From a virus: a DNA stretch of 42,477 nt. Below are positions 1 through 42,477 of this stretch, in pieces (positions within the stretch are counted from its first letter, which is position 1; every line of letters begins with the position of its first letter). Under the pieces are notes generated by a model. The model was given only the letters and a program-made list of their open reading frames with translations. It did no database searches and had not been told where the DNA came from. The stretch covers positions 1 through 42,477 of the IMG/VR virus record IMGVR_UViG_3300031885_000041; one strand, given 5' to 3'. Made by a program: the position numbers and the translations under genes.

Positions 1-2001
1 ATGCTTTTTACCAGCCTCATCCTCATACCACAATGTTGGGATCATTTCCCTAGTTATTTTCATCGCACGCTTGGAAAGCGAAAATCTTGTTTGCGCAGGT
101 TTCGGCATCAGCTGTTTCTCGCGTTGCATAACCTCTTTCGCTTTAGCCTCGGCCTCACCTTCTCCAAAAAAAGGCCCTTTCCCAATCTGCTCTTCACTAC
201 GTTTGGCACCACCTATGTGCGCTCCTTCATGCGAAATTGTCTCTATGAGGGCCATTTTGACCGCTTCGGCAAGTTGCTTCGGATCGATCTGTCCACCAGA
301 CGCACCGAGTTGCTGCTTCGCTATCTGTTCAATCCTGCTTTTAAATATATGAATCTCGTGGGGATCTTTATCAGGTCCCATTTGCACATGGCCAAGTTCA
401 CCAGCACCCCCGCTAGGATGCACAACAACCTTCTTTACCTTCATTAAAGTGTCGGGAGCGATTCGCTGGACTTCTTGGACTGCTGCCTGTACGGCAGGAT
501 CAAGAGGCTCTATAATCACCTGCATCGCCCTTTTGCTCAGTTGGAATCTGTTTGCGCTTTTCATCGGTCCGAACCTCTCCATAATCTTCTGCGTGGCTGT
601 TTCTTTTGTCAGAATTTCACCTTTTTCAGCAAATTCATCTTCAAGCTCTTTTAAGTAGGTCATAACCTCTTTGATTTTCGGTCCTGGCTTGATGCCCAGA
701 AGACCCATTATCTCTTCACCGTTGAGGATCGAAACCTTTGCTATTGGGATTTTCTGAGATTCTTCCAATTTGCTTCTCAATTCAGGCACGTAATTTTTGG
801 GAGGCAGAGTTCCGAGAGCATCGGCTTCCGCCAATTCAAGGACCGCTTCGACGATTTCGTCGCCGATGTCCCTGACAAATTTACGAAGAGCTTTTGGCGA
901 AGCTGCTGGCAGGGCGATAGGTCTCATATGGTTTTCAACTATCTTCCTGACCGTCTTAATAATGCCATTGTCGAATTTAAGTCTTCTTAAAACAGCTTCT
1001 GCTATTTCACCGCTGACCTTCTCATGACCAAAAAATCGTATCTTGCCATCTATAAACTCCAGTGATTGCGGCTTTCCGATATCATGGAGGAGTGCAGACA
1101 ATTGCCCGACAACAGTTGGAGGAGCGTTGGACAGCACCAGCAGGGTGTGCTTATACACATCCCCCTCCTGATGATTGCTCGGATCATGCTTGATACCTAT
1201 CAATCCATAAACTTCTGGAAGGACATAGTTCAGCAAACCCGTCACTTTCATCAGCTGGATCGCCCGATCAGTCTTTCCGAGTTTCATCATCTTAATCAGC
1301 TCTTCTTGTATTCGCTCCCACGATATTTTTTGGATCTGCTCAGCATTGCGCCTGACAGCTCTGAGCATCGAAAGCGGAATATCCCAACCATACTTGACCT
1401 GAAATCTGATCAACCGCATCATCCTGAGAGGGTCTTCCGAAAACATCTTGTCAGGAGAAACCTGCGGATGACCACGCAGAATCCCCTTTTCAATATCCCC
1501 CTTGGACGAACCTGTAAGATCCACTATTTCGCCAGAAGACAGATCCCTCAGGAGCATATTCACAGTAAAATCCCTGCGCTGCACATCTTCTGGCAAAGTG
1601 GCAAATTCGGTAGCCCTTTGCCGAGAAGTAGGATCAGGATATGTTTCCTTCTGAGTATCTGCTATGTCTATTTCACCACCTTTCGTCTTGAAGAGTTCAT
1701 CCTTGTGTGTAACATCCTCCTTGAAACCAATGTGCCATATTGGATAGGCCGCACCAAGCTGTCTCGGTGTTGTAGTTTCTTCAGGGAACATATGTTTCAC
1801 AAAATGCGCAAGCTGTTCGGCTCCGCCCTTCATTTCTACAACGATGTCCAGATCCTTCGACTCTTTCCCCATCAGGGCATCTCTTTCATATCCCCCGACC
1901 GAGAAAACCTTCTTCTCAAATGTGGTTCCTGGTATTATATACAGGAAGAGCCTTTGTATTTCCTGCTCCGCCATGGATGCGCGCTTGGATAAAAAGGACA
2001 T
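1..2001 (-). CDS. CCA-adding-enzyme/HD protein fused to zincin-like domain; polyprotein-like, runs off left edge
   Basis: Open from 2001 to base 1, 667 codons visible, no stop. Start ATG follows GGAG. Residues 9-450 are a class II tRNA nucleotidyltransferase/poly(A) polymerase: GG at 36-37 with R40-D41, metal-binding D50-x-D52, RRDFTVN at 142-148, DPLRMMRLIRF at 190-200. An HD phosphohydrolase domain follows (LLHDIGK around H306-D307, later H326 and H358). Residues 493-646 hold H591-E592-x-x-H595 followed by GEGEAEA at 613-619, the pattern of a small zinc metallopeptidase. The octapeptide [F]-x-L-S-K-R-A occurs at residues 2-8, 485-492 and 639-646, exactly bracketing these two parts; a third part begins at 647 and is cut off. 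Known for the family: addition or repair of the tRNA 3' CCA. Inferred: the SKRA sites separate mature products. The transferase call is firm; the protease activity is a motif-level guess. Confidence 0.85.
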   Translation of the reverse strand, partial: MSFLSKRASMAEQEIQRLFLYIIPGTTFEKKVFSVGGYERDALMGKESKDLDIVVEMKGGAEQLAHFVKHMFPEETTTPRQLGAAYPIWHIGFKEDVTHKDELFKTKGGEIDIADTQKETYPDPTSRQRATEFATLPEDVQRRDFTVNMLLRDLSSGEIVDLTGSSKGDIEKGILRGHPQVSPDKMFSEDPLRMMRLIRFQVKYGWDIPLSMLRAVRRNAEQIQKISWERIQEELIKMMKLGKTDRAIQLMKVTGLLNYVLPEVYGLIGIKHDPSNHQEGDVYKHTLLVLSNAPPTVVGQLSALLHDIGKPQSLEFIDGKIRFFGHEKVSGEIAEAVLRRLKFDNGIIKTVRKIVENHMRPIALPAASPKALRKFVRDIGDEIVEAVLELAEADALGTLPPKNYVPELRSKLEESQKIPIAKVSILNGEEIMGLLGIKPGPKIKEVMTYLKELEDEFAEKGEILTKETATQKIMERFGPMKSANRFQLSKRAMQVIIEPLDPAVQAAVQEVQRIAPDTLMKVKKVVVHPSGGAGELGHVQMGPDKDPHEIHIFKSRIEQIAKQQLGASGGQIDPKQLAEAVKMALIETISHEGAHIGGAKRSEEQIGKGPFFGEGEAEAKAKEVMQREKQLMPKPAQTRFSLSKRAMKITREMIPTLWYEDEAGKKH

Positions 2002-2016
2002 TTACTTCGCTCCGCG

Positions 2017-2370
2017 TTATTTCGGTTTCTGAGCACCTAATGGCAAATTTTGCTGTTGTATCCCAATATTTTGAGATAACAGCCTTGATAGTTCCAATAA
2101 TACCTGTTGGGTAAAAGCTGGATTTAGACCATTCAAAAGGTTTTTTGTGAGCGAAATTCCTTGGCCAATCGCACTACTTGGAGGCATTTTTTTCATAGAA
2201 AGCGTCCCTGGGTGTAATCTAACAAGCTTCCCTCTTAATCTTGATATAAACTTCTGTCTGCTCTTAGGTGGTACTCTATAAAACAGGAACTGTATAATCT
2301 TAAACAGCGATTCCGCCGTTTTCTGGGCGGCGGAGACCTGCGCTCGTTTGCTCAATGGGAAATCGCTCAT
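2017..2370 (-). CDS. Small basic protein with N-terminal SKRA motif
   Basis: 117 residues, family not recognised. The start at 2370 is preferred over one at 2400 because GAGG lies six bases upstream and because it places the motif DFPLSKRA at residues 3-10, near the N terminus as in the neighbouring fused protein. The remainder is basic and probably helical (KFISRLRGKLVRLHPG), with a Gln-rich tail. It lies between the left-edge fused protein and an 87-residue gene whose 3' end overlaps it only in the discarded upstream region. If SKRA is a cleavage site, about ten residues would be removed. No catalytic motif is visible. Confidence 0.7.
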   Translation of the reverse strand: MSDFPLSKRAQVSAAQKTAESLFKIIQFLFYRVPPKSRQKFISRLRGKLVRLHPGTLSMKKMPPSSAIGQGISLTKNLLNGLNPAFTQQVLLELSRLLSQNIGIQQQNLPLGAQKPK

Positions 2371-2380
2371 GTCAGCCTCA

Positions 2381-2644
2381 TTATTTCGATTCCCTAGCAC
2401 GTTTGGATAGTGTAAATCTCGCCTTTCCCTTTAACGGCTTGATTTCGCTGTGACGATCTTCTTTGACCATATCAGCTGGAATACCGTAGATCTGGGCTAT
2501 CGGCTTGACTTTGTAATAGGTTTCTTCCTCATCCGTGACGACATCCACGACCTCGAACTTCATTCCTCCAAAACCTTTCAATTCAATCCTGTCTCCCACG
2601 GAACGGGGACCGTCAGCTAGTTTAAAAAGTGGAAACCTAGGCAT
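2381..2644 (-). CDS. Small protein with C-terminal SKRA motif
   Basis: 87 residues, not recognised. The start at 2644 has AGGAG eight bases upstream; an upstream in-frame extension to 2779 would overlap the previous gene by over 130 bases and is rejected. The N terminus reads MPRFPLFKLADG, which looks like a degenerate form of the RFPLSKRA motif. The middle (GDRIELKGFGGMKFEVVDV) looks like a small beta-rich fold. The C terminus ends RFTLSKRA followed only by RESK, so here the motif lies five residues from the end of the chain. That position argues that the motif is recognised in its own right and is not only a linker between domains. Confidence 0.75.
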   Translation of the reverse strand: MPRFPLFKLADGPRSVGDRIELKGFGGMKFEVVDVVTDEEETYYKVKPIAQIYGIPADMVKEDRHSEIKPLKGKARFTLSKRARESK

Positions 2645-2645
2645 A

Positions 2646-3482
2646 TTATTTTCTCCTACCAAACAACTCTTCCTTCGTCGCCGCTGATGGGAAATCCCTT
2701 TCTGTCGCCTCAGGCGGAAAATCTCCTTGGGTTGGTTGACGGACAGGCTGAACTGGCTGAGAAGTGGATTGCGATCCACTAGTCGGACGCTGAGTTGTAG
2801 ATTCCCTAAAATACTGCTCAGCTAACTGCCTGGCCAAACCAGGATTCCTTGTCCTTATAATATGTTTGAGCTGCTGTGGCGTTAGTTTTTTAAGTTTGTT
2901 GATATCAAGACCTATTTGCTGATATGCTGTCATAAGATCGGCATCTTCGGCCTTCTGGGTCGGTTTACACTTTTCAAAACTATGAAATTTACTAGGCTCT
3001 TTTAGATACTTTTTCGGCAAACCGCCTACCGCAGTTCGCACAGCATACTCTTCAGCTTTGTTCGCATTATGGTTCTTTCTCTTTTTCGCTTGTTCTAGGG
3101 CTACCTTATACGACTTGCGGAATTTATCAATAATCTTCTGCGGAGCCTGCATCTTTTTAAGTTGTCGCATCCACTTAGCAAAAGACCTACCAGGCTCCTT
3201 CTTCTTGACGGCTGTTTTCTTAAGCAGCTCGTCTATCTCGTCGGCAGCCTCACAAAATCCACGCTTGTCAAGGTCATTCGCCAAAGCAGCAAAGGCCGAC
3301 ATATCATTAGCGAATTCAAATTCGTCGAGTGGGGTGAGTTCTGTGTTTTCCTCTTTCGGACTCAGAGCTTCCTTATGTTTACTAAGGATATCCTCGATTT
3401 GCCCCGCAAGCTCTTTGAGTTGTTCTTTAGAAAACAAATGGAGAGACCCCATTAGGTCTTCCAATGAATCAAAATTTCTCAT
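2646..3482 (-). CDS. Hypothetical virion-block protein with helical hairpin motif
   Basis: 278 residues, not recognised. N-terminal 1-60 is acidic and helical. Residues 63-91 are one of the clearest copies of the recurring hairpin (core LANDLDKRGFCEAADEIDEL). After it come a Lys-rich helical segment (about 92-150), a region with KLTPQQLKHIIRTRNPGLARQLAEQY (written here as KLTPQQL through LAEQY, about 195-222), and a disordered Ser/Gln/Pro tail. Its ATG overlaps the stop of the upstream gene (TAATG), so the two are probably translationally coupled. No transmembrane segment or catalytic motif is visible. Confidence 0.75.
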   Translation of the reverse strand: MRNFDSLEDLMGSLHLFSKEQLKELAGQIEDILSKHKEALSPKEENTELTPLDEFEFANDMSAFAALANDLDKRGFCEAADEIDELLKKTAVKKKEPGRSFAKWMRQLKKMQAPQKIIDKFRKSYKVALEQAKKRKNHNANKAEEYAVRTAVGGLPKKYLKEPSKFHSFEKCKPTQKAEDADLMTAYQQIGLDINKLKKLTPQQLKHIIRTRNPGLARQLAEQYFRESTTQRPTSGSQSTSQPVQPVRQPTQGDFPPEATERDFPSAATKEELFGRRK

Positions 3483-4159
3483 TATTTTGCACCCCTATTT
3501 GTAAAGTGTTCCCACCAATTTTTGGAATCGGCGGGCAATTCTTTATATTCAGCCGGCGGAGGCAGAAGAAAACCAGTTTTCAACATAGATTCAAGTTCTT
3601 TAGCTTTGGCGTATTCGAGGCTTTTCTCATCAACCGTCCCATCAAGATATTTCGCTTTTAGATTGTTTGCCATCCCATATGCTTTATCGGCGGTCATACG
3701 GACTTTATGCGCTGGAGCGTCGGCTATACAACCGCAATCTTCAAAACACAGAAGTTCTGGAAGCATCGCGTCAATCCTTTCAGCAATCTCTGGCTCACCC
3801 CTTTTCTGCAGAATTCCAACTATCTTTCCTAACTTTAAAACTGTATTGCTTTCTATATTCTCCAGCGCAACCGCTTCCATACATCCAGCGAGCGCATCGG
3901 AGATGTGGAACATACCACGATCACTCAGCTCGTCAGACACTTCGATGATTGTGTCCAATAGCTCCGCTTTTTTGAATTTAAACATATAGATTTGACTGAG
4001 ACGCTTTTTCGCTTCTTCATAAGATTTATAACAACCAAAATTGCGATATTTTCCACTTTTATCCTTCTTATGTCCAATAACGCAGAACTTTCCCTTGCGT
4101 TTCACGATTTTAGCGACTTTTTTGATGCCAATAGTATCCATATCCGTCTCCGACATCAT
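3482..4159 (-). CDS. Hypothetical protein with helical hairpin motifs and small N-terminal domain
   Basis: 225 residues, not recognised. Residues 16-62 form a compact domain with CVIGHKKDKSGKYRNFGCY followed by a helix EEAKKRLSQI. Residues 67-98 (core VSDELSDRGMFHISDALAGC) and 110-136 are diverged copies of the helical hairpin seen in other genes here. Between the two parts lies MFKFKKAE, which may be a degenerate SKRA-type motif. A Cys pair (C142, C144 in EDCGC) sits in the second half. The ATG overlaps the upstream stop codon (ATGATG over TGA), indicating coupling. Likely a structural or assembly protein by position only. Confidence 0.7.
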   Translation of the reverse strand: MMSETDMDTIGIKKVAKIVKRKGKFCVIGHKKDKSGKYRNFGCYKSYEEAKKRLSQIYMFKFKKAELLDTIIEVSDELSDRGMFHISDALAGCMEAVALENIESNTVLKLGKIVGILQKRGEPEIAERIDAMLPELLCFEDCGCIADAPAHKVRMTADKAYGMANNLKAKYLDGTVDEKSLEYAKAKELESMLKTGFLLPPPAEYKELPADSKNWWEHFTNRGAK

Positions 4160-4449
4160 CTTGGCGCTCGCCCCAACTTTTTGGTAAGCGTCGCATGGAA
4201 TGCCGCATGCAGATTTCGCTCAGGCTCCCAAAAAGATGAAATTTCTTTAGCATTTATGTACATTTTGCCCCAATTAGCTATTTCCAACACAATCACATCA
4301 TCATCAACCTCAACAACAACTCCCTGCAGATATTCACGATTTAATGACCAAACACACTCATATAATATGGTCTCCGTCTCACCATTATTTACAGAACAGC
4401 ACAACTCCTTGTCAAGGAATTTCCTTTTAATATAATCAGCAACACCCAT
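4156..4449 (-). CDS. Small hypothetical protein
   Basis: 97 residues from the ATG at 4449, which has GGGAG seven bases upstream; the ATG at 4470 lacks a site. The sequence (LQGVVVEVDDDVIVLEIA, GKMYINAKEI) suggests a small beta-barrel of the kind in which alternating hydrophobic residues line strands. It begins 62 bases after the end of the 2768-residue gene and overlaps the next gene by four bases. Function unknown. Confidence 0.65.
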   Translation of the reverse strand: MGVADYIKRKFLDKELCCSVNNGETETILYECVWSLNREYLQGVVVEVDDDVIVLEIANWGKMYINAKEISSFWEPERNLHAAFHATLTKKLGRAPR

Positions 4450-4511
4450 TATGATACTCCCAATTAACAAGATGATGCTAGGTTATTAATAGTATTTTCA
4501 GCACCATATGT

Positions 4512-7500
4512 TTATTCATCTTCCTTTGCCACCATCAATAACCACCTGTTTCCATCAGTATGAATCAGGTTATATGTCTTTTTTTCCTTTTTGCCCTTTA
4601 ATCTAAACATTATTTTAGATTTACCCCACTCGATTTCCTCATATGTCCCTGAATCATAGACTTCTACCTTCCCTGAACCATACTCGCCAGTGGGAATCTC
4701 CCCTTCAAAGCGCATATAGGAAATTGGATGATCTTCTGTTTTCACCGCTAGCAATTTAGTCTTCCCGTCAGGCAGTTTATGTTTCGGAACCGCCCACGAA
4801 GACATTGCCCCCTCATCATTCTCCAGTCGCAGATCCCAATGTTGACCAGCCCTGTCCGCGAGATGATTCTGTATCACAAACCTGTGTTTATTCTTTTTTT
4901 CAACCTTGCCCTCTGGTTCGGAAGTTTCGTCAAATTCGCGCTTCTTTTTGTACGAAGATAACGTATCCCTAGCATCACTTTTAGGCGGTTTTGACAATGT
5001 TTTTAAATATTCATTATATTCCTTATCCAAATCTTCCATAACCACCTCTATTACCTTTTCCGTCTTTTTTTCTCTTTTCGGCTTATTCTTTTTATATTCA
5101 TTATATTCCCTATCAAGATCCTCTTCAATTACAGTGATCACTGGACTCATCTCTTCTTGTGTATCTACACCATGATGAAGTATCTGTCCCTCGATAACTG
5201 CCTTCATCTCTTCAGGATTTTTAAGACCCTTTAGCATATTATTCAGCTGACTCCAATATGTTGGGTCATCGTTGTGCCCAGCAGCTTCCATACCAAACTG
5301 ATAAAACATATCATCATCATCACTATCTTTACGCAGATTCTTTATATGTTCGATTGGAGCCCAATAATATTTGCTCGGCATAATAAGTGCTTTCACTAGT
5401 ACATATTCATCTGGCGCAAACATTGATCCTTCAGCATTTAAAGATGCCCGGTGGAAATCATGACCATATATCTCAGAAATTCTATTAGATTTCCCCTTAA
5501 GTAGCTTTCGAACCGTCTCTGAGTTTTGTATGGCCGTTGTACCATCTAAAATACCTGGTAATTTACTATTTATGTCCCCAAGAAGTACAAGATCAGCGGA
5601 TGTCAATTTCCAGACACCAAGGACGCGAAGCAATTTAACATTTGACTCAGATTTTCCTCTAAGAGGCTTCCCGCCACGCATCTTCGGTTTTAATCCACAC
5701 TCAAACCCATTAAAAACCGGCCCAGCTTCTTCAGCGTCGATGGTTTTTTCTTCTATTTTTGAAACAAAATACGCCCCCCCATCACTAAAATGTGGAATGC
5801 CATCCATCTCACTATCTGTTACCCAATCATCTAGATGATATTTTTCATAACCACCCCGCTCAAGCAACATTTTATCTACCCACTGCTGAAGTAATGGCAA
5901 ATAAATTTCTTCACGTTTTGTGGGTAATAATGACTTATTTTTAGATGATTTGTTTTTTATAATAGGTTTATTCTTAATCTTTCCATCATCATCTTTTACA
6001 AATTTTTTGCCAAATTCACGACCAGCAAGCCATCCCACAAACAATTCGGAATCTATGGCCGAAAAATCTCTCACAACATCATATAATATAAGACGCCTTT
6101 GTAGACTAATATATCCCTGGTCATGCACAATACGATCTATTGGTCTATTTTTTTCTATTTCTGTAGATATGTATTCGTTTGTTAAATTATACACATCCCA
6201 GTATTTCTTAAGAAATATATTTCTAGCAAGTTTGCCAAGCTGCTGATAAGCAATCTTTTCTTCCACATCATTATCGGTACCAATATTTTCCATTGCCTCT
6301 TGAGGGACACTACGTTCGCCTTTAGGAATCCACTCACTTCTTTGATATGGTTTCCAAAAAAGGCCGCCTCTCTGCTCATATCCTTTGCCCACAGCATCTC
6401 TAAGAGTAAAATGCACATTGTCGTGTGGACATATAAACGGAACATCAAGCATCCACTGTGGAGGCTTTTGTCCTCTTTTTTGATCATTTTCTGACAAGTC
6501 AGACGCTTTTTGTTCAGACTTGTATTCGCCAGGGGGCATAATTTCCATCTTTTCCATTAAAGCGGTTTGTGCTTCTATTCCCGCAGGTGTTTTCCAAAAC
6601 GAATTGTTCCAATCTATGGAGGTTAATGGTACTCGCTGGCCAGGACACGAATCATTTGGACACCATGTGTGCATATAGGGCACATTTCTTTGAGCCCGCA
6701 ACTTATTTATTTCATTAGATATATCATTTTCTTTTTCTTTCATATTAAGCATAACAAGCTTTAATGCCTCATATTTTTTTTTACTAGTTTCAATCTTTTC
6801 AGAAACTCGTTGCTTTTCTTGTTCGGTTTCTACATCTTCAAGACTTACACCAGATTGCATAATCTGATGTTTTATTTTATCAATTTCATCATTCAATTTT
6901 AAAATTTTAGCTTTAACATCAGATAAATCCACACTTTCTAGCTGTTCTGCCCTTTTTTGGCATTCCAGACAAGTCCATAAGTTTTTTTCAACAGTAGTTC
7001 TTTTCATCTTAGAAATATCGGCATTTTTTGACTTTTGCGCCTTACAAATCGCACATACCGGATATCTCACTTCTTTATGGTCATTGTCTTCAGCGACAAT
7101 TTTAGTCATTTCCCTGCCAAGTGTTTTATAACAACAGGCATCTATAGGTTCCATATTAAACCCTTTCGCGAAATATTCTTCTAAAATCTTGGCTAAAATT
7201 CTATTTATATCTTGGACATATTTTTGAGTTTTTGGAAGATCTTCTACAAGCATACCTCTTTTAATAGCTTCTGCATCATTTTCATCAAACATTCTAAACG
7301 GCGTATCTTCTACGGTTTTTCCATATTTAGATCTCTTTTTTCCTGCATAATTTCTACCACTATTTATTTTGAACCATTTTGCGCCAATAGTCATAACAAT
7401 CGCTGGTAGAATCCACGATTGTATTAGCTGTTTTTCATTGCGCAACAACTCCCACGCCTTTGGATTCATAAATAATTTGCGTAATGACGGGCCTTCACTT

Positions 7501-10500
7501 AAAGCTTCTGGAGTAAAATACAAACGCGCTTCTTCTGACATCTTTGGTATTGTCGTAATAATTGGCCATCGCACCAATACATTTCCCTTATCATCTGCCA
7601 GTGGTTCAACCTTACCAAAAGCCGATGGACGAAGATGTTCTACTGGTTTTTCCAACAAATCTTTACCAATGTCTTCATCTTCTCCAGCTAACATTTGACT
7701 AACAATATCTTCCTCATCACTTTTTGGTATGGAAAAATCTTTTTTAGACTTCTCAGTTTTAGGAGATACCTCGGTCTTAGAAGGCATTTTAGTTTTAGAC
7801 GCAATATTATCAAGAATTTCGTCTATTAGCTGATCACGAACCAACACCTTTTTAGTTTTAGTGGGTTTTGTTGGTTTTACAGATGTTTCAGATTTCGGCT
7901 CAACTATATCCTTGAAAGTTTTTTCCGTGGATTTGATACGAACCTCTTTGGGCTTTTTTGGCATTTCAACGGGTTTTTCTGTTGGTTTTTGTAATAACTT
8001 ATCAATAGGTGGTTGTTTTAAAACAGGAATTGCAACCACTGGCACTGGAGATTTTTTAATAGGTCTTCTTGTTGCCTCCTCTTCCTCTTCGGAGCCAAAA
8101 CCTAAAGATTCTTCTTCACCTTCCGTCTCGGATTCTTCGGCCAGTTCTGGATATTCTTCCCAAAACTTTTCCACATTTTCGTCATCGATTCTAGCGGCAA
8201 TTTTCCAAATCATATTGAGTCGCTTATAAGCTTCTACCTCTTGTGGGATTTTAGTACCAGTGGGATCTATAATAGTATTTGTATAACTACCAGGCACAAG
8301 ATCTGCAGCACGCTCAAGCCTATCTTGTAATCTAGAGGAAAGATCTACAAAAGCGTGGCCATATGTGGTAATTTCAGGTTTTTTACTTTTACTGCGATAA
8401 AATGTTACAAATCCGCGTGCATATCGATCATCATCATAATTCTCTAAACCGGCTCTCATTGCCAAATCATAATGATGAACCTGCTTCCTGCTAGTTTTTC
8501 CCAATGCGTCAGTTTCAACACTTTGTGTGAAATATAACCTATCACCATCCCAAAGCCAAATATATTCTTCAACAATATCACTAAAGGCCGACTTAACTAA
8601 CCCATCCCTTACTGACATTGCAAATGACCCATCATCGGACATATTATATGATCCCACATTTCCAGTTGGTGAAACTGTTGTACCGCCAGTCGGTTGTGAT
8701 ATCAACGCATCTCCTGGTGGCCAAGTTGGATCACTTATATTCTTTCTGCCCCATGTGTCATTTCCATAATCATCATCGTCTTGAACATCAGAAAGAGGCT
8801 TCTTTACTTTTCCATAAGTTTCTCCAAGAGACCACGGAACACGAAGACTGCCCTTGTTATGTAAGGTACTAACATCACTGCGCATACCACTACCCTTAAC
8901 AACGCCCGTAGTAACATCATCCCAATCTTTATTAAATTCGTCAAGCAATTCCTTTAACTCTTTGCGTAAGTCATTGATTTGTATCTCGCGTTTTAAACCA
9001 AATTCAATATGTATTCCACTACCACCACTTTGATAAAGCATAGGAATACTGCCAAATTTCTCCTTGATTTTGCCAACAAGCTTTCGTGCATATTTTTCGG
9101 CCTGCCCAAATTCAAACTTACCGTGAATATCTAAATCAACAAAGCCAAGATTGGTTTTGGTTTCAAATACCTCGTGAATGGCAAGAAGCCTCCGCTTTGT
9201 CCAGTAAAAATAATTGTGCGGATCTTCATTCTTTTCGGGATCATCATTTGTTATAGTAATTTGCTTTCCATCGTGATTTCTCTTTAAAATCTTTTGATTT
9301 TTGCCTATGCCAAGATAAATAAGAATTGGCTTTCCCTTAATTCGTACCATGATTTTCTTACGAATATCAGATTTTTCATAATGACTACGGATCTGCTTTC
9401 TTGTTAATTTTACATCATCCTTATCTATAAGAATCTCATCCCACTTCTTATCACCCTCATCCTTTTCATCGTCTGCCTTATTGCGCACAATTTTCTCAAA
9501 TCTTACTAAATCATACTTATGTTTTCCAATCTGCTTTTTCTGTTCTTCGGTCAGTTCGTCTAAAAATGGATGATTCTCAACTCCTTCAAGTTGCACTACA
9601 CTCATCACCTTTACTTTATGTCCCCACGGAGTTATAAACTCTTGTCCCTCTTTATATTTCCCACGCTCACGACTAATGCGAGTGGTGTAGATGCCTTTTC
9701 CACTTTTTAGTTTATACTCAAGTCCCTTATATTCTTCCTGTGGAAATGGAACTGTCGGCAAATCGTCAGCCTCATTGATGTTTTTAAAAAGCTCAAATCT
9801 AATAACAACAAAACGACAATTTTTACCAAATTTCTGTTCTAATGATTTTGCTATATGCTTGCCAAAAGCCTTCTGAATGCGCCCAAGGCTCATAGTTTCT
9901 TTAGATGTTATCTTAATATCGCACACACGAGAACCCGAATAGGTCATACATTTAACAACTTCATCTATTTTTACAGGGACATCATTTGCCCTTATCGTCA
10001 TTTGTCTTTTGCCAGACTTAATCTCTTCAGCGTATTGTCCTGGAAAATACAGTGTTCCAGCAACATCTTTATATGCGGCCCGCTTAGACAACATTATCGT
10101 AGTGGCCTTTTTTTCAGGAATTTGGGGCCAACGTTTTATAATATGTTTTTCAACTTCATCTTTTAATAATGGTTTTAACTCGCTTTTGTCAATTTTTCTA
10201 CTAAATTCTTCTTCATATTCAGTTCGTATTTCTTCTAATAAATCTTCATTTTCATTGAGTTCTTTCTGTAGCTCTTTTAATACAATGTCACGCGCTATAA
10301 GTTGTTCATTTGTTAAAAATGGGACAGTTAGTGTCTTTTCCTCATCAGACCATTCTTCAGATGCGCGTTTGCTAAACATAAAAGTAGCCACTCTGGTTCC
10401 ACCAAAACCACTCATACCGTCATTTGGGGGGTAATCGCTAGCAATGCCAGTGACTTTTGTAATCATTTTATTGGCACGGACTAGGTAATGCGTTTGTCCC

Positions 10501-12818
10501 CTAGAAAATGGCTTTTTCCTAAATAGGAAATTCTGTACAGCGCCGACGCCAGCAGCATTGGAAATCGCTATTAATTGATAAATGTTATAGGATCCCGAGG
10601 CATTAACGTCATATCCAGATTTTTGTACCGAATTAATAACAGAATTTACTCTGTTCATAAAATCCTGTTGTGCTACGCTATCTGCCACCCTGCGCACATC
10701 TTTATTGATTATAACATTCTTTCTGGAGAATGTCCTCTGGAATTTGGAATATGTGTCAGGATTGTTTTGGGCCACAAACAGCTTCACTATGCCATTACGC
10801 ACTACCGCGTCAGTTATGAACTGACCAACTAGCAACTTCAACTCGCTTATCATATATGGAGTATCAACATTAAGCCCCATCTCTTTCAATTTGGCAGTGT
10901 CGATAGCATATCCAAGATACTTGTCACCCACTTTTTTAACAACGCCTGGTAAATTACCAGGACTGTATTTAATAGTTGTCCCTTCCTTTCTGGCAACTAC
11001 GGCTTTTGGATTTGCCCGTACAAATTCCTTTACTGCCGCTTCATCGACAGGAACCCTTACCCAAATATTAGTTCCACGCATTTTTTTGCTAAAATTCAAC
11101 CACGCTTCCCCAAGTTTGCTATATTCTTCAGACGATATGCCAGTTGCACGCTGGGCTTCAGGATGTGCTGCCAACTTACTTACGAAAGATCCAAATTGAA
11201 CCTGCGTAGATCCAAATGATGTATCAGAATCGCTTACAGTATAACCTCCACCAGATTCTAAAGTGCTAATGATTTGATATGCCTTTTGTATATCTACACC
11301 ACGCACATCTTTCAATCCGGTGAAATTCGTCGTCGGCTGGACGATGCCCTTTGGCCCAAACTTTTTCTCAAGAACGCTCAGAACTTCATCGGCATAGGCA
11401 GCGCGTTTCGATAAGAAGATGGACGCTTTCTTAATTTCTTCACCTGTAATATTTTCCTTTACCTTGGCGGATTCCATTTGTTTGTCTGTGGGCATCTTTA
11501 CCTTAATCGTCTTCTCTTTTTCAAAAAATGCCTTCGCTAACCTATGATTGCCATCGACAATCTGATTTTTATACATAAGTATTGGATAACTAAGATCCGC
11601 ATCACGAATCATTTCCATCTCGCCAGCATATTGTTCGGGATTGTTCAAAACATCCTGTGGACTGTATCCCCAGGATTTTTCAGCGAGTTGGGGGCGCAGG
11701 CTTTCCACCGGCATATTCCTGATCGGATTGCTTTCTGTGAGATGCCACAATTTTTCGATATTGTAAACATTCCCCTGTTCATCATCATATATCTGATTAA
11801 TCTCCCACTCCTTATCTTCTGATTTATTGCTTTTTGCAAGTTCAAAATTATCTATATGTTTAACATGAAATTCATTCATTGTGGCGTCTTTCGGTTTCTT
11901 GTCTTCACGGAATCTAGAAAAGCTTTGATGTCGCAAACCACCAGGCAAACGCTCTTGAAAATTTATTTCAACCACAAAAAGACCCCTTTTTAATTTACTC
12001 TTAATCGCTTCTTCATCTTTTTTTGAGAAATTACTAATTTCGCTTATATGATAGAGCTTACCCTGATAGTATTGCCCAAACAACGCCTTTAACTTACCCT
12101 TATCCGACATCTCGTATTCATATACGACATAGTCATCGGAATCACTCTTACCAAGTCCGGCACCTTTAAATTTATACATAACATCTTTAGGCTTTGGTTC
12201 ACCTTTTCCAATTTCTTTATAATGATATGGTTTGTCTTTAATTTTAAGAACTATTCCCTCACCACCACTATCAACTGCCTCCTTCATAACATTTTGCCAT
12301 TTTAAAAATGGAAACTGTTTTGTAATTTGAATTCTAGATGAAGGCTTTACCAATTTTTCTAAGATGTTGCGACGAGTTGAAAATGATTCTTTTGTAATAT
12401 TTTTACCACTAACCCACAAAATATCATACAGGAATATCTTTAATTCACCTGGCAAATTTTTTGCCACTTCTTGTGAGTTTTTTGGACTAGAACCGGCCAA
12501 AGAAGTTACCTTTCCCACGTCTTGTTTTCCATTATAAAGATATACCAATTCTCCTTCTACTATTGTATTATTTGGTAAAAAATTCAAAGCATTTGTTAAT
12601 GTTGGAAAATTGTCGGTTTTTTTTTCGCCCTTTCGGCTATAAATATTGATCTTATTATCCGATTTAATAATCTGTAATTTCCAACCATCGTATTTGATTT
12701 CAACAACTATGTCTTTTTCGCTATATGTTTCAAGCAATTCTTCTGGATTATTTATCTGCGTCAATCTCATAAGAGAAATTGGTTTTAAAGATGATCTTTT
12801 CAAAATTAAAAAGGTCAT
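4512..12818 (-). CDS. Giant 2768-residue LigD-like multi-enzyme protein: DNA ligase, ParB-like, ASCH, AEP polymerase, zinc regions, 3'-phosphoesterase
   Basis: One uninterrupted frame. Residues 15-313: ATP-dependent DNA ligase with nucleophile K42 (KYDG), EGIVLK at 187-192, YKFK at 215-218 and a LigD-type OB domain. Residues 345-445: ParB/sulfiredoxin-like, DGNHR at 422-426. Residues 474-819: unknown. Residues 820-914: charged helices. Residues 920-1010: ASCH domain (KRQMTIR); 1028-1110: second PUA/ASCH-like domain. Residues 1136-1345: AEP/LigD polymerase with D1228-x-D1230, SGGSGIH ending at H1270, LRVPWSL at 1325-1331. Residues 1400-1735: unknown part then Lys/Pro/Glu-rich linker. Residues 1740-2545: unknown with Cys pairs 1922/1925, 1950/1953 and 2053/2058. 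Residues 2645-2765: LigD 3'-phosphoesterase (H2652, H2660, D2662, R2664, H2697, Y2701). SKRA motifs end at 473, 819 and 914. Start overlaps the HNH stop (ATGA); the ribosome site is weak. Domain calls are firm; the joint role in end joining is inference. Confidence 0.9.
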   Translation of the reverse strand: MTFLILKRSSLKPISLMRLTQINNPEELLETYSEKDIVVEIKYDGWKLQIIKSDNKINIYSRKGEKKTDNFPTLTNALNFLPNNTIVEGELVYLYNGKQDVGKVTSLAGSSPKNSQEVAKNLPGELKIFLYDILWVSGKNITKESFSTRRNILEKLVKPSSRIQITKQFPFLKWQNVMKEAVDSGGEGIVLKIKDKPYHYKEIGKGEPKPKDVMYKFKGAGLGKSDSDDYVVYEYEMSDKGKLKALFGQYYQGKLYHISEISNFSKKDEEAIKSKLKRGLFVVEINFQERLPGGLRHQSFSRFREDKKPKDATMNEFHVKHIDNFELAKSNKSEDKEWEINQIYDDEQGNVYNIEKLWHLTESNPIRNMPVESLRPQLAEKSWGYSPQDVLNNPEQYAGEMEMIRDADLSYPILMYKNQIVDGNHRLAKAFFEKEKTIKVKMPTDKQMESAKVKENITGEEIKKASIFLSKRAAYADEVLSVLEKKFGPKGIVQPTTNFTGLKDVRGVDIQKAYQIISTLESGGGYTVSDSDTSFGSTQVQFGSFVSKLAAHPEAQRATGISSEEYSKLGEAWLNFSKKMRGTNIWVRVPVDEAAVKEFVRANPKAVVARKEGTTIKYSPGNLPGVVKKVGDKYLGYAIDTAKLKEMGLNVDTPYMISELKLLVGQFITDAVVRNGIVKLFVAQNNPDTYSKFQRTFSRKNVIINKDVRRVADSVAQQDFMNRVNSVINSVQKSGYDVNASGSYNIYQLIAISNAAGVGAVQNFLFRKKPFSRGQTHYLVRANKMITKVTGIASDYPPNDGMSGFGGTRVATFMFSKRASEEWSDEEKTLTVPFLTNEQLIARDIVLKELQKELNENEDLLEEIRTEYEEEFSRKIDKSELKPLLKDEVEKHIIKRWPQIPEKKATTIMLSKRAAYKDVAGTLYFPGQYAEEIKSGKRQMTIRANDVPVKIDEVVKCMTYSGSRVCDIKITSKETMSLGRIQKAFGKHIAKSLEQKFGKNCRFVVIRFELFKNINEADDLPTVPFPQEEYKGLEYKLKSGKGIYTTRISRERGKYKEGQEFITPWGHKVKVMSVVQLEGVENHPFLDELTEEQKKQIGKHKYDLVRFEKIVRNKADDEKDEGDKKWDEILIDKDDVKLTRKQIRSHYEKSDIRKKIMVRIKGKPILIYLGIGKNQKILKRNHDGKQITITNDDPEKNEDPHNYFYWTKRRLLAIHEVFETKTNLGFVDLDIHGKFEFGQAEKYARKLVGKIKEKFGSIPMLYQSGGSGIHIEFGLKREIQINDLRKELKELLDEFNKDWDDVTTGVVKGSGMRSDVSTLHNKGSLRVPWSLGETYGKVKKPLSDVQDDDDYGNDTWGRKNISDPTWPPGDALISQPTGGTTVSPTGNVGSYNMSDDGSFAMSVRDGLVKSAFSDIVEEYIWLWDGDRLYFTQSVETDALGKTSRKQVHHYDLAMRAGLENYDDDRYARGFVTFYRSKSKKPEITTYGHAFVDLSSRLQDRLERAADLVPGSYTNTIIDPTGTKIPQEVEAYKRLNMIWKIAARIDDENVEKFWEEYPELAEESETEGEEESLGFGSEEEEEATRRPIKKSPVPVVAIPVLKQPPIDKLLQKPTEKPVEMPKKPKEVRIKSTEKTFKDIVEPKSETSVKPTKPTKTKKVLVRDQLIDEILDNIASKTKMPSKTEVSPKTEKSKKDFSIPKSDEEDIVSQMLAGEDEDIGKDLLEKPVEHLRPSAFGKVEPLADDKGNVLVRWPIITTIPKMSEEARLYFTPEALSEGPSLRKLFMNPKAWELLRNEKQLIQSWILPAIVMTIGAKWFKINSGRNYAGKKRSKYGKTVEDTPFRMFDENDAEAIKRGMLVEDLPKTQKYVQDINRILAKILEEYFAKGFNMEPIDACCYKTLGREMTKIVAEDNDHKEVRYPVCAICKAQKSKNADISKMKRTTVEKNLWTCLECQKRAEQLESVDLSDVKAKILKLNDEIDKIKHQIMQSGVSLEDVETEQEKQRVSEKIETSKKKYEALKLVMLNMKEKENDISNEINKLRAQRNVPYMHTWCPNDSCPGQRVPLTSIDWNNSFWKTPAGIEAQTALMEKMEIMPPGEYKSEQKASDLSENDQKRGQKPPQWMLDVPFICPHDNVHFTLRDAVGKGYEQRGGLFWKPYQRSEWIPKGERSVPQEAMENIGTDNDVEEKIAYQQLGKLARNIFLKKYWDVYNLTNEYISTEIEKNRPIDRIVHDQGYISLQRRLILYDVVRDFSAIDSELFVGWLAGREFGKKFVKDDDGKIKNKPIIKNKSSKNKSLLPTKREEIYLPLLQQWVDKMLLERGGYEKYHLDDWVTDSEMDGIPHFSDGGAYFVSKIEEKTIDAEEAGPVFNGFECGLKPKMRGGKPLRGKSESNVKLLRVLGVWKLTSADLVLLGDINSKLPGILDGTTAIQNSETVRKLLKGKSNRISEIYGHDFHRASLNAEGSMFAPDEYVLVKALIMPSKYYWAPIEHIKNLRKDSDDDDMFYQFGMEAAGHNDDPTYWSQLNNMLKGLKNPEEMKAVIEGQILHHGVDTQEEMSPVITVIEEDLDREYNEYKKNKPKREKKTEKVIEVVMEDLDKEYNEYLKTLSKPPKSDARDTLSSYKKKREFDETSEPEGKVEKKNKHRFVIQNHLADRAGQHWDLRLENDEGAMSSWAVPKHKLPDGKTKLLAVKTEDHPISYMRFEGEIPTGEYGSGKVEVYDSGTYEEIEWGKSKIMFRLKGKKEKKTYNLIHTDGNRWLLMVAKEDE

Positions 12819-13672
12819 AAGTCACCAACATCATTAAATCTAACAACATTGCTTAACCAATTACCCCACTGCTCGTCAGTAAAATCATGTTTTCCTAAAT
12901 TACAATTTTTACAACAAGAAACACAATTTTCAATCAAATATCCAATGGTATTATTAACTCTATCTATGCCGATATTATTTTTGGTAATAGTTCCACAATA
13001 TTTACAAGGCAAATCATTAAAAGTTAAAAACTGATCAAATGTAAGGTTAAAACATATTTGTCTAGTTTGAGCGCCCCTTATAAGCCCATTGTAAAATTCT
13101 TTAAAATATCTTTTTCTAGACAAAACGCGTTCTACAATTCTTGATAAATTATATTTTCTATAATTTACAATTTGTCTGAGATATGACTGCCATTCTTTAT
13201 AATCAATATTATTTTTGGCATAATTACATATTGTGCAACAAGATGTACAATTACTTATTGAATATCCTAATTTATTATTTTTTCTATCTATACCTATCGT
13301 TTTGATTTTACTACCACAATATGTACATGGCTGTTGCCAAAAAGATACAAACTCTACAAACGCTAAGTCAAAACATAATTTTCTCTTTTTAGCATCTGCT
13401 TTATAGGTGCGAAATTTACATTTTATCCCACTTTTGTGTTTAATATAGCAGTTGTGAGCAGAAATCTTATGAGTTAGTGCTAATTTATTCTTGTTTGTTT
13501 TGTAGTACTGTTTTTGCCAAACAAGCATTTTTTCTTTATTTTTTTCGTATCGCAACTTATTATATGTTTTTCTACAAGACTTACACCACGCCTCAAACCC
13601 GTCTTTTGTGGCTTTGTTTTTGTTAAACTCGTTTTTATTCAATAAATTTTTACATTTAGAACACTTTTTCAT
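12815..13672 (-). CDS. Free-standing homing-type endonuclease with two HNH-like domains
   Basis: 285 residues, start after GGAG. An N-terminal zinc-binding part (CSKCK and CKSCRK, residues 4-36) precedes two copies of the same zinc-bound HNH-like core: CTYCGS with GIDRKNN and CCTICN near residues 115-165, and CKYCGT with GIDRVNN and CCKNCN near residues 225-270. Each copy has four Cys positions and the ID-R-NN catalytic region. Family knowledge: such proteins are selfish endonucleases common in large phages that cut DNA near their own insertion site. The gene is wedged between a virion-block gene and the giant LigD-like gene, whose start it overlaps by four bases, so it may have displaced that gene's original ribosome site. 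The protein is very rich in Lys, Asn and Tyr, unlike its neighbours, which fits recent acquisition. Confidence 0.85.
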   Translation of the reverse strand: MKKCSKCKNLLNKNEFNKNKATKDGFEAWCKSCRKTYNKLRYEKNKEKMLVWQKQYYKTNKNKLALTHKISAHNCYIKHKSGIKCKFRTYKADAKKRKLCFDLAFVEFVSFWQQPCTYCGSKIKTIGIDRKNNKLGYSISNCTSCCTICNYAKNNIDYKEWQSYLRQIVNYRKYNLSRIVERVLSRKRYFKEFYNGLIRGAQTRQICFNLTFDQFLTFNDLPCKYCGTITKNNIGIDRVNNTIGYLIENCVSCCKNCNLGKHDFTDEQWGNWLSNVVRFNDVGDL

Positions 13673-13709
13673 TCATCTGCTCCAAATTAAATGAAATTTC
13701 TTTCGCCTC

Positions 13710-15146
13710 TTATTTTGACATTAAAGATACGAGCTTGCTAATGCGTAATTGTCGTTTTGAAGCGGTTTTTTCTTTTGTTGTTAAATTCAATTGAGTTTTT
13801 TTATTATGTTTTTTTGCCTCAGGGCCTTGTTTTTCTAAAAGGTATATAATTTTACCATCATTGTCTTCCTTAAGTTCCTTATGATTTTTATTAATGCTTC
13901 CTTTTTGTAGGTAAGTAAACAACCTCACACCCGGAGTTTTTTTCTTTGCCTTTTCTAAATCCTTTCCATTGACAATTTCAGCCCAGACATATTCAGCACG
14001 CCGGCGCCTTTTACTAATTTCCGGACTTTCCTTTTTCGGCGTTTCAGTGGACTTACTAGGACTTTCGGGCGCAACCTCTGATACCTCAATAGGTTCGGCT
14101 TCGAGACTACCAGATTCAACTTCTGGAGTTGTTAGTTTTTGTTCTGGTCTATTTGCCAGTTCCTTTTCAAGCGCCTCTTCTTCGTCTGTAAGAATGTCAG
14201 TTGCTGGCTCAGTTTTCTTTTTTGTGGGTCCAGCTGGAATCGGAGGTAGCATCGCTGGTGGAAAACCCTTACCTTTCGGCGGCTCGGATTTTTCTGGCAC
14301 TACAAGCTTTTTTTCCACCTTGCTTTCAACTGGCGTTTTTAATTCCTCGGTCGATTCCGATACTTCTTTGTAATATGTGTACTTTTCATCTTCCTTGATT
14401 ATCCGCCATATTGAATCACCAAAAACCGCTTTCATAACATTTAGGCGGGTGTCTTCCTGTAATTTCCTGTAGTCAGACGGTTTGCCTTTGATAGGTCTCA
14501 TCAATCTCGTGTAATGTGGAGCCCTTTCTCTGTCAATCCTGACCATGGTTTCGTCCGAAGACACGAATATTTTCTGCTGACCCTCTGTCCTGTCAACAGG
14601 CAGCCATTTCACATCGTCCTGAATGCCACCTCCCGTCATTCTTTCAACCTTCTCCGACGGTGTCAGGTATTCAGGCTCTTTCTCTTCCTTTTCCTGCTGA
14701 TCTTTGAATTTCATAATATATGATAGGAATCTACCATAAATCACATCAAAAGGTTTCGTGATATCTTTGGTATTGAGTATTTTTAACTTATCGAGTTTAA
14801 TACGCCAGTCTTGTAAATCGTGGTTTTTAACATCTTTCTTCAGCTCGCTAATAACTTTCTCTGCCTCATCTACACGCTCCTGAATCTTTTCCTGAGCTTC
14901 CTTCGCTGCATTGTAAAGCTCCTTATATTCCGAATAAAACCAGGTCTTAGCTTTGCCCTTCATACGCTTCCATACATTTGCCCAAAAACCAGCTAATTTA
15001 ACAATATCGTTACTATATTCTGCCGTCCGCTCAATATATTCGTCAAGCAGCGCAGTGCTTTCAAAATCACCCATCTGGTCGAAAAAATCAGCAGCAGCCA
15101 CAATTTCTATCATCGATGGTATATATGGAAGCCCTTTGTTAATCAT
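13710..15146 (-). CDS. Hypothetical virion-block protein with N-terminal hairpin motif and disordered linker
   Basis: 478 residues, not recognised. Residues 12-42 carry the recurring helical hairpin (core AADFFDQMGDFESTALLDEY). Residues 60-160 are helical and charged. Residues 165-270 form a likely globular part (DDVKWLPVDRTEGQQ). A long Pro/Glu/Lys-rich disordered stretch (about 275-390) follows, and then a basic C-terminal domain (AEYVWAEIVNGKDLEKAK) ending in KLVSLMSK. EISKRRRRAE near 385-394 and ASKRQ near the end resemble but do not match the SKRA motif. It starts within the last codons of the small gene downstream of the portal, suggesting co-expression with the portal operon. Confidence 0.7.
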   Translation of the reverse strand: MINKGLPYIPSMIEIVAAADFFDQMGDFESTALLDEYIERTAEYSNDIVKLAGFWANVWKRMKGKAKTWFYSEYKELYNAAKEAQEKIQERVDEAEKVISELKKDVKNHDLQDWRIKLDKLKILNTKDITKPFDVIYGRFLSYIMKFKDQQEKEEKEPEYLTPSEKVERMTGGGIQDDVKWLPVDRTEGQQKIFVSSDETMVRIDRERAPHYTRLMRPIKGKPSDYRKLQEDTRLNVMKAVFGDSIWRIIKEDEKYTYYKEVSESTEELKTPVESKVEKKLVVPEKSEPPKGKGFPPAMLPPIPAGPTKKKTEPATDILTDEEEALEKELANRPEQKLTTPEVESGSLEAEPIEVSEVAPESPSKSTETPKKESPEISKRRRRAEYVWAEIVNGKDLEKAKKKTPGVRLFTYLQKGSINKNHKELKEDNDGKIIYLLEKQGPEAKKHNKKTQLNLTTKEKTASKRQLRISKLVSLMSK

Positions 15147-15405
15147 TTGCGGAGTCCCTCCGGTTCTGTTTCTTCCTTGCTCTTTTTATAATACCCTTTT
15201 CAAGTTCTATAGCAGCTAAAAGTGCCCTAAGCATCTGCACTCTCATTCTTGTAGTTTTCTGCTGATCTTCCCACGCTTTCAGTGATTCTGCTATTTTAAC
15301 ACAAAGATGATCTGCTTTTTTATCATCACTGCCTTTTAAACAATCCTTCACTTCTTTGCGCCATAATTGGCAGATTTTTTGAAATTCATTATCTTCTTTC
15401 TTCAT
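15139..15405 (-). CDS. Small helical hypothetical protein
   Basis: 88 residues with a good AGGAG site. It appears wholly alpha-helical and charged (KAWEDQQKTTRMRVQMLRAL; basic tail KRARKKQNRR). It lies directly between portal and the 478-residue gene, overlapping the latter by eight bases. A small scaffold or head accessory role is possible from position only. Confidence 0.6.
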   Translation of the reverse strand: MKKEDNEFQKICQLWRKEVKDCLKGSDDKKADHLCVKIAESLKAWEDQQKTTRMRVQMLRALLAAIELEKGIIKRARKKQNRRDSAND

Positions 15406-15408
15406 GTC

Positions 15409-18400
15409 TTATACTCCTGGTGACCCACCAGCTCCAGCCCCAGGCCCAAGTGGTGGTGTTCCACCTGGAATCTCAGGTGCGCCGGCCCCTGGTGCCCCCC
15501 CTGGTGCCGGTGGCGGAGCTAACTCTGGCAATCCACCACCCAGTCCACCACCTCCCATCGGAGGCATTCCACCGCCTCCTGGGGCCCCTGCTAACCCACC
15601 AGCCTCTGGAGGCATAGCCATACCAGCACCACCTTCTGGCTGTTGTTCTCCCGCAGGCTCTGAAATAGGTTTTTCTGGGTCAAGTGCACGCAACTCACTC
15701 AACGACATTGTCGCTAAAGCTTGCTCTTCACGCTGCACAATCGCAGTATCAATGCGTTCCTGACGCATCTTTACCTTTTCATCATCATAATTCAATCCAA
15801 GACTTCTATATAAAGTCTGTACTGAGGCCTGTTTCGAGCCAACAAGCCCAGTAATATTCTGGATGTAATCACTTAAATCATATAGATTCATCTGATTCCA
15901 TTCAACTTCAGGAACAATTAGGCGCTTCTTGCCATCTTTGTATTCAAAGAAACCCTGTACTTCACTAATTGGAGCAAATACCTTGTTTGTTAACCAACGG
16001 GCTATCATGTTTCTGAAATTAAAATACCGCTGTCTTAACACCTCTAACCCAATTGATGCAGAGGCATATACTGAACTTTCCTGATCTATAACAGCGGGCG
16101 GAATCATTAGCGCTGTATAGATATTCTTTATAATGAGATTCATATCTTCAGAGATCTCAAGTACCTGCCCAGAAGCACCGACGCGCGTAATATCTACACC
16201 CGCGTGAGTAACAAGCTTGAAATCCTTATCATATTGCGCCTCTTCAAGCATCTGCCTGAAATATTCAAGATCTTCTGCCGTTGCGCGATAATCACCATCT
16301 CCAGTACCACCAACTTTAACAATGGTGATTGGGTTCACTAAGCCGTCAGCTTGGGCGTATTTACAGTTTCCCTGAATAGTAATTTTCCCATTACGGCGGG
16401 TAACAAATAAACCATTTGGGACTTCAAAACAAAAAACCTCGCCAGAATATGGCGTCTTTCTAAATGTGGCTCCGCCACCATTTCCACTATCTTTGCGATT
16501 ACCATATATTATTGGAAAGCATCCATAAACAGTATTTGACCAAGCAACAGACCAATACAATTTTCCCTGTCCATTTTTGGCACGATCTACAAGTGGGGCA
16601 TATCCACACTTAAATGCTATTTCCTGTATATCATCGGCCAGTTGTTTAGAAATGGTGGAGTATCTATAGCCAATTGACGATGTGCCATATTTGCTTGGAT
16701 TTATTCTGGCGTCACCCTCGGACAAGGCTGTAAGAAGAATGTCAAGCAATTCAGGTGATAATTCTTTAACCCACTGCGGAAGATGTTTATTATGGCTATT
16801 TGTTCCTATTTCATCAGCAAAATGATTACTTAGCGCCTTATTTGAAATTTTCCAATTTTCCATCGAGCAGTGATTATTTAATGAAAAGCCCCTGGTATTT
16901 TCACTAAATCGAATTCCCAAATGTTTGTCACAATAACCAGCAAGCATTGTCATAGAATTGCGTATGGAATCTATATGTTCTGATTTAACACTTTGATTAC
17001 ATCCAACTCCATACTGATAAGTACTTGTATTATAAGAAATACATCCTTCTGCGACCAAATGTCCTAGGATCTTCATATAATCCTCAGCGGGAATCTTATA
17101 ACCACATACATCAACTTCTGAAATTTCTTTGCCTTGCCAATCAACTACACAGCGGGTTTTGTAAAAATAGCCCTTCTTTATATTTTGCGCTTCTATAAAA
17201 TCAAAATTATGATAGCCATTTCCATGAGATCTGCTTTGTGCTAACCACATCCTGTGTCCTGGTGTTACAAGCATATCTATCTTTTTGCCAGAAAAGCGAT
17301 ACATATCACCATCATAATGTTTTTTAAAACGATCTACCGGCTTTTGATATTCCAATTGATTTGTGTTGGAATTGAAAGTGCCAATAACATCATCGTCTGT
17401 AACTTCATCATAAAATTTGAAACCATCTTTGGTTAATACCTCTGTATCTGTTGAATAGCATTCGCGAAGCTTGTCATAAAGCATTAAGTCTTTAAACGCA
17501 CTTACTATAATACTGGTTCCACGAACATCATAAGGGCTCGAAAGCATTTTTAAATGAGACACATTGAAGTTATCTAGCCTAATATCCTGACCAGTCCTCA
17601 CGGCGTGAATGATATTTGGTGGTATCTGCTGTCGAAGTTGGACATCAGCAGGGTTATTACTCAGAACAAGTCGCTGTAATACTTGGTCGGGTCTTAATGA
17701 AATAAGGGGTTCGCCACCCAATACCGCCTTTTTTACGTGTATATAATCTGGGTTTTGAATAATGAATCTAGACCATTTACCAGTGCCCTCATCAAATTCA
17801 CAAAATGGGAAAACCTCACCCATTTTCCAGTGTTCTAACGCCAAATCACCAAGCATAGTAAGGGCATCAGCCTCTTCCATCATATCTTCAAAAAACACAC
17901 GCACTTTTGGATCATGACATTTGAGGTTAATTTTACTAATTGGATATGTTGCATGTAGTGTAATCACATTACGCACAATTGGATGCAATAGAAAAAAGTT
18001 TCTTATCCAGGCGTTAACTGTTGTCCTATCCCGTGGCAGATTTAGGTTCGCCATCGTAAAAAGAGGACTATAAACCTCAGGAGCCAATCTTTCTACGCTA
18101 GAACCAGACGAAGTAGCTGCGCCACCGCCAGAAGTACCAACGCTTGCGGCTATTTTTCTGATGCTTTCGGCCCTTATATTTTCGGACATTTGTTGTTTAT
18201 AAGCTTCACTGTGTACTACAGCACCAAATGGTGATATTTGATTTGAACCTGTAACACTAGATCTCCGTGCATTGCCCATACTGACACCATCTTGTGCGGA
18301 CAACCACGCACCCCTACTAATCTTATTTTCATCAGTAGCTGAAGGGGTGGGCATTGCACCACGCTTGAGGTGACTACTTTCATATGTTCCACCCTCAACT

Positions 18401-18525
18401 ATAGTGCCTCTGTTAATCTCTTCTTCAATTGCTCCCTTCCTATAATCAGACAAACCACCAGCCAATTTTGGAGAAACCCTAATAATTTGGGGCCCGGTTG
18501 GTCTTGCGACTCTTCTTGACATCAT
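15409..18525 (-). CDS. Portal protein interrupted by an intein
   Basis: 1038 residues before splicing; removing residues 356-720 leaves a 673-residue portal, a normal size for large phages. The portal forms the dodecameric ring through which DNA enters the head. Evidence: residues 155-355 match the N-terminal portal region (FFLLHPIVRNVITLHATYPI, GDLALEHWKMGEVFPFCEFD), and after the intein come an alpha/beta part (YRATAEDLEYFRQ), MIPPAVIDQESSVYASAS at 807-824 and LEVLRQRYFNFRNMIARWL, typical of this family. The C-terminal 80 residues are Gly/Pro/Met-rich and probably disordered. Its ATG overlaps the TerL stop (AGAGGTGA site), as expected for a TerL-portal pair. An unusually long disordered N terminus (1-150) precedes the core. 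Confidence 0.85.
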   Translation of the reverse strand: MMSRRVARPTGPQIIRVSPKLAGGLSDYRKGAIEEEINRGTIVEGGTYESSHLKRGAMPTPSATDENKISRGAWLSAQDGVSMGNARRSSVTGSNQISPFGAVVHSEAYKQQMSENIRAESIRKIAASVGTSGGGAATSSGSSVERLAPEVYSPLFTMANLNLPRDRTTVNAWIRNFFLLHPIVRNVITLHATYPISKINLKCHDPKVRVFFEDMMEEADALTMLGDLALEHWKMGEVFPFCEFDEGTGKWSRFIIQNPDYIHVKKAVLGGEPLISLRPDQVLQRLVLSNNPADVQLRQQIPPNIIHAVRTGQDIRLDNFNVSHLKMLSSPYDVRGTSIIVSAFKDLMLYDKLRECYSTDTEVLTKDGFKFYDEVTDDDVIGTFNSNTNQLEYQKPVDRFKKHYDGDMYRFSGKKIDMLVTPGHRMWLAQSRSHGNGYHNFDFIEAQNIKKGYFYKTRCVVDWQGKEISEVDVCGYKIPAEDYMKILGHLVAEGCISYNTSTYQYGVGCNQSVKSEHIDSIRNSMTMLAGYCDKHLGIRFSENTRGFSLNNHCSMENWKISNKALSNHFADEIGTNSHNKHLPQWVKELSPELLDILLTALSEGDARINPSKYGTSSIGYRYSTISKQLADDIQEIAFKCGYAPLVDRAKNGQGKLYWSVAWSNTVYGCFPIIYGNRKDSGNGGGATFRKTPYSGEVFCFEVPNGLFVTRRNGKITIQGNCKYAQADGLVNPITIVKVGGTGDGDYRATAEDLEYFRQMLEEAQYDKDFKLVTHAGVDITRVGASGQVLEISEDMNLIIKNIYTALMIPPAVIDQESSVYASASIGLEVLRQRYFNFRNMIARWLTNKVFAPISEVQGFFEYKDGKKRLIVPEVEWNQMNLYDLSDYIQNITGLVGSKQASVQTLYRSLGLNYDDEKVKMRQERIDTAIVQREEQALATMSLSELRALDPEKPISEPAGEQQPEGGAGMAMPPEAGGLAGAPGGGGMPPMGGGGLGGGLPELAPPPAPGGAPGAGAPEIPGGTPPLGPGAGAGGSPGV
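16366..17460 (-). mobile_element. Intein with LAGLIDADG homing endonuclease inside the portal gene
   Basis: 365 residues in frame. It begins at Cys356 (CYSTDTEVLTKDGFKFY, block A), has block B VTPGHRMW with the conserved T and H at about 421-424, two LAGLIDADG-type helices (ILGHLVAEGC near 486-495 and LLTALSEGDAR near 597-607), block F SGEVFCFEVPNGLFVTR, and ends ITIQGN at 720 before the +1 Cys721. The residue before the terminal Asn is Gly where most inteins have His. That is tolerated in some families but can slow C-terminal cleavage. Both endonuclease motifs keep an acidic residue, so the element may still be able to home. Confidence 0.92.
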
Positions 18526-20378
18526 TCACCTCTAAGCTTTGGCACATATGCCAATATGGGTTTGGGGAGTCTACCACCACTTGGTGTGTTTTGATTCACC
18601 CTAAATCCGCAGGTTTTATCAAATTTATATGCCAGATAAGCATATATTAAAGCCATAAAACCATCATTCTGTTCCTTTCCTTTTACATACATTTGGTATG
18701 GCATTCCGTTTCTAATTGTTGTTCTACTTTCCATTGAACAACAATGTCTCACAAACCAGGCCAACCGTTCATAGCTTACCCAAGGGAAACGAATCTGTCC
18801 GTGACGCAACAGATTGAATACCTCATTGATAATTCTATCCTTTTCTACAACTATTTCAAGCTCTTCTTTATTATATTTTACTCCTCCAGATACAGTTGGA
18901 GCATTTCTTACAGTTTTAAACTTTTCCCCATAGATTCTCTTGAGTTCGCCCGATAGATCTTCGGCGAATCCAATGTCGCCCATCGCCGACCTAACGCTAT
19001 ACACACGAAACATCCTTTCCACGAATTCCTTTTTCGATTCGAGATCAATTCTTTTGAGCCGTTCGACATACTCCACGCTGAATCTTTCTTGGTGATCGAC
19101 AGATAAGACACAACCCGCGCAAAAAGATTGTCCACGTTTTATGCCGTCCATATCAGGCTTGCCACCCCAATCTACTCCAAAATATGTTATTTTAGCATCT
19201 TTTTCAATTGATTTGGCCATTGGCCTATCTGCATCACGACATGCTTTATAGATTTCCTCAAAGGTAATTGGCATACCCTGGCCAGAGTGAAATTCTCCAA
19301 GAATCTCATTGTTCCAAATAATCTCGGAGTTAAGTGGGTTGCTATCTGGTTTCTGCTTTGCGATGATTTCTTTAGTGAATTCAGGGATAAAAAGCTGATT
19401 ATAATGAAAACCCACAAAATCTGCATTTTCTCTACCAGGAGATGGAATCCATTTCCCTCTCTCAATCGCCTCAACCTTATCCTGTTCACAGCCACAAGTT
19501 GGACATTTTACTACATTACCATAAAGCCATATCTCTTTTTCCCACTTGTCTGATTCGGGCGTATAAAGAAGAAAGTAATTTTTACACTCAACACAGCCAA
19601 GATAAAATCTTCTCTGATCCGATTGTTCCCACATACGATGAAATAAGGTGCCTTTTTGTCGCGGTGTGCCAAAATACACCTGAACCCCACCAGGTTGCGG
19701 GCCGTGTTGTGCACGAGTTAAACATTTAATGGCTTTGGCAATTGCTACTTCAGTCATATCTTGAACTTCATCGCAAAACAATATATCAAAAGTACGACCA
19801 AGAACCCTTGTTCCTTCATTACCCAATGATTCGCACCACAAGGTATTTCCATTTTTGAACTGTTTATAATACAAACTATCCGTGGCTTCCCTCTTACTAT
19901 CTTTCTGTGCCACAATAAATGGTTTAAGCTTACCAGGATTTCTTTTATCTTCAAAATCAGGAACTTCAGCAGATCCATTGATCATCTTTTCTAACTTATC
20001 TTTAGAAAAGGCATGCATAATCTCAAGCTGTGGAAACGCATGCATTACTCTTACTGGCGGAATACCATTTTTTCCAAATACGCCACTGGCTGTAAAAAAC
20101 AGCTCAAGATTATTTGCGGCTGTTGTTGCAGCAACCTGACGACCCTTAACCATAACAACTGGCTTGCCATTATCAGACATAGAAACATAAGCTATATGTC
20201 TATATATGTCAGCCATCCATTTCCAACCATTTCCGGTTATTTTAAAGGGCCTTCCGTCTAGTGTAAGATAGCTCTCCGCAAACGAGACGGGATCCATCTT
20301 TAGGACTTCCTGTTTCAAGGAATCAAAACTATTTTCGGGGCGCCAGATATCACTGGCCGATAGGGTTTTTAATCTCAT
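18522..20378 (-). CDS. terL: Terminase large subunit (TerL), DNA-packaging ATPase-nuclease
   Basis: 618 residues. The motor ATPase part has an unusual Walker A, VMVKGRQVAATT at 75-86: the position of the usual invariant Lys is Ala, while a Lys (K78) precedes the loop, as in the deviant motif of lambda-type terminases. Walker B is DILFCDEVQD with D203-E204, and motif III is YFGTPRQKG at 235-243. A zinc-binding insert has C262/C265 and C292/C295. The RNase H-like nuclease has acidic residues D403 (FGVDWGG), D468 (MGDIGF) and D572 (EQNDGF). It cuts concatemeric DNA and pumps it into the head through the portal, encoded next in the operon. The start lacks a clear Shine-Dalgarno sequence. Confidence 0.92.
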   Translation of the reverse strand: MRLKTLSASDIWRPENSFDSLKQEVLKMDPVSFAESYLTLDGRPFKITGNGWKWMADIYRHIAYVSMSDNGKPVVMVKGRQVAATTAANNLELFFTASGVFGKNGIPPVRVMHAFPQLEIMHAFSKDKLEKMINGSAEVPDFEDKRNPGKLKPFIVAQKDSKREATDSLYYKQFKNGNTLWCESLGNEGTRVLGRTFDILFCDEVQDMTEVAIAKAIKCLTRAQHGPQPGGVQVYFGTPRQKGTLFHRMWEQSDQRRFYLGCVECKNYFLLYTPESDKWEKEIWLYGNVVKCPTCGCEQDKVEAIERGKWIPSPGRENADFVGFHYNQLFIPEFTKEIIAKQKPDSNPLNSEIIWNNEILGEFHSGQGMPITFEEIYKACRDADRPMAKSIEKDAKITYFGVDWGGKPDMDGIKRGQSFCAGCVLSVDHQERFSVEYVERLKRIDLESKKEFVERMFRVYSVRSAMGDIGFAEDLSGELKRIYGEKFKTVRNAPTVSGGVKYNKEELEIVVEKDRIINEVFNLLRHGQIRFPWVSYERLAWFVRHCCSMESRTTIRNGMPYQMYVKGKEQNDGFMALIYAYLAYKFDKTCGFRVNQNTPSGGRLPKPILAYVPKLRGE

Positions 20379-20390
20379 AATCTATCAAAT

Positions 20391-21527
20391 TTACCTTTTA
20401 GGTGCCGGAGAGTGAAATATTTCGTTATTATCACTATCACCTTCTGTAACTACAAACACAGCATAACCCATTCCAGCAAGTTCATCTCCCGCGTCGGGAA
20501 GATCCCTTTTTTCTTTTTTGAGGCACCTTTTAATATATTTGCCCAAATCTTCATCATGGACATCTATTTCCTCACGACGCTCATCCTGTAACATCTTTAG
20601 GATAGCAGGAAAGTCTACATGACCTTCACGAGATTTACACAAATTGTCTATAAAGATTTTGACTTTTGGATACTTTTTCAATGCTTTGGGAAGTGATACT
20701 TCTTCTTCCACTTCTTTTGCCACTTTTCTGATATGTCTGTCCATAATATTAGCACTAACAAAATCACCATCATCCTCAAAAGCATTTGCTAATGACACGA
20801 GGGTGTTGATAATTTCAGCTTTACTTTTCTTATCCTTTTCCATTTTTGATTCCATATCTTCCAAAAAATCATAATACTTTTCATGCTCAGTTAGATGATC
20901 CTTCGCAATCTCCTTTCTAATAGCCTTATCAGGCGTATGTTCCTTTTCCACTTTAACACCCTTTTCAATCTGCTTTTTATCAAAATCCGAATCGGGACAG
21001 CCATCTGCCAGTCCACCAGAAAGTTTATCATTAGCCTCATTCTGCATTTTTTGATTTACTATGTGTGTAACCATCCTATCAACATATTTTGAAAATGTCA
21101 AATTTGGTTCTTTTTCTTTTGCCACATCAAATTCAGCATCTAATGTTATGTGAAATTCTGAATCCGATTCATAAGTTTTCATCACATTGTCAAATAATTG
21201 CCGATGTTTGTGAATATCCATTACGCCTGTTTGTGTAAGTTCATCATCAAATTCTTCCTGTGAGCCTTGTGAAAGTTTAGCACCGGCACTCTTTTCGGGC
21301 TGGCCGTCATTTTGTTCAGACTGTCCCAAAACAACATCTAAGCCAATGCGTTCGCGCAACTCTCTGACACGCGCCTCAACACTATGTTTATCTTCCTTTA
21401 TCTTAAAAAGGCTCTTAATGTCATCAAAATTCCCGCCCTTTTCAAGCTCGCGGTCGGCGAAGTCCCTGAGCCAATCAGACTGGACGGCTGGGCGCATATA
21501 TTCGTAATCGTTTCGATTAAATGACAT
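20391..21527 (-). CDS. Hypothetical virion-block protein with helical hairpin motif
   Basis: 378 residues, AGGAG site. It is strongly acidic and helical and not recognised. N-terminal MSFNRNDYEYMRPAVQSDWL is followed by coiled-coil-like segments. Residues 240-270 carry the recurring hairpin (core LANAFEDDGDFVSANIMDRH). The C-terminal part (KALKKYPKVKIFIDNLCKSR) looks like a small globular helical domain. It lies immediately upstream of terL. No enzyme motif seen. Confidence 0.7.
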   Translation of the reverse strand: MSFNRNDYEYMRPAVQSDWLRDFADRELEKGGNFDDIKSLFKIKEDKHSVEARVRELRERIGLDVVLGQSEQNDGQPEKSAGAKLSQGSQEEFDDELTQTGVMDIHKHRQLFDNVMKTYESDSEFHITLDAEFDVAKEKEPNLTFSKYVDRMVTHIVNQKMQNEANDKLSGGLADGCPDSDFDKKQIEKGVKVEKEHTPDKAIRKEIAKDHLTEHEKYYDFLEDMESKMEKDKKSKAEIINTLVSLANAFEDDGDFVSANIMDRHIRKVAKEVEEEVSLPKALKKYPKVKIFIDNLCKSREGHVDFPAILKMLQDERREEIDVHDEDLGKYIKRCLKKEKRDLPDAGDELAGMGYAVFVVTEGDSDNNEIFHSPAPKR

Positions 21528-21560
21528 ATCAGACTCCTATTCAAATTTACTTAAATGTTT

Positions 21561-22403
21561 TTAGGCGTGGTAATTCGCAGTCCATTCGCCACCTTCTTCG
21601 GATTTCGAGGTATCGACTTTTTCATCACCAATGCGAAGCCTATCCTGAAATGTTGGATAACCAAAATCATTTAGAATTTGAAAAATAGCCACTTCCTCTC
21701 TTGGCGTAAAATCATATTTCTTTTTTGCTTTTTCATATAATTCGTCCATATTACGCCCGCCAGAAACCACGCCATTAATTAAGGCACGAACTATTGAACT
21801 TTCAAATTCTGATATTTGTACTTGAATGCCTGTAAAAGTGGGCGTATTAGCCTCTTTTACAAGCCCGTCACCCATCTCATCCTCACTATGCCGGCGCATC
21901 TTTTTACGGTTCTTTTTAAGACTATCAAGACTTTCCAATCCCATTTCAAGCTCATCAATGCATTGCTCAATAAACTTGCGTGCCTTATCCACATGATTTG
22001 CATCAAGGACATCATCATAATCTTCTCTTAATGCCTGGGAGACATAATTGTTGAGCTTGTTATATTGCCCAAGAGTGCGCTCCATAAGAGCCTGGTTGCC
22101 TCTTGTGGTATTTGGCTTTGGAATCCTAGCCAGATCATCCATCAAGAATTGTGTAAAATGTTTAGGTTCTTTAGTATTTCGCCATCCACCCTCATTGGCC
22201 ATTTGTTTGGGTTGTTCCTTACCAGCTGGCATAATTTGAGGCTTCTGTTCACCTGCAGGCTGTGTCTTTGGAGGTGGTGGAAACACATTGGGCGGAATTG
22301 GCAATTCAAGATCACCCTCAGCGACAGAAATAAGCTCCCTAGCCGATCCATCATAAATTTGTTCGTCTTCAGCCACGGTGAAGATCCCTTCTTCTTTTGC
22401 CAT
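21561..22403 (-). CDS. Hypothetical virion-block protein
   Basis: 280 residues with a strong GGAGGAG site. Residues 30-75 are Pro/Gln-rich and disordered (PPNVFPPPPKTQPAGEQKP). Residues 85-175 are helical, rich in Asp, Glu and Lys, and suggest a coiled coil. The C-terminal 100 residues hold a helical globular part (MDELYEKAKKKYDFTPREEV). PAGEQ is also found at the start of the portal's disordered tail, possibly by chance. Its ATG overlaps the stop of the upstream gene. No function is evident. Confidence 0.65.
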   Translation of the reverse strand: MAKEEGIFTVAEDEQIYDGSARELISVAEGDLELPIPPNVFPPPPKTQPAGEQKPQIMPAGKEQPKQMANEGGWRNTKEPKHFTQFLMDDLARIPKPNTTRGNQALMERTLGQYNKLNNYVSQALREDYDDVLDANHVDKARKFIEQCIDELEMGLESLDSLKKNRKKMRRHSEDEMGDGLVKEANTPTFTGIQVQISEFESSIVRALINGVVSGGRNMDELYEKAKKKYDFTPREEVAIFQILNDFGYPTFQDRLRIGDEKVDTSKSEEGGEWTANYHA

Positions 22404-22600
22404 TATAAGTCTCCTCCATTATGCAAATGATCTTTTCTTTCTAGTTTTTCAATAATGGCGCTGATTCTAAACATCACATTGTCATTCGCCGTTATTAGAT
22501 TATCTATATGTTTACTTAAGATTTTTTCAAAATACTTAATACTAAAAAAACTCTTCATATTTGCATACGATTTGTTTTTAATTTCCATCTCGGCGGACAT
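22403..22600 (-). CDS. Small hypothetical protein
   Basis: 65 residues. It is supported as a gene by a perfect AGGAGG site and by tight packing between two genes in the same direction. The protein is mostly helical (YFEKILSKHIDNLITANDNV) with no membrane segment or Cys motif. Function unknown. Confidence 0.6.
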   Translation of the reverse strand: MSAEMEIKNKSYANMKSFFSIKYFEKILSKHIDNLITANDNVMFRISAIIEKLERKDHLHNGGDL

Positions 22601-22615
22601 ATAATTCCTCCTACA

Positions 22616-23062
22616 CTAATTGGATATTCTATCCAACTTAGCAACCAAGTCACCAAGGCGCTGCATTAAAAGCATCTGAGATGAAATAAGTTCTGTCATT
22701 TTTTCGAACAGCACTGCCTGACCAGATTTGATTTCATCAATACGATCTTCAGAATTTGCCATACAATTATTCATCCCCCTTATCAGTGAAAGCATTTCTC
22801 GTGGAACATACCACAGTGGCATGTGATTCTCGTCATACACCGCATGTAACATATGAATCTCTTTTGTGAGTTTATGAATTTCTTCTAGTTGTGCAACCTG
22901 TTCCTGACGAAGAACATTTCTAGATTGTGCGTCAGAAAGGGCATCAGACCTATTATTTTTGCTATTCCGTTTAGATATGAAATATTCCACCGTTTTTATT
23001 AGCGCCCAGGCCATTCCAACAAACAAAGCTGTCAATGCGGATCCCGAAAGTGAAAGTTCCAT
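22616..23062 (-). CDS. Membrane-anchored coiled-coil protein
   Basis: 148 residues. One hydrophobic segment at about 5-25 (ALTALFVGMAWALIKTV) is followed by a basic stretch KRNSKNNR, then a long heptad-like helix (QEQVAQLEEIHKLTKEIHML) and a second helix ending near the C terminus. This gives a single-pass protein with most of the chain on one side. Small phage proteins of this shape include holins, spanin-like proteins and tail-associated membrane proteins; nothing here distinguishes among them. No lysis enzyme is adjacent. Confidence 0.6.
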   Translation of the reverse strand: MELSLSGSALTALFVGMAWALIKTVEYFISKRNSKNNRSDALSDAQSRNVLRQEQVAQLEEIHKLTKEIHMLHAVYDENHMPLWYVPREMLSLIRGMNNCMANSEDRIDEIKSGQAVLFEKMTELISSQMLLMQRLGDLVAKLDRISN

Positions 23063-23065
23063 AAT

Positions 23066-23728
23066 TTACCTATTTTTCCTCGGATTGTACTTTTGTACTA
23101 AATCCATCATTTTAGAATTATCAAGTTTACCGTTATCATAATACTCCTGTCTGCAACGCCCTAATAAGTCTTTTAAATTCAGGAATTCCTCTTCATCTAG
23201 CTCCTCGTGTGCAAGTGTTTTCTCAACTATGCCACGCAAACACTCATCTCCCTGTGTTGCGTTTTTTACAATAGATTGCAGATTATCTCTTCCCACCAAT
23301 GAGAACAACCCGTAAGGAATATTACGCATTGGCATATTATCACTATACATACCTAGTGGAAACGCGTGTAGTCCGTCCGCACCCATTCCAGAAAATGTTT
23401 GTGTATACATCGGACTGCCCTCAAAAGCAGGAGCGTGCTGACCAGCCCCATTATCGCCAAAGTCGCAATTGACCGCCCCAGTCTGTTCCACTACATTTGC
23501 GGCATAAAGACAACGCTCGTTATTTCTATAATACACATAGATTCTTTTATTAGCTTTTTCTACACGCTCTCTAGCATCTTGTGATACAGTCCCCAATGGA
23601 CACATATTTAAAGTGGTGTTACCAGCATGCAAACAACCCTCTGGAATTGGAAGATTGAATGGACACAGCTTTTCACTCTTGTCGGATTTTATCCATGCAC
23701 ACTTAGTTACACATCCACATCGAATCAT
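23066..23728 (-). CDS. Cysteine-rich hypothetical protein
   Basis: 220 residues. The first 45 residues contain six Cys (positions 4, 6, 10, 22, 32, 43), ending in MCPLG, and probably bind zinc. The middle is Gly/Met-rich with few predicted helices (GMGADGLHAFPLGMYSDNMP), and the C-terminal 60 residues are helical and acidic (EELDEEEFLNLKDLLGR). Start codon directly abuts the upstream stop (TAAATG). Position within the packaging operon suggests a virion component; function not recognised. Confidence 0.65.
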   Translation of the reverse strand: MIRCGCVTKCAWIKSDKSEKLCPFNLPIPEGCLHAGNTTLNMCPLGTVSQDARERVEKANKRIYVYYRNNERCLYAANVVEQTGAVNCDFGDNGAGQHAPAFEGSPMYTQTFSGMGADGLHAFPLGMYSDNMPMRNIPYGLFSLVGRDNLQSIVKNATQGDECLRGIVEKTLAHEELDEEEFLNLKDLLGRCRQEYYDNGKLDNSKMMDLVQKYNPRKNR

Positions 23729-24538
23729 TTACTTTTTTTTCTCCGACTGCTTTCGCTTTCTTCTACCCTTCCCCTTTCGCATTTCCTGCCAATAGGAAAT
23801 GAAATCATTGACCGCATTTAAGGCACCATCCGAAGCATCATTCTTCCCTCTCATATGCTTGTGCCATTTTTTTATGAAATCTTTAATGTCTTTGAATTTG
23901 TCCATATCACCAGAGTATAAATGTGGTTCCTTTTCAAATTTCTTTGTATCATCTGGTCCAACTGGAACAAAATGTGCCTCAGAAGTAATACCATATTTCT
24001 TTTCAATAAACATCTTAACTTCCTCAGGAGTTACATCACCAGAGTCAATTAATTGGTCCAACATACTAAACACCAAGTCGGAAGCATGTGACTTTTCTTC
24101 GTCAGTTGTTGGGCGTTCCGACTCTTCTATATCTTCTGGCGTCGGTTTATAATCGAAACTTCCTACATCATCAGCGTGTTTCATAAGGGCTTCCAAATAT
24201 ACTATACGCTCTTTAGCATTTTTCGGATTCCACATTTGATTCCTCTCTTTTTGGGTATTTCTGCGCCACTCTACCCATTCACCAATACCACCTGGAAATT
24301 TTTTCATAAACTCTGAAACACTTCCATAATATGGAGAATTTTCATATCCAGCATAATCCATATTAGTTTTCCATGGATTTGGAGTTGTACCGTCATTTAC
24401 GGGCTCCAAATGGGCTATTTTAATGCGACGACTTACAAAAGCCTGAAAATGTGTACACAGCCTTTCCAAACTTTTCGTATCTTGCTGTCGTAACATCACA
24501 TCTGCCAACTTAAGCATCCGCGTTAACGAATTTTCCAT
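23729..24538 (-). CDS. Hypothetical virion-block protein, basic tail
   Basis: 269 residues with AGGAG site. The N terminus (LTRMLKLADVMLRQQDTKSL) is a diverged relative of the helical hairpin found in nearby proteins. Residues 45-80 contain a Tyr/Trp/Gly-rich patch (MDYAGYENSPYYGSVSEFM). Acidic helical segments follow, and the chain ends in a very basic tail (KGKGRRKRKQSEKKK), which could contact nucleic acid. No enzyme family recognised. Confidence 0.68.
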   Translation of the reverse strand: MENSLTRMLKLADVMLRQQDTKSLERLCTHFQAFVSRRIKIAHLEPVNDGTTPNPWKTNMDYAGYENSPYYGSVSEFMKKFPGGIGEWVEWRRNTQKERNQMWNPKNAKERIVYLEALMKHADDVGSFDYKPTPEDIEESERPTTDEEKSHASDLVFSMLDQLIDSGDVTPEEVKMFIEKKYGITSEAHFVPVGPDDTKKFEKEPHLYSGDMDKFKDIKDFIKKWHKHMRGKNDASDGALNAVNDFISYWQEMRKGKGRRKRKQSEKKK

Positions 24539-24547
24539 ATTCGTCTC

Positions 24548-25315
24548 CTATCCCTCTAACAGGTTTTGAATCATGTGCTTTTTGGCTATTTCTGCAGTCA
24601 TGAGCCTGCTCAGGGGAATAATTGGTAGCAGTTTGTATTCGGACAGCATATCCATGGATTTCTGCGAATCCATTCTTAATATCTGGTTAACCTGTTTTTT
24701 AATACTGCTTAGTGGCAGTGTGCTGAGACCACCCCTATATTTAATTATAGCATCCTTTAGTTCTGGATCAACTACCAAATCAAATTTAAGTGCTATCCTC
24801 ACAGCTCTCAAAATTCTGCGAGGGTCGTACCCAATTGTTAATTCTGGATTTACTGGAGTCCTTAAAATTTTGTTTTTTGTATCATCAAAAGCTTTGTTAG
24901 TAATATCAATTGGCTCTTTTGCAAAATCCATAGGTTGTAGAATTGTGTTTATTGTAAAATCCCTACTAAACATTTCTTTTTGCAATGCAGTCAATTCAGA
25001 CATTCCATTTTTAGCAAGTTCTGCCTCTATGCCGGGCAGTATAAAATTGTTGGAAAAATCCAACCTAATGTTTTTAAAATCCAAACTACTATGCCCATCA
25101 TCATATGACCTAAATTGAGCATCAGGCCATTCTTTACTAGCAAGCATTGCGAGGGCAAAAGAACCCTTGTCGCCAGTAGTTATATCTACATCTTTTACCT
25201 GCGTAGCAACACCAAACAACTTATCTCTTGGTAATCCACCAACAACATATGGCTCTAAAAGCCCATTTTTTTTGGCTAGGTCACCCAATGTGTTCAGTAA
25301 CTCCGAAAGCAACAT
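24548..25315 (-). CDS. CCA-adding-enzyme/poly(A)-polymerase-type nucleotidyltransferase, short
   Basis: 255 residues. The head domain is intact: VVGGLPRD at 24-31, metal ligands D42-x-D44 (KDVDI), SRDFTINT at 117-124 and DPRRILRAVRIALKF at 164-178. These are the class II tRNA nucleotidyltransferase motifs, including the region that selects C and A. The chain ends about 75 residues later, so it lacks the HD domain seen in the other copy (at the left edge) and most of the tail that grips tRNA in cellular enzymes (usually 370-450 residues). It may act on tRNA 3' ends or another RNA. It is placed among virion genes with no tRNA gene nearby. The family is firm; the substrate is open. Confidence 0.87.
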   Translation of the reverse strand: MLLSELLNTLGDLAKKNGLLEPYVVGGLPRDKLFGVATQVKDVDITTGDKGSFALAMLASKEWPDAQFRSYDDGHSSLDFKNIRLDFSNNFILPGIEAELAKNGMSELTALQKEMFSRDFTINTILQPMDFAKEPIDITNKAFDDTKNKILRTPVNPELTIGYDPRRILRAVRIALKFDLVVDPELKDAIIKYRGGLSTLPLSSIKKQVNQILRMDSQKSMDMLSEYKLLPIIPLSRLMTAEIAKKHMIQNLLEG

Positions 25316-25317
25316 AA

Positions 25318-26940
25318 TTACACTCCAGGAGCCGGCGGTGTTGTAAGATCAGGCCCAGGTGGTGGTGCCTCTCCTTCAGTAACTTCAAACATTTCTTTTT
25401 CTTTCGGTGCTGGCGGAGTCGCACCAAATTCACCCATTTCAACACTAGGCGCAGGTTTTTCTGTAGTTTTTGTTTCTTTCACATCTTCCTTAAGTCCACC
25501 TTTCAACTTACTAACCATTTTATCAAGGCGAGTAACAACATAGTTATTTGTTTCAAGAAGATGTGAAACGGCCTCAGTTAATTCGGGAAAATGACTTGCA
25601 ATATTTATAGCATCTAACATCATATCAACTTTAGATAATTCCCTAAACTCTTCTCTTGCTTTCAATCTCTGAACCATAGGTTCTAGTATTTCCAAAACAT
25701 CCTGAACATTACTACCAGCAAAAGGATTGTCTTTCGGATTTTTCATTTCTTTGGGTGGTTCAGGAGCTGGAGGAGGTGGTTCCATTGGAGGTAGTTCTTC
25801 ACCAGCTCCAGCAGGTGGCATCGGTGCCATTTCTTCTCCACCAGGCATCGGTGCCATTTCTTCTCCACCAGGAGGCATAGGAGGCGCTTCTTCTCCACCA
25901 GGAGGCATAGAAGCCATTTCTTCTGTTGGGGCAGGAGGAGGCGTCTCCTCTTTAGTCTCATATTCTCTTCCAGTTAGTGCTTTCTCAATCTGTGATGCAA
26001 TATCCTCACCTGGTTCCTGCGCAATTTTACGCAAATATATAGCACCCTCGGAAAATCCACTCCTATCCCACTGACCAGCTGTTTTATAAATACAATCTAC
26101 CATTGATGCTTTTGTTTCAAGGGTAAAAATCATGCGTTTTAATTCAGCCAGATATTCATATAATTTACCAAGAACACTTGCTGGCCATACCTCTTTATAT
26201 TCATATAATAGCTTTTCAGCTGAATTTAACCTACTAACAAACGCTTTCCTGATAGATTCGGGGGTTCTTTCTGTCTGTCGTGGGCGACCAAGGCTTTTTG
26301 GTGGCTCTAAAACTGGCGCGACACCCACTTGATTTTCAACATTAGGCGCTTGAAGAGGTGGGATTATAGCGGTTGCTGAACGCTTGATTTGATATTTTTC
26401 GTGATCATTCTTTTCATAATATCTTGCCCAAGCTTCAAAATCTAATTTCTCCATGGGATCCCATCCCTCCAAAACTTGTTTAGACGATGCATCTCTTTCA
26501 TGTCCAGCCTGCATCATTGTATAAATATTACCAAGTGTTTTCACCCACTTATCCACATCTCTAAATGGCCGTCTATTTCCCTCATTTACACCATTTATAT
26601 TAGGATAAGCAACTTTGTGCACAGAAGCATTTTCAAGAGTCCAAAACACAGCCTCGCGTATATCAGCAAGACCAATATCTTTCTTATTGCGCAACATATT
26701 AAAAGCCGTACTAACTACCTCATCACTATTTTCAGATTTCGTATATCCAAACTCTTCACACAAATCATCAACAAAATTCTCCAAATGAAACAAAAGATTC
26801 CTTTCACGATCATTCCGTATTAACAATTTGCCAAGTTTACCAACATCATTATATGCCAATTGCCACAAATCATCGGTCATACCCGCATCAGATATTCCCA
26901 CCAACACATCATCGGCATAATTGCTAGTCGCTGATGTCAT
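25318..26940 (-). CDS. Hypothetical virion-block protein with Pro/Met-rich repeats
   Basis: 540 residues. The start at 26940 has GAGGAG ten bases upstream and overlaps the previous gene by 17 bases; starts at 26961 and 26967 lie upstream of that site. Helical residues 1-330 include a diverged copy of the hairpin motif at about 279-308 (core TAGQWDRSGFSEGAIYLRKI). Residues 334-396 are a tandem Pro/Gly/Met repeat (PPGGEEMAPM units). Residues 405-485 form a helical segment, possibly a coiled coil, and the tail is again Pro-rich. The layout (helices joined by a flexible Pro-rich hinge) suits a structural or scaffold protein, but nothing proves this. Confidence 0.7.
   Translation of the reverse strand: MTSATSNYADDVLVGISDAGMTDDLWQLAYNDVGKLGKLLIRNDRERNLLFHLENFVDDLCEEFGYTKSENSDEVVSTAFNMLRNKKDIGLADIREAVFWTLENASVHKVAYPNINGVNEGNRRPFRDVDKWVKTLGNIYTMMQAGHERDASSKQVLEGWDPMEKLDFEAWARYYEKNDHEKYQIKRSATAIIPPLQAPNVENQVGVAPVLEPPKSLGRPRQTERTPESIRKAFVSRLNSAEKLLYEYKEVWPASVLGKLYEYLAELKRMIFTLETKASMVDCIYKTAGQWDRSGFSEGAIYLRKIAQEPGEDIASQIEKALTGREYETKEETPPPAPTEEMASMPPGGEEAPPMPPGGEEMAPMPGGEEMAPMPPAGAGEELPPMEPPPPAPEPPKEMKNPKDNPFAGSNVQDVLEILEPMVQRLKAREEFRELSKVDMMLDAINIASHFPELTEAVSHLLETNNYVVTRLDKMVSKLKGGLKEDVKETKTTEKPAPSVEMGEFGATPPAPKEKEMFEVTEGEAPPPGPDLTTPPAPGV
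25819..25932 (-). repeat. Imperfect tandem repeat, four units of 27-30 bases
   Basis: Four consecutive units sharing the core TTCTTCTCCACCAGG on the plus strand encode repeated PPGGEE-x-(A)-PM peptides in the 540-residue protein. Units keep the reading frame (27 or 30 bases), which fits slippage under coding constraint. Confidence 0.8.
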
Positions 26941-27667
26941 CTGTTGTAATCTCCTCAACATTCGCACTTAATACTTTCACATTTTGATGCATCTCTCCAA
27001 AACTTGTATTCTGTGTTCTGTAAGAAAGCGTTGAAAGCTTTCTTTCTAGTTTGCTAAAGAATCTAACAGCCATTTCTGGATCTATTTCCATTAAAGTTTC
27101 TCTAATACATTCTCGTATTACCGCCATCTGATCCTCTATGACAGTAATGTTGACATTTGTCTCTATTGTCTGATCGGCGATTTTATCTATATATTTAGCC
27201 CATTTCTCTAACACTGTAATATATGTCGCAAAATACTTTTGCAAATTCTGTTCTTCGTTTGTGCTGACCCCTCCCAACTGTGCCCTATTAAATATGTTTT
27301 CAATCCTAGCATTAATTAACACTGATAAATTTGCTAACTGTTGCCTTATATCTATATGTAAATCCAATGCTTCTTGTAGCTTTTCTTTATAAATTGGCAT
27401 ACCCTTGAGTTGGGTATTTTCTTTCTTTTCGTCTCGCACTTCCCTTTTATCACTTTCGGCTTCCTTAATCTCCTTTATGGCTTCAGCATCTAAATCAAGC
27501 TTTTCTTTCCTAAATTTCTGAAGAGTGGTGGGGGTGAGATGAAGCTTCTTATTATCTGGATGCATCTCTCTTATTATTTTAGCAACTTCCCTTACACCCA
27601 TACCCTTAGTAAGCATCCTGATAATTTTAGTGCGACTGGGATGCGTAAGTATCTTATTAAATGACAT
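26924..27667 (-). CDS. HTH protein, possible terminase small subunit
   Basis: 247 residues from the ATG at 27667, with AGGAG upstream. Residues 12-58 form a helix-turn-helix-like unit (RTKIIRMLTKGMGVREVAKI, then a loop and TPTTLQKFRKEKL). A charged helix (60-90) and a long helical region suited to oligomerisation follow (about 95-220). Small terminase subunits have this shape: N-terminal DNA-binding HTH, central helices, acidic end (here ITTDDISD). In this operon it precedes terL by several genes, which is looser than the usual adjacent arrangement. A transcription regulator is the main alternative. Confidence 0.5.
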   Translation of the reverse strand: MSFNKILTHPSRTKIIRMLTKGMGVREVAKIIREMHPDNKKLHLTPTTLQKFRKEKLDLDAEAIKEIKEAESDKREVRDEKKENTQLKGMPIYKEKLQEALDLHIDIRQQLANLSVLINARIENIFNRAQLGGVSTNEEQNLQKYFATYITVLEKWAKYIDKIADQTIETNVNITVIEDQMAVIRECIRETLMEIDPEMAVRFFSKLERKLSTLSYRTQNTSFGEMHQNVKVLSANVEEITTDDISD

Positions 27668-27751
27668 TTCGACAGCTCCTAAAAAAAGACCCGAAAGATA
27701 CCTGCATTCGTAAAAGCGCACACAAGTACCTAGCGGGTGGAAAGAACTCTA

Positions 27752-28552
27752 TCAATATATGCTGTTCAAGACATTCTGACGACTATCGTAAACCCGCATA
27801 GGAATACCACCAAAATCACTGGTTGGTGGGGTCTGTTCCGCTATACTTCCACCCAGTACTCTTTGCCCTTGATAATTTACATATCCCGCTTCATAATTGT
27901 AGACTTTTCCGTCAAGTGGGCATTGATAAATATGTTCTGCAATGCGCGCAGATTGTACGCCCACATGATCTGGACAATATCTTGTTGACAAATTCCCCTC
28001 ATGGGGTGGCATTATTGGCTCAGCTTCAACAGATGACTGGTCTCCACGCATCCTTGGAATATATGTAGCACATTTTACAAGTAATTCAGAAGTTTTATCT
28101 ACCATATCAGCAAGACTGCAAAATCCATTTTCATCAAGATAATCTGCCATTTTAGTAAGTTCATTGATAGAAATAGTTGTAATACACAAGTTATGCCCAG
28201 CTACAAGTCCATACAAGAGTGACTGTTGTGGAACTTCTGTCGCGGTGAGGATTATTTCGTCTATGGTGTCTGCAACATTCTCATTACCACGCCGATCAAA
28301 ATCATCTGCAAGTACAATCAAATCTATATGCAACTCTTCGGCAGTTTTAGGCTTAAACGCTGTTATAACCCTATTAATTATATCACCAAATGGTTGAAGT
28401 CTTTTAAAAAGTTCTTGTCTAGTGATTTCCACTTTCTTTAAATCACTGATCGGCCCTTGGAGATCGCGTATAAGTTTACTCACTTCAGCATATTGCTGAC
28501 TAAGTCCAGTCAGAAGTTGCTCCGTAGTAGCATCCTGCGCGAACCTTTTCAT
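27752..28552 (-). CDS. Hypothetical protein with two helical hairpins and C-terminal zinc-binding domain
   Basis: 266 residues. Residues 76-105 (core LADDFDRRGNENVADTIDEI) and 129-162 (core MADYLDENGFCSLADMVDKT) are two copies of the recurring hairpin. The C-terminal domain (about 188-250) has RYCPDH, then YQCPLDGKVYNYEAGYVN and GGSIAEQTP, and looks like a small zinc-bound knuckle. Its start overlaps the upstream stop. The two-part layout suggests an adaptor that uses the hairpins to join a shared assembly; that is inference. Not recognised as any named family. Confidence 0.7.
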   Translation of the reverse strand: MKRFAQDATTEQLLTGLSQQYAEVSKLIRDLQGPISDLKKVEITRQELFKRLQPFGDIINRVITAFKPKTAEELHIDLIVLADDFDRRGNENVADTIDEIILTATEVPQQSLLYGLVAGHNLCITTISINELTKMADYLDENGFCSLADMVDKTSELLVKCATYIPRMRGDQSSVEAEPIMPPHEGNLSTRYCPDHVGVQSARIAEHIYQCPLDGKVYNYEAGYVNYQGQRVLGGSIAEQTPPTSDFGGIPMRVYDSRQNVLNSIY

Positions 28553-30237
28553 TATTCATCACCACCAACCAAGATCTTAGCATTACTAAAAAATGCACCC
28601 TCTTCCTCTTGATTCTTTCTGGCGTGATATGTCGATTTTAGATGATATTCACCACTTTCATCACGAATCAATTCATGAGCTGGACGACCCAACTTCTTAT
28701 GGATTGGATACATAGAATTAGGACTATGTATAAACTGACTACTATCATCATATGTCTGTGCAAGACTTACTTTTGCATTGCCAAAATTCACAAGTATCTT
28801 TTGATAGTCAGCAACAACATTGCGGTAGGTGTCCTCGTCAAATGTTTGTGCGATGGCTTCAAGCACTTCATCACAGGTATTAAAATCTTCTTGAGCTGCC
28901 GCCTTAAAAATAATATCTTTTAGATGATGGATGTTCATATCCAGAAGTGGGCTATCCCTTCTAACAGATGGCTCAATAGACAAAGTTTCTCTCGAAGCAA
29001 ATGCATGTAACTTCTGTGCAGTAAATTCATCAATAAAATCGCCCTTTGCAAACACAGATGGCATTAGTGGCACATTGCGCTGCATTTCAATTGGAATCTC
29101 AATTGTTACTTTACCACGCGGTGTGTTAAGAGCCGCTTCACAAATAAAACCATCTTGTGTAGAGGCTGCGACTCTGACCTGACTGCCCTTAAATCCCATT
29201 GATGTCAATTCGACCAGTACCATACGCTTCGCTAGGCGCACAGCGGCTTGAGGATATCCCACCGCAGCTTCAAGGACGCTTTCTTCAATTTCAGAAGTTA
29301 GTGCCTTAAGTGATTCTGGAACTAGCGTCGCTGGAATTTCAATATCTTTCAGATTTAAACTTTCATTAGGCATAGTTGCATAAATACCTGAACCCGAAAG
29401 ACCTTCGCTGCCATCCTGTTCTGGTAATGCATCAGCTGTCTTAGTAACGTCATTGTCTGAAGCATATTTTCTGGAATTTCCAGTCATAACATCAAGAGAA
29501 TTTAAAACTGTTTGTATGTTTGGAAGCTCTGTGCGCTCTGTAGCGGCAGTTTCGACATATGTGCGAAGATTGGTTGGTGTTAAAGAAACAAACCTACTTC
29601 CCGCTACAAAAACACTAGGAAGTTTTTCGCCAGAAGCTTCAGCTGGAATAAACACGCGTATTGCACCACGATGTGTATCGAAGTCAGTAGCGAATACCAA
29701 GAATCTAGCATTACCACCAGCAAGACGGATATGGGAGATCTCACAGCCCATAGATCGCAGTTCAAGCCCAACTCTTTCTTTAGCTCTGGTAGCACACTGA
29801 GGGTCATATTTATCCGAAATTGGTTCAAACAAATTATCAAAACCATGCTTCACTTCGGAGTCGATATCATACTCCATAGCTGGTTTGATGTTATCCCTAC
29901 GACCTTCAATAAATGTTTCATTGGGTTTTACTGATTCTGCGGGCTCTGAAAGCAATAAGTCTCCAAGAACCTCTCTGAATTTTGTGCCACTTGCATTCAG
30001 ACCGATAAGCTGATTATACAGCTTTTCGAAATCACCCTGACTTATAAGCTTTTCTGGATCTTTCTTACACATCTCCTCTACAACGCAAGATACCGCCTTT
30101 ATAACGGTATCCCGAGGATGTTCATCTGCAGTCCTTTGGAGCCTATTATTGAGATCCATAATTGCGTAGAACTTCCCGTGTTCGAGCTTAGCTAACAGCA
30201 ATTCGGCCTGCTGTTTCAGGGTGCTAATGTTGCTCAT
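28552..30237 (-). CDS. Hypothetical virion-block protein with internal duplication
   Basis: 561 residues from ATG 30237 with GGAGG upstream. Two related domains are visible at about 147-226 and 329-413: each has an A-x-R-x-(A)K-(E)R helix, LEL-x-SMG or LVEL-x-SMG, a short strand with IR or VR, then RG-x-(I/V)-x-(V/I) and PSVF-x-(A)-G. About 100 residues of linker separate them. A helix near 439-466 (LKDIIFKAAAQEDFNTCDEV) distantly resembles the hairpin motif. The last 60 residues are more polar. A duplicated beta-containing domain suits a structural protein, but the family is not recognised. Confidence 0.72.
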   Translation of the reverse strand: MSNISTLKQQAELLLAKLEHGKFYAIMDLNNRLQRTADEHPRDTVIKAVSCVVEEMCKKDPEKLISQGDFEKLYNQLIGLNASGTKFREVLGDLLLSEPAESVKPNETFIEGRRDNIKPAMEYDIDSEVKHGFDNLFEPISDKYDPQCATRAKERVGLELRSMGCEISHIRLAGGNARFLVFATDFDTHRGAIRVFIPAEASGEKLPSVFVAGSRFVSLTPTNLRTYVETAATERTELPNIQTVLNSLDVMTGNSRKYASDNDVTKTADALPEQDGSEGLSGSGIYATMPNESLNLKDIEIPATLVPESLKALTSEIEESVLEAAVGYPQAAVRLAKRMVLVELTSMGFKGSQVRVAASTQDGFICEAALNTPRGKVTIEIPIEMQRNVPLMPSVFAKGDFIDEFTAQKLHAFASRETLSIEPSVRRDSPLLDMNIHHLKDIIFKAAAQEDFNTCDEVLEAIAQTFDEDTYRNVVADYQKILVNFGNAKVSLAQTYDDSSQFIHSPNSMYPIHKKLGRPAHELIRDESGEYHLKSTYHARKNQEEEGAFFSNAKILVGGDE

Positions 30238-30289
30238 TTTATTGCCTCCAATAATTTTGGACATTAGTCCAAAAGTTTTCTGTGTAGTT

Positions 30290-31207
30290 TTATACTTCTT
30301 CTTCGTCCGTTTCCGACAGAACATCTCCAAGCGTCATATTAATAGTCTCAAGTTTCTGTAACAACAAATCATTTCCAACAGTCGCATCTTCGGCTCTTTT
30401 AGATAGTGGGAATCTTACTTTCGATATTTTTGCACTTGTCATAACATCAGGCACTTCAATATCTTTAAGGGCTCGTTCTAACCCCGCACGATCCTCTGGA
30501 GTTATCATCCAAAGATCCGTTTCGATTTCTTCATTGGACGATGGAATGGTTTTTTTCATAACCATTTCCGACAGCTCCTCATCGGACGAATCCTGCTTTT
30601 TTTCTTTAGATTTTGTGGCAATGTCTTTCAATATTTCACCGATGTCTTTCTGAACTTCGGTTTTCTTCTTGTGTTCAGCACGCTTACGGTCCTGACGGAA
30701 CTCACTACCAAGTCCAAGTGGATCGCTAATTTTTGTATCAAAGATACCAGCCGCGCTGAGTAACTCATATTTTTCTTTTGGAATGCTAGAAACGAATTTT
30801 GAAACAAAAGTATCATCTGTGGAAAGTTTTTCTTGCATAGTTTGACGAAACAATTCGACATCTTCTGTTGTATTAGCATCAACAATACTAGCAGCTAATC
30901 TGTGTATGGGGGTATCTTTATATAATACGGTAAGATTACTTCCCTTGGCATCTAAAATAACACGCCAATCAGAAGACTTTACAACCTGCTGCTCATCTTC
31001 AGGCAAATTATAAGTCCTAACCAAAAATTCATTACCATCATCATCTGCCTGTATCTGCCACAGGTCTTCTGTACTGTCACCCTTAAGGCGGAAAAGATCG
31101 AAAGCAACACGCACTAATCTATCCTTATTTCCCTCTAAAGGAAGCCTGTTTGGATCTGGCATAACAACTTTGGCTACATCAGACCAGTCAAGTTCAAATT
31201 TTACCAT
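30290..31207 (-). CDS. Hypothetical protein with SKRA motif near C terminus; first gene after the intergenic region
   Basis: 305 residues with a strong GGAGGA site. The N-terminal 110 residues look globular (LWQIQADDDGNEFLVRTYNL, WRVILDAKGSNLTVLYKD). Charged helices follow (165-215) and then VRFPLSKRA at 264-272, leaving an acidic 33-residue tail. It is the first gene after the only large noncoding gap, so it probably heads the virion operon. If SKRA is cut, the tail is a removable C-terminal peptide. Function unknown. Confidence 0.72.
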   Translation of the reverse strand: MVKFELDWSDVAKVVMPDPNRLPLEGNKDRLVRVAFDLFRLKGDSTEDLWQIQADDDGNEFLVRTYNLPEDEQQVVKSSDWRVILDAKGSNLTVLYKDTPIHRLAASIVDANTTEDVELFRQTMQEKLSTDDTFVSKFVSSIPKEKYELLSAAGIFDTKISDPLGLGSEFRQDRKRAEHKKKTEVQKDIGEILKDIATKSKEKKQDSSDEELSEMVMKKTIPSSNEEIETDLWMITPEDRAGLERALKDIEVPDVMTSAKISKVRFPLSKRAEDATVGNDLLLQKLETINMTLGDVLSETDEEEV

Positions 31208-31510
31208 CAGATTTCCTCCAAGGATATAGAAGTTTGATACAGATACACTGCTTCGTTAATAATGTGAATGTATTAATAGAAATTTGAACACAAATTGTAG
31301 GCAAGTGATAGAGAGTACACGACTTTCCATATTATAGGTGCAACAAACTGCATCAGATCTATAACATGTTGTAATATTTAGATAAAATAATATTGATGCA
31401 GTGCGTCGCCCGGCACTATAGACGCAATTATCCTATTTAAAACAGATAAAACAAAAAAATATTAAGTTTTATCAGATCAAATCTTAGAAATCCTCACAGC
31501 TTAGATGCAC
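31208..31510. promoter_or_regulatory. Intergenic control region between replication and virion blocks
   Basis: This 303-base stretch carries no gene. On the minus strand it holds a candidate promoter TTGTTT-16-GATAAT (31427-31454) and, further downstream, a perfect TATAAT (31331-31336) without a clear -35. A 9-bp inverted repeat ACTGCATCA (31347-31355) / TGATGCAGT (31394-31402) lies just upstream of that TATAAT. There is a 6-bp hairpin TGCGTC/GACGCA (31402-31407 and 31421-31426). The promoters are guesses from consensus; the repeats are exact. Confidence 0.5.
31445..31473 (-). terminator. Possible AT-rich terminator after the HTH gene
   Basis: A perfect 8-bp inverted repeat GATAAAAC/GTTTTATC with a 13-base loop lies 37 bases after the stop of the sigma-like gene. 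The loop holds seven consecutive T on the minus strand. The stem is AT-rich and not followed by a long T-run, so termination may be weak. It overlaps the -35 side of the candidate promoter. Confidence 0.35.
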
Positions 31511-32002
31511 TCAACACAAATCTTCATCATCATTTTTTCTCTTACTGGTCCCAACAAAATCTAATGGATCCTTAGCTCGTAACTCTTCCATTTCAGACAA
31601 TATCTCTAAAATCTTTTCATCTTTATAGCATATTTTGGTTAATTTCTTAATCGCACCACCATATCTTTTCTTACCATTGGCGTAATCAATATTACCCATT
31701 AGAAGCTTATGTACAGTAGTTTGATGTATACTAAGTTGTTCTGCTATTTGTATCTGCGTCTTTCCCTGAAGTCTTAGCGTTACAACTTCAGTCTGACGGG
31801 CAGTCAGATTTGCACCAATGATGCGCAATACCTCTATCATCAATTCCTGCCTCAATTCATAGAATCTCTCTGAATATGACGATAGATTTAGTTGCGCACC
31901 CAGCCCCTCCGCCAGCTGAAAATCATTTAAGATGGTAGGATCTATCGGTATTTCAACAATCTTCCATTGATATGAGTCAGATTTATTTTTCTTAGAAGAC
32001 AT
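31511..32002 (-). CDS. Sigma-region-4-like HTH regulator
   Basis: 163 residues from the ATG at 32002, preceded by GAGGTG; an ATG at 32050 would overlap the primase gene. Residues 66-108 (LTARQTEVVTLRLQGKTQIQ, then IAEQLSIHQTTVHKLL) are a helix-turn-helix of the type in sigma region 4 and LuxR proteins. There is no region 2, so it cannot act as a full sigma factor. The final segment is acidic and Lys-rich. As the last gene of the replication block, directly before the control region, it is a plausible activator of virion-gene transcription, comparable in logic to small phage late-gene regulators. That role is inferred. Confidence 0.7.
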   Translation of the reverse strand: MSSKKNKSDSYQWKIVEIPIDPTILNDFQLAEGLGAQLNLSSYSERFYELRQELMIEVLRIIGANLTARQTEVVTLRLQGKTQIQIAEQLSIHQTTVHKLLMGNIDYANGKKRYGGAIKKLTKICYKDEKILEILSEMEELRAKDPLDFVGTSKRKNDDEDLC

Positions 32003-32021
32003 AAAAGGCACCTCTACTACA

Positions 32022-32795
32022 CTAATCCCATAAGGGTTTAATACTACCATAGTCTTCCCTTTTTTCTAAATTTGTAATCAGCTCTCCAATTGGGCGACTT
32101 CTAAGAAACTGATCAACATCCTTAATTCCCTGCGGAAACGGATTATGCGCCACAATGGATATGCCATCATACTGCTTTTTTTTGATAGTTCTTTGTGCAC
32201 ATTCCTGTGCATCTTGTTCATTGTCTAATATAAGGACAATCCTGTCCGCATATCTAGCCAAAAGTGCAATATGTCTTGTAGAAAGCTGTTTACCACAAAT
32301 TCCCACAAAATTATCTAATCCCTTCTGATGTGGAGTAATGACATCGAATAACCCCTCTACCACATATGCAACACCAGTTTCCAGGATACTATGTTTGGCA
32401 AAATTAAGACCATAAAGATGCTGACTTTTCTTATATACCGAATTTATATATTTTGGAATACCCTTGTGATCCCGTTCTTCTTCAGACATACGAACCCTAC
32501 CCGCCATTGCGATATAGTTCCCATATGCGTCCCTAACGGGCATAACAAGATCCCATGTTTTAAAAACACTTTTAGATGCGTTTTTGATAACTCCAGCTTC
32601 TCTAAGGCTTTTAGGATCGGCCAGATCAAACAACTCCCTAAGATCTTGCGGAAAAAGACCTATCTCAAATCGCTTTATTATGTCATCAGATAAATTGCGG
32701 TCATTTCTTAGGTAATTTAACGCTATTTCATCACTATAGAGTTTCATACAGCAATATTCTGAGACATTTGCCAAAACCTGTCCAATACTATTCAT
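32022..32795 (-). CDS. DnaG-type primase core lacking its own zinc domain
   Basis: 257 residues. Matches the DnaG RNA-polymerase core: LVMPVRDAYGNYIAMAGR at 83-100, PKYINS with LYGL at 114-130, TOPRIM acidic residues E147 (VVEGLFD) and D191 (LILDNEQD), and GIKDVDQFL near 222. The CHC2-type zinc domain and the helicase-binding tail are absent, so it is less than half the size of bacterial DnaG. The gene just upstream encodes a separate zinc-ribbon protein and overlaps it by eight bases, suggesting the zinc function is supplied in trans. It makes primers for the phage replisome. The start has AAGGAAG. Confidence 0.85.
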   Translation of the reverse strand: MNSIGQVLANVSEYCCMKLYSDEIALNYLRNDRNLSDDIIKRFEIGLFPQDLRELFDLADPKSLREAGVIKNASKSVFKTWDLVMPVRDAYGNYIAMAGRVRMSEEERDHKGIPKYINSVYKKSQHLYGLNFAKHSILETGVAYVVEGLFDVITPHQKGLDNFVGICGKQLSTRHIALLARYADRIVLILDNEQDAQECAQRTIKKKQYDGISIVAHNPFPQGIKDVDQFLRSRPIGELITNLEKREDYGSIKPLWD

Positions 32796-33129
32796 CTTCC
32801 TTTACTTTCTTCTCTGCATTCATTTGTGCAGCTCGCAGGAAAATAGCACTTACTGTAACTGGCGACTTACAAACCTTGCAATAAGCCTTTCCATCACCCT
32901 CTACATAGTATTCTGTATTACCCTTACAACTCTTACAAAAAGTCTGGAAAGCTTGTTTGGTCTTACTACGCACAATCTGTCCACTATCTTTAAGTACGCG
33001 CTTAAACTGGTCAGTTACTCCAGCTATAACGCCCCCACACTCACTACAAACCACCTGATTCGTAGCCATATCAAGCTTGGCCTCCGAAGACTGCATACAT
33101 CCCCTGTTAGTACAACTAATTAATGTCAT
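32788..33129 (-). CDS. Two-zinc-ribbon protein next to primase
   Basis: 113 residues with an excellent GAGGAG site. Two zinc-binding sites are visible: C6, C11, C28, C31 and C65, C68, C84, C87. The tail is helical and charged. Overlap with the primase gene and the lack of a zinc domain there suggest a split primase, in which this protein reads the template. A general nucleic-acid-binding or transcription role is the alternative. No named family is recognised. Confidence 0.65.
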   Translation of the reverse strand: MTLISCTNRGCMQSSEAKLDMATNQVVCSECGGVIAGVTDQFKRVLKDSGQIVRSKTKQAFQTFCKSCKGNTEYYVEGDGKAYCKVCKSPVTVSAIFLRAAQMNAEKKVKEDE

Positions 33130-33131
33130 TT

Positions 33132-34304
33132 CTACTCCTCCTCGTTTTCTGGAATAAGTTCGCTAACTTCTGCCCACATTTGTTCTCCGGAAGCCTCTTC
33201 CTCAACGGCCATCGGTTTAGCACCCTGTGCTTTGGCATTTTTAACCTCATCAAACATTGCGGATGCAAGTCCCTCATTCAGCAAAGCATTATAAAATGCC
33301 TCCTTACTTGCCCACTTCTCATCCTTGTATGTATATGTGCGATTATTAGGTCTCTCTACGACACCATACTTACAAGCGAGTTTTGCCAACTCAATATTCT
33401 TGTCAACCAATCCCTTACAATACTGGATGTTAAATTCACATTTACGAAACGGTGGGCCTCCTCTGTTTTTATCAATCCTTGCGTGTACCATATGACCGAT
33501 TTGATCCTCACCATCAAGTATCTTTCCATCTTTGTTCATAGAAGGAATAAAATGAAGCATCACGGAACACCAGTGTTTCCAGGCAGATCCACCAGGCGTT
33601 GTTGTTGGATCACCAAACATCTGCCCAGGATTTGTGCGAACCTGATTAATAGCAATCAGCGTCACACCCGTTTCTGACAACATTGGCGACAATGAACGCA
33701 ACACTGGAGGTAGGAATCTTGCTTGTAATGCCATATTGCTCTTTCCCACCCTACTAGCCCGTTCCAGCGGCGGCTGAATAGATGCAATGCTGTCAAGCAC
33801 GATCAGACCCAATCCCGAGCCTTTCGCACCACCTTTGGCCTTCACAAGGTCAAGGAGACCTGGCTTCACCTTAACATTTGCCTTCTTTGGATCCTTTGCT
33901 GCATCCTTATGTGGTACTCCACACAACTGTTCGAAAATTTTAGCACCCTCATTAGTTTTCCACTTTTTCAGCCTGCTAATATCTACACCCATTGTCTGCG
34001 CCCACTCTTCATCCAGAGCGAATTCGGCATCTATAAAAAGTGCCCAATTCTTGGGGTCAAGTTTCTGCCATTCCCTAATTGCCATAAGGCTCATTAAGGT
34101 CTTACCACTACTTTCTTTTCCAGCATATTGGATAATCCTACCACCAAGCAGCCCCCAACACCCAAGAATGTCATCTATAGCATAGCTGCCAGACGAACAG
34201 ATGATTCCTGGGGCAAGCACGCCATCAGTCTCGTCAGCACCATATAGACCTTCCATTTCACCCCAAATAGTCTCTAATACACCCTTCTCTTTTTCCTTAG
34301 CCAT
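33132..34304 (-). CDS. recA: RecA recombinase
   Basis: 390 residues. Walker A GKESSGKT at 62-69, Walker B LIVLD ending at D171, the ALQAR-type region at 192-196, and the NQVRTNPGQMFGDPTTTPGG DNA-binding loop at 220-239 define RecA; AWKHWCSVML matches the family signature. Residues 132-150 are an unusual Lys-rich insert. The C terminus is acidic (EQMWAEVSELIPENEEE), as in cellular RecA. It forms filaments on ssDNA and drives strand exchange, here for phage replication and repair with the SSB, RuvC and polymerase encoded upstream. The start overlaps the dnaJ stop by eight bases. Confidence 0.93.
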   Translation of the reverse strand: MAKEKEKGVLETIWGEMEGLYGADETDGVLAPGIICSSGSYAIDDILGCWGLLGGRIIQYAGKESSGKTLMSLMAIREWQKLDPKNWALFIDAEFALDEEWAQTMGVDISRLKKWKTNEGAKIFEQLCGVPHKDAAKDPKKANVKVKPGLLDLVKAKGGAKGSGLGLIVLDSIASIQPPLERASRVGKSNMALQARFLPPVLRSLSPMLSETGVTLIAINQVRTNPGQMFGDPTTTPGGSAWKHWCSVMLHFIPSMNKDGKILDGEDQIGHMVHARIDKNRGGPPFRKCEFNIQYCKGLVDKNIELAKLACKYGVVERPNNRTYTYKDEKWASKEAFYNALLNEGLASAMFDEVKNAKAQGAKPMAVEEEASGEQMWAEVSELIPENEEE

Positions 34305-35277
34305 TGTTTTCCTCTTTATTTTCCATTGTTTCCTTAAGCTTTAACAACAGGCCTTCTTGTTCGACAGACAGTGCCTTTGGTAGTTCCACCAACACTTCTA
34401 CTAGATGATCGCCAGTTCCACCAAAACCTCCCTTCATGCCGGCAGATTTTATACGCAAAATAGTATTAGGTTGAGTTCCAGGAGTTACCTTTAAGAATTT
34501 TTGTCCTTGAAGAGTATTAATTTTCACACCACCACCCAAAAGCGCATCAAACATACTTATCTTGATTTTACTCATTATGTCGACCATATTTTCCATTAAA
34601 ATAAATTCAGGATGTGGTGCGTATAAAATAGCAATCTCAAGATCCTCAACTGGATATATCTTTCCCCCATGATTAATGCCCGCAGGAATCACAACCTCAA
34701 AATTCTGCGAATTTGCCTTTTTGCCAGTTCCTTGGCAATCTATACACACTGCCAATACCTCGCGACCAAGACCTCGACAATATGGACAATTCTGACTAAT
34801 AAGCATAACCCCATGCGATGTTCTTATTTGACCGCTACCATTACACGGCTTACAATGTTTGTCGCTGAGTTCAAATCCTATGCCTTTACATTTCTGACAA
34901 TTGATATTATCCATCACTGTAATATTCTTTTTACAGCCACTATTAACTTCTTCAAGAGAAATTTGAATTCTTCCAGTGCGTTTTCTTTTTGTCTGTTTAG
35001 AACTAAACATATCATTAAATTCAACATTAAGGCCAAGGTCTCTAAAAATACTATTCATATTAAAAGGATTAAAACCTGGCATTCTTCGCTCAGGTTTCCA
35101 CTTACCATCCTTAATAAGTTCGTAAGCAGCATTTATTTCCTTGCATTTGTCTTCAGCGGTTTTATCATCAGGATTACGATCAGGATGATGTTCCATAGCA
35201 AGCTTTATATATGCCTTTTTTATATCTTCTGGAGAAGATCCTGGCTCAACCCCAAGAACCTTATATGGATCATTCAT
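34297..35277 (-). CDS. dnaJ: DnaJ co-chaperone (full type A layout)
   Basis: 326 residues. J domain at 1-60 with HPD at 31-33; a short linker replaces the usual Gly/Phe region. The zinc domain at 127-187 has all four CxxCxGxG-type repeats (C127/C130, C142/C145, C164/C167, C178/C181). C-terminal substrate domains include GINHGGKIYPVEDLE and GGVKINTLQGQ. It stimulates DnaK ATPase and delivers substrates; no dnaK gene is in the window, so it probably works with the host DnaK. Genes for phage J-proteins often support replication-complex remodelling or head assembly; its place between ruvC and recA favours the former. The gene overlaps ruvC by four bases. Confidence 0.93.
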   Translation of the reverse strand: MNDPYKVLGVEPGSSPEDIKKAYIKLAMEHHPDRNPDDKTAEDKCKEINAAYELIKDGKWKPERRMPGFNPFNMNSIFRDLGLNVEFNDMFSSKQTKRKRTGRIQISLEEVNSGCKKNITVMDNINCQKCKGIGFELSDKHCKPCNGSGQIRTSHGVMLISQNCPYCRGLGREVLAVCIDCQGTGKKANSQNFEVVIPAGINHGGKIYPVEDLEIAILYAPHPEFILMENMVDIMSKIKISMFDALLGGGVKINTLQGQKFLKVTPGTQPNTILRIKSAGMKGGFGGTGDHLVEVLVELPKALSVEQEGLLLKLKETMENKEENNG

Positions 35278-35873
35278 TCCTTACTCCTAACATCTAGTGC
35301 ATAAGCCCAAGCGACAGCAATGCCATCTGCTTCATCACGCGTAGTATCTGCCACACCACCCTTAGGTTTTAAGATATCAGAAAACTGTGGTTCTAAATAG
35401 GTGCGTATCAAATCTGGCATCTGTTCCTTGTCTGGCGTATGCTTAAGATTATATGCAATCTTGATAATTTTTCGGATGTTGTGAACATCATATAAATGAA
35501 GCTTACCAACACAACGGAAAGCCGCTAGAGCAGCGACACGATTAAAAGCCGCTAGGATAGTTATTGTGCGTGCTGAAGAACTTCCCCTAACATACATCAG
35601 GATATCCTCTACAGCGACTACAGAGGGCTTAAACTCTTCACATAGGGCGGATATACTATCAAATACATTGCTTAACCGCTTCATAAAATCATGCTTCGAA
35701 TCAAGAGGCTTAATATGTCCGTGCGCTAAGAGGGCGAAGGTTTTATCAGGTTTATAGCCAATCAGGCCCCATCCAATTGTCGAACTACTACAATCCAATC
35801 CAAGAATGGTAAATTCTGTAATAGACAAATCATAAAGTTTTATTGTTCTTTCCTTCGCCCTCTTTTTTATCAT
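35274..35873 (-). CDS. ruvC: RuvC-type Holliday junction resolvase
   Basis: 199 residues. RNase H fold with the four acidic catalytic residues in place: D27 (LGLDCSSSTIGW), E89 (VVAVEDI), and D180 with D183 (RDEADGIAVAWA). It cuts four-way junctions produced by RecA-driven recombination, so that branched concatemers can be packaged. Start codon abuts the upstream stop (TAAATG). The first twenty residues are basic and have no counterpart in typical RuvC. Confidence 0.9.
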   Translation of the reverse strand: MIKKRAKERTIKLYDLSITEFTILGLDCSSSTIGWGLIGYKPDKTFALLAHGHIKPLDSKHDFMKRLSNVFDSISALCEEFKPSVVAVEDILMYVRGSSSARTITILAAFNRVAALAAFRCVGKLHLYDVHNIRKIIKIAYNLKHTPDKEQMPDLIRTYLEPQFSDILKPKGGVADTTRDEADGIAVAWAYALDVRSKE

Positions 35874-36149
35874 TTAGTTTGGGGGCTGGATTCCTTCCAG
35901 CATCTTTTGCGCTTCCTTGACAACTTCGCTAACACTACGAACTGAAGATCTACTCATATCAAGGGAAAACATCTTTTCATATGCTTTACTTAACCTATTT
36001 ATCACTTTGCTTTGTATCCCATTAAAATTCCTAGTAAATAAAATTTTAAAAAAATCACTAAAATGAAAACAGCCACTTTCTCTAAGAATCCTAATAAAAT
36101 AGAACCGCTTTTTAATACTGTCTCTAAAATTATGTGACCTATTACCCAT
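35874..36149 (-). CDS. Small basic hypothetical protein
   Basis: 91 residues with a perfect GAGGAGG site, so it is expressed. The N-terminal half is Arg/Phe-rich (IKKRFYFIRILRESGCFHFS), and the second half is helical. No known family. It sits in the recombination cluster directly before ruvC. Confidence 0.6.
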   Translation of the reverse strand: MGNRSHNFRDSIKKRFYFIRILRESGCFHFSDFFKILFTRNFNGIQSKVINRLSKAYEKMFSLDMSRSSVRSVSEVVKEAQKMLEGIQPPN

Positions 36150-36159
36150 TTTATCCTCC

Positions 36160-36774
36160 TCAATTCAATTTTGCGCTGGTGGAAGGCAACTTGTTGAGCA
36201 TCTGCAAAACATAATCCAATTTATGCCCGACCAGACCAACATCCTTGTTATTAATTTGCTCAAAACGCACACACCTCTCCACAATATCAGCCTCTATCCT
36301 CTTTCCTTCTTGAATTAGAAAGTCGTAAAAACTCTGCCACGATCCATCATGATTCTGATCTCTGAGCGCCGCTAGTTGTTCTGGATATATATCTTCTACA
36401 TCCACACCGTCAAACATACTGAGATCTAAGCAGTCAAAATTTAATTGTTGTTGAAAATCCTGCATAAATTCAGATATTTCCTGCAAACACGCATAAAGTC
36501 TTGCAAGATGCTGGTCAATAGATCTCTGATTTGAGAGAATCGTCCCAACAAGTAATGTCATAGAATCTTTGTCAGGTAGATTAAATTTCGGAGACGAACA
36601 GCCGAAACCATATTTGTGTGATATATCCATCATCATAAATACAAGTTTCTGGCTGATATCATCTCTAGAAAAAACTACTTTGGTCTCAAGCCTAGCTGGT
36701 CGTGATTTTACAAGAAGTGCTTGGAATTCACCCAACTCTATAATTTTGACATCAATATTCTTTTTAGGTGCCAT
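36160..36774 (-). CDS. Hypothetical protein of the replication block
   Basis: 204 residues, mostly helical, not recognised. Segments such as GTILSNQRSIDQHLARLYAC and EGKRIEADIVERCVRFEQ suggest a helical bundle. No Cys clusters or nucleotide-binding motif. The start lies 20 bases after a strong hairpin (36794-36841) and has no clear Shine-Dalgarno, so its translation may depend on the upstream SSB gene or on that RNA structure. Confidence 0.6.
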   Translation of the reverse strand: MAPKKNIDVKIIELGEFQALLVKSRPARLETKVVFSRDDISQKLVFMMMDISHKYGFGCSSPKFNLPDKDSMTLLVGTILSNQRSIDQHLARLYACLQEISEFMQDFQQQLNFDCLDLSMFDGVDVEDIYPEQLAALRDQNHDGSWQSFYDFLIQEGKRIEADIVERCVRFEQINNKDVGLVGHKLDYVLQMLNKLPSTSAKLN

Positions 36775-36793
36775 AGGCGTCCATAAAGTTAAA

Positions 36794-36841
36794 CTGGCGG
36801 ATCCTGCTTAGACCACATTGTTTTTTTGCAGGATCCGCCAG
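36794..36841 (-). promoter_or_regulatory. 14-bp perfect hairpin directly after the SSB gene
   Basis: Arms CTGGCGGATCCTGC (36794-36807) and GCAGGATCCGCCAG (36828-36841) with a 20-base loop. On the transcript it begins nine bases after the SSB stop and is followed by only three U, so it is a poor intrinsic terminator. Thirteen loop bases (36809-36821) are the reverse complement of 37602-37614 in the SSB leader. Confidence 0.75.
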
Positions 36842-36849
36842 CTATTCGG

Positions 36850-37524
36850 CTACGACTGATCGTCTCCGAAATCAAAATCCTCGTCCTTCACGGCAGGCTT
36901 ATTGTCGCTACTCTTGGAAACGGTTTTAGTACCAACCGCATACGAGGGGGCGGGACTATCATCGATCGCACCCATCTTCTCAGCCACTTCCTCAGGAGTT
37001 GCGGGCTGACAGAACTTACCAATATTCACCCTTTCAAAGAAATTAGCCACAATGGCTTTTTCCTCATCATTGAGGTCTCTCTGCCTAGGACTGGGAAGAA
37101 CGGTATAAAGGGGATTGGTTCCCTTCGGGCCACGCTGAACAGTGACATCATATGCCATTACCTTGCCCCAATCGTGCTGATAAAATGCACTCCACTCTGG
37201 ATTGTTGACATACTTCTTGATGCCATTATAGATCTGTTGGGAGATCTCAAGAATCTTCGGAAGACCACTCTTCCTGTCCAATACACCAACAAACCAACGA
37301 TATTGACCCTTCACCATCCTCTTACACAGCGGACAATTCTTAAGAGCACAGCGGATCTTCCTATTGGCTCCAGAAGTGTCCTGTACCCAATGTACGACAA
37401 ACTGATAGGGTGTAGTCAACACTCTTACTTGATTATCACCCTCTTGCAGTCTCATAAAGTCGTTCGGTGTGGAAGTATCCCCATCGTCCCAGCTCTCAAG
37501 TTGTCCATATTTTACTTCGGCCAT
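36850..37524 (-). CDS. Single-stranded DNA-binding protein, T4 gp32-like
   Basis: 224 residues from the ATG at 37524, chosen for its AGGAGG site; an upstream ATG at 37581 lacks one. The core has a gp32-like zinc site (H45, C59, C64, C67, in CALKNCPLCKR), aromatic residues for base stacking (QYRWFVGVLDR, WSAFYQHDWGKVMAYDV) and a very acidic tail (DEDFDFGDDQS) typical of SSBs that recruit partner proteins. It coats ssDNA during replication and recombination. Its 106-base leader is long for this compact genome and, with the downstream hairpin, suggests RNA-level control, as known for gp32 in T4. Confidence 0.82.
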   Translation of the reverse strand: MAEVKYGQLESWDDGDTSTPNDFMRLQEGDNQVRVLTTPYQFVVHWVQDTSGANRKIRCALKNCPLCKRMVKGQYRWFVGVLDRKSGLPKILEISQQIYNGIKKYVNNPEWSAFYQHDWGKVMAYDVTVQRGPKGTNPLYTVLPSPRQRDLNDEEKAIVANFFERVNIGKFCQPATPEEVAEKMGAIDDSPAPSYAVGTKTVSKSSDNKPAVKDEDFDFGDDQS

Positions 37525-37601
37525 TTTGTCCTCCTTGTTATTTGTCCCATTTAGCACAATGTGCATTCTGGGAAATTTCATTTCTGCAATTAATGCCGTC
37601 T

Positions 37602-37614
37602 ACAATGTGGTCTA
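37602..37614 (-). promoter_or_regulatory. SSB leader element complementary to downstream hairpin loop
   Basis: ACAATGTGGTCTA on the plus strand, giving UAGACCACAUUGU in the leader about 78-90 bases before the SSB start. It pairs perfectly with the loop of the hairpin after the same gene. Confidence 0.55.
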
Positions 37615-37630
37615 TCGTTAAATTGAATTT

Positions 37631-38149
37631 TCACCATTCCCTTTCGCCAAAAGGCTTTTCACCAGAACCCGCTGTTTCTGAGAATCCAGAAAGTTGTAGG
37701 TGTCTCTGTTCGCTCTTAAACTTATCCTTCATAAAACGATGTCCATTTAAGTAACTTTCATGCTTTAGTTCGAAAAGAGTCTTCACTGCCTGGATCCTTG
37801 CATGTAATTCTAATGCTTCAAGATAACTATCATGACTTTCTACATACGCATTTCTTTCGGCAACTGTATTATGACCCTCATCTTTCGCCCTTAAATAAAG
37901 TCTAGCTCTGACCATATTTTTGTTATTCTTAGCTTTTTGCTCATAAAACACTAATGTTGAAAGAATTTCACTACACCTATCGGCAGACCTAAGATATTGT
38001 GAAGCTAGCTTTTCTGCAACAGCAATGTCTATATTAGCATCACGGGGCATACTTTCAGACAATTGACTGAATTCTGACATATCTATATTCATAGGGTCGA
38101 AAGTATCCAAATCAAGCATATCTCTTACGGTAAGTACCCTATCTGCCAT
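37631..38149 (-). CDS. Helical hypothetical protein upstream of SSB
   Basis: 172 residues, AGGAGAG site. Residues 40-150 look like a long helical bundle (ASQYLRSADRCSEILSTLVF, AKNNKNMVRARLYLRAKDEG). No catalytic motif. Its position next to SSB and its helical nature would suit a recombination mediator such as T4 UvsY, but no sequence signature supports that. Confidence 0.62.
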   Translation of the reverse strand: MADRVLTVRDMLDLDTFDPMNIDMSEFSQLSESMPRDANIDIAVAEKLASQYLRSADRCSEILSTLVFYEQKAKNNKNMVRARLYLRAKDEGHNTVAERNAYVESHDSYLEALELHARIQAVKTLFELKHESYLNGHRFMKDKFKSEQRHLQLSGFSETAGSGEKPFGEREW

Positions 38150-38417
38150 TAAAACTCTCCTTACACCACTGTTCCATGCGTCTAAGACGCTGATTAAGCA
38201 TTAAATTCTGTAAAAACACTAATACAACCCAAGCTACTTCCTTTTTTAATGGTGGGCGGATCATAGAAATACATCCATCCGCATCAACATCAAATACATC
38301 TCTAAATTGCTCCTTTCCAGAATAACTACCATTGGAAAATTCCTCAACAATTTTATCGTAGTAGGCCTTCTCCTCTTCGATCATTTCTAGTTTTTTGTAA
38401 TCCACTATTACTAACAT
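38139..38417 (-). CDS. Small hypothetical protein
   Basis: 92 residues with a GAGGAT site. An acidic helix (LEMIEEEKAYYDKIVEEF) is followed by DVDADGCISMIRPP and a hydrophobic helix (VAWVVLVFLQNLML) that is short for a membrane span. It overlaps the next gene by 11 bases. Function unknown. Confidence 0.55.
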   Translation of the reverse strand: MLVIVDYKKLEMIEEEKAYYDKIVEEFSNGSYSGKEQFRDVFDVDADGCISMIRPPLKKEVAWVVLVFLQNLMLNQRLRRMEQWCKESFNGR

Positions 38418-38424
38418 ATCATCC

Positions 38425-39042
38425 TCAACGCCGGAAAAATCCGGATCCAGATTTTAAAGCTTGTTGTTGTTTTGCAAGACGCAATAATCGTTCTTTCTCA
38501 AGCACAGGAATTGTCGCCCCTTCTGTAAAAATTGACGACGCTGCTATTGTAGAAGGGTCAACAAGACCTGAAACATCTTCTTCAAAACCAGAATCGCTAG
38601 TTGTAATTCCATCTACCATACCATACCGCTTACTTACTACTTCTGCCATAATCCGATCTCTTTCAGCGTCAGAAATGGTTTCAGGAAAATCAGCCATTTT
38701 TACTATATTTGCATCTGCAGATTGTATTATACTTTCATCAGCTACTACCTGCCGCATCATACTTGGTGGAGCAACCTTTACCGCATCTTGTCGTTTTGTC
38801 TTTGTAATTGTTACGGAATCTGATTTCATAGCCATATCATATCTTGTAACAAGGGTTACGGCCAACTTATTAGCAGTTCCCTCACGCAATGAAACTTCGG
38901 CAGAAATAGTTCGTTCAACATCCTCAATTAGAGCAAGTGACTCCTCATCTAGTATTTGCCCGCCACATGCTGGACATTCATTTTTAGACACTGCATGTTT
39001 AAAAGCGGACAAAATTTCAACCTTACAACTAATGCACTGCAT
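38425..39042 (-). CDS. Zinc-ribbon hypothetical protein
   Basis: 205 residues, GAGAGGA site. N-terminal zinc ribbon C3/C6 and C23/C26 (CISC, CPACGG), then a helical, polar region with no family match. Two Ser/Thr-rich stretches suggest disorder. Located directly downstream of the DNA polymerase gene, so a replication or transcription accessory role is likely, though not shown. Confidence 0.65.
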   Translation of the reverse strand: MQCISCKVEILSAFKHAVSKNECPACGGQILDEESLALIEDVERTISAEVSLREGTANKLAVTLVTRYDMAMKSDSVTITKTKRQDAVKVAPPSMMRQVVADESIIQSADANIVKMADFPETISDAERDRIMAEVVSKRYGMVDGITTSDSGFEEDVSGLVDPSTIAASSIFTEGATIPVLEKERLLRLAKQQQALKSGSGFFRR

Positions 39043-39087
39043 GTTTATGTCCTCTCAGATAATAATTTAGATGTTATTAGCAGATTG

Positions 39088-42000
39088 TCAAGGAGTTTTT
39101 GGAGGCTTGTATACTTCTATCAACTCTCTAAGCATTAGCGTCTTATTACCATTAAATTCACTGATTTGACATAATGCTCGAATGGGAATTCCACCATCTC
39201 CAATTAATTTCTTCATCCTTTCATATTCTGTAGGCCATACCGTAAGCTCATTTTCAGATCCATGCATATCTTCAACAAAATACTTAATCATCATTTTCCC
39301 ATAATACTTACCTGTTTTTTTAATCTTAAACTCCCTAAAAACAGATTTAATTAGTATTTCAACCGCCACTTCGTGTCTGTCTGGTAATTTCTTTAACCTA
39401 GATAATGGTACTACATTATATCCAGTGAAAAATCCTGGAAATAGATCACCAAGATTACCCGACACCAACTCTCCCAATACCTCCATTTCATACTTTAATA
39501 GCTCTGGTTTGCTCCATTTCTGTCCTGATAGATTTAATGGAAATTCCTCTAGCGCCATCATACTGTCATATCCATCCTTTAGGCGACGCTTTATAAACTG
39601 CACCATCCTATCCCTAGTCTTTTTCCCGTTTTCGCAGGCGTCTTTCCTAGTAATCTTAAAAGAGTCGAAACTGCCGGCCTTAGAAAGAACTTCCATTTTG
39701 CTCTTGTTTATTATTCTCGCATCTGTGCGATCAAGAAAATCAACAAATGAATGAAATGGTTGCTTAGTTACTAACTCATCAAGCGCTTTCTCTCCAAGCC
39801 CCTTGATGGCCGCGAATCCCATAACGATAGTTTTGTCATCTAAGATTTCATAATTAGCGCTACTCTTATTGATATCTGGCGGGATAATCTTGATGCCTAA
39901 GCGACGACATTCAATCTTAGCCGCAGTGATTTCCTCATCTTTGGTAACGCCACCCCGTTCCGTCTTAACCTTCAAATTGGCTGCTAGAAAAGCTGCTGGA
40001 TAATGTCTTTTTAGGTAAGCGGTGAAATAACCATTTATAGAGTAGAATACAGCATGGGATAGGTTGAAGCCATATCCAGAAAACTTGCCTACTACCTCAT
40101 CCCATATCTTTTTGGCAAGTTCATACTCCATACTATGGGTCTTTATGGCACCTTCAATAAACTCTACCTCAAGCCTTAATGCTAAATCCTTTCCTTTTGC
40201 CTTAAGTTTGGTAAGCTTTCTAAGTCCATCTGCCTTGTTTAAATCCCATCCAGCAACATCTTTCGCAACACCCATTAGCTGTTCTTCCATAATACACAAG
40301 CCATATGTTTCCTTCAAACATTCCAAACTCGGATGCAGGTATACAACTTTCTTTTTTCCAAACCTCCTGTCTATATATTCTTGTCGTTCATTAGTAGAAG
40401 ATGGTCTGCCAAGCGCATTCACAACCGCAATATCTAAAATATTTTTCGGTTTAATGTGTTTACATAATGTGGCCATCATTGTAGACTTTCCAAGCTGAAA
40501 AACACATCTGGTCTGTCCCTGTTGGATCATTTCGTATGTTTCTTTATCATCCAATGGAATGTCATCCATTGATTTTGGGCCATCTTTAATCCCCAATCGC
40601 TCAATATTTTTCAGCGTTTCATCAATTACATCAAGCGTCGAAATTGCCAAAAAGTCCATCTTTACAAGACCAATTGCCTCACACCTTTCTTTTTCATATT
40701 GTGTCACCGTGTTACCACTTTTATCAACCCTGAGTGGAGCAAATTCAACAATTGGTATGTCCGATATTACCATACCAGCAGCATGTGTAGAATATTCCTT
40801 TGGCAGACCTATAAAAACATCAGCATATTCCATAAGTTCTGGACTAACCTGCGCAAATGTCCTAAGTTTTGGAGATAACGCTATAGCTGATTCAAGTGTC
40901 TTGATTTTGTCGCCACTTTCGTCTACATCAGGAATTGCCTCCTTTATTGCATCTGACACTTTCACATAGTTAGTACCTTCGGGAATTAAATTTGGAATCT
41001 CATTGCGCATCGTCTTTACAAGATCAGGAATAACATTCTTTGGCGTATAAGTATTTATATTAGAAACATGAGCACAATGATCCGTACCATACTTGCCCTT
41101 TACATAAGTTTGAACTAAATCACGACCAGCTGAAGTAAAATCTGTGTCGATGTCAGGCAGGGCCTTTTTCTCAGCGTTTTGAAAACGCTCAAACAACAAT
41201 CCATATTTTAATGGGTCAACGCCGTGGATGCCAAGCAGATATGCTATCATAGAACCACCTACACTGCCACGACCAACTCCAACAAGAATCCCATTATTTT
41301 TAGCCCAACTTATAAAATCAGCCACAACCAGCATATATGAAGAAAATCTATTTTTCTCAATGATCTTCAACTCATTTTGAAGTCTTTTCATCCTTTCTTC
41401 TATTTGGGTGTTTGACAACTGCGAAAATTTCTGTTGAAAGCCCCTTACACACTTAAACCTCATAAATGCAGCATCTTCTGGAAGTTCAATTGGCAATTTA
41501 ACTTTCTGCTTCCATTCCAAAAAATCAGCATAATCGGTACTTTCAGAAGCTAAAAATATAGGAAGATGGTTCCCCTTTGGTTCTAAATAGTCAGGTGCCT
41601 CACACATTTCCGAGATTTTAATCGTGTTTTCAATGGCCATATCAGCGACATCTTTGCCGTAATGATTTGCCATAAAAACATACACCTCATCACTGCTTTT
41701 TACATAGAACTCATCTATTCCATATCTGTGACGCGAAGGGTCGTTTAACTCCTTTTTATCTTTTAGGGCAAGCAATATATCATGATATTTTTCAGACTGT
41801 TTAGTAAGATAATGAATATCATTAGTTACTATATATGGTATTCCAAATTTTTCAGCAATTGATAATAGTTTTCTATTGACCGCATCTTGATCAATTTCTC
41901 CATCTTTTAACAAATGTGGTTGTAATTCTATAAAAAACCTATCGCCATAAATGTCTAAAAATCTTTGTGCTATCTCAATCGCCTCGTCATATTTGTCCTG

Positions 42001-42474
42001 AGTTATAAGTCTAGCTATCGGGCCATTGATACAGGCAGAAGTGCAAATTACATCATCGGAATGCTCTTCTATAATTTTCCAATCTATTCTTGGATACATC
42101 CTGCCGAAATTAATAACACAATGTTCGAATCCCTTATAATTCATTTTCAAAATATTCTTATATCCGTTGTGATTCATAGCAAGTGTAACCAAATGCTTTG
42201 AACGCTCGTGTCTCTTCTTTTTTGCACCTTCTTCCTGAATAAAATCGAACGAATTCACAAAATAAAGCTCACAACCTGGTATAAATTTAACACCAGTTTT
42301 CTTGTAAGCCTTGAATGCGTCGAAGTGTGCCGCCATAGTGCCGTGGTCGGTAATAGCAATCGAGTCCTGTCCTAATTCTTTCGCCCTATCAAAAAGCTCA
42401 TCCACATCGGCTAAAGAGTCGAGCATACTTCCCAGATTACTATGGCAATGCAAATTGTTAAAACTGCGTTTCAT
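39088..42474 (-). CDS. dnaE: DNA polymerase III alpha subunit with active-looking PHP nuclease
   Basis: 1128 residues, close to bacterial DnaE length. The PHP domain retains all nine metal ligands of active PHP nucleases (H9, H11, D19, H44, E69, H102, C148, D219, H221), so it may proofread; no separate exonuclease gene is in view. Polymerase motifs: GVGRGSVGGSMIAYLLGI at 399-416, catalytic D441 and D443 (LPDIDTDF), third Asp D607 (KMDFLAISTL). Helix-hairpin and OB-like parts follow toward the C terminus. It is the replicative polymerase of the phage, an uncommon choice compared with family A or B enzymes. The start lies three bases from the window edge and follows GGA; the upstream region is not visible. 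Confidence 0.95.
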   Translation of the reverse strand: MKRSFNNLHCHSNLGSMLDSLADVDELFDRAKELGQDSIAITDHGTMAAHFDAFKAYKKTGVKFIPGCELYFVNSFDFIQEEGAKKKRHERSKHLVTLAMNHNGYKNILKMNYKGFEHCVINFGRMYPRIDWKIIEEHSDDVICTSACINGPIARLITQDKYDEAIEIAQRFLDIYGDRFFIELQPHLLKDGEIDQDAVNRKLLSIAEKFGIPYIVTNDIHYLTKQSEKYHDILLALKDKKELNDPSRHRYGIDEFYVKSSDEVYVFMANHYGKDVADMAIENTIKISEMCEAPDYLEPKGNHLPIFLASESTDYADFLEWKQKVKLPIELPEDAAFMRFKCVRGFQQKFSQLSNTQIEERMKRLQNELKIIEKNRFSSYMLVVADFISWAKNNGILVGVGRGSVGGSMIAYLLGIHGVDPLKYGLLFERFQNAEKKALPDIDTDFTSAGRDLVQTYVKGKYGTDHCAHVSNINTYTPKNVIPDLVKTMRNEIPNLIPEGTNYVKVSDAIKEAIPDVDESGDKIKTLESAIALSPKLRTFAQVSPELMEYADVFIGLPKEYSTHAAGMVISDIPIVEFAPLRVDKSGNTVTQYEKERCEAIGLVKMDFLAISTLDVIDETLKNIERLGIKDGPKSMDDIPLDDKETYEMIQQGQTRCVFQLGKSTMMATLCKHIKPKNILDIAVVNALGRPSSTNERQEYIDRRFGKKKVVYLHPSLECLKETYGLCIMEEQLMGVAKDVAGWDLNKADGLRKLTKLKAKGKDLALRLEVEFIEGAIKTHSMEYELAKKIWDEVVGKFSGYGFNLSHAVFYSINGYFTAYLKRHYPAAFLAANLKVKTERGGVTKDEEITAAKIECRRLGIKIIPPDINKSSANYEILDDKTIVMGFAAIKGLGEKALDELVTKQPFHSFVDFLDRTDARIINKSKMEVLSKAGSFDSFKITRKDACENGKKTRDRMVQFIKRRLKDGYDSMMALEEFPLNLSGQKWSKPELLKYEMEVLGELVSGNLGDLFPGFFTGYNVVPLSRLKKLPDRHEVAVEILIKSVFREFKIKKTGKYYGKMMIKYFVEDMHGSENELTVWPTEYERMKKLIGDGGIPIRALCQISEFNGNKTLMLRELIEVYKPPKTP

Positions 42475-42477
42475 TCC

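Follow-up and report, generated by a model that had tools for sequence, protein, structure and literature searches.

SKRA, a recurring peptide in huge phages related to phage G, as a probable recognition sequence of the head-maturation protease

Introduction

The viral DNA analysed here (42,477 nucleotides, IMG/VR record IMGVR_UViG_3300031885_000041; hereafter the window) encodes a short peptide, SKRA, which recurs in several otherwise different proteins, and this raises the question of what kind of signal it is and what would read it. The contig derives from a group of huge, uncultured relatives of Bacillus phage G, as judged from its portal protein (E 1e-72). From sequence comparison, we consider it highly probable that SKRA is a strong, lineage-specific version of the sequence that the head-maturation (prohead) protease recognises, aliphatic-x-Lys-x-Ala, which would be cut after the Ala. 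In the best reading, some of the sites may also act as cargo propeptides resembling the capsid-targeting sequences of T4.

SKRA sites of the window

Nine in-frame SKRA peptides are encoded in the window, all of them on the minus strand and distributed over five proteins, as the earlier note on this DNA had stated. Three are found in a polyprotein that is cut off at the contig edge (1..2001, minus strand) and consists of a tRNA nucleotidyltransferase and a HEGAH-containing domain. MSFLSKRA (1978..2001, SKRA 1978-1989) forms its N terminus, with a predicted cut after the Ala, RFQLSKRA (526..549, SKRA 526-537) separates the two domains, the second of which starts MQVIIEPLDPAV, and RFSLSKRA (64..87, SKRA 64-75) lies past the HEGAH domain, close to the contig edge. 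DFPLSKRA (2341..2364, SKRA 2341-2352) is located near the N terminus of ORF2 (2017-2400), whose start is the ATG at 2365-2367 or slightly upstream. RFTLSKRA (2396..2419, SKRA 2396-2407) is only four residues away from the C terminus of ORF3 (2381-2779), and a cut at this site would free just these four residues. If ORF3 starts with the ATG at 2642-2644, its translation begins MPRFPLFKLA and contains LFKLA (2615..2629, minus strand) as a second phi-x-K-x-A, so that the sites bracket ORF3. RFPLSKRA (30392..30415, SKRA 30392-30403) is found towards the C-terminal end of ORF 30290-31207. A tenth SKRA (2995-3006) is encoded by a short stretch in the wrong frame and attributed to chance.

The remaining three sites belong to a giant modular protein of 2768 amino acids (4512..12818, minus strand), which comprises an ATP-dependent DNA ligase (PF01068, 1.2e-29), a ParB-like region, a c-d module, an ASCH domain, a LigD/AEP polymerase-like region, a zinc-rich region and a LigD 3'-phosphoesterase (PF13298, 4.2e-28). 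The primase-polymerase region gave weak matches only (PF21686 with E 0.083, below the cut-off, and PriS with E 0.18). An ESGG...SFGxxQ pattern had suggested a lytic transglycosylase for the c-d module, but neither Foldseek nor profile search supported this. SIFLSKRA (11400..11423, SKRA 11400-11411) is placed where the ligase/ParB-like region gives way to the c-d module, TFMFSKRA (10362..10385, SKRA 10362-10373) past the d module, and TIMLSKRA (10077..10100, SKRA 10077-10088) immediately ahead of the ASCH domain. All three fall in low-confidence stretches of the AF2 model, the first one in a linker. The replication genes of the window, which were assigned by eye from their translations (DNA polymerase III alpha, RecA, SSB-like, RuvC-like, DnaJ), contain no SKRA.

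Chance does not account for this number of copies. Shuffling of the window proteins yielded on average 0.24 SKRA compared to 8 observed, in agreement with the earlier expectation of fewer than one, and 0.002 [FI]x[LF]SKRA compared to 7 observed; the automatic gene caller used for this purpose omitted ORF 2381-2779, which carries the ninth copy. Across the copies, Arg is encoded by each of its six codons, Ala by each of its four and Ser by four of its codons, exactly as had been claimed, and this mixture of synonymous codons rules out a copied DNA repeat as the source. The motif had been called an octapeptide; as written, however, [FI]-x-[LF]-SKRA has seven residues, and it fits eight of the nine sites, whereas MSFLSKRA has its F at P6 and thus does not fit exactly.

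Module junctions in related phages

A search of viral contigs with the whole giant protein gave no pattern match, and relatives were found via the portal protein. In these relatives, SKRA flanks the same modules despite a differing module order, and also where the modules are encoded by separate genes. The motif is thus retained at equivalent boundaries while its flanks and the order of the modules change, so that the refuting outcome named in the earlier note, relatives without the motif at such boundaries, did not occur; its placement at domain boundaries is well supported by this comparison. The HEGAH-containing domain opens with MFYLSKRA, MIPLSKRA or MTDFLLSKRA, and the junction ahead of the ASCH domain reads LVKCA, LQKWA, LSKHA, MYKRA, ISKRA or VSKRA. 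SKRA hence alternates at homologous junctions with LVKCA, LQKWA, VHKEA, MIKDA and others, and homologues at times carry K-x-S or SKRH in its place. A phi-x-K-x-A sequence precedes the ASCH domain in 12 of 13 homologous junctions and the HEGAH domain in nine of nine. The ORF2 domain is preceded by phi-x-[KR]-x-A in 33 of 42 homologues, the other nine having a K-x-S form, compared to 4 of 216 control windows with the motif.

The proposal of a cleavage site made in the earlier note is well supported by this comparison as far as a site ending at Ala is concerned. It was, however, based on a dibasic KR, and since the R at P2 and the S at P4 are replaceable, SKRA is not a dibasic signal. The constant part of the motif is spread over all kinds of head proteins and not just over the five window proteins; it is an aliphatic residue at P5, Lys at P3 and Ala at P1. 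Among 48 SKRA sites, information is found at P7 and P5, and almost none on the prime side.

A wider motif in head proteins

In the window and two relatives, 18 SKRA copies are found in head-module proteins compared to 0.9 expected, and one copy compared to 0.9 expected in all other proteins. In 300 kb of the relative G001, all five copies are located in two adjacent head-module genes between portal and protease. Across 57 distant loci, the wider motif [VILMF].K.A is 3.4-fold enriched (770/225; 3.41), and the extended form [VILMF].K.AQ is 10-fold enriched in distant relatives. In a set of 741 distant phi-x-K-x-A sites, depletion of Pro is seen at P4 (0.14), P2 (0.10) and P1' (0.27), and P1' shows an excess of Gln and Ser. 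For calibration, the T4 motif [LI]xE was analysed, which is 1.7-fold enriched (z 4.9) in cleaved T4 head proteins and 1.15-fold elsewhere. The head genes of phage G show a 2.8-fold excess of K-x-A (z 5.1), which is absent from its non-head genes, and Glu-type cleavage as in T4 was rejected for them, as [LI].E reaches only 0.94. A group of proteins sorted as 'HNH' showed a 2-fold value for phi-x-K-x-A; it contains some missorted head proteins as well as homing-endonuclease-like proteins with a FIKEA/FIKDA feature of their own and is therefore not a clean control.

Head protease, portal and capsid protein

The relatives encode a head-maturation protease in the same cluster (phrog_18299, nine of nine members), which matches the NCBIfam prohead protease fusion model (4.5e-9) and phage G gp19 (E 4e-25). 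The protease of the window genome itself lies outside the contig and is expected beyond its left edge. H147 (DH) and S198 (VSMG) are invariant in the nine proteases and also present in gp19; by likeness to gp21-type enzymes, we take them to be candidate catalytic residues. The AF2 model of the protease has a pLDDT of 40, and sequence matches in the PDB were of no value.

The major capsid, portal and head-protease proteins carry the motif near their N termini. The protease itself starts with MxIxKxA in most relatives, and some begin with a K-x-G form. The N-terminal extension of the capsid protein in relatives ends with IVKYA/S or LVKYA/S (the slash marks the candidate bond). The window portal protein (15409..18525, minus strand), which contains an intein and is homologous to phage G gp14, has several phi-x-[KR]-x-A sites in its N-terminal arm (LKRGA, ISRGA, IRKIA), one of which, ISRGA/W (18307..18321, minus strand), corresponds to LKRSA/W, LNRGA/W and LQRGA/W in relatives. 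Where a conserved phi-x-[KR]-x-A precedes Pro in portal and protease, cutting is unlikely. In the literature searched, no description of cleavage motifs was found for phage G or Bxz1. A single laboratory result bearing on the cut came to light: the mature capsid protein of phage G has been N-terminally sequenced and comprises 255 of 282 residues (PMC5646251). This length is compatible only with a cut after Ala27 (VALA/Q), the Ala at P1 being deduced from the reported length. P3 of this site is Ala instead of Lys, and the Lys-x-Ala rule is therefore at best incomplete.

Proposed mechanism and alternative explanations

In the proposed mechanism, the general site would consist of Leu, Ile, Met or Phe at P5, Lys at P3 and Ala at P1, often followed by Gln or Ser at P1'. 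Scaffold, portal, capsid and inner-head proteins would bear it, mainly in linkers and in propeptides at their N termini. In the lineage of the window, it would also part fused modules, namely the DNA ligase, ASCH, LigD-type phosphoesterase, tRNA nucleotidyltransferase and the HEGAH-containing domain. The polyproteins would be incorporated into the prohead and cut there into individual enzymes, which would stay with the DNA and be delivered at infection. We infer that the cuts are made within the prohead by the head protease known from the relatives and that the enzymes get packaged; those of the giant fused protein probably travel inside the virus head. More specifically, the phage-G-like lineage may load a polyprotein enzyme kit (end-joining ligase, phosphoesterase and polymerase parts, ASCH, tRNA nucleotidyltransferase, phosphatase and HEGAH domain) into the prohead, split it at FxLSKRA by the Lys-x-Ala protease and inject it for mending or circularising the genome and for preparing the host, a scenario to which we give almost even chances.

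Several other explanations have been weighed. SKRA could be a capsid-targeting propeptide like those of T4, which guides cargo into the prohead and which the head protease subsequently cleaves off, with SKRA marking a cargo class and plainer K-x-A a scaffold and shell class. T4 propeptides comprise six residues in Alt and 10-20 in others (PMC5694885), and the N-terminal leaders of 8-12 residues ending with SKRA or K-x-A match this size; MFYLSKRA, MIPLSKRA, MSFLSKRA, MIKDA and MNKTA all have suitable size and place and would be removed. SKRA is also nearly limited to one subclade and its cargo polyproteins. However, SKRA and plainer K-x-A swap at the same junctions, which argues against two distinct functions. 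This possibility, which we regard as a serious one that falls somewhat short of probable, refines the protease-site explanation and does not exclude it. Far less probable is an uncut docking or cargo-loading tag, which would bind scaffold, portal or shell without involvement of the protease. SKRA is often found at the extreme N terminus (as in the first two of these leaders) and sometimes four residues from a C terminus (2396-2407), the proteins bearing it differ in function, and the T4 capsid-targeting sequences do send proteins into the prohead (PMC5694885). Nevertheless, a pure tag needs no copy between every pair of fused modules and would not explain why conservation ends sharply at the Ala, prolines are depleted around the bond, SKRA is interchangeable with other phi-x-K-x-A sequences and the phage G capsid protein is reportedly trimmed after Ala.

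The signal could also be a by-product of amphipathic helices or of head-protein composition, since L-x-K-x-A suits such a helix and a recurring helical hairpin has some of the copies at its ends. This explanation is contradicted by residue substitution and register controls and retains hardly any credibility: in the distant relatives, replacing the Lys at P3 by A, S, T, D, N, Q, R or E gives no comparable excess (0.87-1.29 compared to 3.41), and the neighbouring registers KA, K..A and K...A do not exceed the expected numbers. The low AF2 confidence at the three giant-protein sites and the lack of an excess in non-head proteins argue in the same direction. Finally, the giant protein could be a cytoplasmic replication or repair polyprotein, which is cut outside the head by the head protease or another one and whose place in the head cluster is incidental. 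Its domains are of the DNA-repair type, and the ligase of the polyprotein is the sole DNA ligase found in G001, so that it may serve replication instead of packaging. Against this stand the recognised replication genes of the window, which lack SKRA, and the fact that such head proteases work in proheads (PMC10052503); we judge this origin to be unlikely.

Under the protease-site explanation, the proposed code would cover a large clade of uncultured huge phages together with Bacillus phage G, whose capsid (T=52; PMC5646251) is the largest documented for a phage. If true, it would combine Ala at P1 with Lys at P3, whereas the characterised head proteases of T4 and giant phages cut after Glu, and it would mark hundreds of unannotated proteins as predicted head or cargo proteins with predicted mature ends. 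DNA-repair enzymes would be laid out as a cleavable polyprotein within a head gene cluster, a possible route for a phage to bring an end-joining kit into the cell.

Comparison with known systems

A close parallel is T4 gp21, whose (L/I)xE sites are likewise a short P3-x-P1 motif in N- and C-terminal propeptides of many different head substrates, including packaged enzymes such as Alt (PMC5694885). In T4, a single short N-terminal peptide serves both targeting and cleavage, and [LI]xE gives the same statistical signature as K-x-A in the same test. However, T4 cuts after Glu with an aliphatic P3, whereas Ala at P1 and Lys at P3 are deduced here, and here several enzyme modules are fused in one polyprotein. 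The giant phages phiKZ (SxE) and SPN3US (AxE) also follow a P3-x-P1 rule, with long multi-site propeptides, ejected enzymes and, in SPN3US, a preference for Ser at P1', but their P1 is always Glu (PMC10052503). Bacillus phage G (Donellivirus gee) has a homologous portal (gp14), protease (gp19) and capsid protein (gp27); its head genes are likewise enriched in K-x-A, and its capsid protein reportedly loses 27 residues, as expected for cleavage behind an Ala. It differs in that the DNA ligase annotated in it (gp236) is not encoded in the head cluster and in that its capsid site lacks the Lys at P3. The cut made by herpesvirus assemblin also follows Ala and commonly precedes Ser, and phage prohead proteases are reportedly homologous to this enzyme (Cheng et al. 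2004); its P2-P4 residues differ from those of the SKRA sites. Bacterial LigD, the NHEJ ligase, likewise unites ligase, phosphoesterase and a primase-polymerase, of which the giant protein has a weak match; no match to its partner Ku (PF02735) was found in six relative records, which are possibly incomplete. Compared to LigD, the giant protein is far larger and has extra modules in between, with the predicted cut sites placed between the modules.

SKRA in the window and in the head gene cluster

A six-frame scan recovered SKRA in frame at all nine places reported in the earlier note, in five minus-strand proteins and with the codon usage described there (all six Arg, all four Ala and four Ser codons); one extra copy, in a short wrong-frame stretch, is a chance occurrence. 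SKRA is the strongest recurring 4-mer across the window proteins, which on shuffling gave means of 0.24 SKRA and 0.002 [FI]x[LF]SKRA, compared with 8 and 7 observed in an automatic gene set that lacks one small gene with the ninth SKRA.

The window is a piece of an uncultured huge phage genome (IMG/VR record). Its portal, used as query, matched 229 related stretches on contigs of up to 361 kb, from which 80 loci were retained. SKRA is enriched in the near relatives and permuted 4-mers are not. Head-module proteins of the window and of the related contigs G001 and G002 contain 18 copies (0.9 expected) and the remaining proteins one (0.9 expected); all five copies in the 300 kb of G001 lie in two adjacent genes of the portal-protease interval. 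The group's portal, head protease and capsid protein are homologous to gp14, gp19 and gp27 of Bacillus phage G, and the latter two also to those of Bxz1-type mycobacteriophages. In closely read relatives, the gene order is portal, giant ligase protein, HEGAH-domain polyprotein, protease-scaffold protein and capsid genes, which would place the window's missing protease just past the left edge.

The window portal gene (15409-18525) and the protease genes of loci L162 and L164 carry inteins, and the capsid gene is in pieces in G001 (187659-192135) and in contig G009, with homing-endonuclease-like genes between the pieces. Another such gene (12815-13672; zinc-finger and HNH-like, judged by eye), which has abundant relatives in the group, separates the giant ligase protein from its upstream neighbour.

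Modules and their junctions

Domain mapping of the giant protein (4512-12818) and its relatives distinguished ligase, ParB-like, c-d, ASCH, polymerase-like, zinc-rich, g and phosphoesterase modules, which vary in order, are partly encoded as separate genes and have many boundaries marked by SKRA. In the window the ligase is followed by the ParB-like module, which in G001 is instead C-terminal, with SKRA before it; the HEGAH domain is internal in the window, behind RFQLSKRA, and elsewhere starts with MFYLSKRA, MIPLSKRA or MTDFLLSKRA. The ASCH domain was confirmed by Foldseek. In an AF2 model of giant-protein residues 440-1125, built with nine relatives in the alignment, all three SKRA sites (model residues 31-34, 377-380 and 472-475) have pLDDT below 50 and lie beside or between two confident domains. 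This is consistent with linkers, but is weak support alone because one third of the model is equally low in confidence.

Two nucleotidyltransferase-like proteins are encoded in the one head cluster: a tRNA nucleotidyltransferase within the SKRA polyprotein (1-2001) and a smaller relative lacking SKRA (24548-25315). SKRA polyproteins of relatives (L133:16562-18739, L154:6856-8877) also contain tyrosine-phosphatase-like and, weakly supported, peptidoglycan-binding domains.

A wider motif behind SKRA

Other sequences can take the place of SKRA at homologous junctions: LVKCA, LQKWA, LSKHA or MYKRA before ASCH, and VHKEA, ICKEA, FTKEA, MIKDA, MNKTA or LIKKA before the ORF2 domain (2017-2400 in the window). 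The pattern phi-x-K-x-A, with an aliphatic P5, Lys at P3 and Ala at P1, precedes ASCH in 12 of 13 cases, the HEGAH domain in 9 of 9 and the ORF2 domain in 33 of 42 (the other nine being of a K-x-S form), follows the ligase in 6 of 8, and precedes the phosphoesterase in only 2 of 7; control windows within the domain had 4 in 216. Among 404 non-redundant proteins of 57 distant loci, [VILMF].K.A occurs 770 times (225 expected) and K.A 1431 times (846 expected). KA, K..A and K...A each gave about 0.94, exchange of K for A, S, T, D, N, Q, R or E gave 0.87 to 1.29, and SKRA itself was not enriched (3 vs 3). [VILMF].K.AQ is enriched 10-fold and.K.AS 6-fold, and Pro is scarce at P4, P2 and P1'; the prime side of the SKRA sites is low in information. 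The motif is concentrated in head regions (190-240 kb in G001, 100-160 kb in G009). The recurrence of SKRA is real and strongly non-random. These comparisons identify phi-x-K-x-A as the probable true motif, with SKRA exchanged for other such sequences.

The same test recovered the known [LI]xE in cleaved head proteins of T4 (63 vs 37, z 4.9) and not in T4 proteins outside this set; T4 had no clear [VILMF].K.A excess (7 vs 5.3). In phage G, the excess is found in head genes (21 vs 7.6, z 5.1) and not in two non-head regions (21 vs 18 and 8 vs 10).

Protease and candidate substrates

The relatives' cluster encodes a head-maturation protease, most copies of which begin MxIxKxA. The distant L160, L161 and L164 proteases begin K-x-G (MVLLKLG, MFVKIG and MSFIKLG), which suggests either loss of the N-terminal site or acceptance of Gly. 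The N-terminal extension of the relatives' capsid protein ends IVKYA|S or LVKYA|S, and the portal arm has several phi-x-[KR]-x-A sites. For the phage G capsid protein, for which N-terminal sequencing data are available, Hua et al. (PMC5646251) list a gene-encoded length of 282 residues and a mature length of 255. Only a cut after Ala27 (VALA|QAMANPIR) fits the mature length and 28.2 kDa, supporting P1 Ala and P1' Gln; P3 is Ala, and therefore either the K-x-A rule does not cover every site or the capsid protein is a special case. The least well explained site is SKRA four residues before the C terminus of ORF3 (2381-2779); since an N-terminal LFKLA is also present, both termini of ORF3 may undergo trimming, which has been reported for T4 Alt.

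A helical-hairpin-like segment, ANxLDxxGxxxxAxxIDxxI, recurs across many unrelated head proteins, often adjoining K-x-A sites, at about 3-5 per 10,000 residues (head) vs 0-0.28 (non-head). It occurs in window ORFs 20391-21527, 27752-28552 (two copies), 2646-3482 and 13710-15146 and in head genes of L133 and G001; the segment may be a module that binds the scaffold, or a spacer that is excised. At 280-342 kb of G009 (L179-L182), well away from the head cluster, a second group of small proteins has short leaders ending K-[LFI]-A (MNVDKLLKIA, MEYFYNRIFKLA, MNKYSSLLNKVNLFYKLA); these are possibly further capsid-targeted proteins.

Proposed processing and cargo

The sequences themselves show the motif and the register in which it occurs, and show that it is confined to head genes and kept at junctions. 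We propose that the head protease would cut after Ala inside the prohead, thereby releasing separate enzymes that would be packaged and injected. The earlier note had offered cleavage site and docking tag as alternatives; a peptide that both targets and is cleaved is compatible with everything seen, and T4 propeptides can be only six residues long (PMC5694885). The giant protein has a ligase domain (1.2e-29) and a LigD phosphoesterase domain (4.2e-28), and matches a LigD/AEP polymerase weakly; six records of relatives gave no match to Ku. As no second DNA ligase was found in G001, a cytoplasmic role of the giant-protein ligase in replication is a possible alternative to injection. On the proposed reading, cleavage and release in the prohead, which explains the recurrence of SKRA, the SKRA system would be a new specificity of a known kind of protease processing, in which enzymes are unusually arranged as polyproteins: T4, phiKZ and SPN3US likewise follow P3-x-P1 rules, but with Glu at P1 (PMC5694885; PMC10052503).

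Follow-up and report, generated by a model that had tools for sequence, protein, structure and literature searches.

A giant viral gene next to the portal gene encodes ligase, AEP polymerase and 3'-phosphoesterase domains of LigD type in one modular protein

All three catalytic domain types of bacterial LigD were confirmed, at the level of sequence, in a single viral protein, in the order LIG-POL-PE and with their catalytic residues kept. The protein is encoded by one minus-strand open reading frame (12818..4512, 2,768 aa; module order Lig-ParB-Lyt-ASCH-AEP-Zn-PE) in the window, the whole 42.5 kb stretch (42,477 nt) analysed here, which is a linear fragment available as an IMG/VR virus record. 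Relatives of the giant protein occur in at least 14 other IMG/VR records, identified by scans of viral contigs, the largest of which measure 302 and 340 kb. The favoured explanation, given about an even chance, is that large, tailed, uncultured phages produce here a modular polyvalent polyprotein, which would be delivered by the virion and act in Ku-less end healing, fill-in and sealing.

The ATP-dependent DNA ligase (NTase and OB parts, residues 9-329, 11832..12794, minus strand) was recognised by Pfam as DNA_ligase_A_M (PF01068; residues 22-202, E 1.2e-29) and by NCBIfam as NHEJ_ligase_lig (residues 33-313, E 2e-25). Comparison with cellular LigD by hhalign gave E 2.2e-19. The motif I lysine K42, located in EIKYDGW, is invariant in 10 sequences. 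For the LigD-type 3'-phosphoesterase (PE; residues 2620-2768, 4515..4961, minus strand) a match to Pfam LigD_N (PF13298; residues 2650-2752, E 4.2e-28) and to cellular LigD (hhalign, E 3.5e-40) was detected. An active-site alignment with P. aeruginosa LigD showed that the residues of its motifs QxH, HxDxR and EDH are retained, with Q2650, H2652, H2660, D2662, R2664, E2695 and H2697 present. Stand-alone archaeal-type PE domains are among the best PDB matches.

The AEP polymerase of LigD-Pol type (residues 1123-1343, 8790..9452, minus strand) was matched weakly by LigD_Prim-Pol when the window sequence was used alone (E 0.004-0.014, under the Pfam cut-off), and single-sequence searches against PDB gave no match. 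With the family profile PriS alone was found in PDB, at E 0.24 and with the alignment on motif II. LigD_Prim-Pol is the Pfam family matched by all 11 members with an AEP segment (best E 1.4e-5), and hhalign placed the segment, at E 2.4e-4, within the polymerase portion of cellular LigD. Structure prediction, a check suggested in the earlier note, was carried out with residues 490-1350. The AlphaFold model, weak in the AEP part, had its top placement on LigD polymerase domains (M. tuberculosis 2r9l, Z 8.5; P. aeruginosa 2fao, Z 7.9; Methanocella 5dmu, Z 7.5), followed by Prim-PolC. Motifs I (D1228/D1230), II (SGGxGxH, with H1270) and III (D1315) are invariant, and FVDLD, SGGxGxH and hD are retained across the family. 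A chance match was rejected on the basis of the Pfam family over 11 members and the fold placement. The Pfam, NCBIfam and hhalign results and the motif and active-site alignments agree with the earlier note, which had described three LigD catalytic parts with intact residues, and the domain positions on the 2,768-aa ORF bear out its order Lig-Pol-PE in one frame.

ParB-like, ASCH-like and zinc-binding parts had been proposed between these enzymes and were recovered. The ParB/Srx-like domain (residues 345-460, 11439..11786, minus strand; phrog_17560, E 4.6e-13) contains a DG-x-HR motif conserved in four sequences; it is mobile, its position varying among the relatives. The ASCH domain (residues 916-1010, 9789..10073, minus strand) was below the threshold for PF04266 (E 0.0021), yet its YqfB-like fold reached Z 10.4 to E. 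coli YqfB. The zinc-rich region (residues 1750-2406, 5601..7571, minus strand) has conserved zinc-type cysteines in the pairs 1922/1925 and 1950/1953 and at 2053, 2058 and 2130. On the 302-kb contig (G007) a separate 609-aa paralogue of this region, in which Cys pairs of this type recur, is encoded at G007:C1:260852-262681. Scans with the full-length protein and with the zinc region returned nothing or one already-known contig only, and BFVD fold searches yielded no match with E < 0.001.

The module list of the earlier note had missed one further part. Residues 498-812 (10383..11327, minus strand), between ligase and AEP, form a predicted domain with pLDDT 91.8 in the AlphaFold model, for which the best PDB matches, all weak, were i-type lysozyme (Z 5.7), GH80 chitosanase (Z 5.5) and T4 lysozyme (Z 4.3). 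E521 and D530 are invariant; comparison of the domain profile with PDB sequences gave chance matches only. By this weak match of the model the domain is designated lysozyme-superfamily-like. The name permuted LigD, used before, undersells a protein whose Lig-Pol-PE modules are set apart by lysozyme-like and ASCH domains and by a zinc-rich stretch of 600 residues, and in which other modules vary between relatives.

Ligase and PE are present in a single ORF in five relatives, with 3474, 3178, 2851, 2718 and 1362 aa. In other relatives the modules are divided over two or three adjacent genes. The latter observation, made for G001, G008, G009 and G012, would agree with an assembly or frame artefact fusing separate genes in the window. 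However, independent records show these modules in unchanged order within a single frame. The artefact, which the earlier note had named as a possible objection, was rejected for this reason and is regarded as extremely improbable. Codon-position GC is uniform along the whole giant ORF. An HNH-like gene abuts the giant gene (window 12815-13672); its homologue in G007 is on the opposite side of the giant gene, which suggests a mobile element.

Gene splits and domain losses are located between modules. In G009 the ligase and AEP-PE are on separate genes. In L039 an N-terminal zinc domain is followed immediately by SKRA and then by the lysozyme-like domain; this protein lacks ligase and PE, and neither was found elsewhere in the contig. 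One in-frame TAG separates a 2,273-aa part from PE in L001 (14042-14044), which may be recoding, gene fission or a sequence error. The giant protein of L037 contains an intein-like insert (residues about 2689-3050) that breaks PE beside the active site. TopoIB, DJ-1/PfpI, PolyA_pol/HD and 2H domains were detected as extra modules in relatives. The median identity to the window amounts to 63% for LIG, 63% for ASCH, 67% for AEP and 70% for PE, and to 30-41% for the other modules. Hence, the enzyme kit is under strong constraint. No relatives of AEP and PE were found in 50,697 GenBank phage records; the PE query used there matches LigD on 498 plasmids. For AEP, no cellular or prophage relatives were found in a single scan that covered 84,980 genomes of bacteria and archaea.

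The internal SKRA sites noted earlier were verified at residues 470-473, between the ParB-like and lysozyme-like domains (11400..11411), at 816-819, right after the lysozyme-like domain (10362..10373), and at 911-914, right before ASCH (10077..10088; all minus strand). Three other minus-strand genes of the window encode the motif: a PolyA_pol/HD protein with SKRA at residues 5, 489 and 643 (1..2001), which is part of the giant protein in G009, a small conserved protein in which SKRA is close to the N-terminus (2017..2400) and a protein in which it is close to the C-terminus (30290..31207). The first of these is one of two PolyA_pol/CCA-type nucleotidyltransferase genes in the window; the other is located at 24548-25315. 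F-x-L-SKRA was observed eight times in window proteins, at 0.22 expected and a maximum of two in 200 shuffles. None of the 25 SKRA of the giant proteins falls inside a mapped domain, although such domains make up 61% of the residues; because the relatives are not independent, the P value of this placement overstates its significance. Within the family the motif is seen at domain borders only. On the 302-kb contig, which has 307 ORFs, all five SKRA are confined to two of them, the giant gene and that of a protein with TopoIB and 2H. The latter (G007:C1:209001-211801, L058) carries TopoIB, 2H phosphoesterase and tyrosine-phosphatase-like domains, and in G009 and G012 a fusion unites TopoIB and PE in one protein.

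Several giant-protein N-termini have variants of the motif, e.g. FPLSIRLAS and LALSLRAS. Internal SKRA are lacking in the compact L035, and no SKRA occurs in the giant proteins of L041 and L085. An S78 prohead protease was not found in eight records. The pattern suits a capsid-targeting and/or cleavage signal; alternatively, it could reflect a tag for targeting or a linker. Giant phages are known for ejected head proteins that are matured by proteolysis, with propeptides cleaved (PMC10052503). The SKRA pattern would fit such a cleavage, but the motif is a different one.

The giant gene is located in the virion block, as stated in the earlier note. Its upstream neighbour is the portal protein gene (15409..18525, minus strand; phrog_16240, E 3e-53), followed by the large terminase (18522..20378, minus strand; phrog_675, E 1.7e-55; GpA_ATPase, E 5.5e-16). 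An intein-like insert, which begins CYSTDTEVLTKDGFKF, occupies about residues 344-722 of the portal gene product. A portal homologue adjoins the giant gene in 14 of 14 loci, with the terminase in 10 of these, and the same small genes usually come next where the locus stretch is long enough. This gene context suggests that the giant protein is located in the virion. Synteny is largely kept between the 302-kb contig and the window; thus, the window most likely belongs to a genome of this class. Ku, reported before as absent from the window, was found neither there nor in the records of 12 relatives, including those of 302 and 340 kb; all these records may be fragments.

The main alternative is an intracellular replication and repair polyprotein that is not packaged and contains the only ligase of the phage. 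Here the ligase would be replicative, and AEP and PE would mend the growing DNA pool. This agrees with the 302-kb contig, where the sole ATP-dependent ligase found is that of the giant gene and an NAD ligase was not found, and with the Pol III alpha, RecA, RuvC and DnaG-like primase encoded in the window. Nevertheless, it is the portal gene and not replication genes that adjoins the giant gene in all loci, a lysozyme-like module is present and SKRA is common to a small protein set only. Furthermore, G008 has a second ligase, and the incomplete 99-kb contig of G006 yielded neither ligase nor PE. We consider the intracellular function rather unlikely. The fixed place in the virion block, the enrichment and border placement of SKRA and the lysozyme-like module argue for the virion; the weak lysozyme-like fold match, the S78 protease not found, the relatives lacking SKRA and the sole ligase of G007 argue against it.

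If the protein is delivered by the virion, its target might be the host or its defence, with the LigD-like parts being offensive or acting on RNA ends. Polyvalent proteins have been interpreted as conflict effectors (PMC5512222), PE acts on 3'-ribonucleotides (PMC8656161), and ASCH of the YqfB-like type, 2H, poly(A)-polymerase/HD and DJ-1/PfpI would fit nucleotide or RNA processing. In contrast, the best-conserved modules are the DNA end-joining trio and ASCH, and TopoIB is a DNA enzyme. A role against the host was judged improbable.

For delivery with the genome and repair of its ends, the favoured reading, the following course is proposed. The giant protein would be targeted into the head together with the SKRA-bearing TopoIB/2H and poly(A)-polymerase/HD proteins and would probably be cut at SKRA into single enzymes. 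It would enter the cell together with the DNA, and the lysozyme-like piece may aid the passage. PE would convert damaged or 3'-phosphate ends to 3'-OH, AEP would fill short gaps or extend ends, and the ligase would then seal. The incoming genome could be mended, perhaps circularised, ahead of phage gene expression and without a phage Ku. This full version, in which a head-packaged polyprotein is cut at SKRA into a complete Ku-independent NHEJ set plus the lysozyme-like and ASCH parts, sister proteins contribute TopoIB, and the set arrives with the genome and heals, fills and seals the DNA ends on entry, is put forward tentatively, as somewhat less than an even chance.

In a survey of bacterial NHEJ, about 3,000 actinobacteriophages gave no NHEJ hits, and the only phages cited are those that supply Ku and rely on the LigD of the host (PMC7719229). 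Searches of the open-access literature turned up no phage for which LigD is reported. A conserved family of large phages with LigD enzymes beside the portal genes would represent a new route of genome protection or circularisation on entry; if true, the virion would contain a ready-made DNA-repair kit. The family would test whether end joining works without Ku, and delivery by the virion makes concrete predictions for virion proteomics. Judged from the sequences, the family may also be a source of modules linked by apparent natural cleavage sites.

The closest known protein is LigD, which is arranged as POL-PE-LIG in M. tuberculosis, as PE-LIG-POL in P. aeruginosa and as LIG-POL in B. subtilis, the last without PE (PMC8656161). 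The same three catalytic types and active-site residues are shared. The giant protein differs by the order LIG-POL-PE, by 2.8 kaa compared to about 0.85 kaa, by the lysozyme-like, ASCH and zinc inserts, by the site in the virion block and by Ku not being found; its order and inserts are outside the known LigD arrangements (PMC8656161). Among plasmid LigD loci, a Ku gene is just upstream in three of five examined. Because the domain arrangement differs and Ku was not found, the protein is not classified as LigD despite its LigD-like predicted chemistry. It behaves as a modular polyvalent protein with a LigD kit and not as a rearranged LigD, since modules come and go and ligase and PE are lost or on separate genes in relatives.

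Domains of the ParB, lysozyme and 2H types are described for polyvalent phage proteins (Iyer et al. 2017, PMC5512222). Likewise, the present protein is giant and multidomain, with many unrelated domains in one polypeptide that vary between relatives, with lysozyme-like and ParB-like parts, with 2H in relatives and with virion genes nearby. The hub domains of the polyvalent network include MPTase, DdrB-ParB, MuF and ART; here a ParB-like domain was seen, and the Pfam scans gave no MPTase, MuF or ART. In contrast to the described polyvalent proteins, it has no detected metallopeptidase domain and has SKRA motifs. LigD and NHEJ are unmentioned by Iyer et al. (2017), and Primpol domains are given there for conjugative elements only (PMC5512222). 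The polyvalent concept fits, with the LigD enzymes as a cargo unmentioned there.

The mycobacteriophages Omega and Corndog, as far as they are described where the NHEJ survey cites them, combine a phage Ku with the LigD of the host (PMC7719229). The use of NHEJ by a phage would be shared with them, in mirror image, as here it is the LigD enzymes that are present, with no Ku found. In the archaeal split NHEJ the activities are on separate proteins. The AEP model can be placed on the Methanocella Pol and the best PE matches in PDB include the stand-alone archaeal type, but in the phage family the activities are mostly united in one polyprotein.

Follow-up and report, generated by a model that had tools for sequence, protein, structure and literature searches.

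In Q-beta RNA, a long-range pseudoknot is formed between the loop of a 3' hairpin and a site ~1 kb upstream. Pairing between the two ends of an mRNA is a known kind of structure, of which there are few bacterial or phage cases. For the B. subtilis gene hbs (Braun et al. 2017), a review describes a complementarity of ~14 nt between leader and 3' UTR that shields the leader from RNase Y (PMC7821165). No mRNA of phage T4 is more stable than that of gene 32, which RNase E cleaves 71 nt upstream and which carries a pseudoknot ~67 nt upstream of the start codon, and the diversity of gp32-type operators beyond T4 has been little studied (PMC3014915). Here, the 42,477-base IMG/VR virus record IMGVR_UViG_3300031885_000041 was analyzed over its whole length (the window), with emphasis on the two ends of the mRNA of a single-stranded-DNA-binding protein (SSB).

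The ssb locus and its complementary ends

The first-pass annotation of this DNA had described a hairpin with 14-bp arms behind the ssb gene, the loop of which is complementary over 13 nt to the 106-nt ssb leader, and its coordinates, letters and lengths were exact on recheck. The locus contains the following features:

36850..37524, (-) strand: ssb, 224 aa, gp32-fold SSB, assigned from SSB matches to PHROG 1192/1607 and a fold match to 1gpc
37524-37522, (-) strand: likely ATG start codon of ssb, chosen by the Shine-Dalgarno sequence and alignment
37529..37536, (-) strand: Shine-Dalgarno sequence AAGGAGGA of ssb, from the sequence
37545..37573, (-) strand: leader hairpin beside the ribosome-binding site, UCCC-GCAC-loop-GUGC-GGGA, from folding and covariation
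37602..37614, (-) strand: leader element A, mRNA 5'-UAGACCACAUUGU-3', exact complement of A', covarying in 10 other phages
36792..36843, (-) strand: terminator-like hairpin just 3' of ssb in its extended form, with a perfect 14-bp core at 36794-36841, from RNA folding
36809..36821, (-) strand: loop element A', mRNA 5'-ACAAUGUGGUCUA-3', exact complement of A, in the 3' half of the loop and 1 nt from the 3' arm
36160..36774, (-) strand: gene P, 204 aa, starting just past the hairpin in phages with the pairing

The leader measures 106 nt from the upstream stop to the start codon, and A sits 90 nt upstream of the latter. The arms of the 3' hairpin (36794-36807 and 36828-36841) are 100% complementary over 14 bp and enclose a 20-nt loop (36808-36827; AAAAAAACAAUGUGGUCUAA in the mRNA sense), and RNA folding of 36770-36860 gave a z of -4.6. 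Within this loop, 36809-36821 is 100% complementary to 37602-37614 over 13 nt. At the gathering score, Rfam returned no match in the window and six further loci, and the hairpin gave sub-threshold microRNA-type matches only. Separately, a 25-nt inverted repeat (36585-36609 and 36848-36872, 84% complementary) was observed in the window between the end of ssb and gene P; it scored 49 compared to 20 in shuffles and was absent from the other 10 phages with A and A'.

The AlphaFold model of the SSB had a mean pLDDT of 70. A Foldseek search of this model against the PDB matched the T4 gp32 core 1gpc (E 2.2e-5, probability 1.00, TM 0.52/0.54), the sole fold match at E<=0.001. As modeled, the window SSB has the gp32 core fold, which makes the comparison with gp32 drawn in the first-pass annotation an apt one. 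Cysteines resembling the zinc ligands of gp32 (C, CPLC) are kept by most members and are missing in the ssb genes of L024 and L028.

The complementarity had been called very unlikely by chance. For the leader alone this held, as none of 1,000 shuffles of the 200-nt window leader equaled the observed helix with the window loop; for the window as a whole it was too strong, since a lax scan of all window hairpin loops against the surrounding +/-2 kb returned a few other matches of equal strength. A general tendency of loops to pair nearby was considered for the window and two larger records and rejected, as it did not exceed the chance level of the lax scan. Over the window and the 10 other phages described below, with 1,000 shuffled leaders each, no shuffle was as good at 9/11 loci, and three and one were as good for L006 and L015, respectively. 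Because the lax scan gives equal matches elsewhere, one sequence alone is insufficient and the case is carried by the comparative data.

Covariation of leader and loop

Scans of IMG/VR retrieved 10 further distinct phage contigs, the largest of 301 kb, that carry close relatives of ssb; the encoded proteins were ~55-66% identical to the window SSB. In each of the 10, ssb ended with a long hairpin, the loop of which was complementary in its 3' part to a stretch of the leader, with letters that differed between phages. In the close ssb group, 11/11 distinct phages had A and A', with a helix of 10-13 bp, as illustrated by the following leader/loop pairs:

L009 and L023: AGGCCACGUUGAA/UUCAACGUGGCCU
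L007: AGGUCGCGUUGAA/UUCAACGCGACCU
L022: UAGACCAUGUUGA/UCAACAUGGUCUA
L024: UGUGUUGGAAAU/AUUUCCAACACA

In L006, L008 and L015 the pairing was retained via G-U. Covariation in related phages had been named as the check for the first-pass claim that the ssb mRNA ends could pair, and two-sided (compensatory) changes were found at all 12 of the 12 base pairs of the registered A/A' alignment. Pairing was seen in 97.5% of the alignment cells compared to 74.9% when shuffled and 28-39% when slid, and the covariation score was 0.746 compared to 0.258+-0.046, values that are biased in favor of the pairing by the registration of rows by hand around it and that do not represent independent events, since the phages are related. 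A swap test, which is alignment-free though the positions of A were preset, gave a mean duplex energy of -20.3 kcal/mol for cognate leader-loop pairs and -11.6 kcal/mol for swapped pairs, and 0/100,000 permutations reached the observed total. Once the leader is opened, the net energy of the A/A' duplex was -11 to -21 kcal/mol. All five standard pairs that are not Watson-Crick pairs, read in the mRNA sense, were G-U and none was A-C, which, with these small numbers, speaks for pairing as RNA, in the sense of the mRNA, rather than for a repeat in the DNA.

The geometry was also constant. The hairpin begins a few bases past the ssb stop codon in the window and has the corresponding place in 11/11 phages, A' is separated from the 3' arm by 0-1 nt in all 11, and on its other side lie 3-8 nt, mostly A/U-rich. 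A begins 85-121 nt 5' of the start codon across the 11 phages and ends at least 73 nt 5' of it in each. An icaR-type anti-Shine-Dalgarno pairing was rejected because of this distance, and with A lying clear of the ribosome-binding site there is no obvious direct effect on translation. The layout of A and A' would correspond to an H-type pseudoknot with coaxial stacking and a span of ~800 nt.

The A/A' complementarity is beyond chance and, as judged by comparison across the 11 phages, selection keeps the two elements complementary, in the RNA sense and beside ssb. Assuming that both lie on one transcript, these phages would have 5'-3' UTR paired ssb mRNAs with 10-13 bp between leader and 3' UTR, and the pairing of the mRNA ends, put forward as a possibility in the first-pass annotation, is well supported by the covariation in 11 distinct phages.

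Gene neighborhood and distribution of the pairing

The gene order around ssb is largely shared (DNA polymerase III alpha, zinc-ribbon-like, two small genes, a further small gene in some cases, ssb, P, RuvC, DnaJ and RecA), interrupted by insertions in some phages. The model of P is confident (mean pLDDT 89), and the protein matched nothing in Pfam or PHROG, had no significant fold match in the PDB and no homologue in cultured phages. Mostly, A overlaps the stop codon of the preceding gene, and in L022 it lies inside that gene. The window is without the small upstream gene, yet retains A. In L015, an open reading frame judged by eye to be HNH-endonuclease-like (L015:2335-2895) separates ssb from the small upstream gene and has a copy of A on either side (2322-2332 and 2893-2903). 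Each copy can pair with the post-ssb loop, and the one next to ssb still does despite the insertion. In T4, the homing endonuclease gene segG likewise precedes gene 32 (PMC535899). No promoter was found beside A in a simple scan of the window, and TTGA...TATA-like strings 5' of A in some loci were discounted as they overlap coding sequence.

The stem of the 3' hairpin, as an intrinsic-terminator feature, was strong in all loci compared. The U-tract was good in L004, L006, L007 and L008, and weak in the window, L003, L009, L015 and L023.

The leader hairpin beside the ribosome-binding site also occurs outside the phages with the A/A' pairing. Both of its helices, outer and inner, covary across seven distinct sequence types, among them that of Bacillus phage G, where the hairpin lies in the gp377 leader. 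It maps to L052:2440-2500 as well as to 37545-37573 of the window, and its inner helix was seen in L010 and L011. It had no Rfam match. It is a possible translational operator for SSB.

In L010 and L011, leader-loop pairing was not above that of shuffles. The post-ssb hairpins of these two (L010:4604-4720 and L011:4625-4740) have a stem of 17-19 bp and a loop of 54-56 nt that itself folds. Outgroup ssb genes, including that of phage G, mostly had plain terminators with tight loops of 4-8 nt, and no pairing was seen in them. SSB relatives without the complementarity, which the first-pass annotation would have taken as refuting a role for it, do therefore exist among distant relatives with a different 3' end; none was found in the close group. 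On the SSB tree the 11 phages with A and A' cluster (2 changes compared to 9.4 when shuffled), and a single origin of A/A' is possible. In the two larger records (301 kb and 116 kb), A and A' are the sole full or near-full matches to the A core, and this confinement to the surroundings of ssb favors action in cis. No DNA similarity to the window was found among cultured phages, a search of genome contigs found no relative, and a scan with protein P as query returned the same phages and none new.

Proposed mechanism and alternatives

The reading that we prefer, with a probability of roughly 0.6, is that A and A' form a gene-spanning, pseudoknot-like clamp that acts in cis and stabilizes the ssb mRNA, with the hairpin beside the ribosome-binding site as the SSB operator. 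The ssb mRNA would fold back and bring A in the leader into a helix of 10-13 bp with A' in the loop of the hairpin that ends the ssb part of the transcript; this helix could stack on the hairpin stem, with 0-1 nt to the 3' arm and a linker of 3-8 nt opposite. Acting after transcription, the clamp would shield the ssb segment from ribonucleases at its leader and 3' end, by analogy with hbs, and give a long-lived ssb mRNA. The leader hairpin may serve as translational operator for SSB, a role that the gene 32 leader plays for gp32 in T4. What emerges from the comparison of sequences is the pairing, the mRNA sense in which it reads, its constant geometry and, for the two larger records, its restriction to ssb; a function of the clamp may lie in stability, in translation or in both. 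Stabilization is favored by the position of A clear of the ribosome-binding site, the hbs precedent and the exceptional stability of the T4 gene 32 mRNA. Against the clamp, ribosomes at the stop codon of the upstream gene would in most of the phages compete with the pairing, and with weak U-tracts in several phages the transcript may run on into P.

The main rival is a role in SSB autoregulation, in which the pseudoknot of A and the 3' hairpin would be a recognition site that nucleates SSB, from where it would spread over the ribosome-binding site, stability being secondary. The gp32 fold of the SSB fits such a site, as does the start of A at 85-121 nt upstream when set beside the ~67 nt of the T4 pseudoknot, and the constant junction of 0-1 nt points to coaxial stacking of the kind found in the T2 pseudoknot. 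However, the separate conserved leader hairpin is a simpler operator candidate, because it is present in phage G and, by its inner helix, in L010 and L011, all without A/A', and we consider a recognition site at the clamp unlikely. It is similarly doubtful that one gene-spanning pseudoknot is both mRNA stabilizer and nucleation site for SSB autoregulation, as a split, lineage-wide version of the T4 gene 32 operator.

The remaining explanations are less likely. Control of transcription, in which nascent A would pair with the emerging A', alter termination and set the read-through into P and the downstream replication genes, would be in line with the start of P just past the hairpin in the pairing phages and with the plain tight-loop terminators of several relatives in which RuvC follows ssb. 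It is improbable, however, as A' lies in the loop and the stem still forms when it is paired, a contact over ~800 nt would be needed within a short terminator pause, L010 and L011 have a P homologue and no pairing, and the U-tracts of several members are poor. An accessible, seed-like A' on a stable 3' hairpin is reminiscent of small RNAs derived from 3' UTRs, and the hairpin could be freed to pair in trans with ssb leaders or other phage mRNAs; this is very improbable given that the 301-kb record has no further exact 11-nt core and the 116-kb record no other site with fewer than three mismatches of 14. A DNA-level role of A and A' as inverted repeats (termini of a mobile ssb cassette, as the first-pass annotation had proposed as an alternative, a homing target, a protein site or template-switching repeats) would suit the HNH-type gene between two A copies in L015, but is very improbable when the copies covary pair by pair, the five wobbles, read on the mRNA strand, are without exception G-U rather than A-C, A' always occupies the 3' half of the loop at 0-1 nt from the arm, and the conserved gene order gives no sign of ssb having moved.

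Comparison with known systems

A covarying, lineage-wide pairing through the loop of a hairpin behind ssb was not found described in Rfam or in the papers searched, few of which were from subscription journals. Eleven divergent variants with compensatory changes at every pair are strong evolutionary evidence for mRNA-end pairing, and the pairing sits in the mRNA of a gp32-fold protein, a textbook case of autogenous control. The natural A/A' variants constitute ready-made compensatory mutants for the clamp. The Q-beta pseudoknot differs in that it serves the replication of an RNA-phage genome, whereas the structure described here would belong to the mRNA of a DNA phage.

The likeness to hbs, as far as the review of it goes, lies in 5'-3' complementarity within one mRNA and in a gene for an abundant DNA-binding protein (PMC7821165). 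In contrast to the ssb genes, hbs is a bacterial gene for an unrelated protein, and its 3' UTR is described in the review as not conserved in close relatives (PMC7821165), whereas the phage ssb pairing covaries in 11 phages. In S. aureus icaR, a 3' UTR motif likewise pairs within its own mRNA with the 5' UTR, but there 7 nt pair on the Shine-Dalgarno region, translation is blocked and RNase III recruited, while the phage A begins 85-121 nt upstream (PMC3868564).

Gene 32 of T4, T2 and RB69 shares with the locus the kind of protein, by fold, and a structured leader 5' of the ribosome-binding site (PMC535899, PMC3014915). The T4 operator consists of an H-type pseudoknot followed by a UUAAA-rich, unstructured ribosome-binding region. 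Stem-loop folding of the ssb leader predicts stem-loops, one of them beside the ribosome-binding site. The gene 32 pseudoknot lies entirely within the leader, whereas in the phage ssb mRNAs the partner strand would be provided by the hairpin behind the gene, in addition to the leader hairpin beside the ribosome-binding site.
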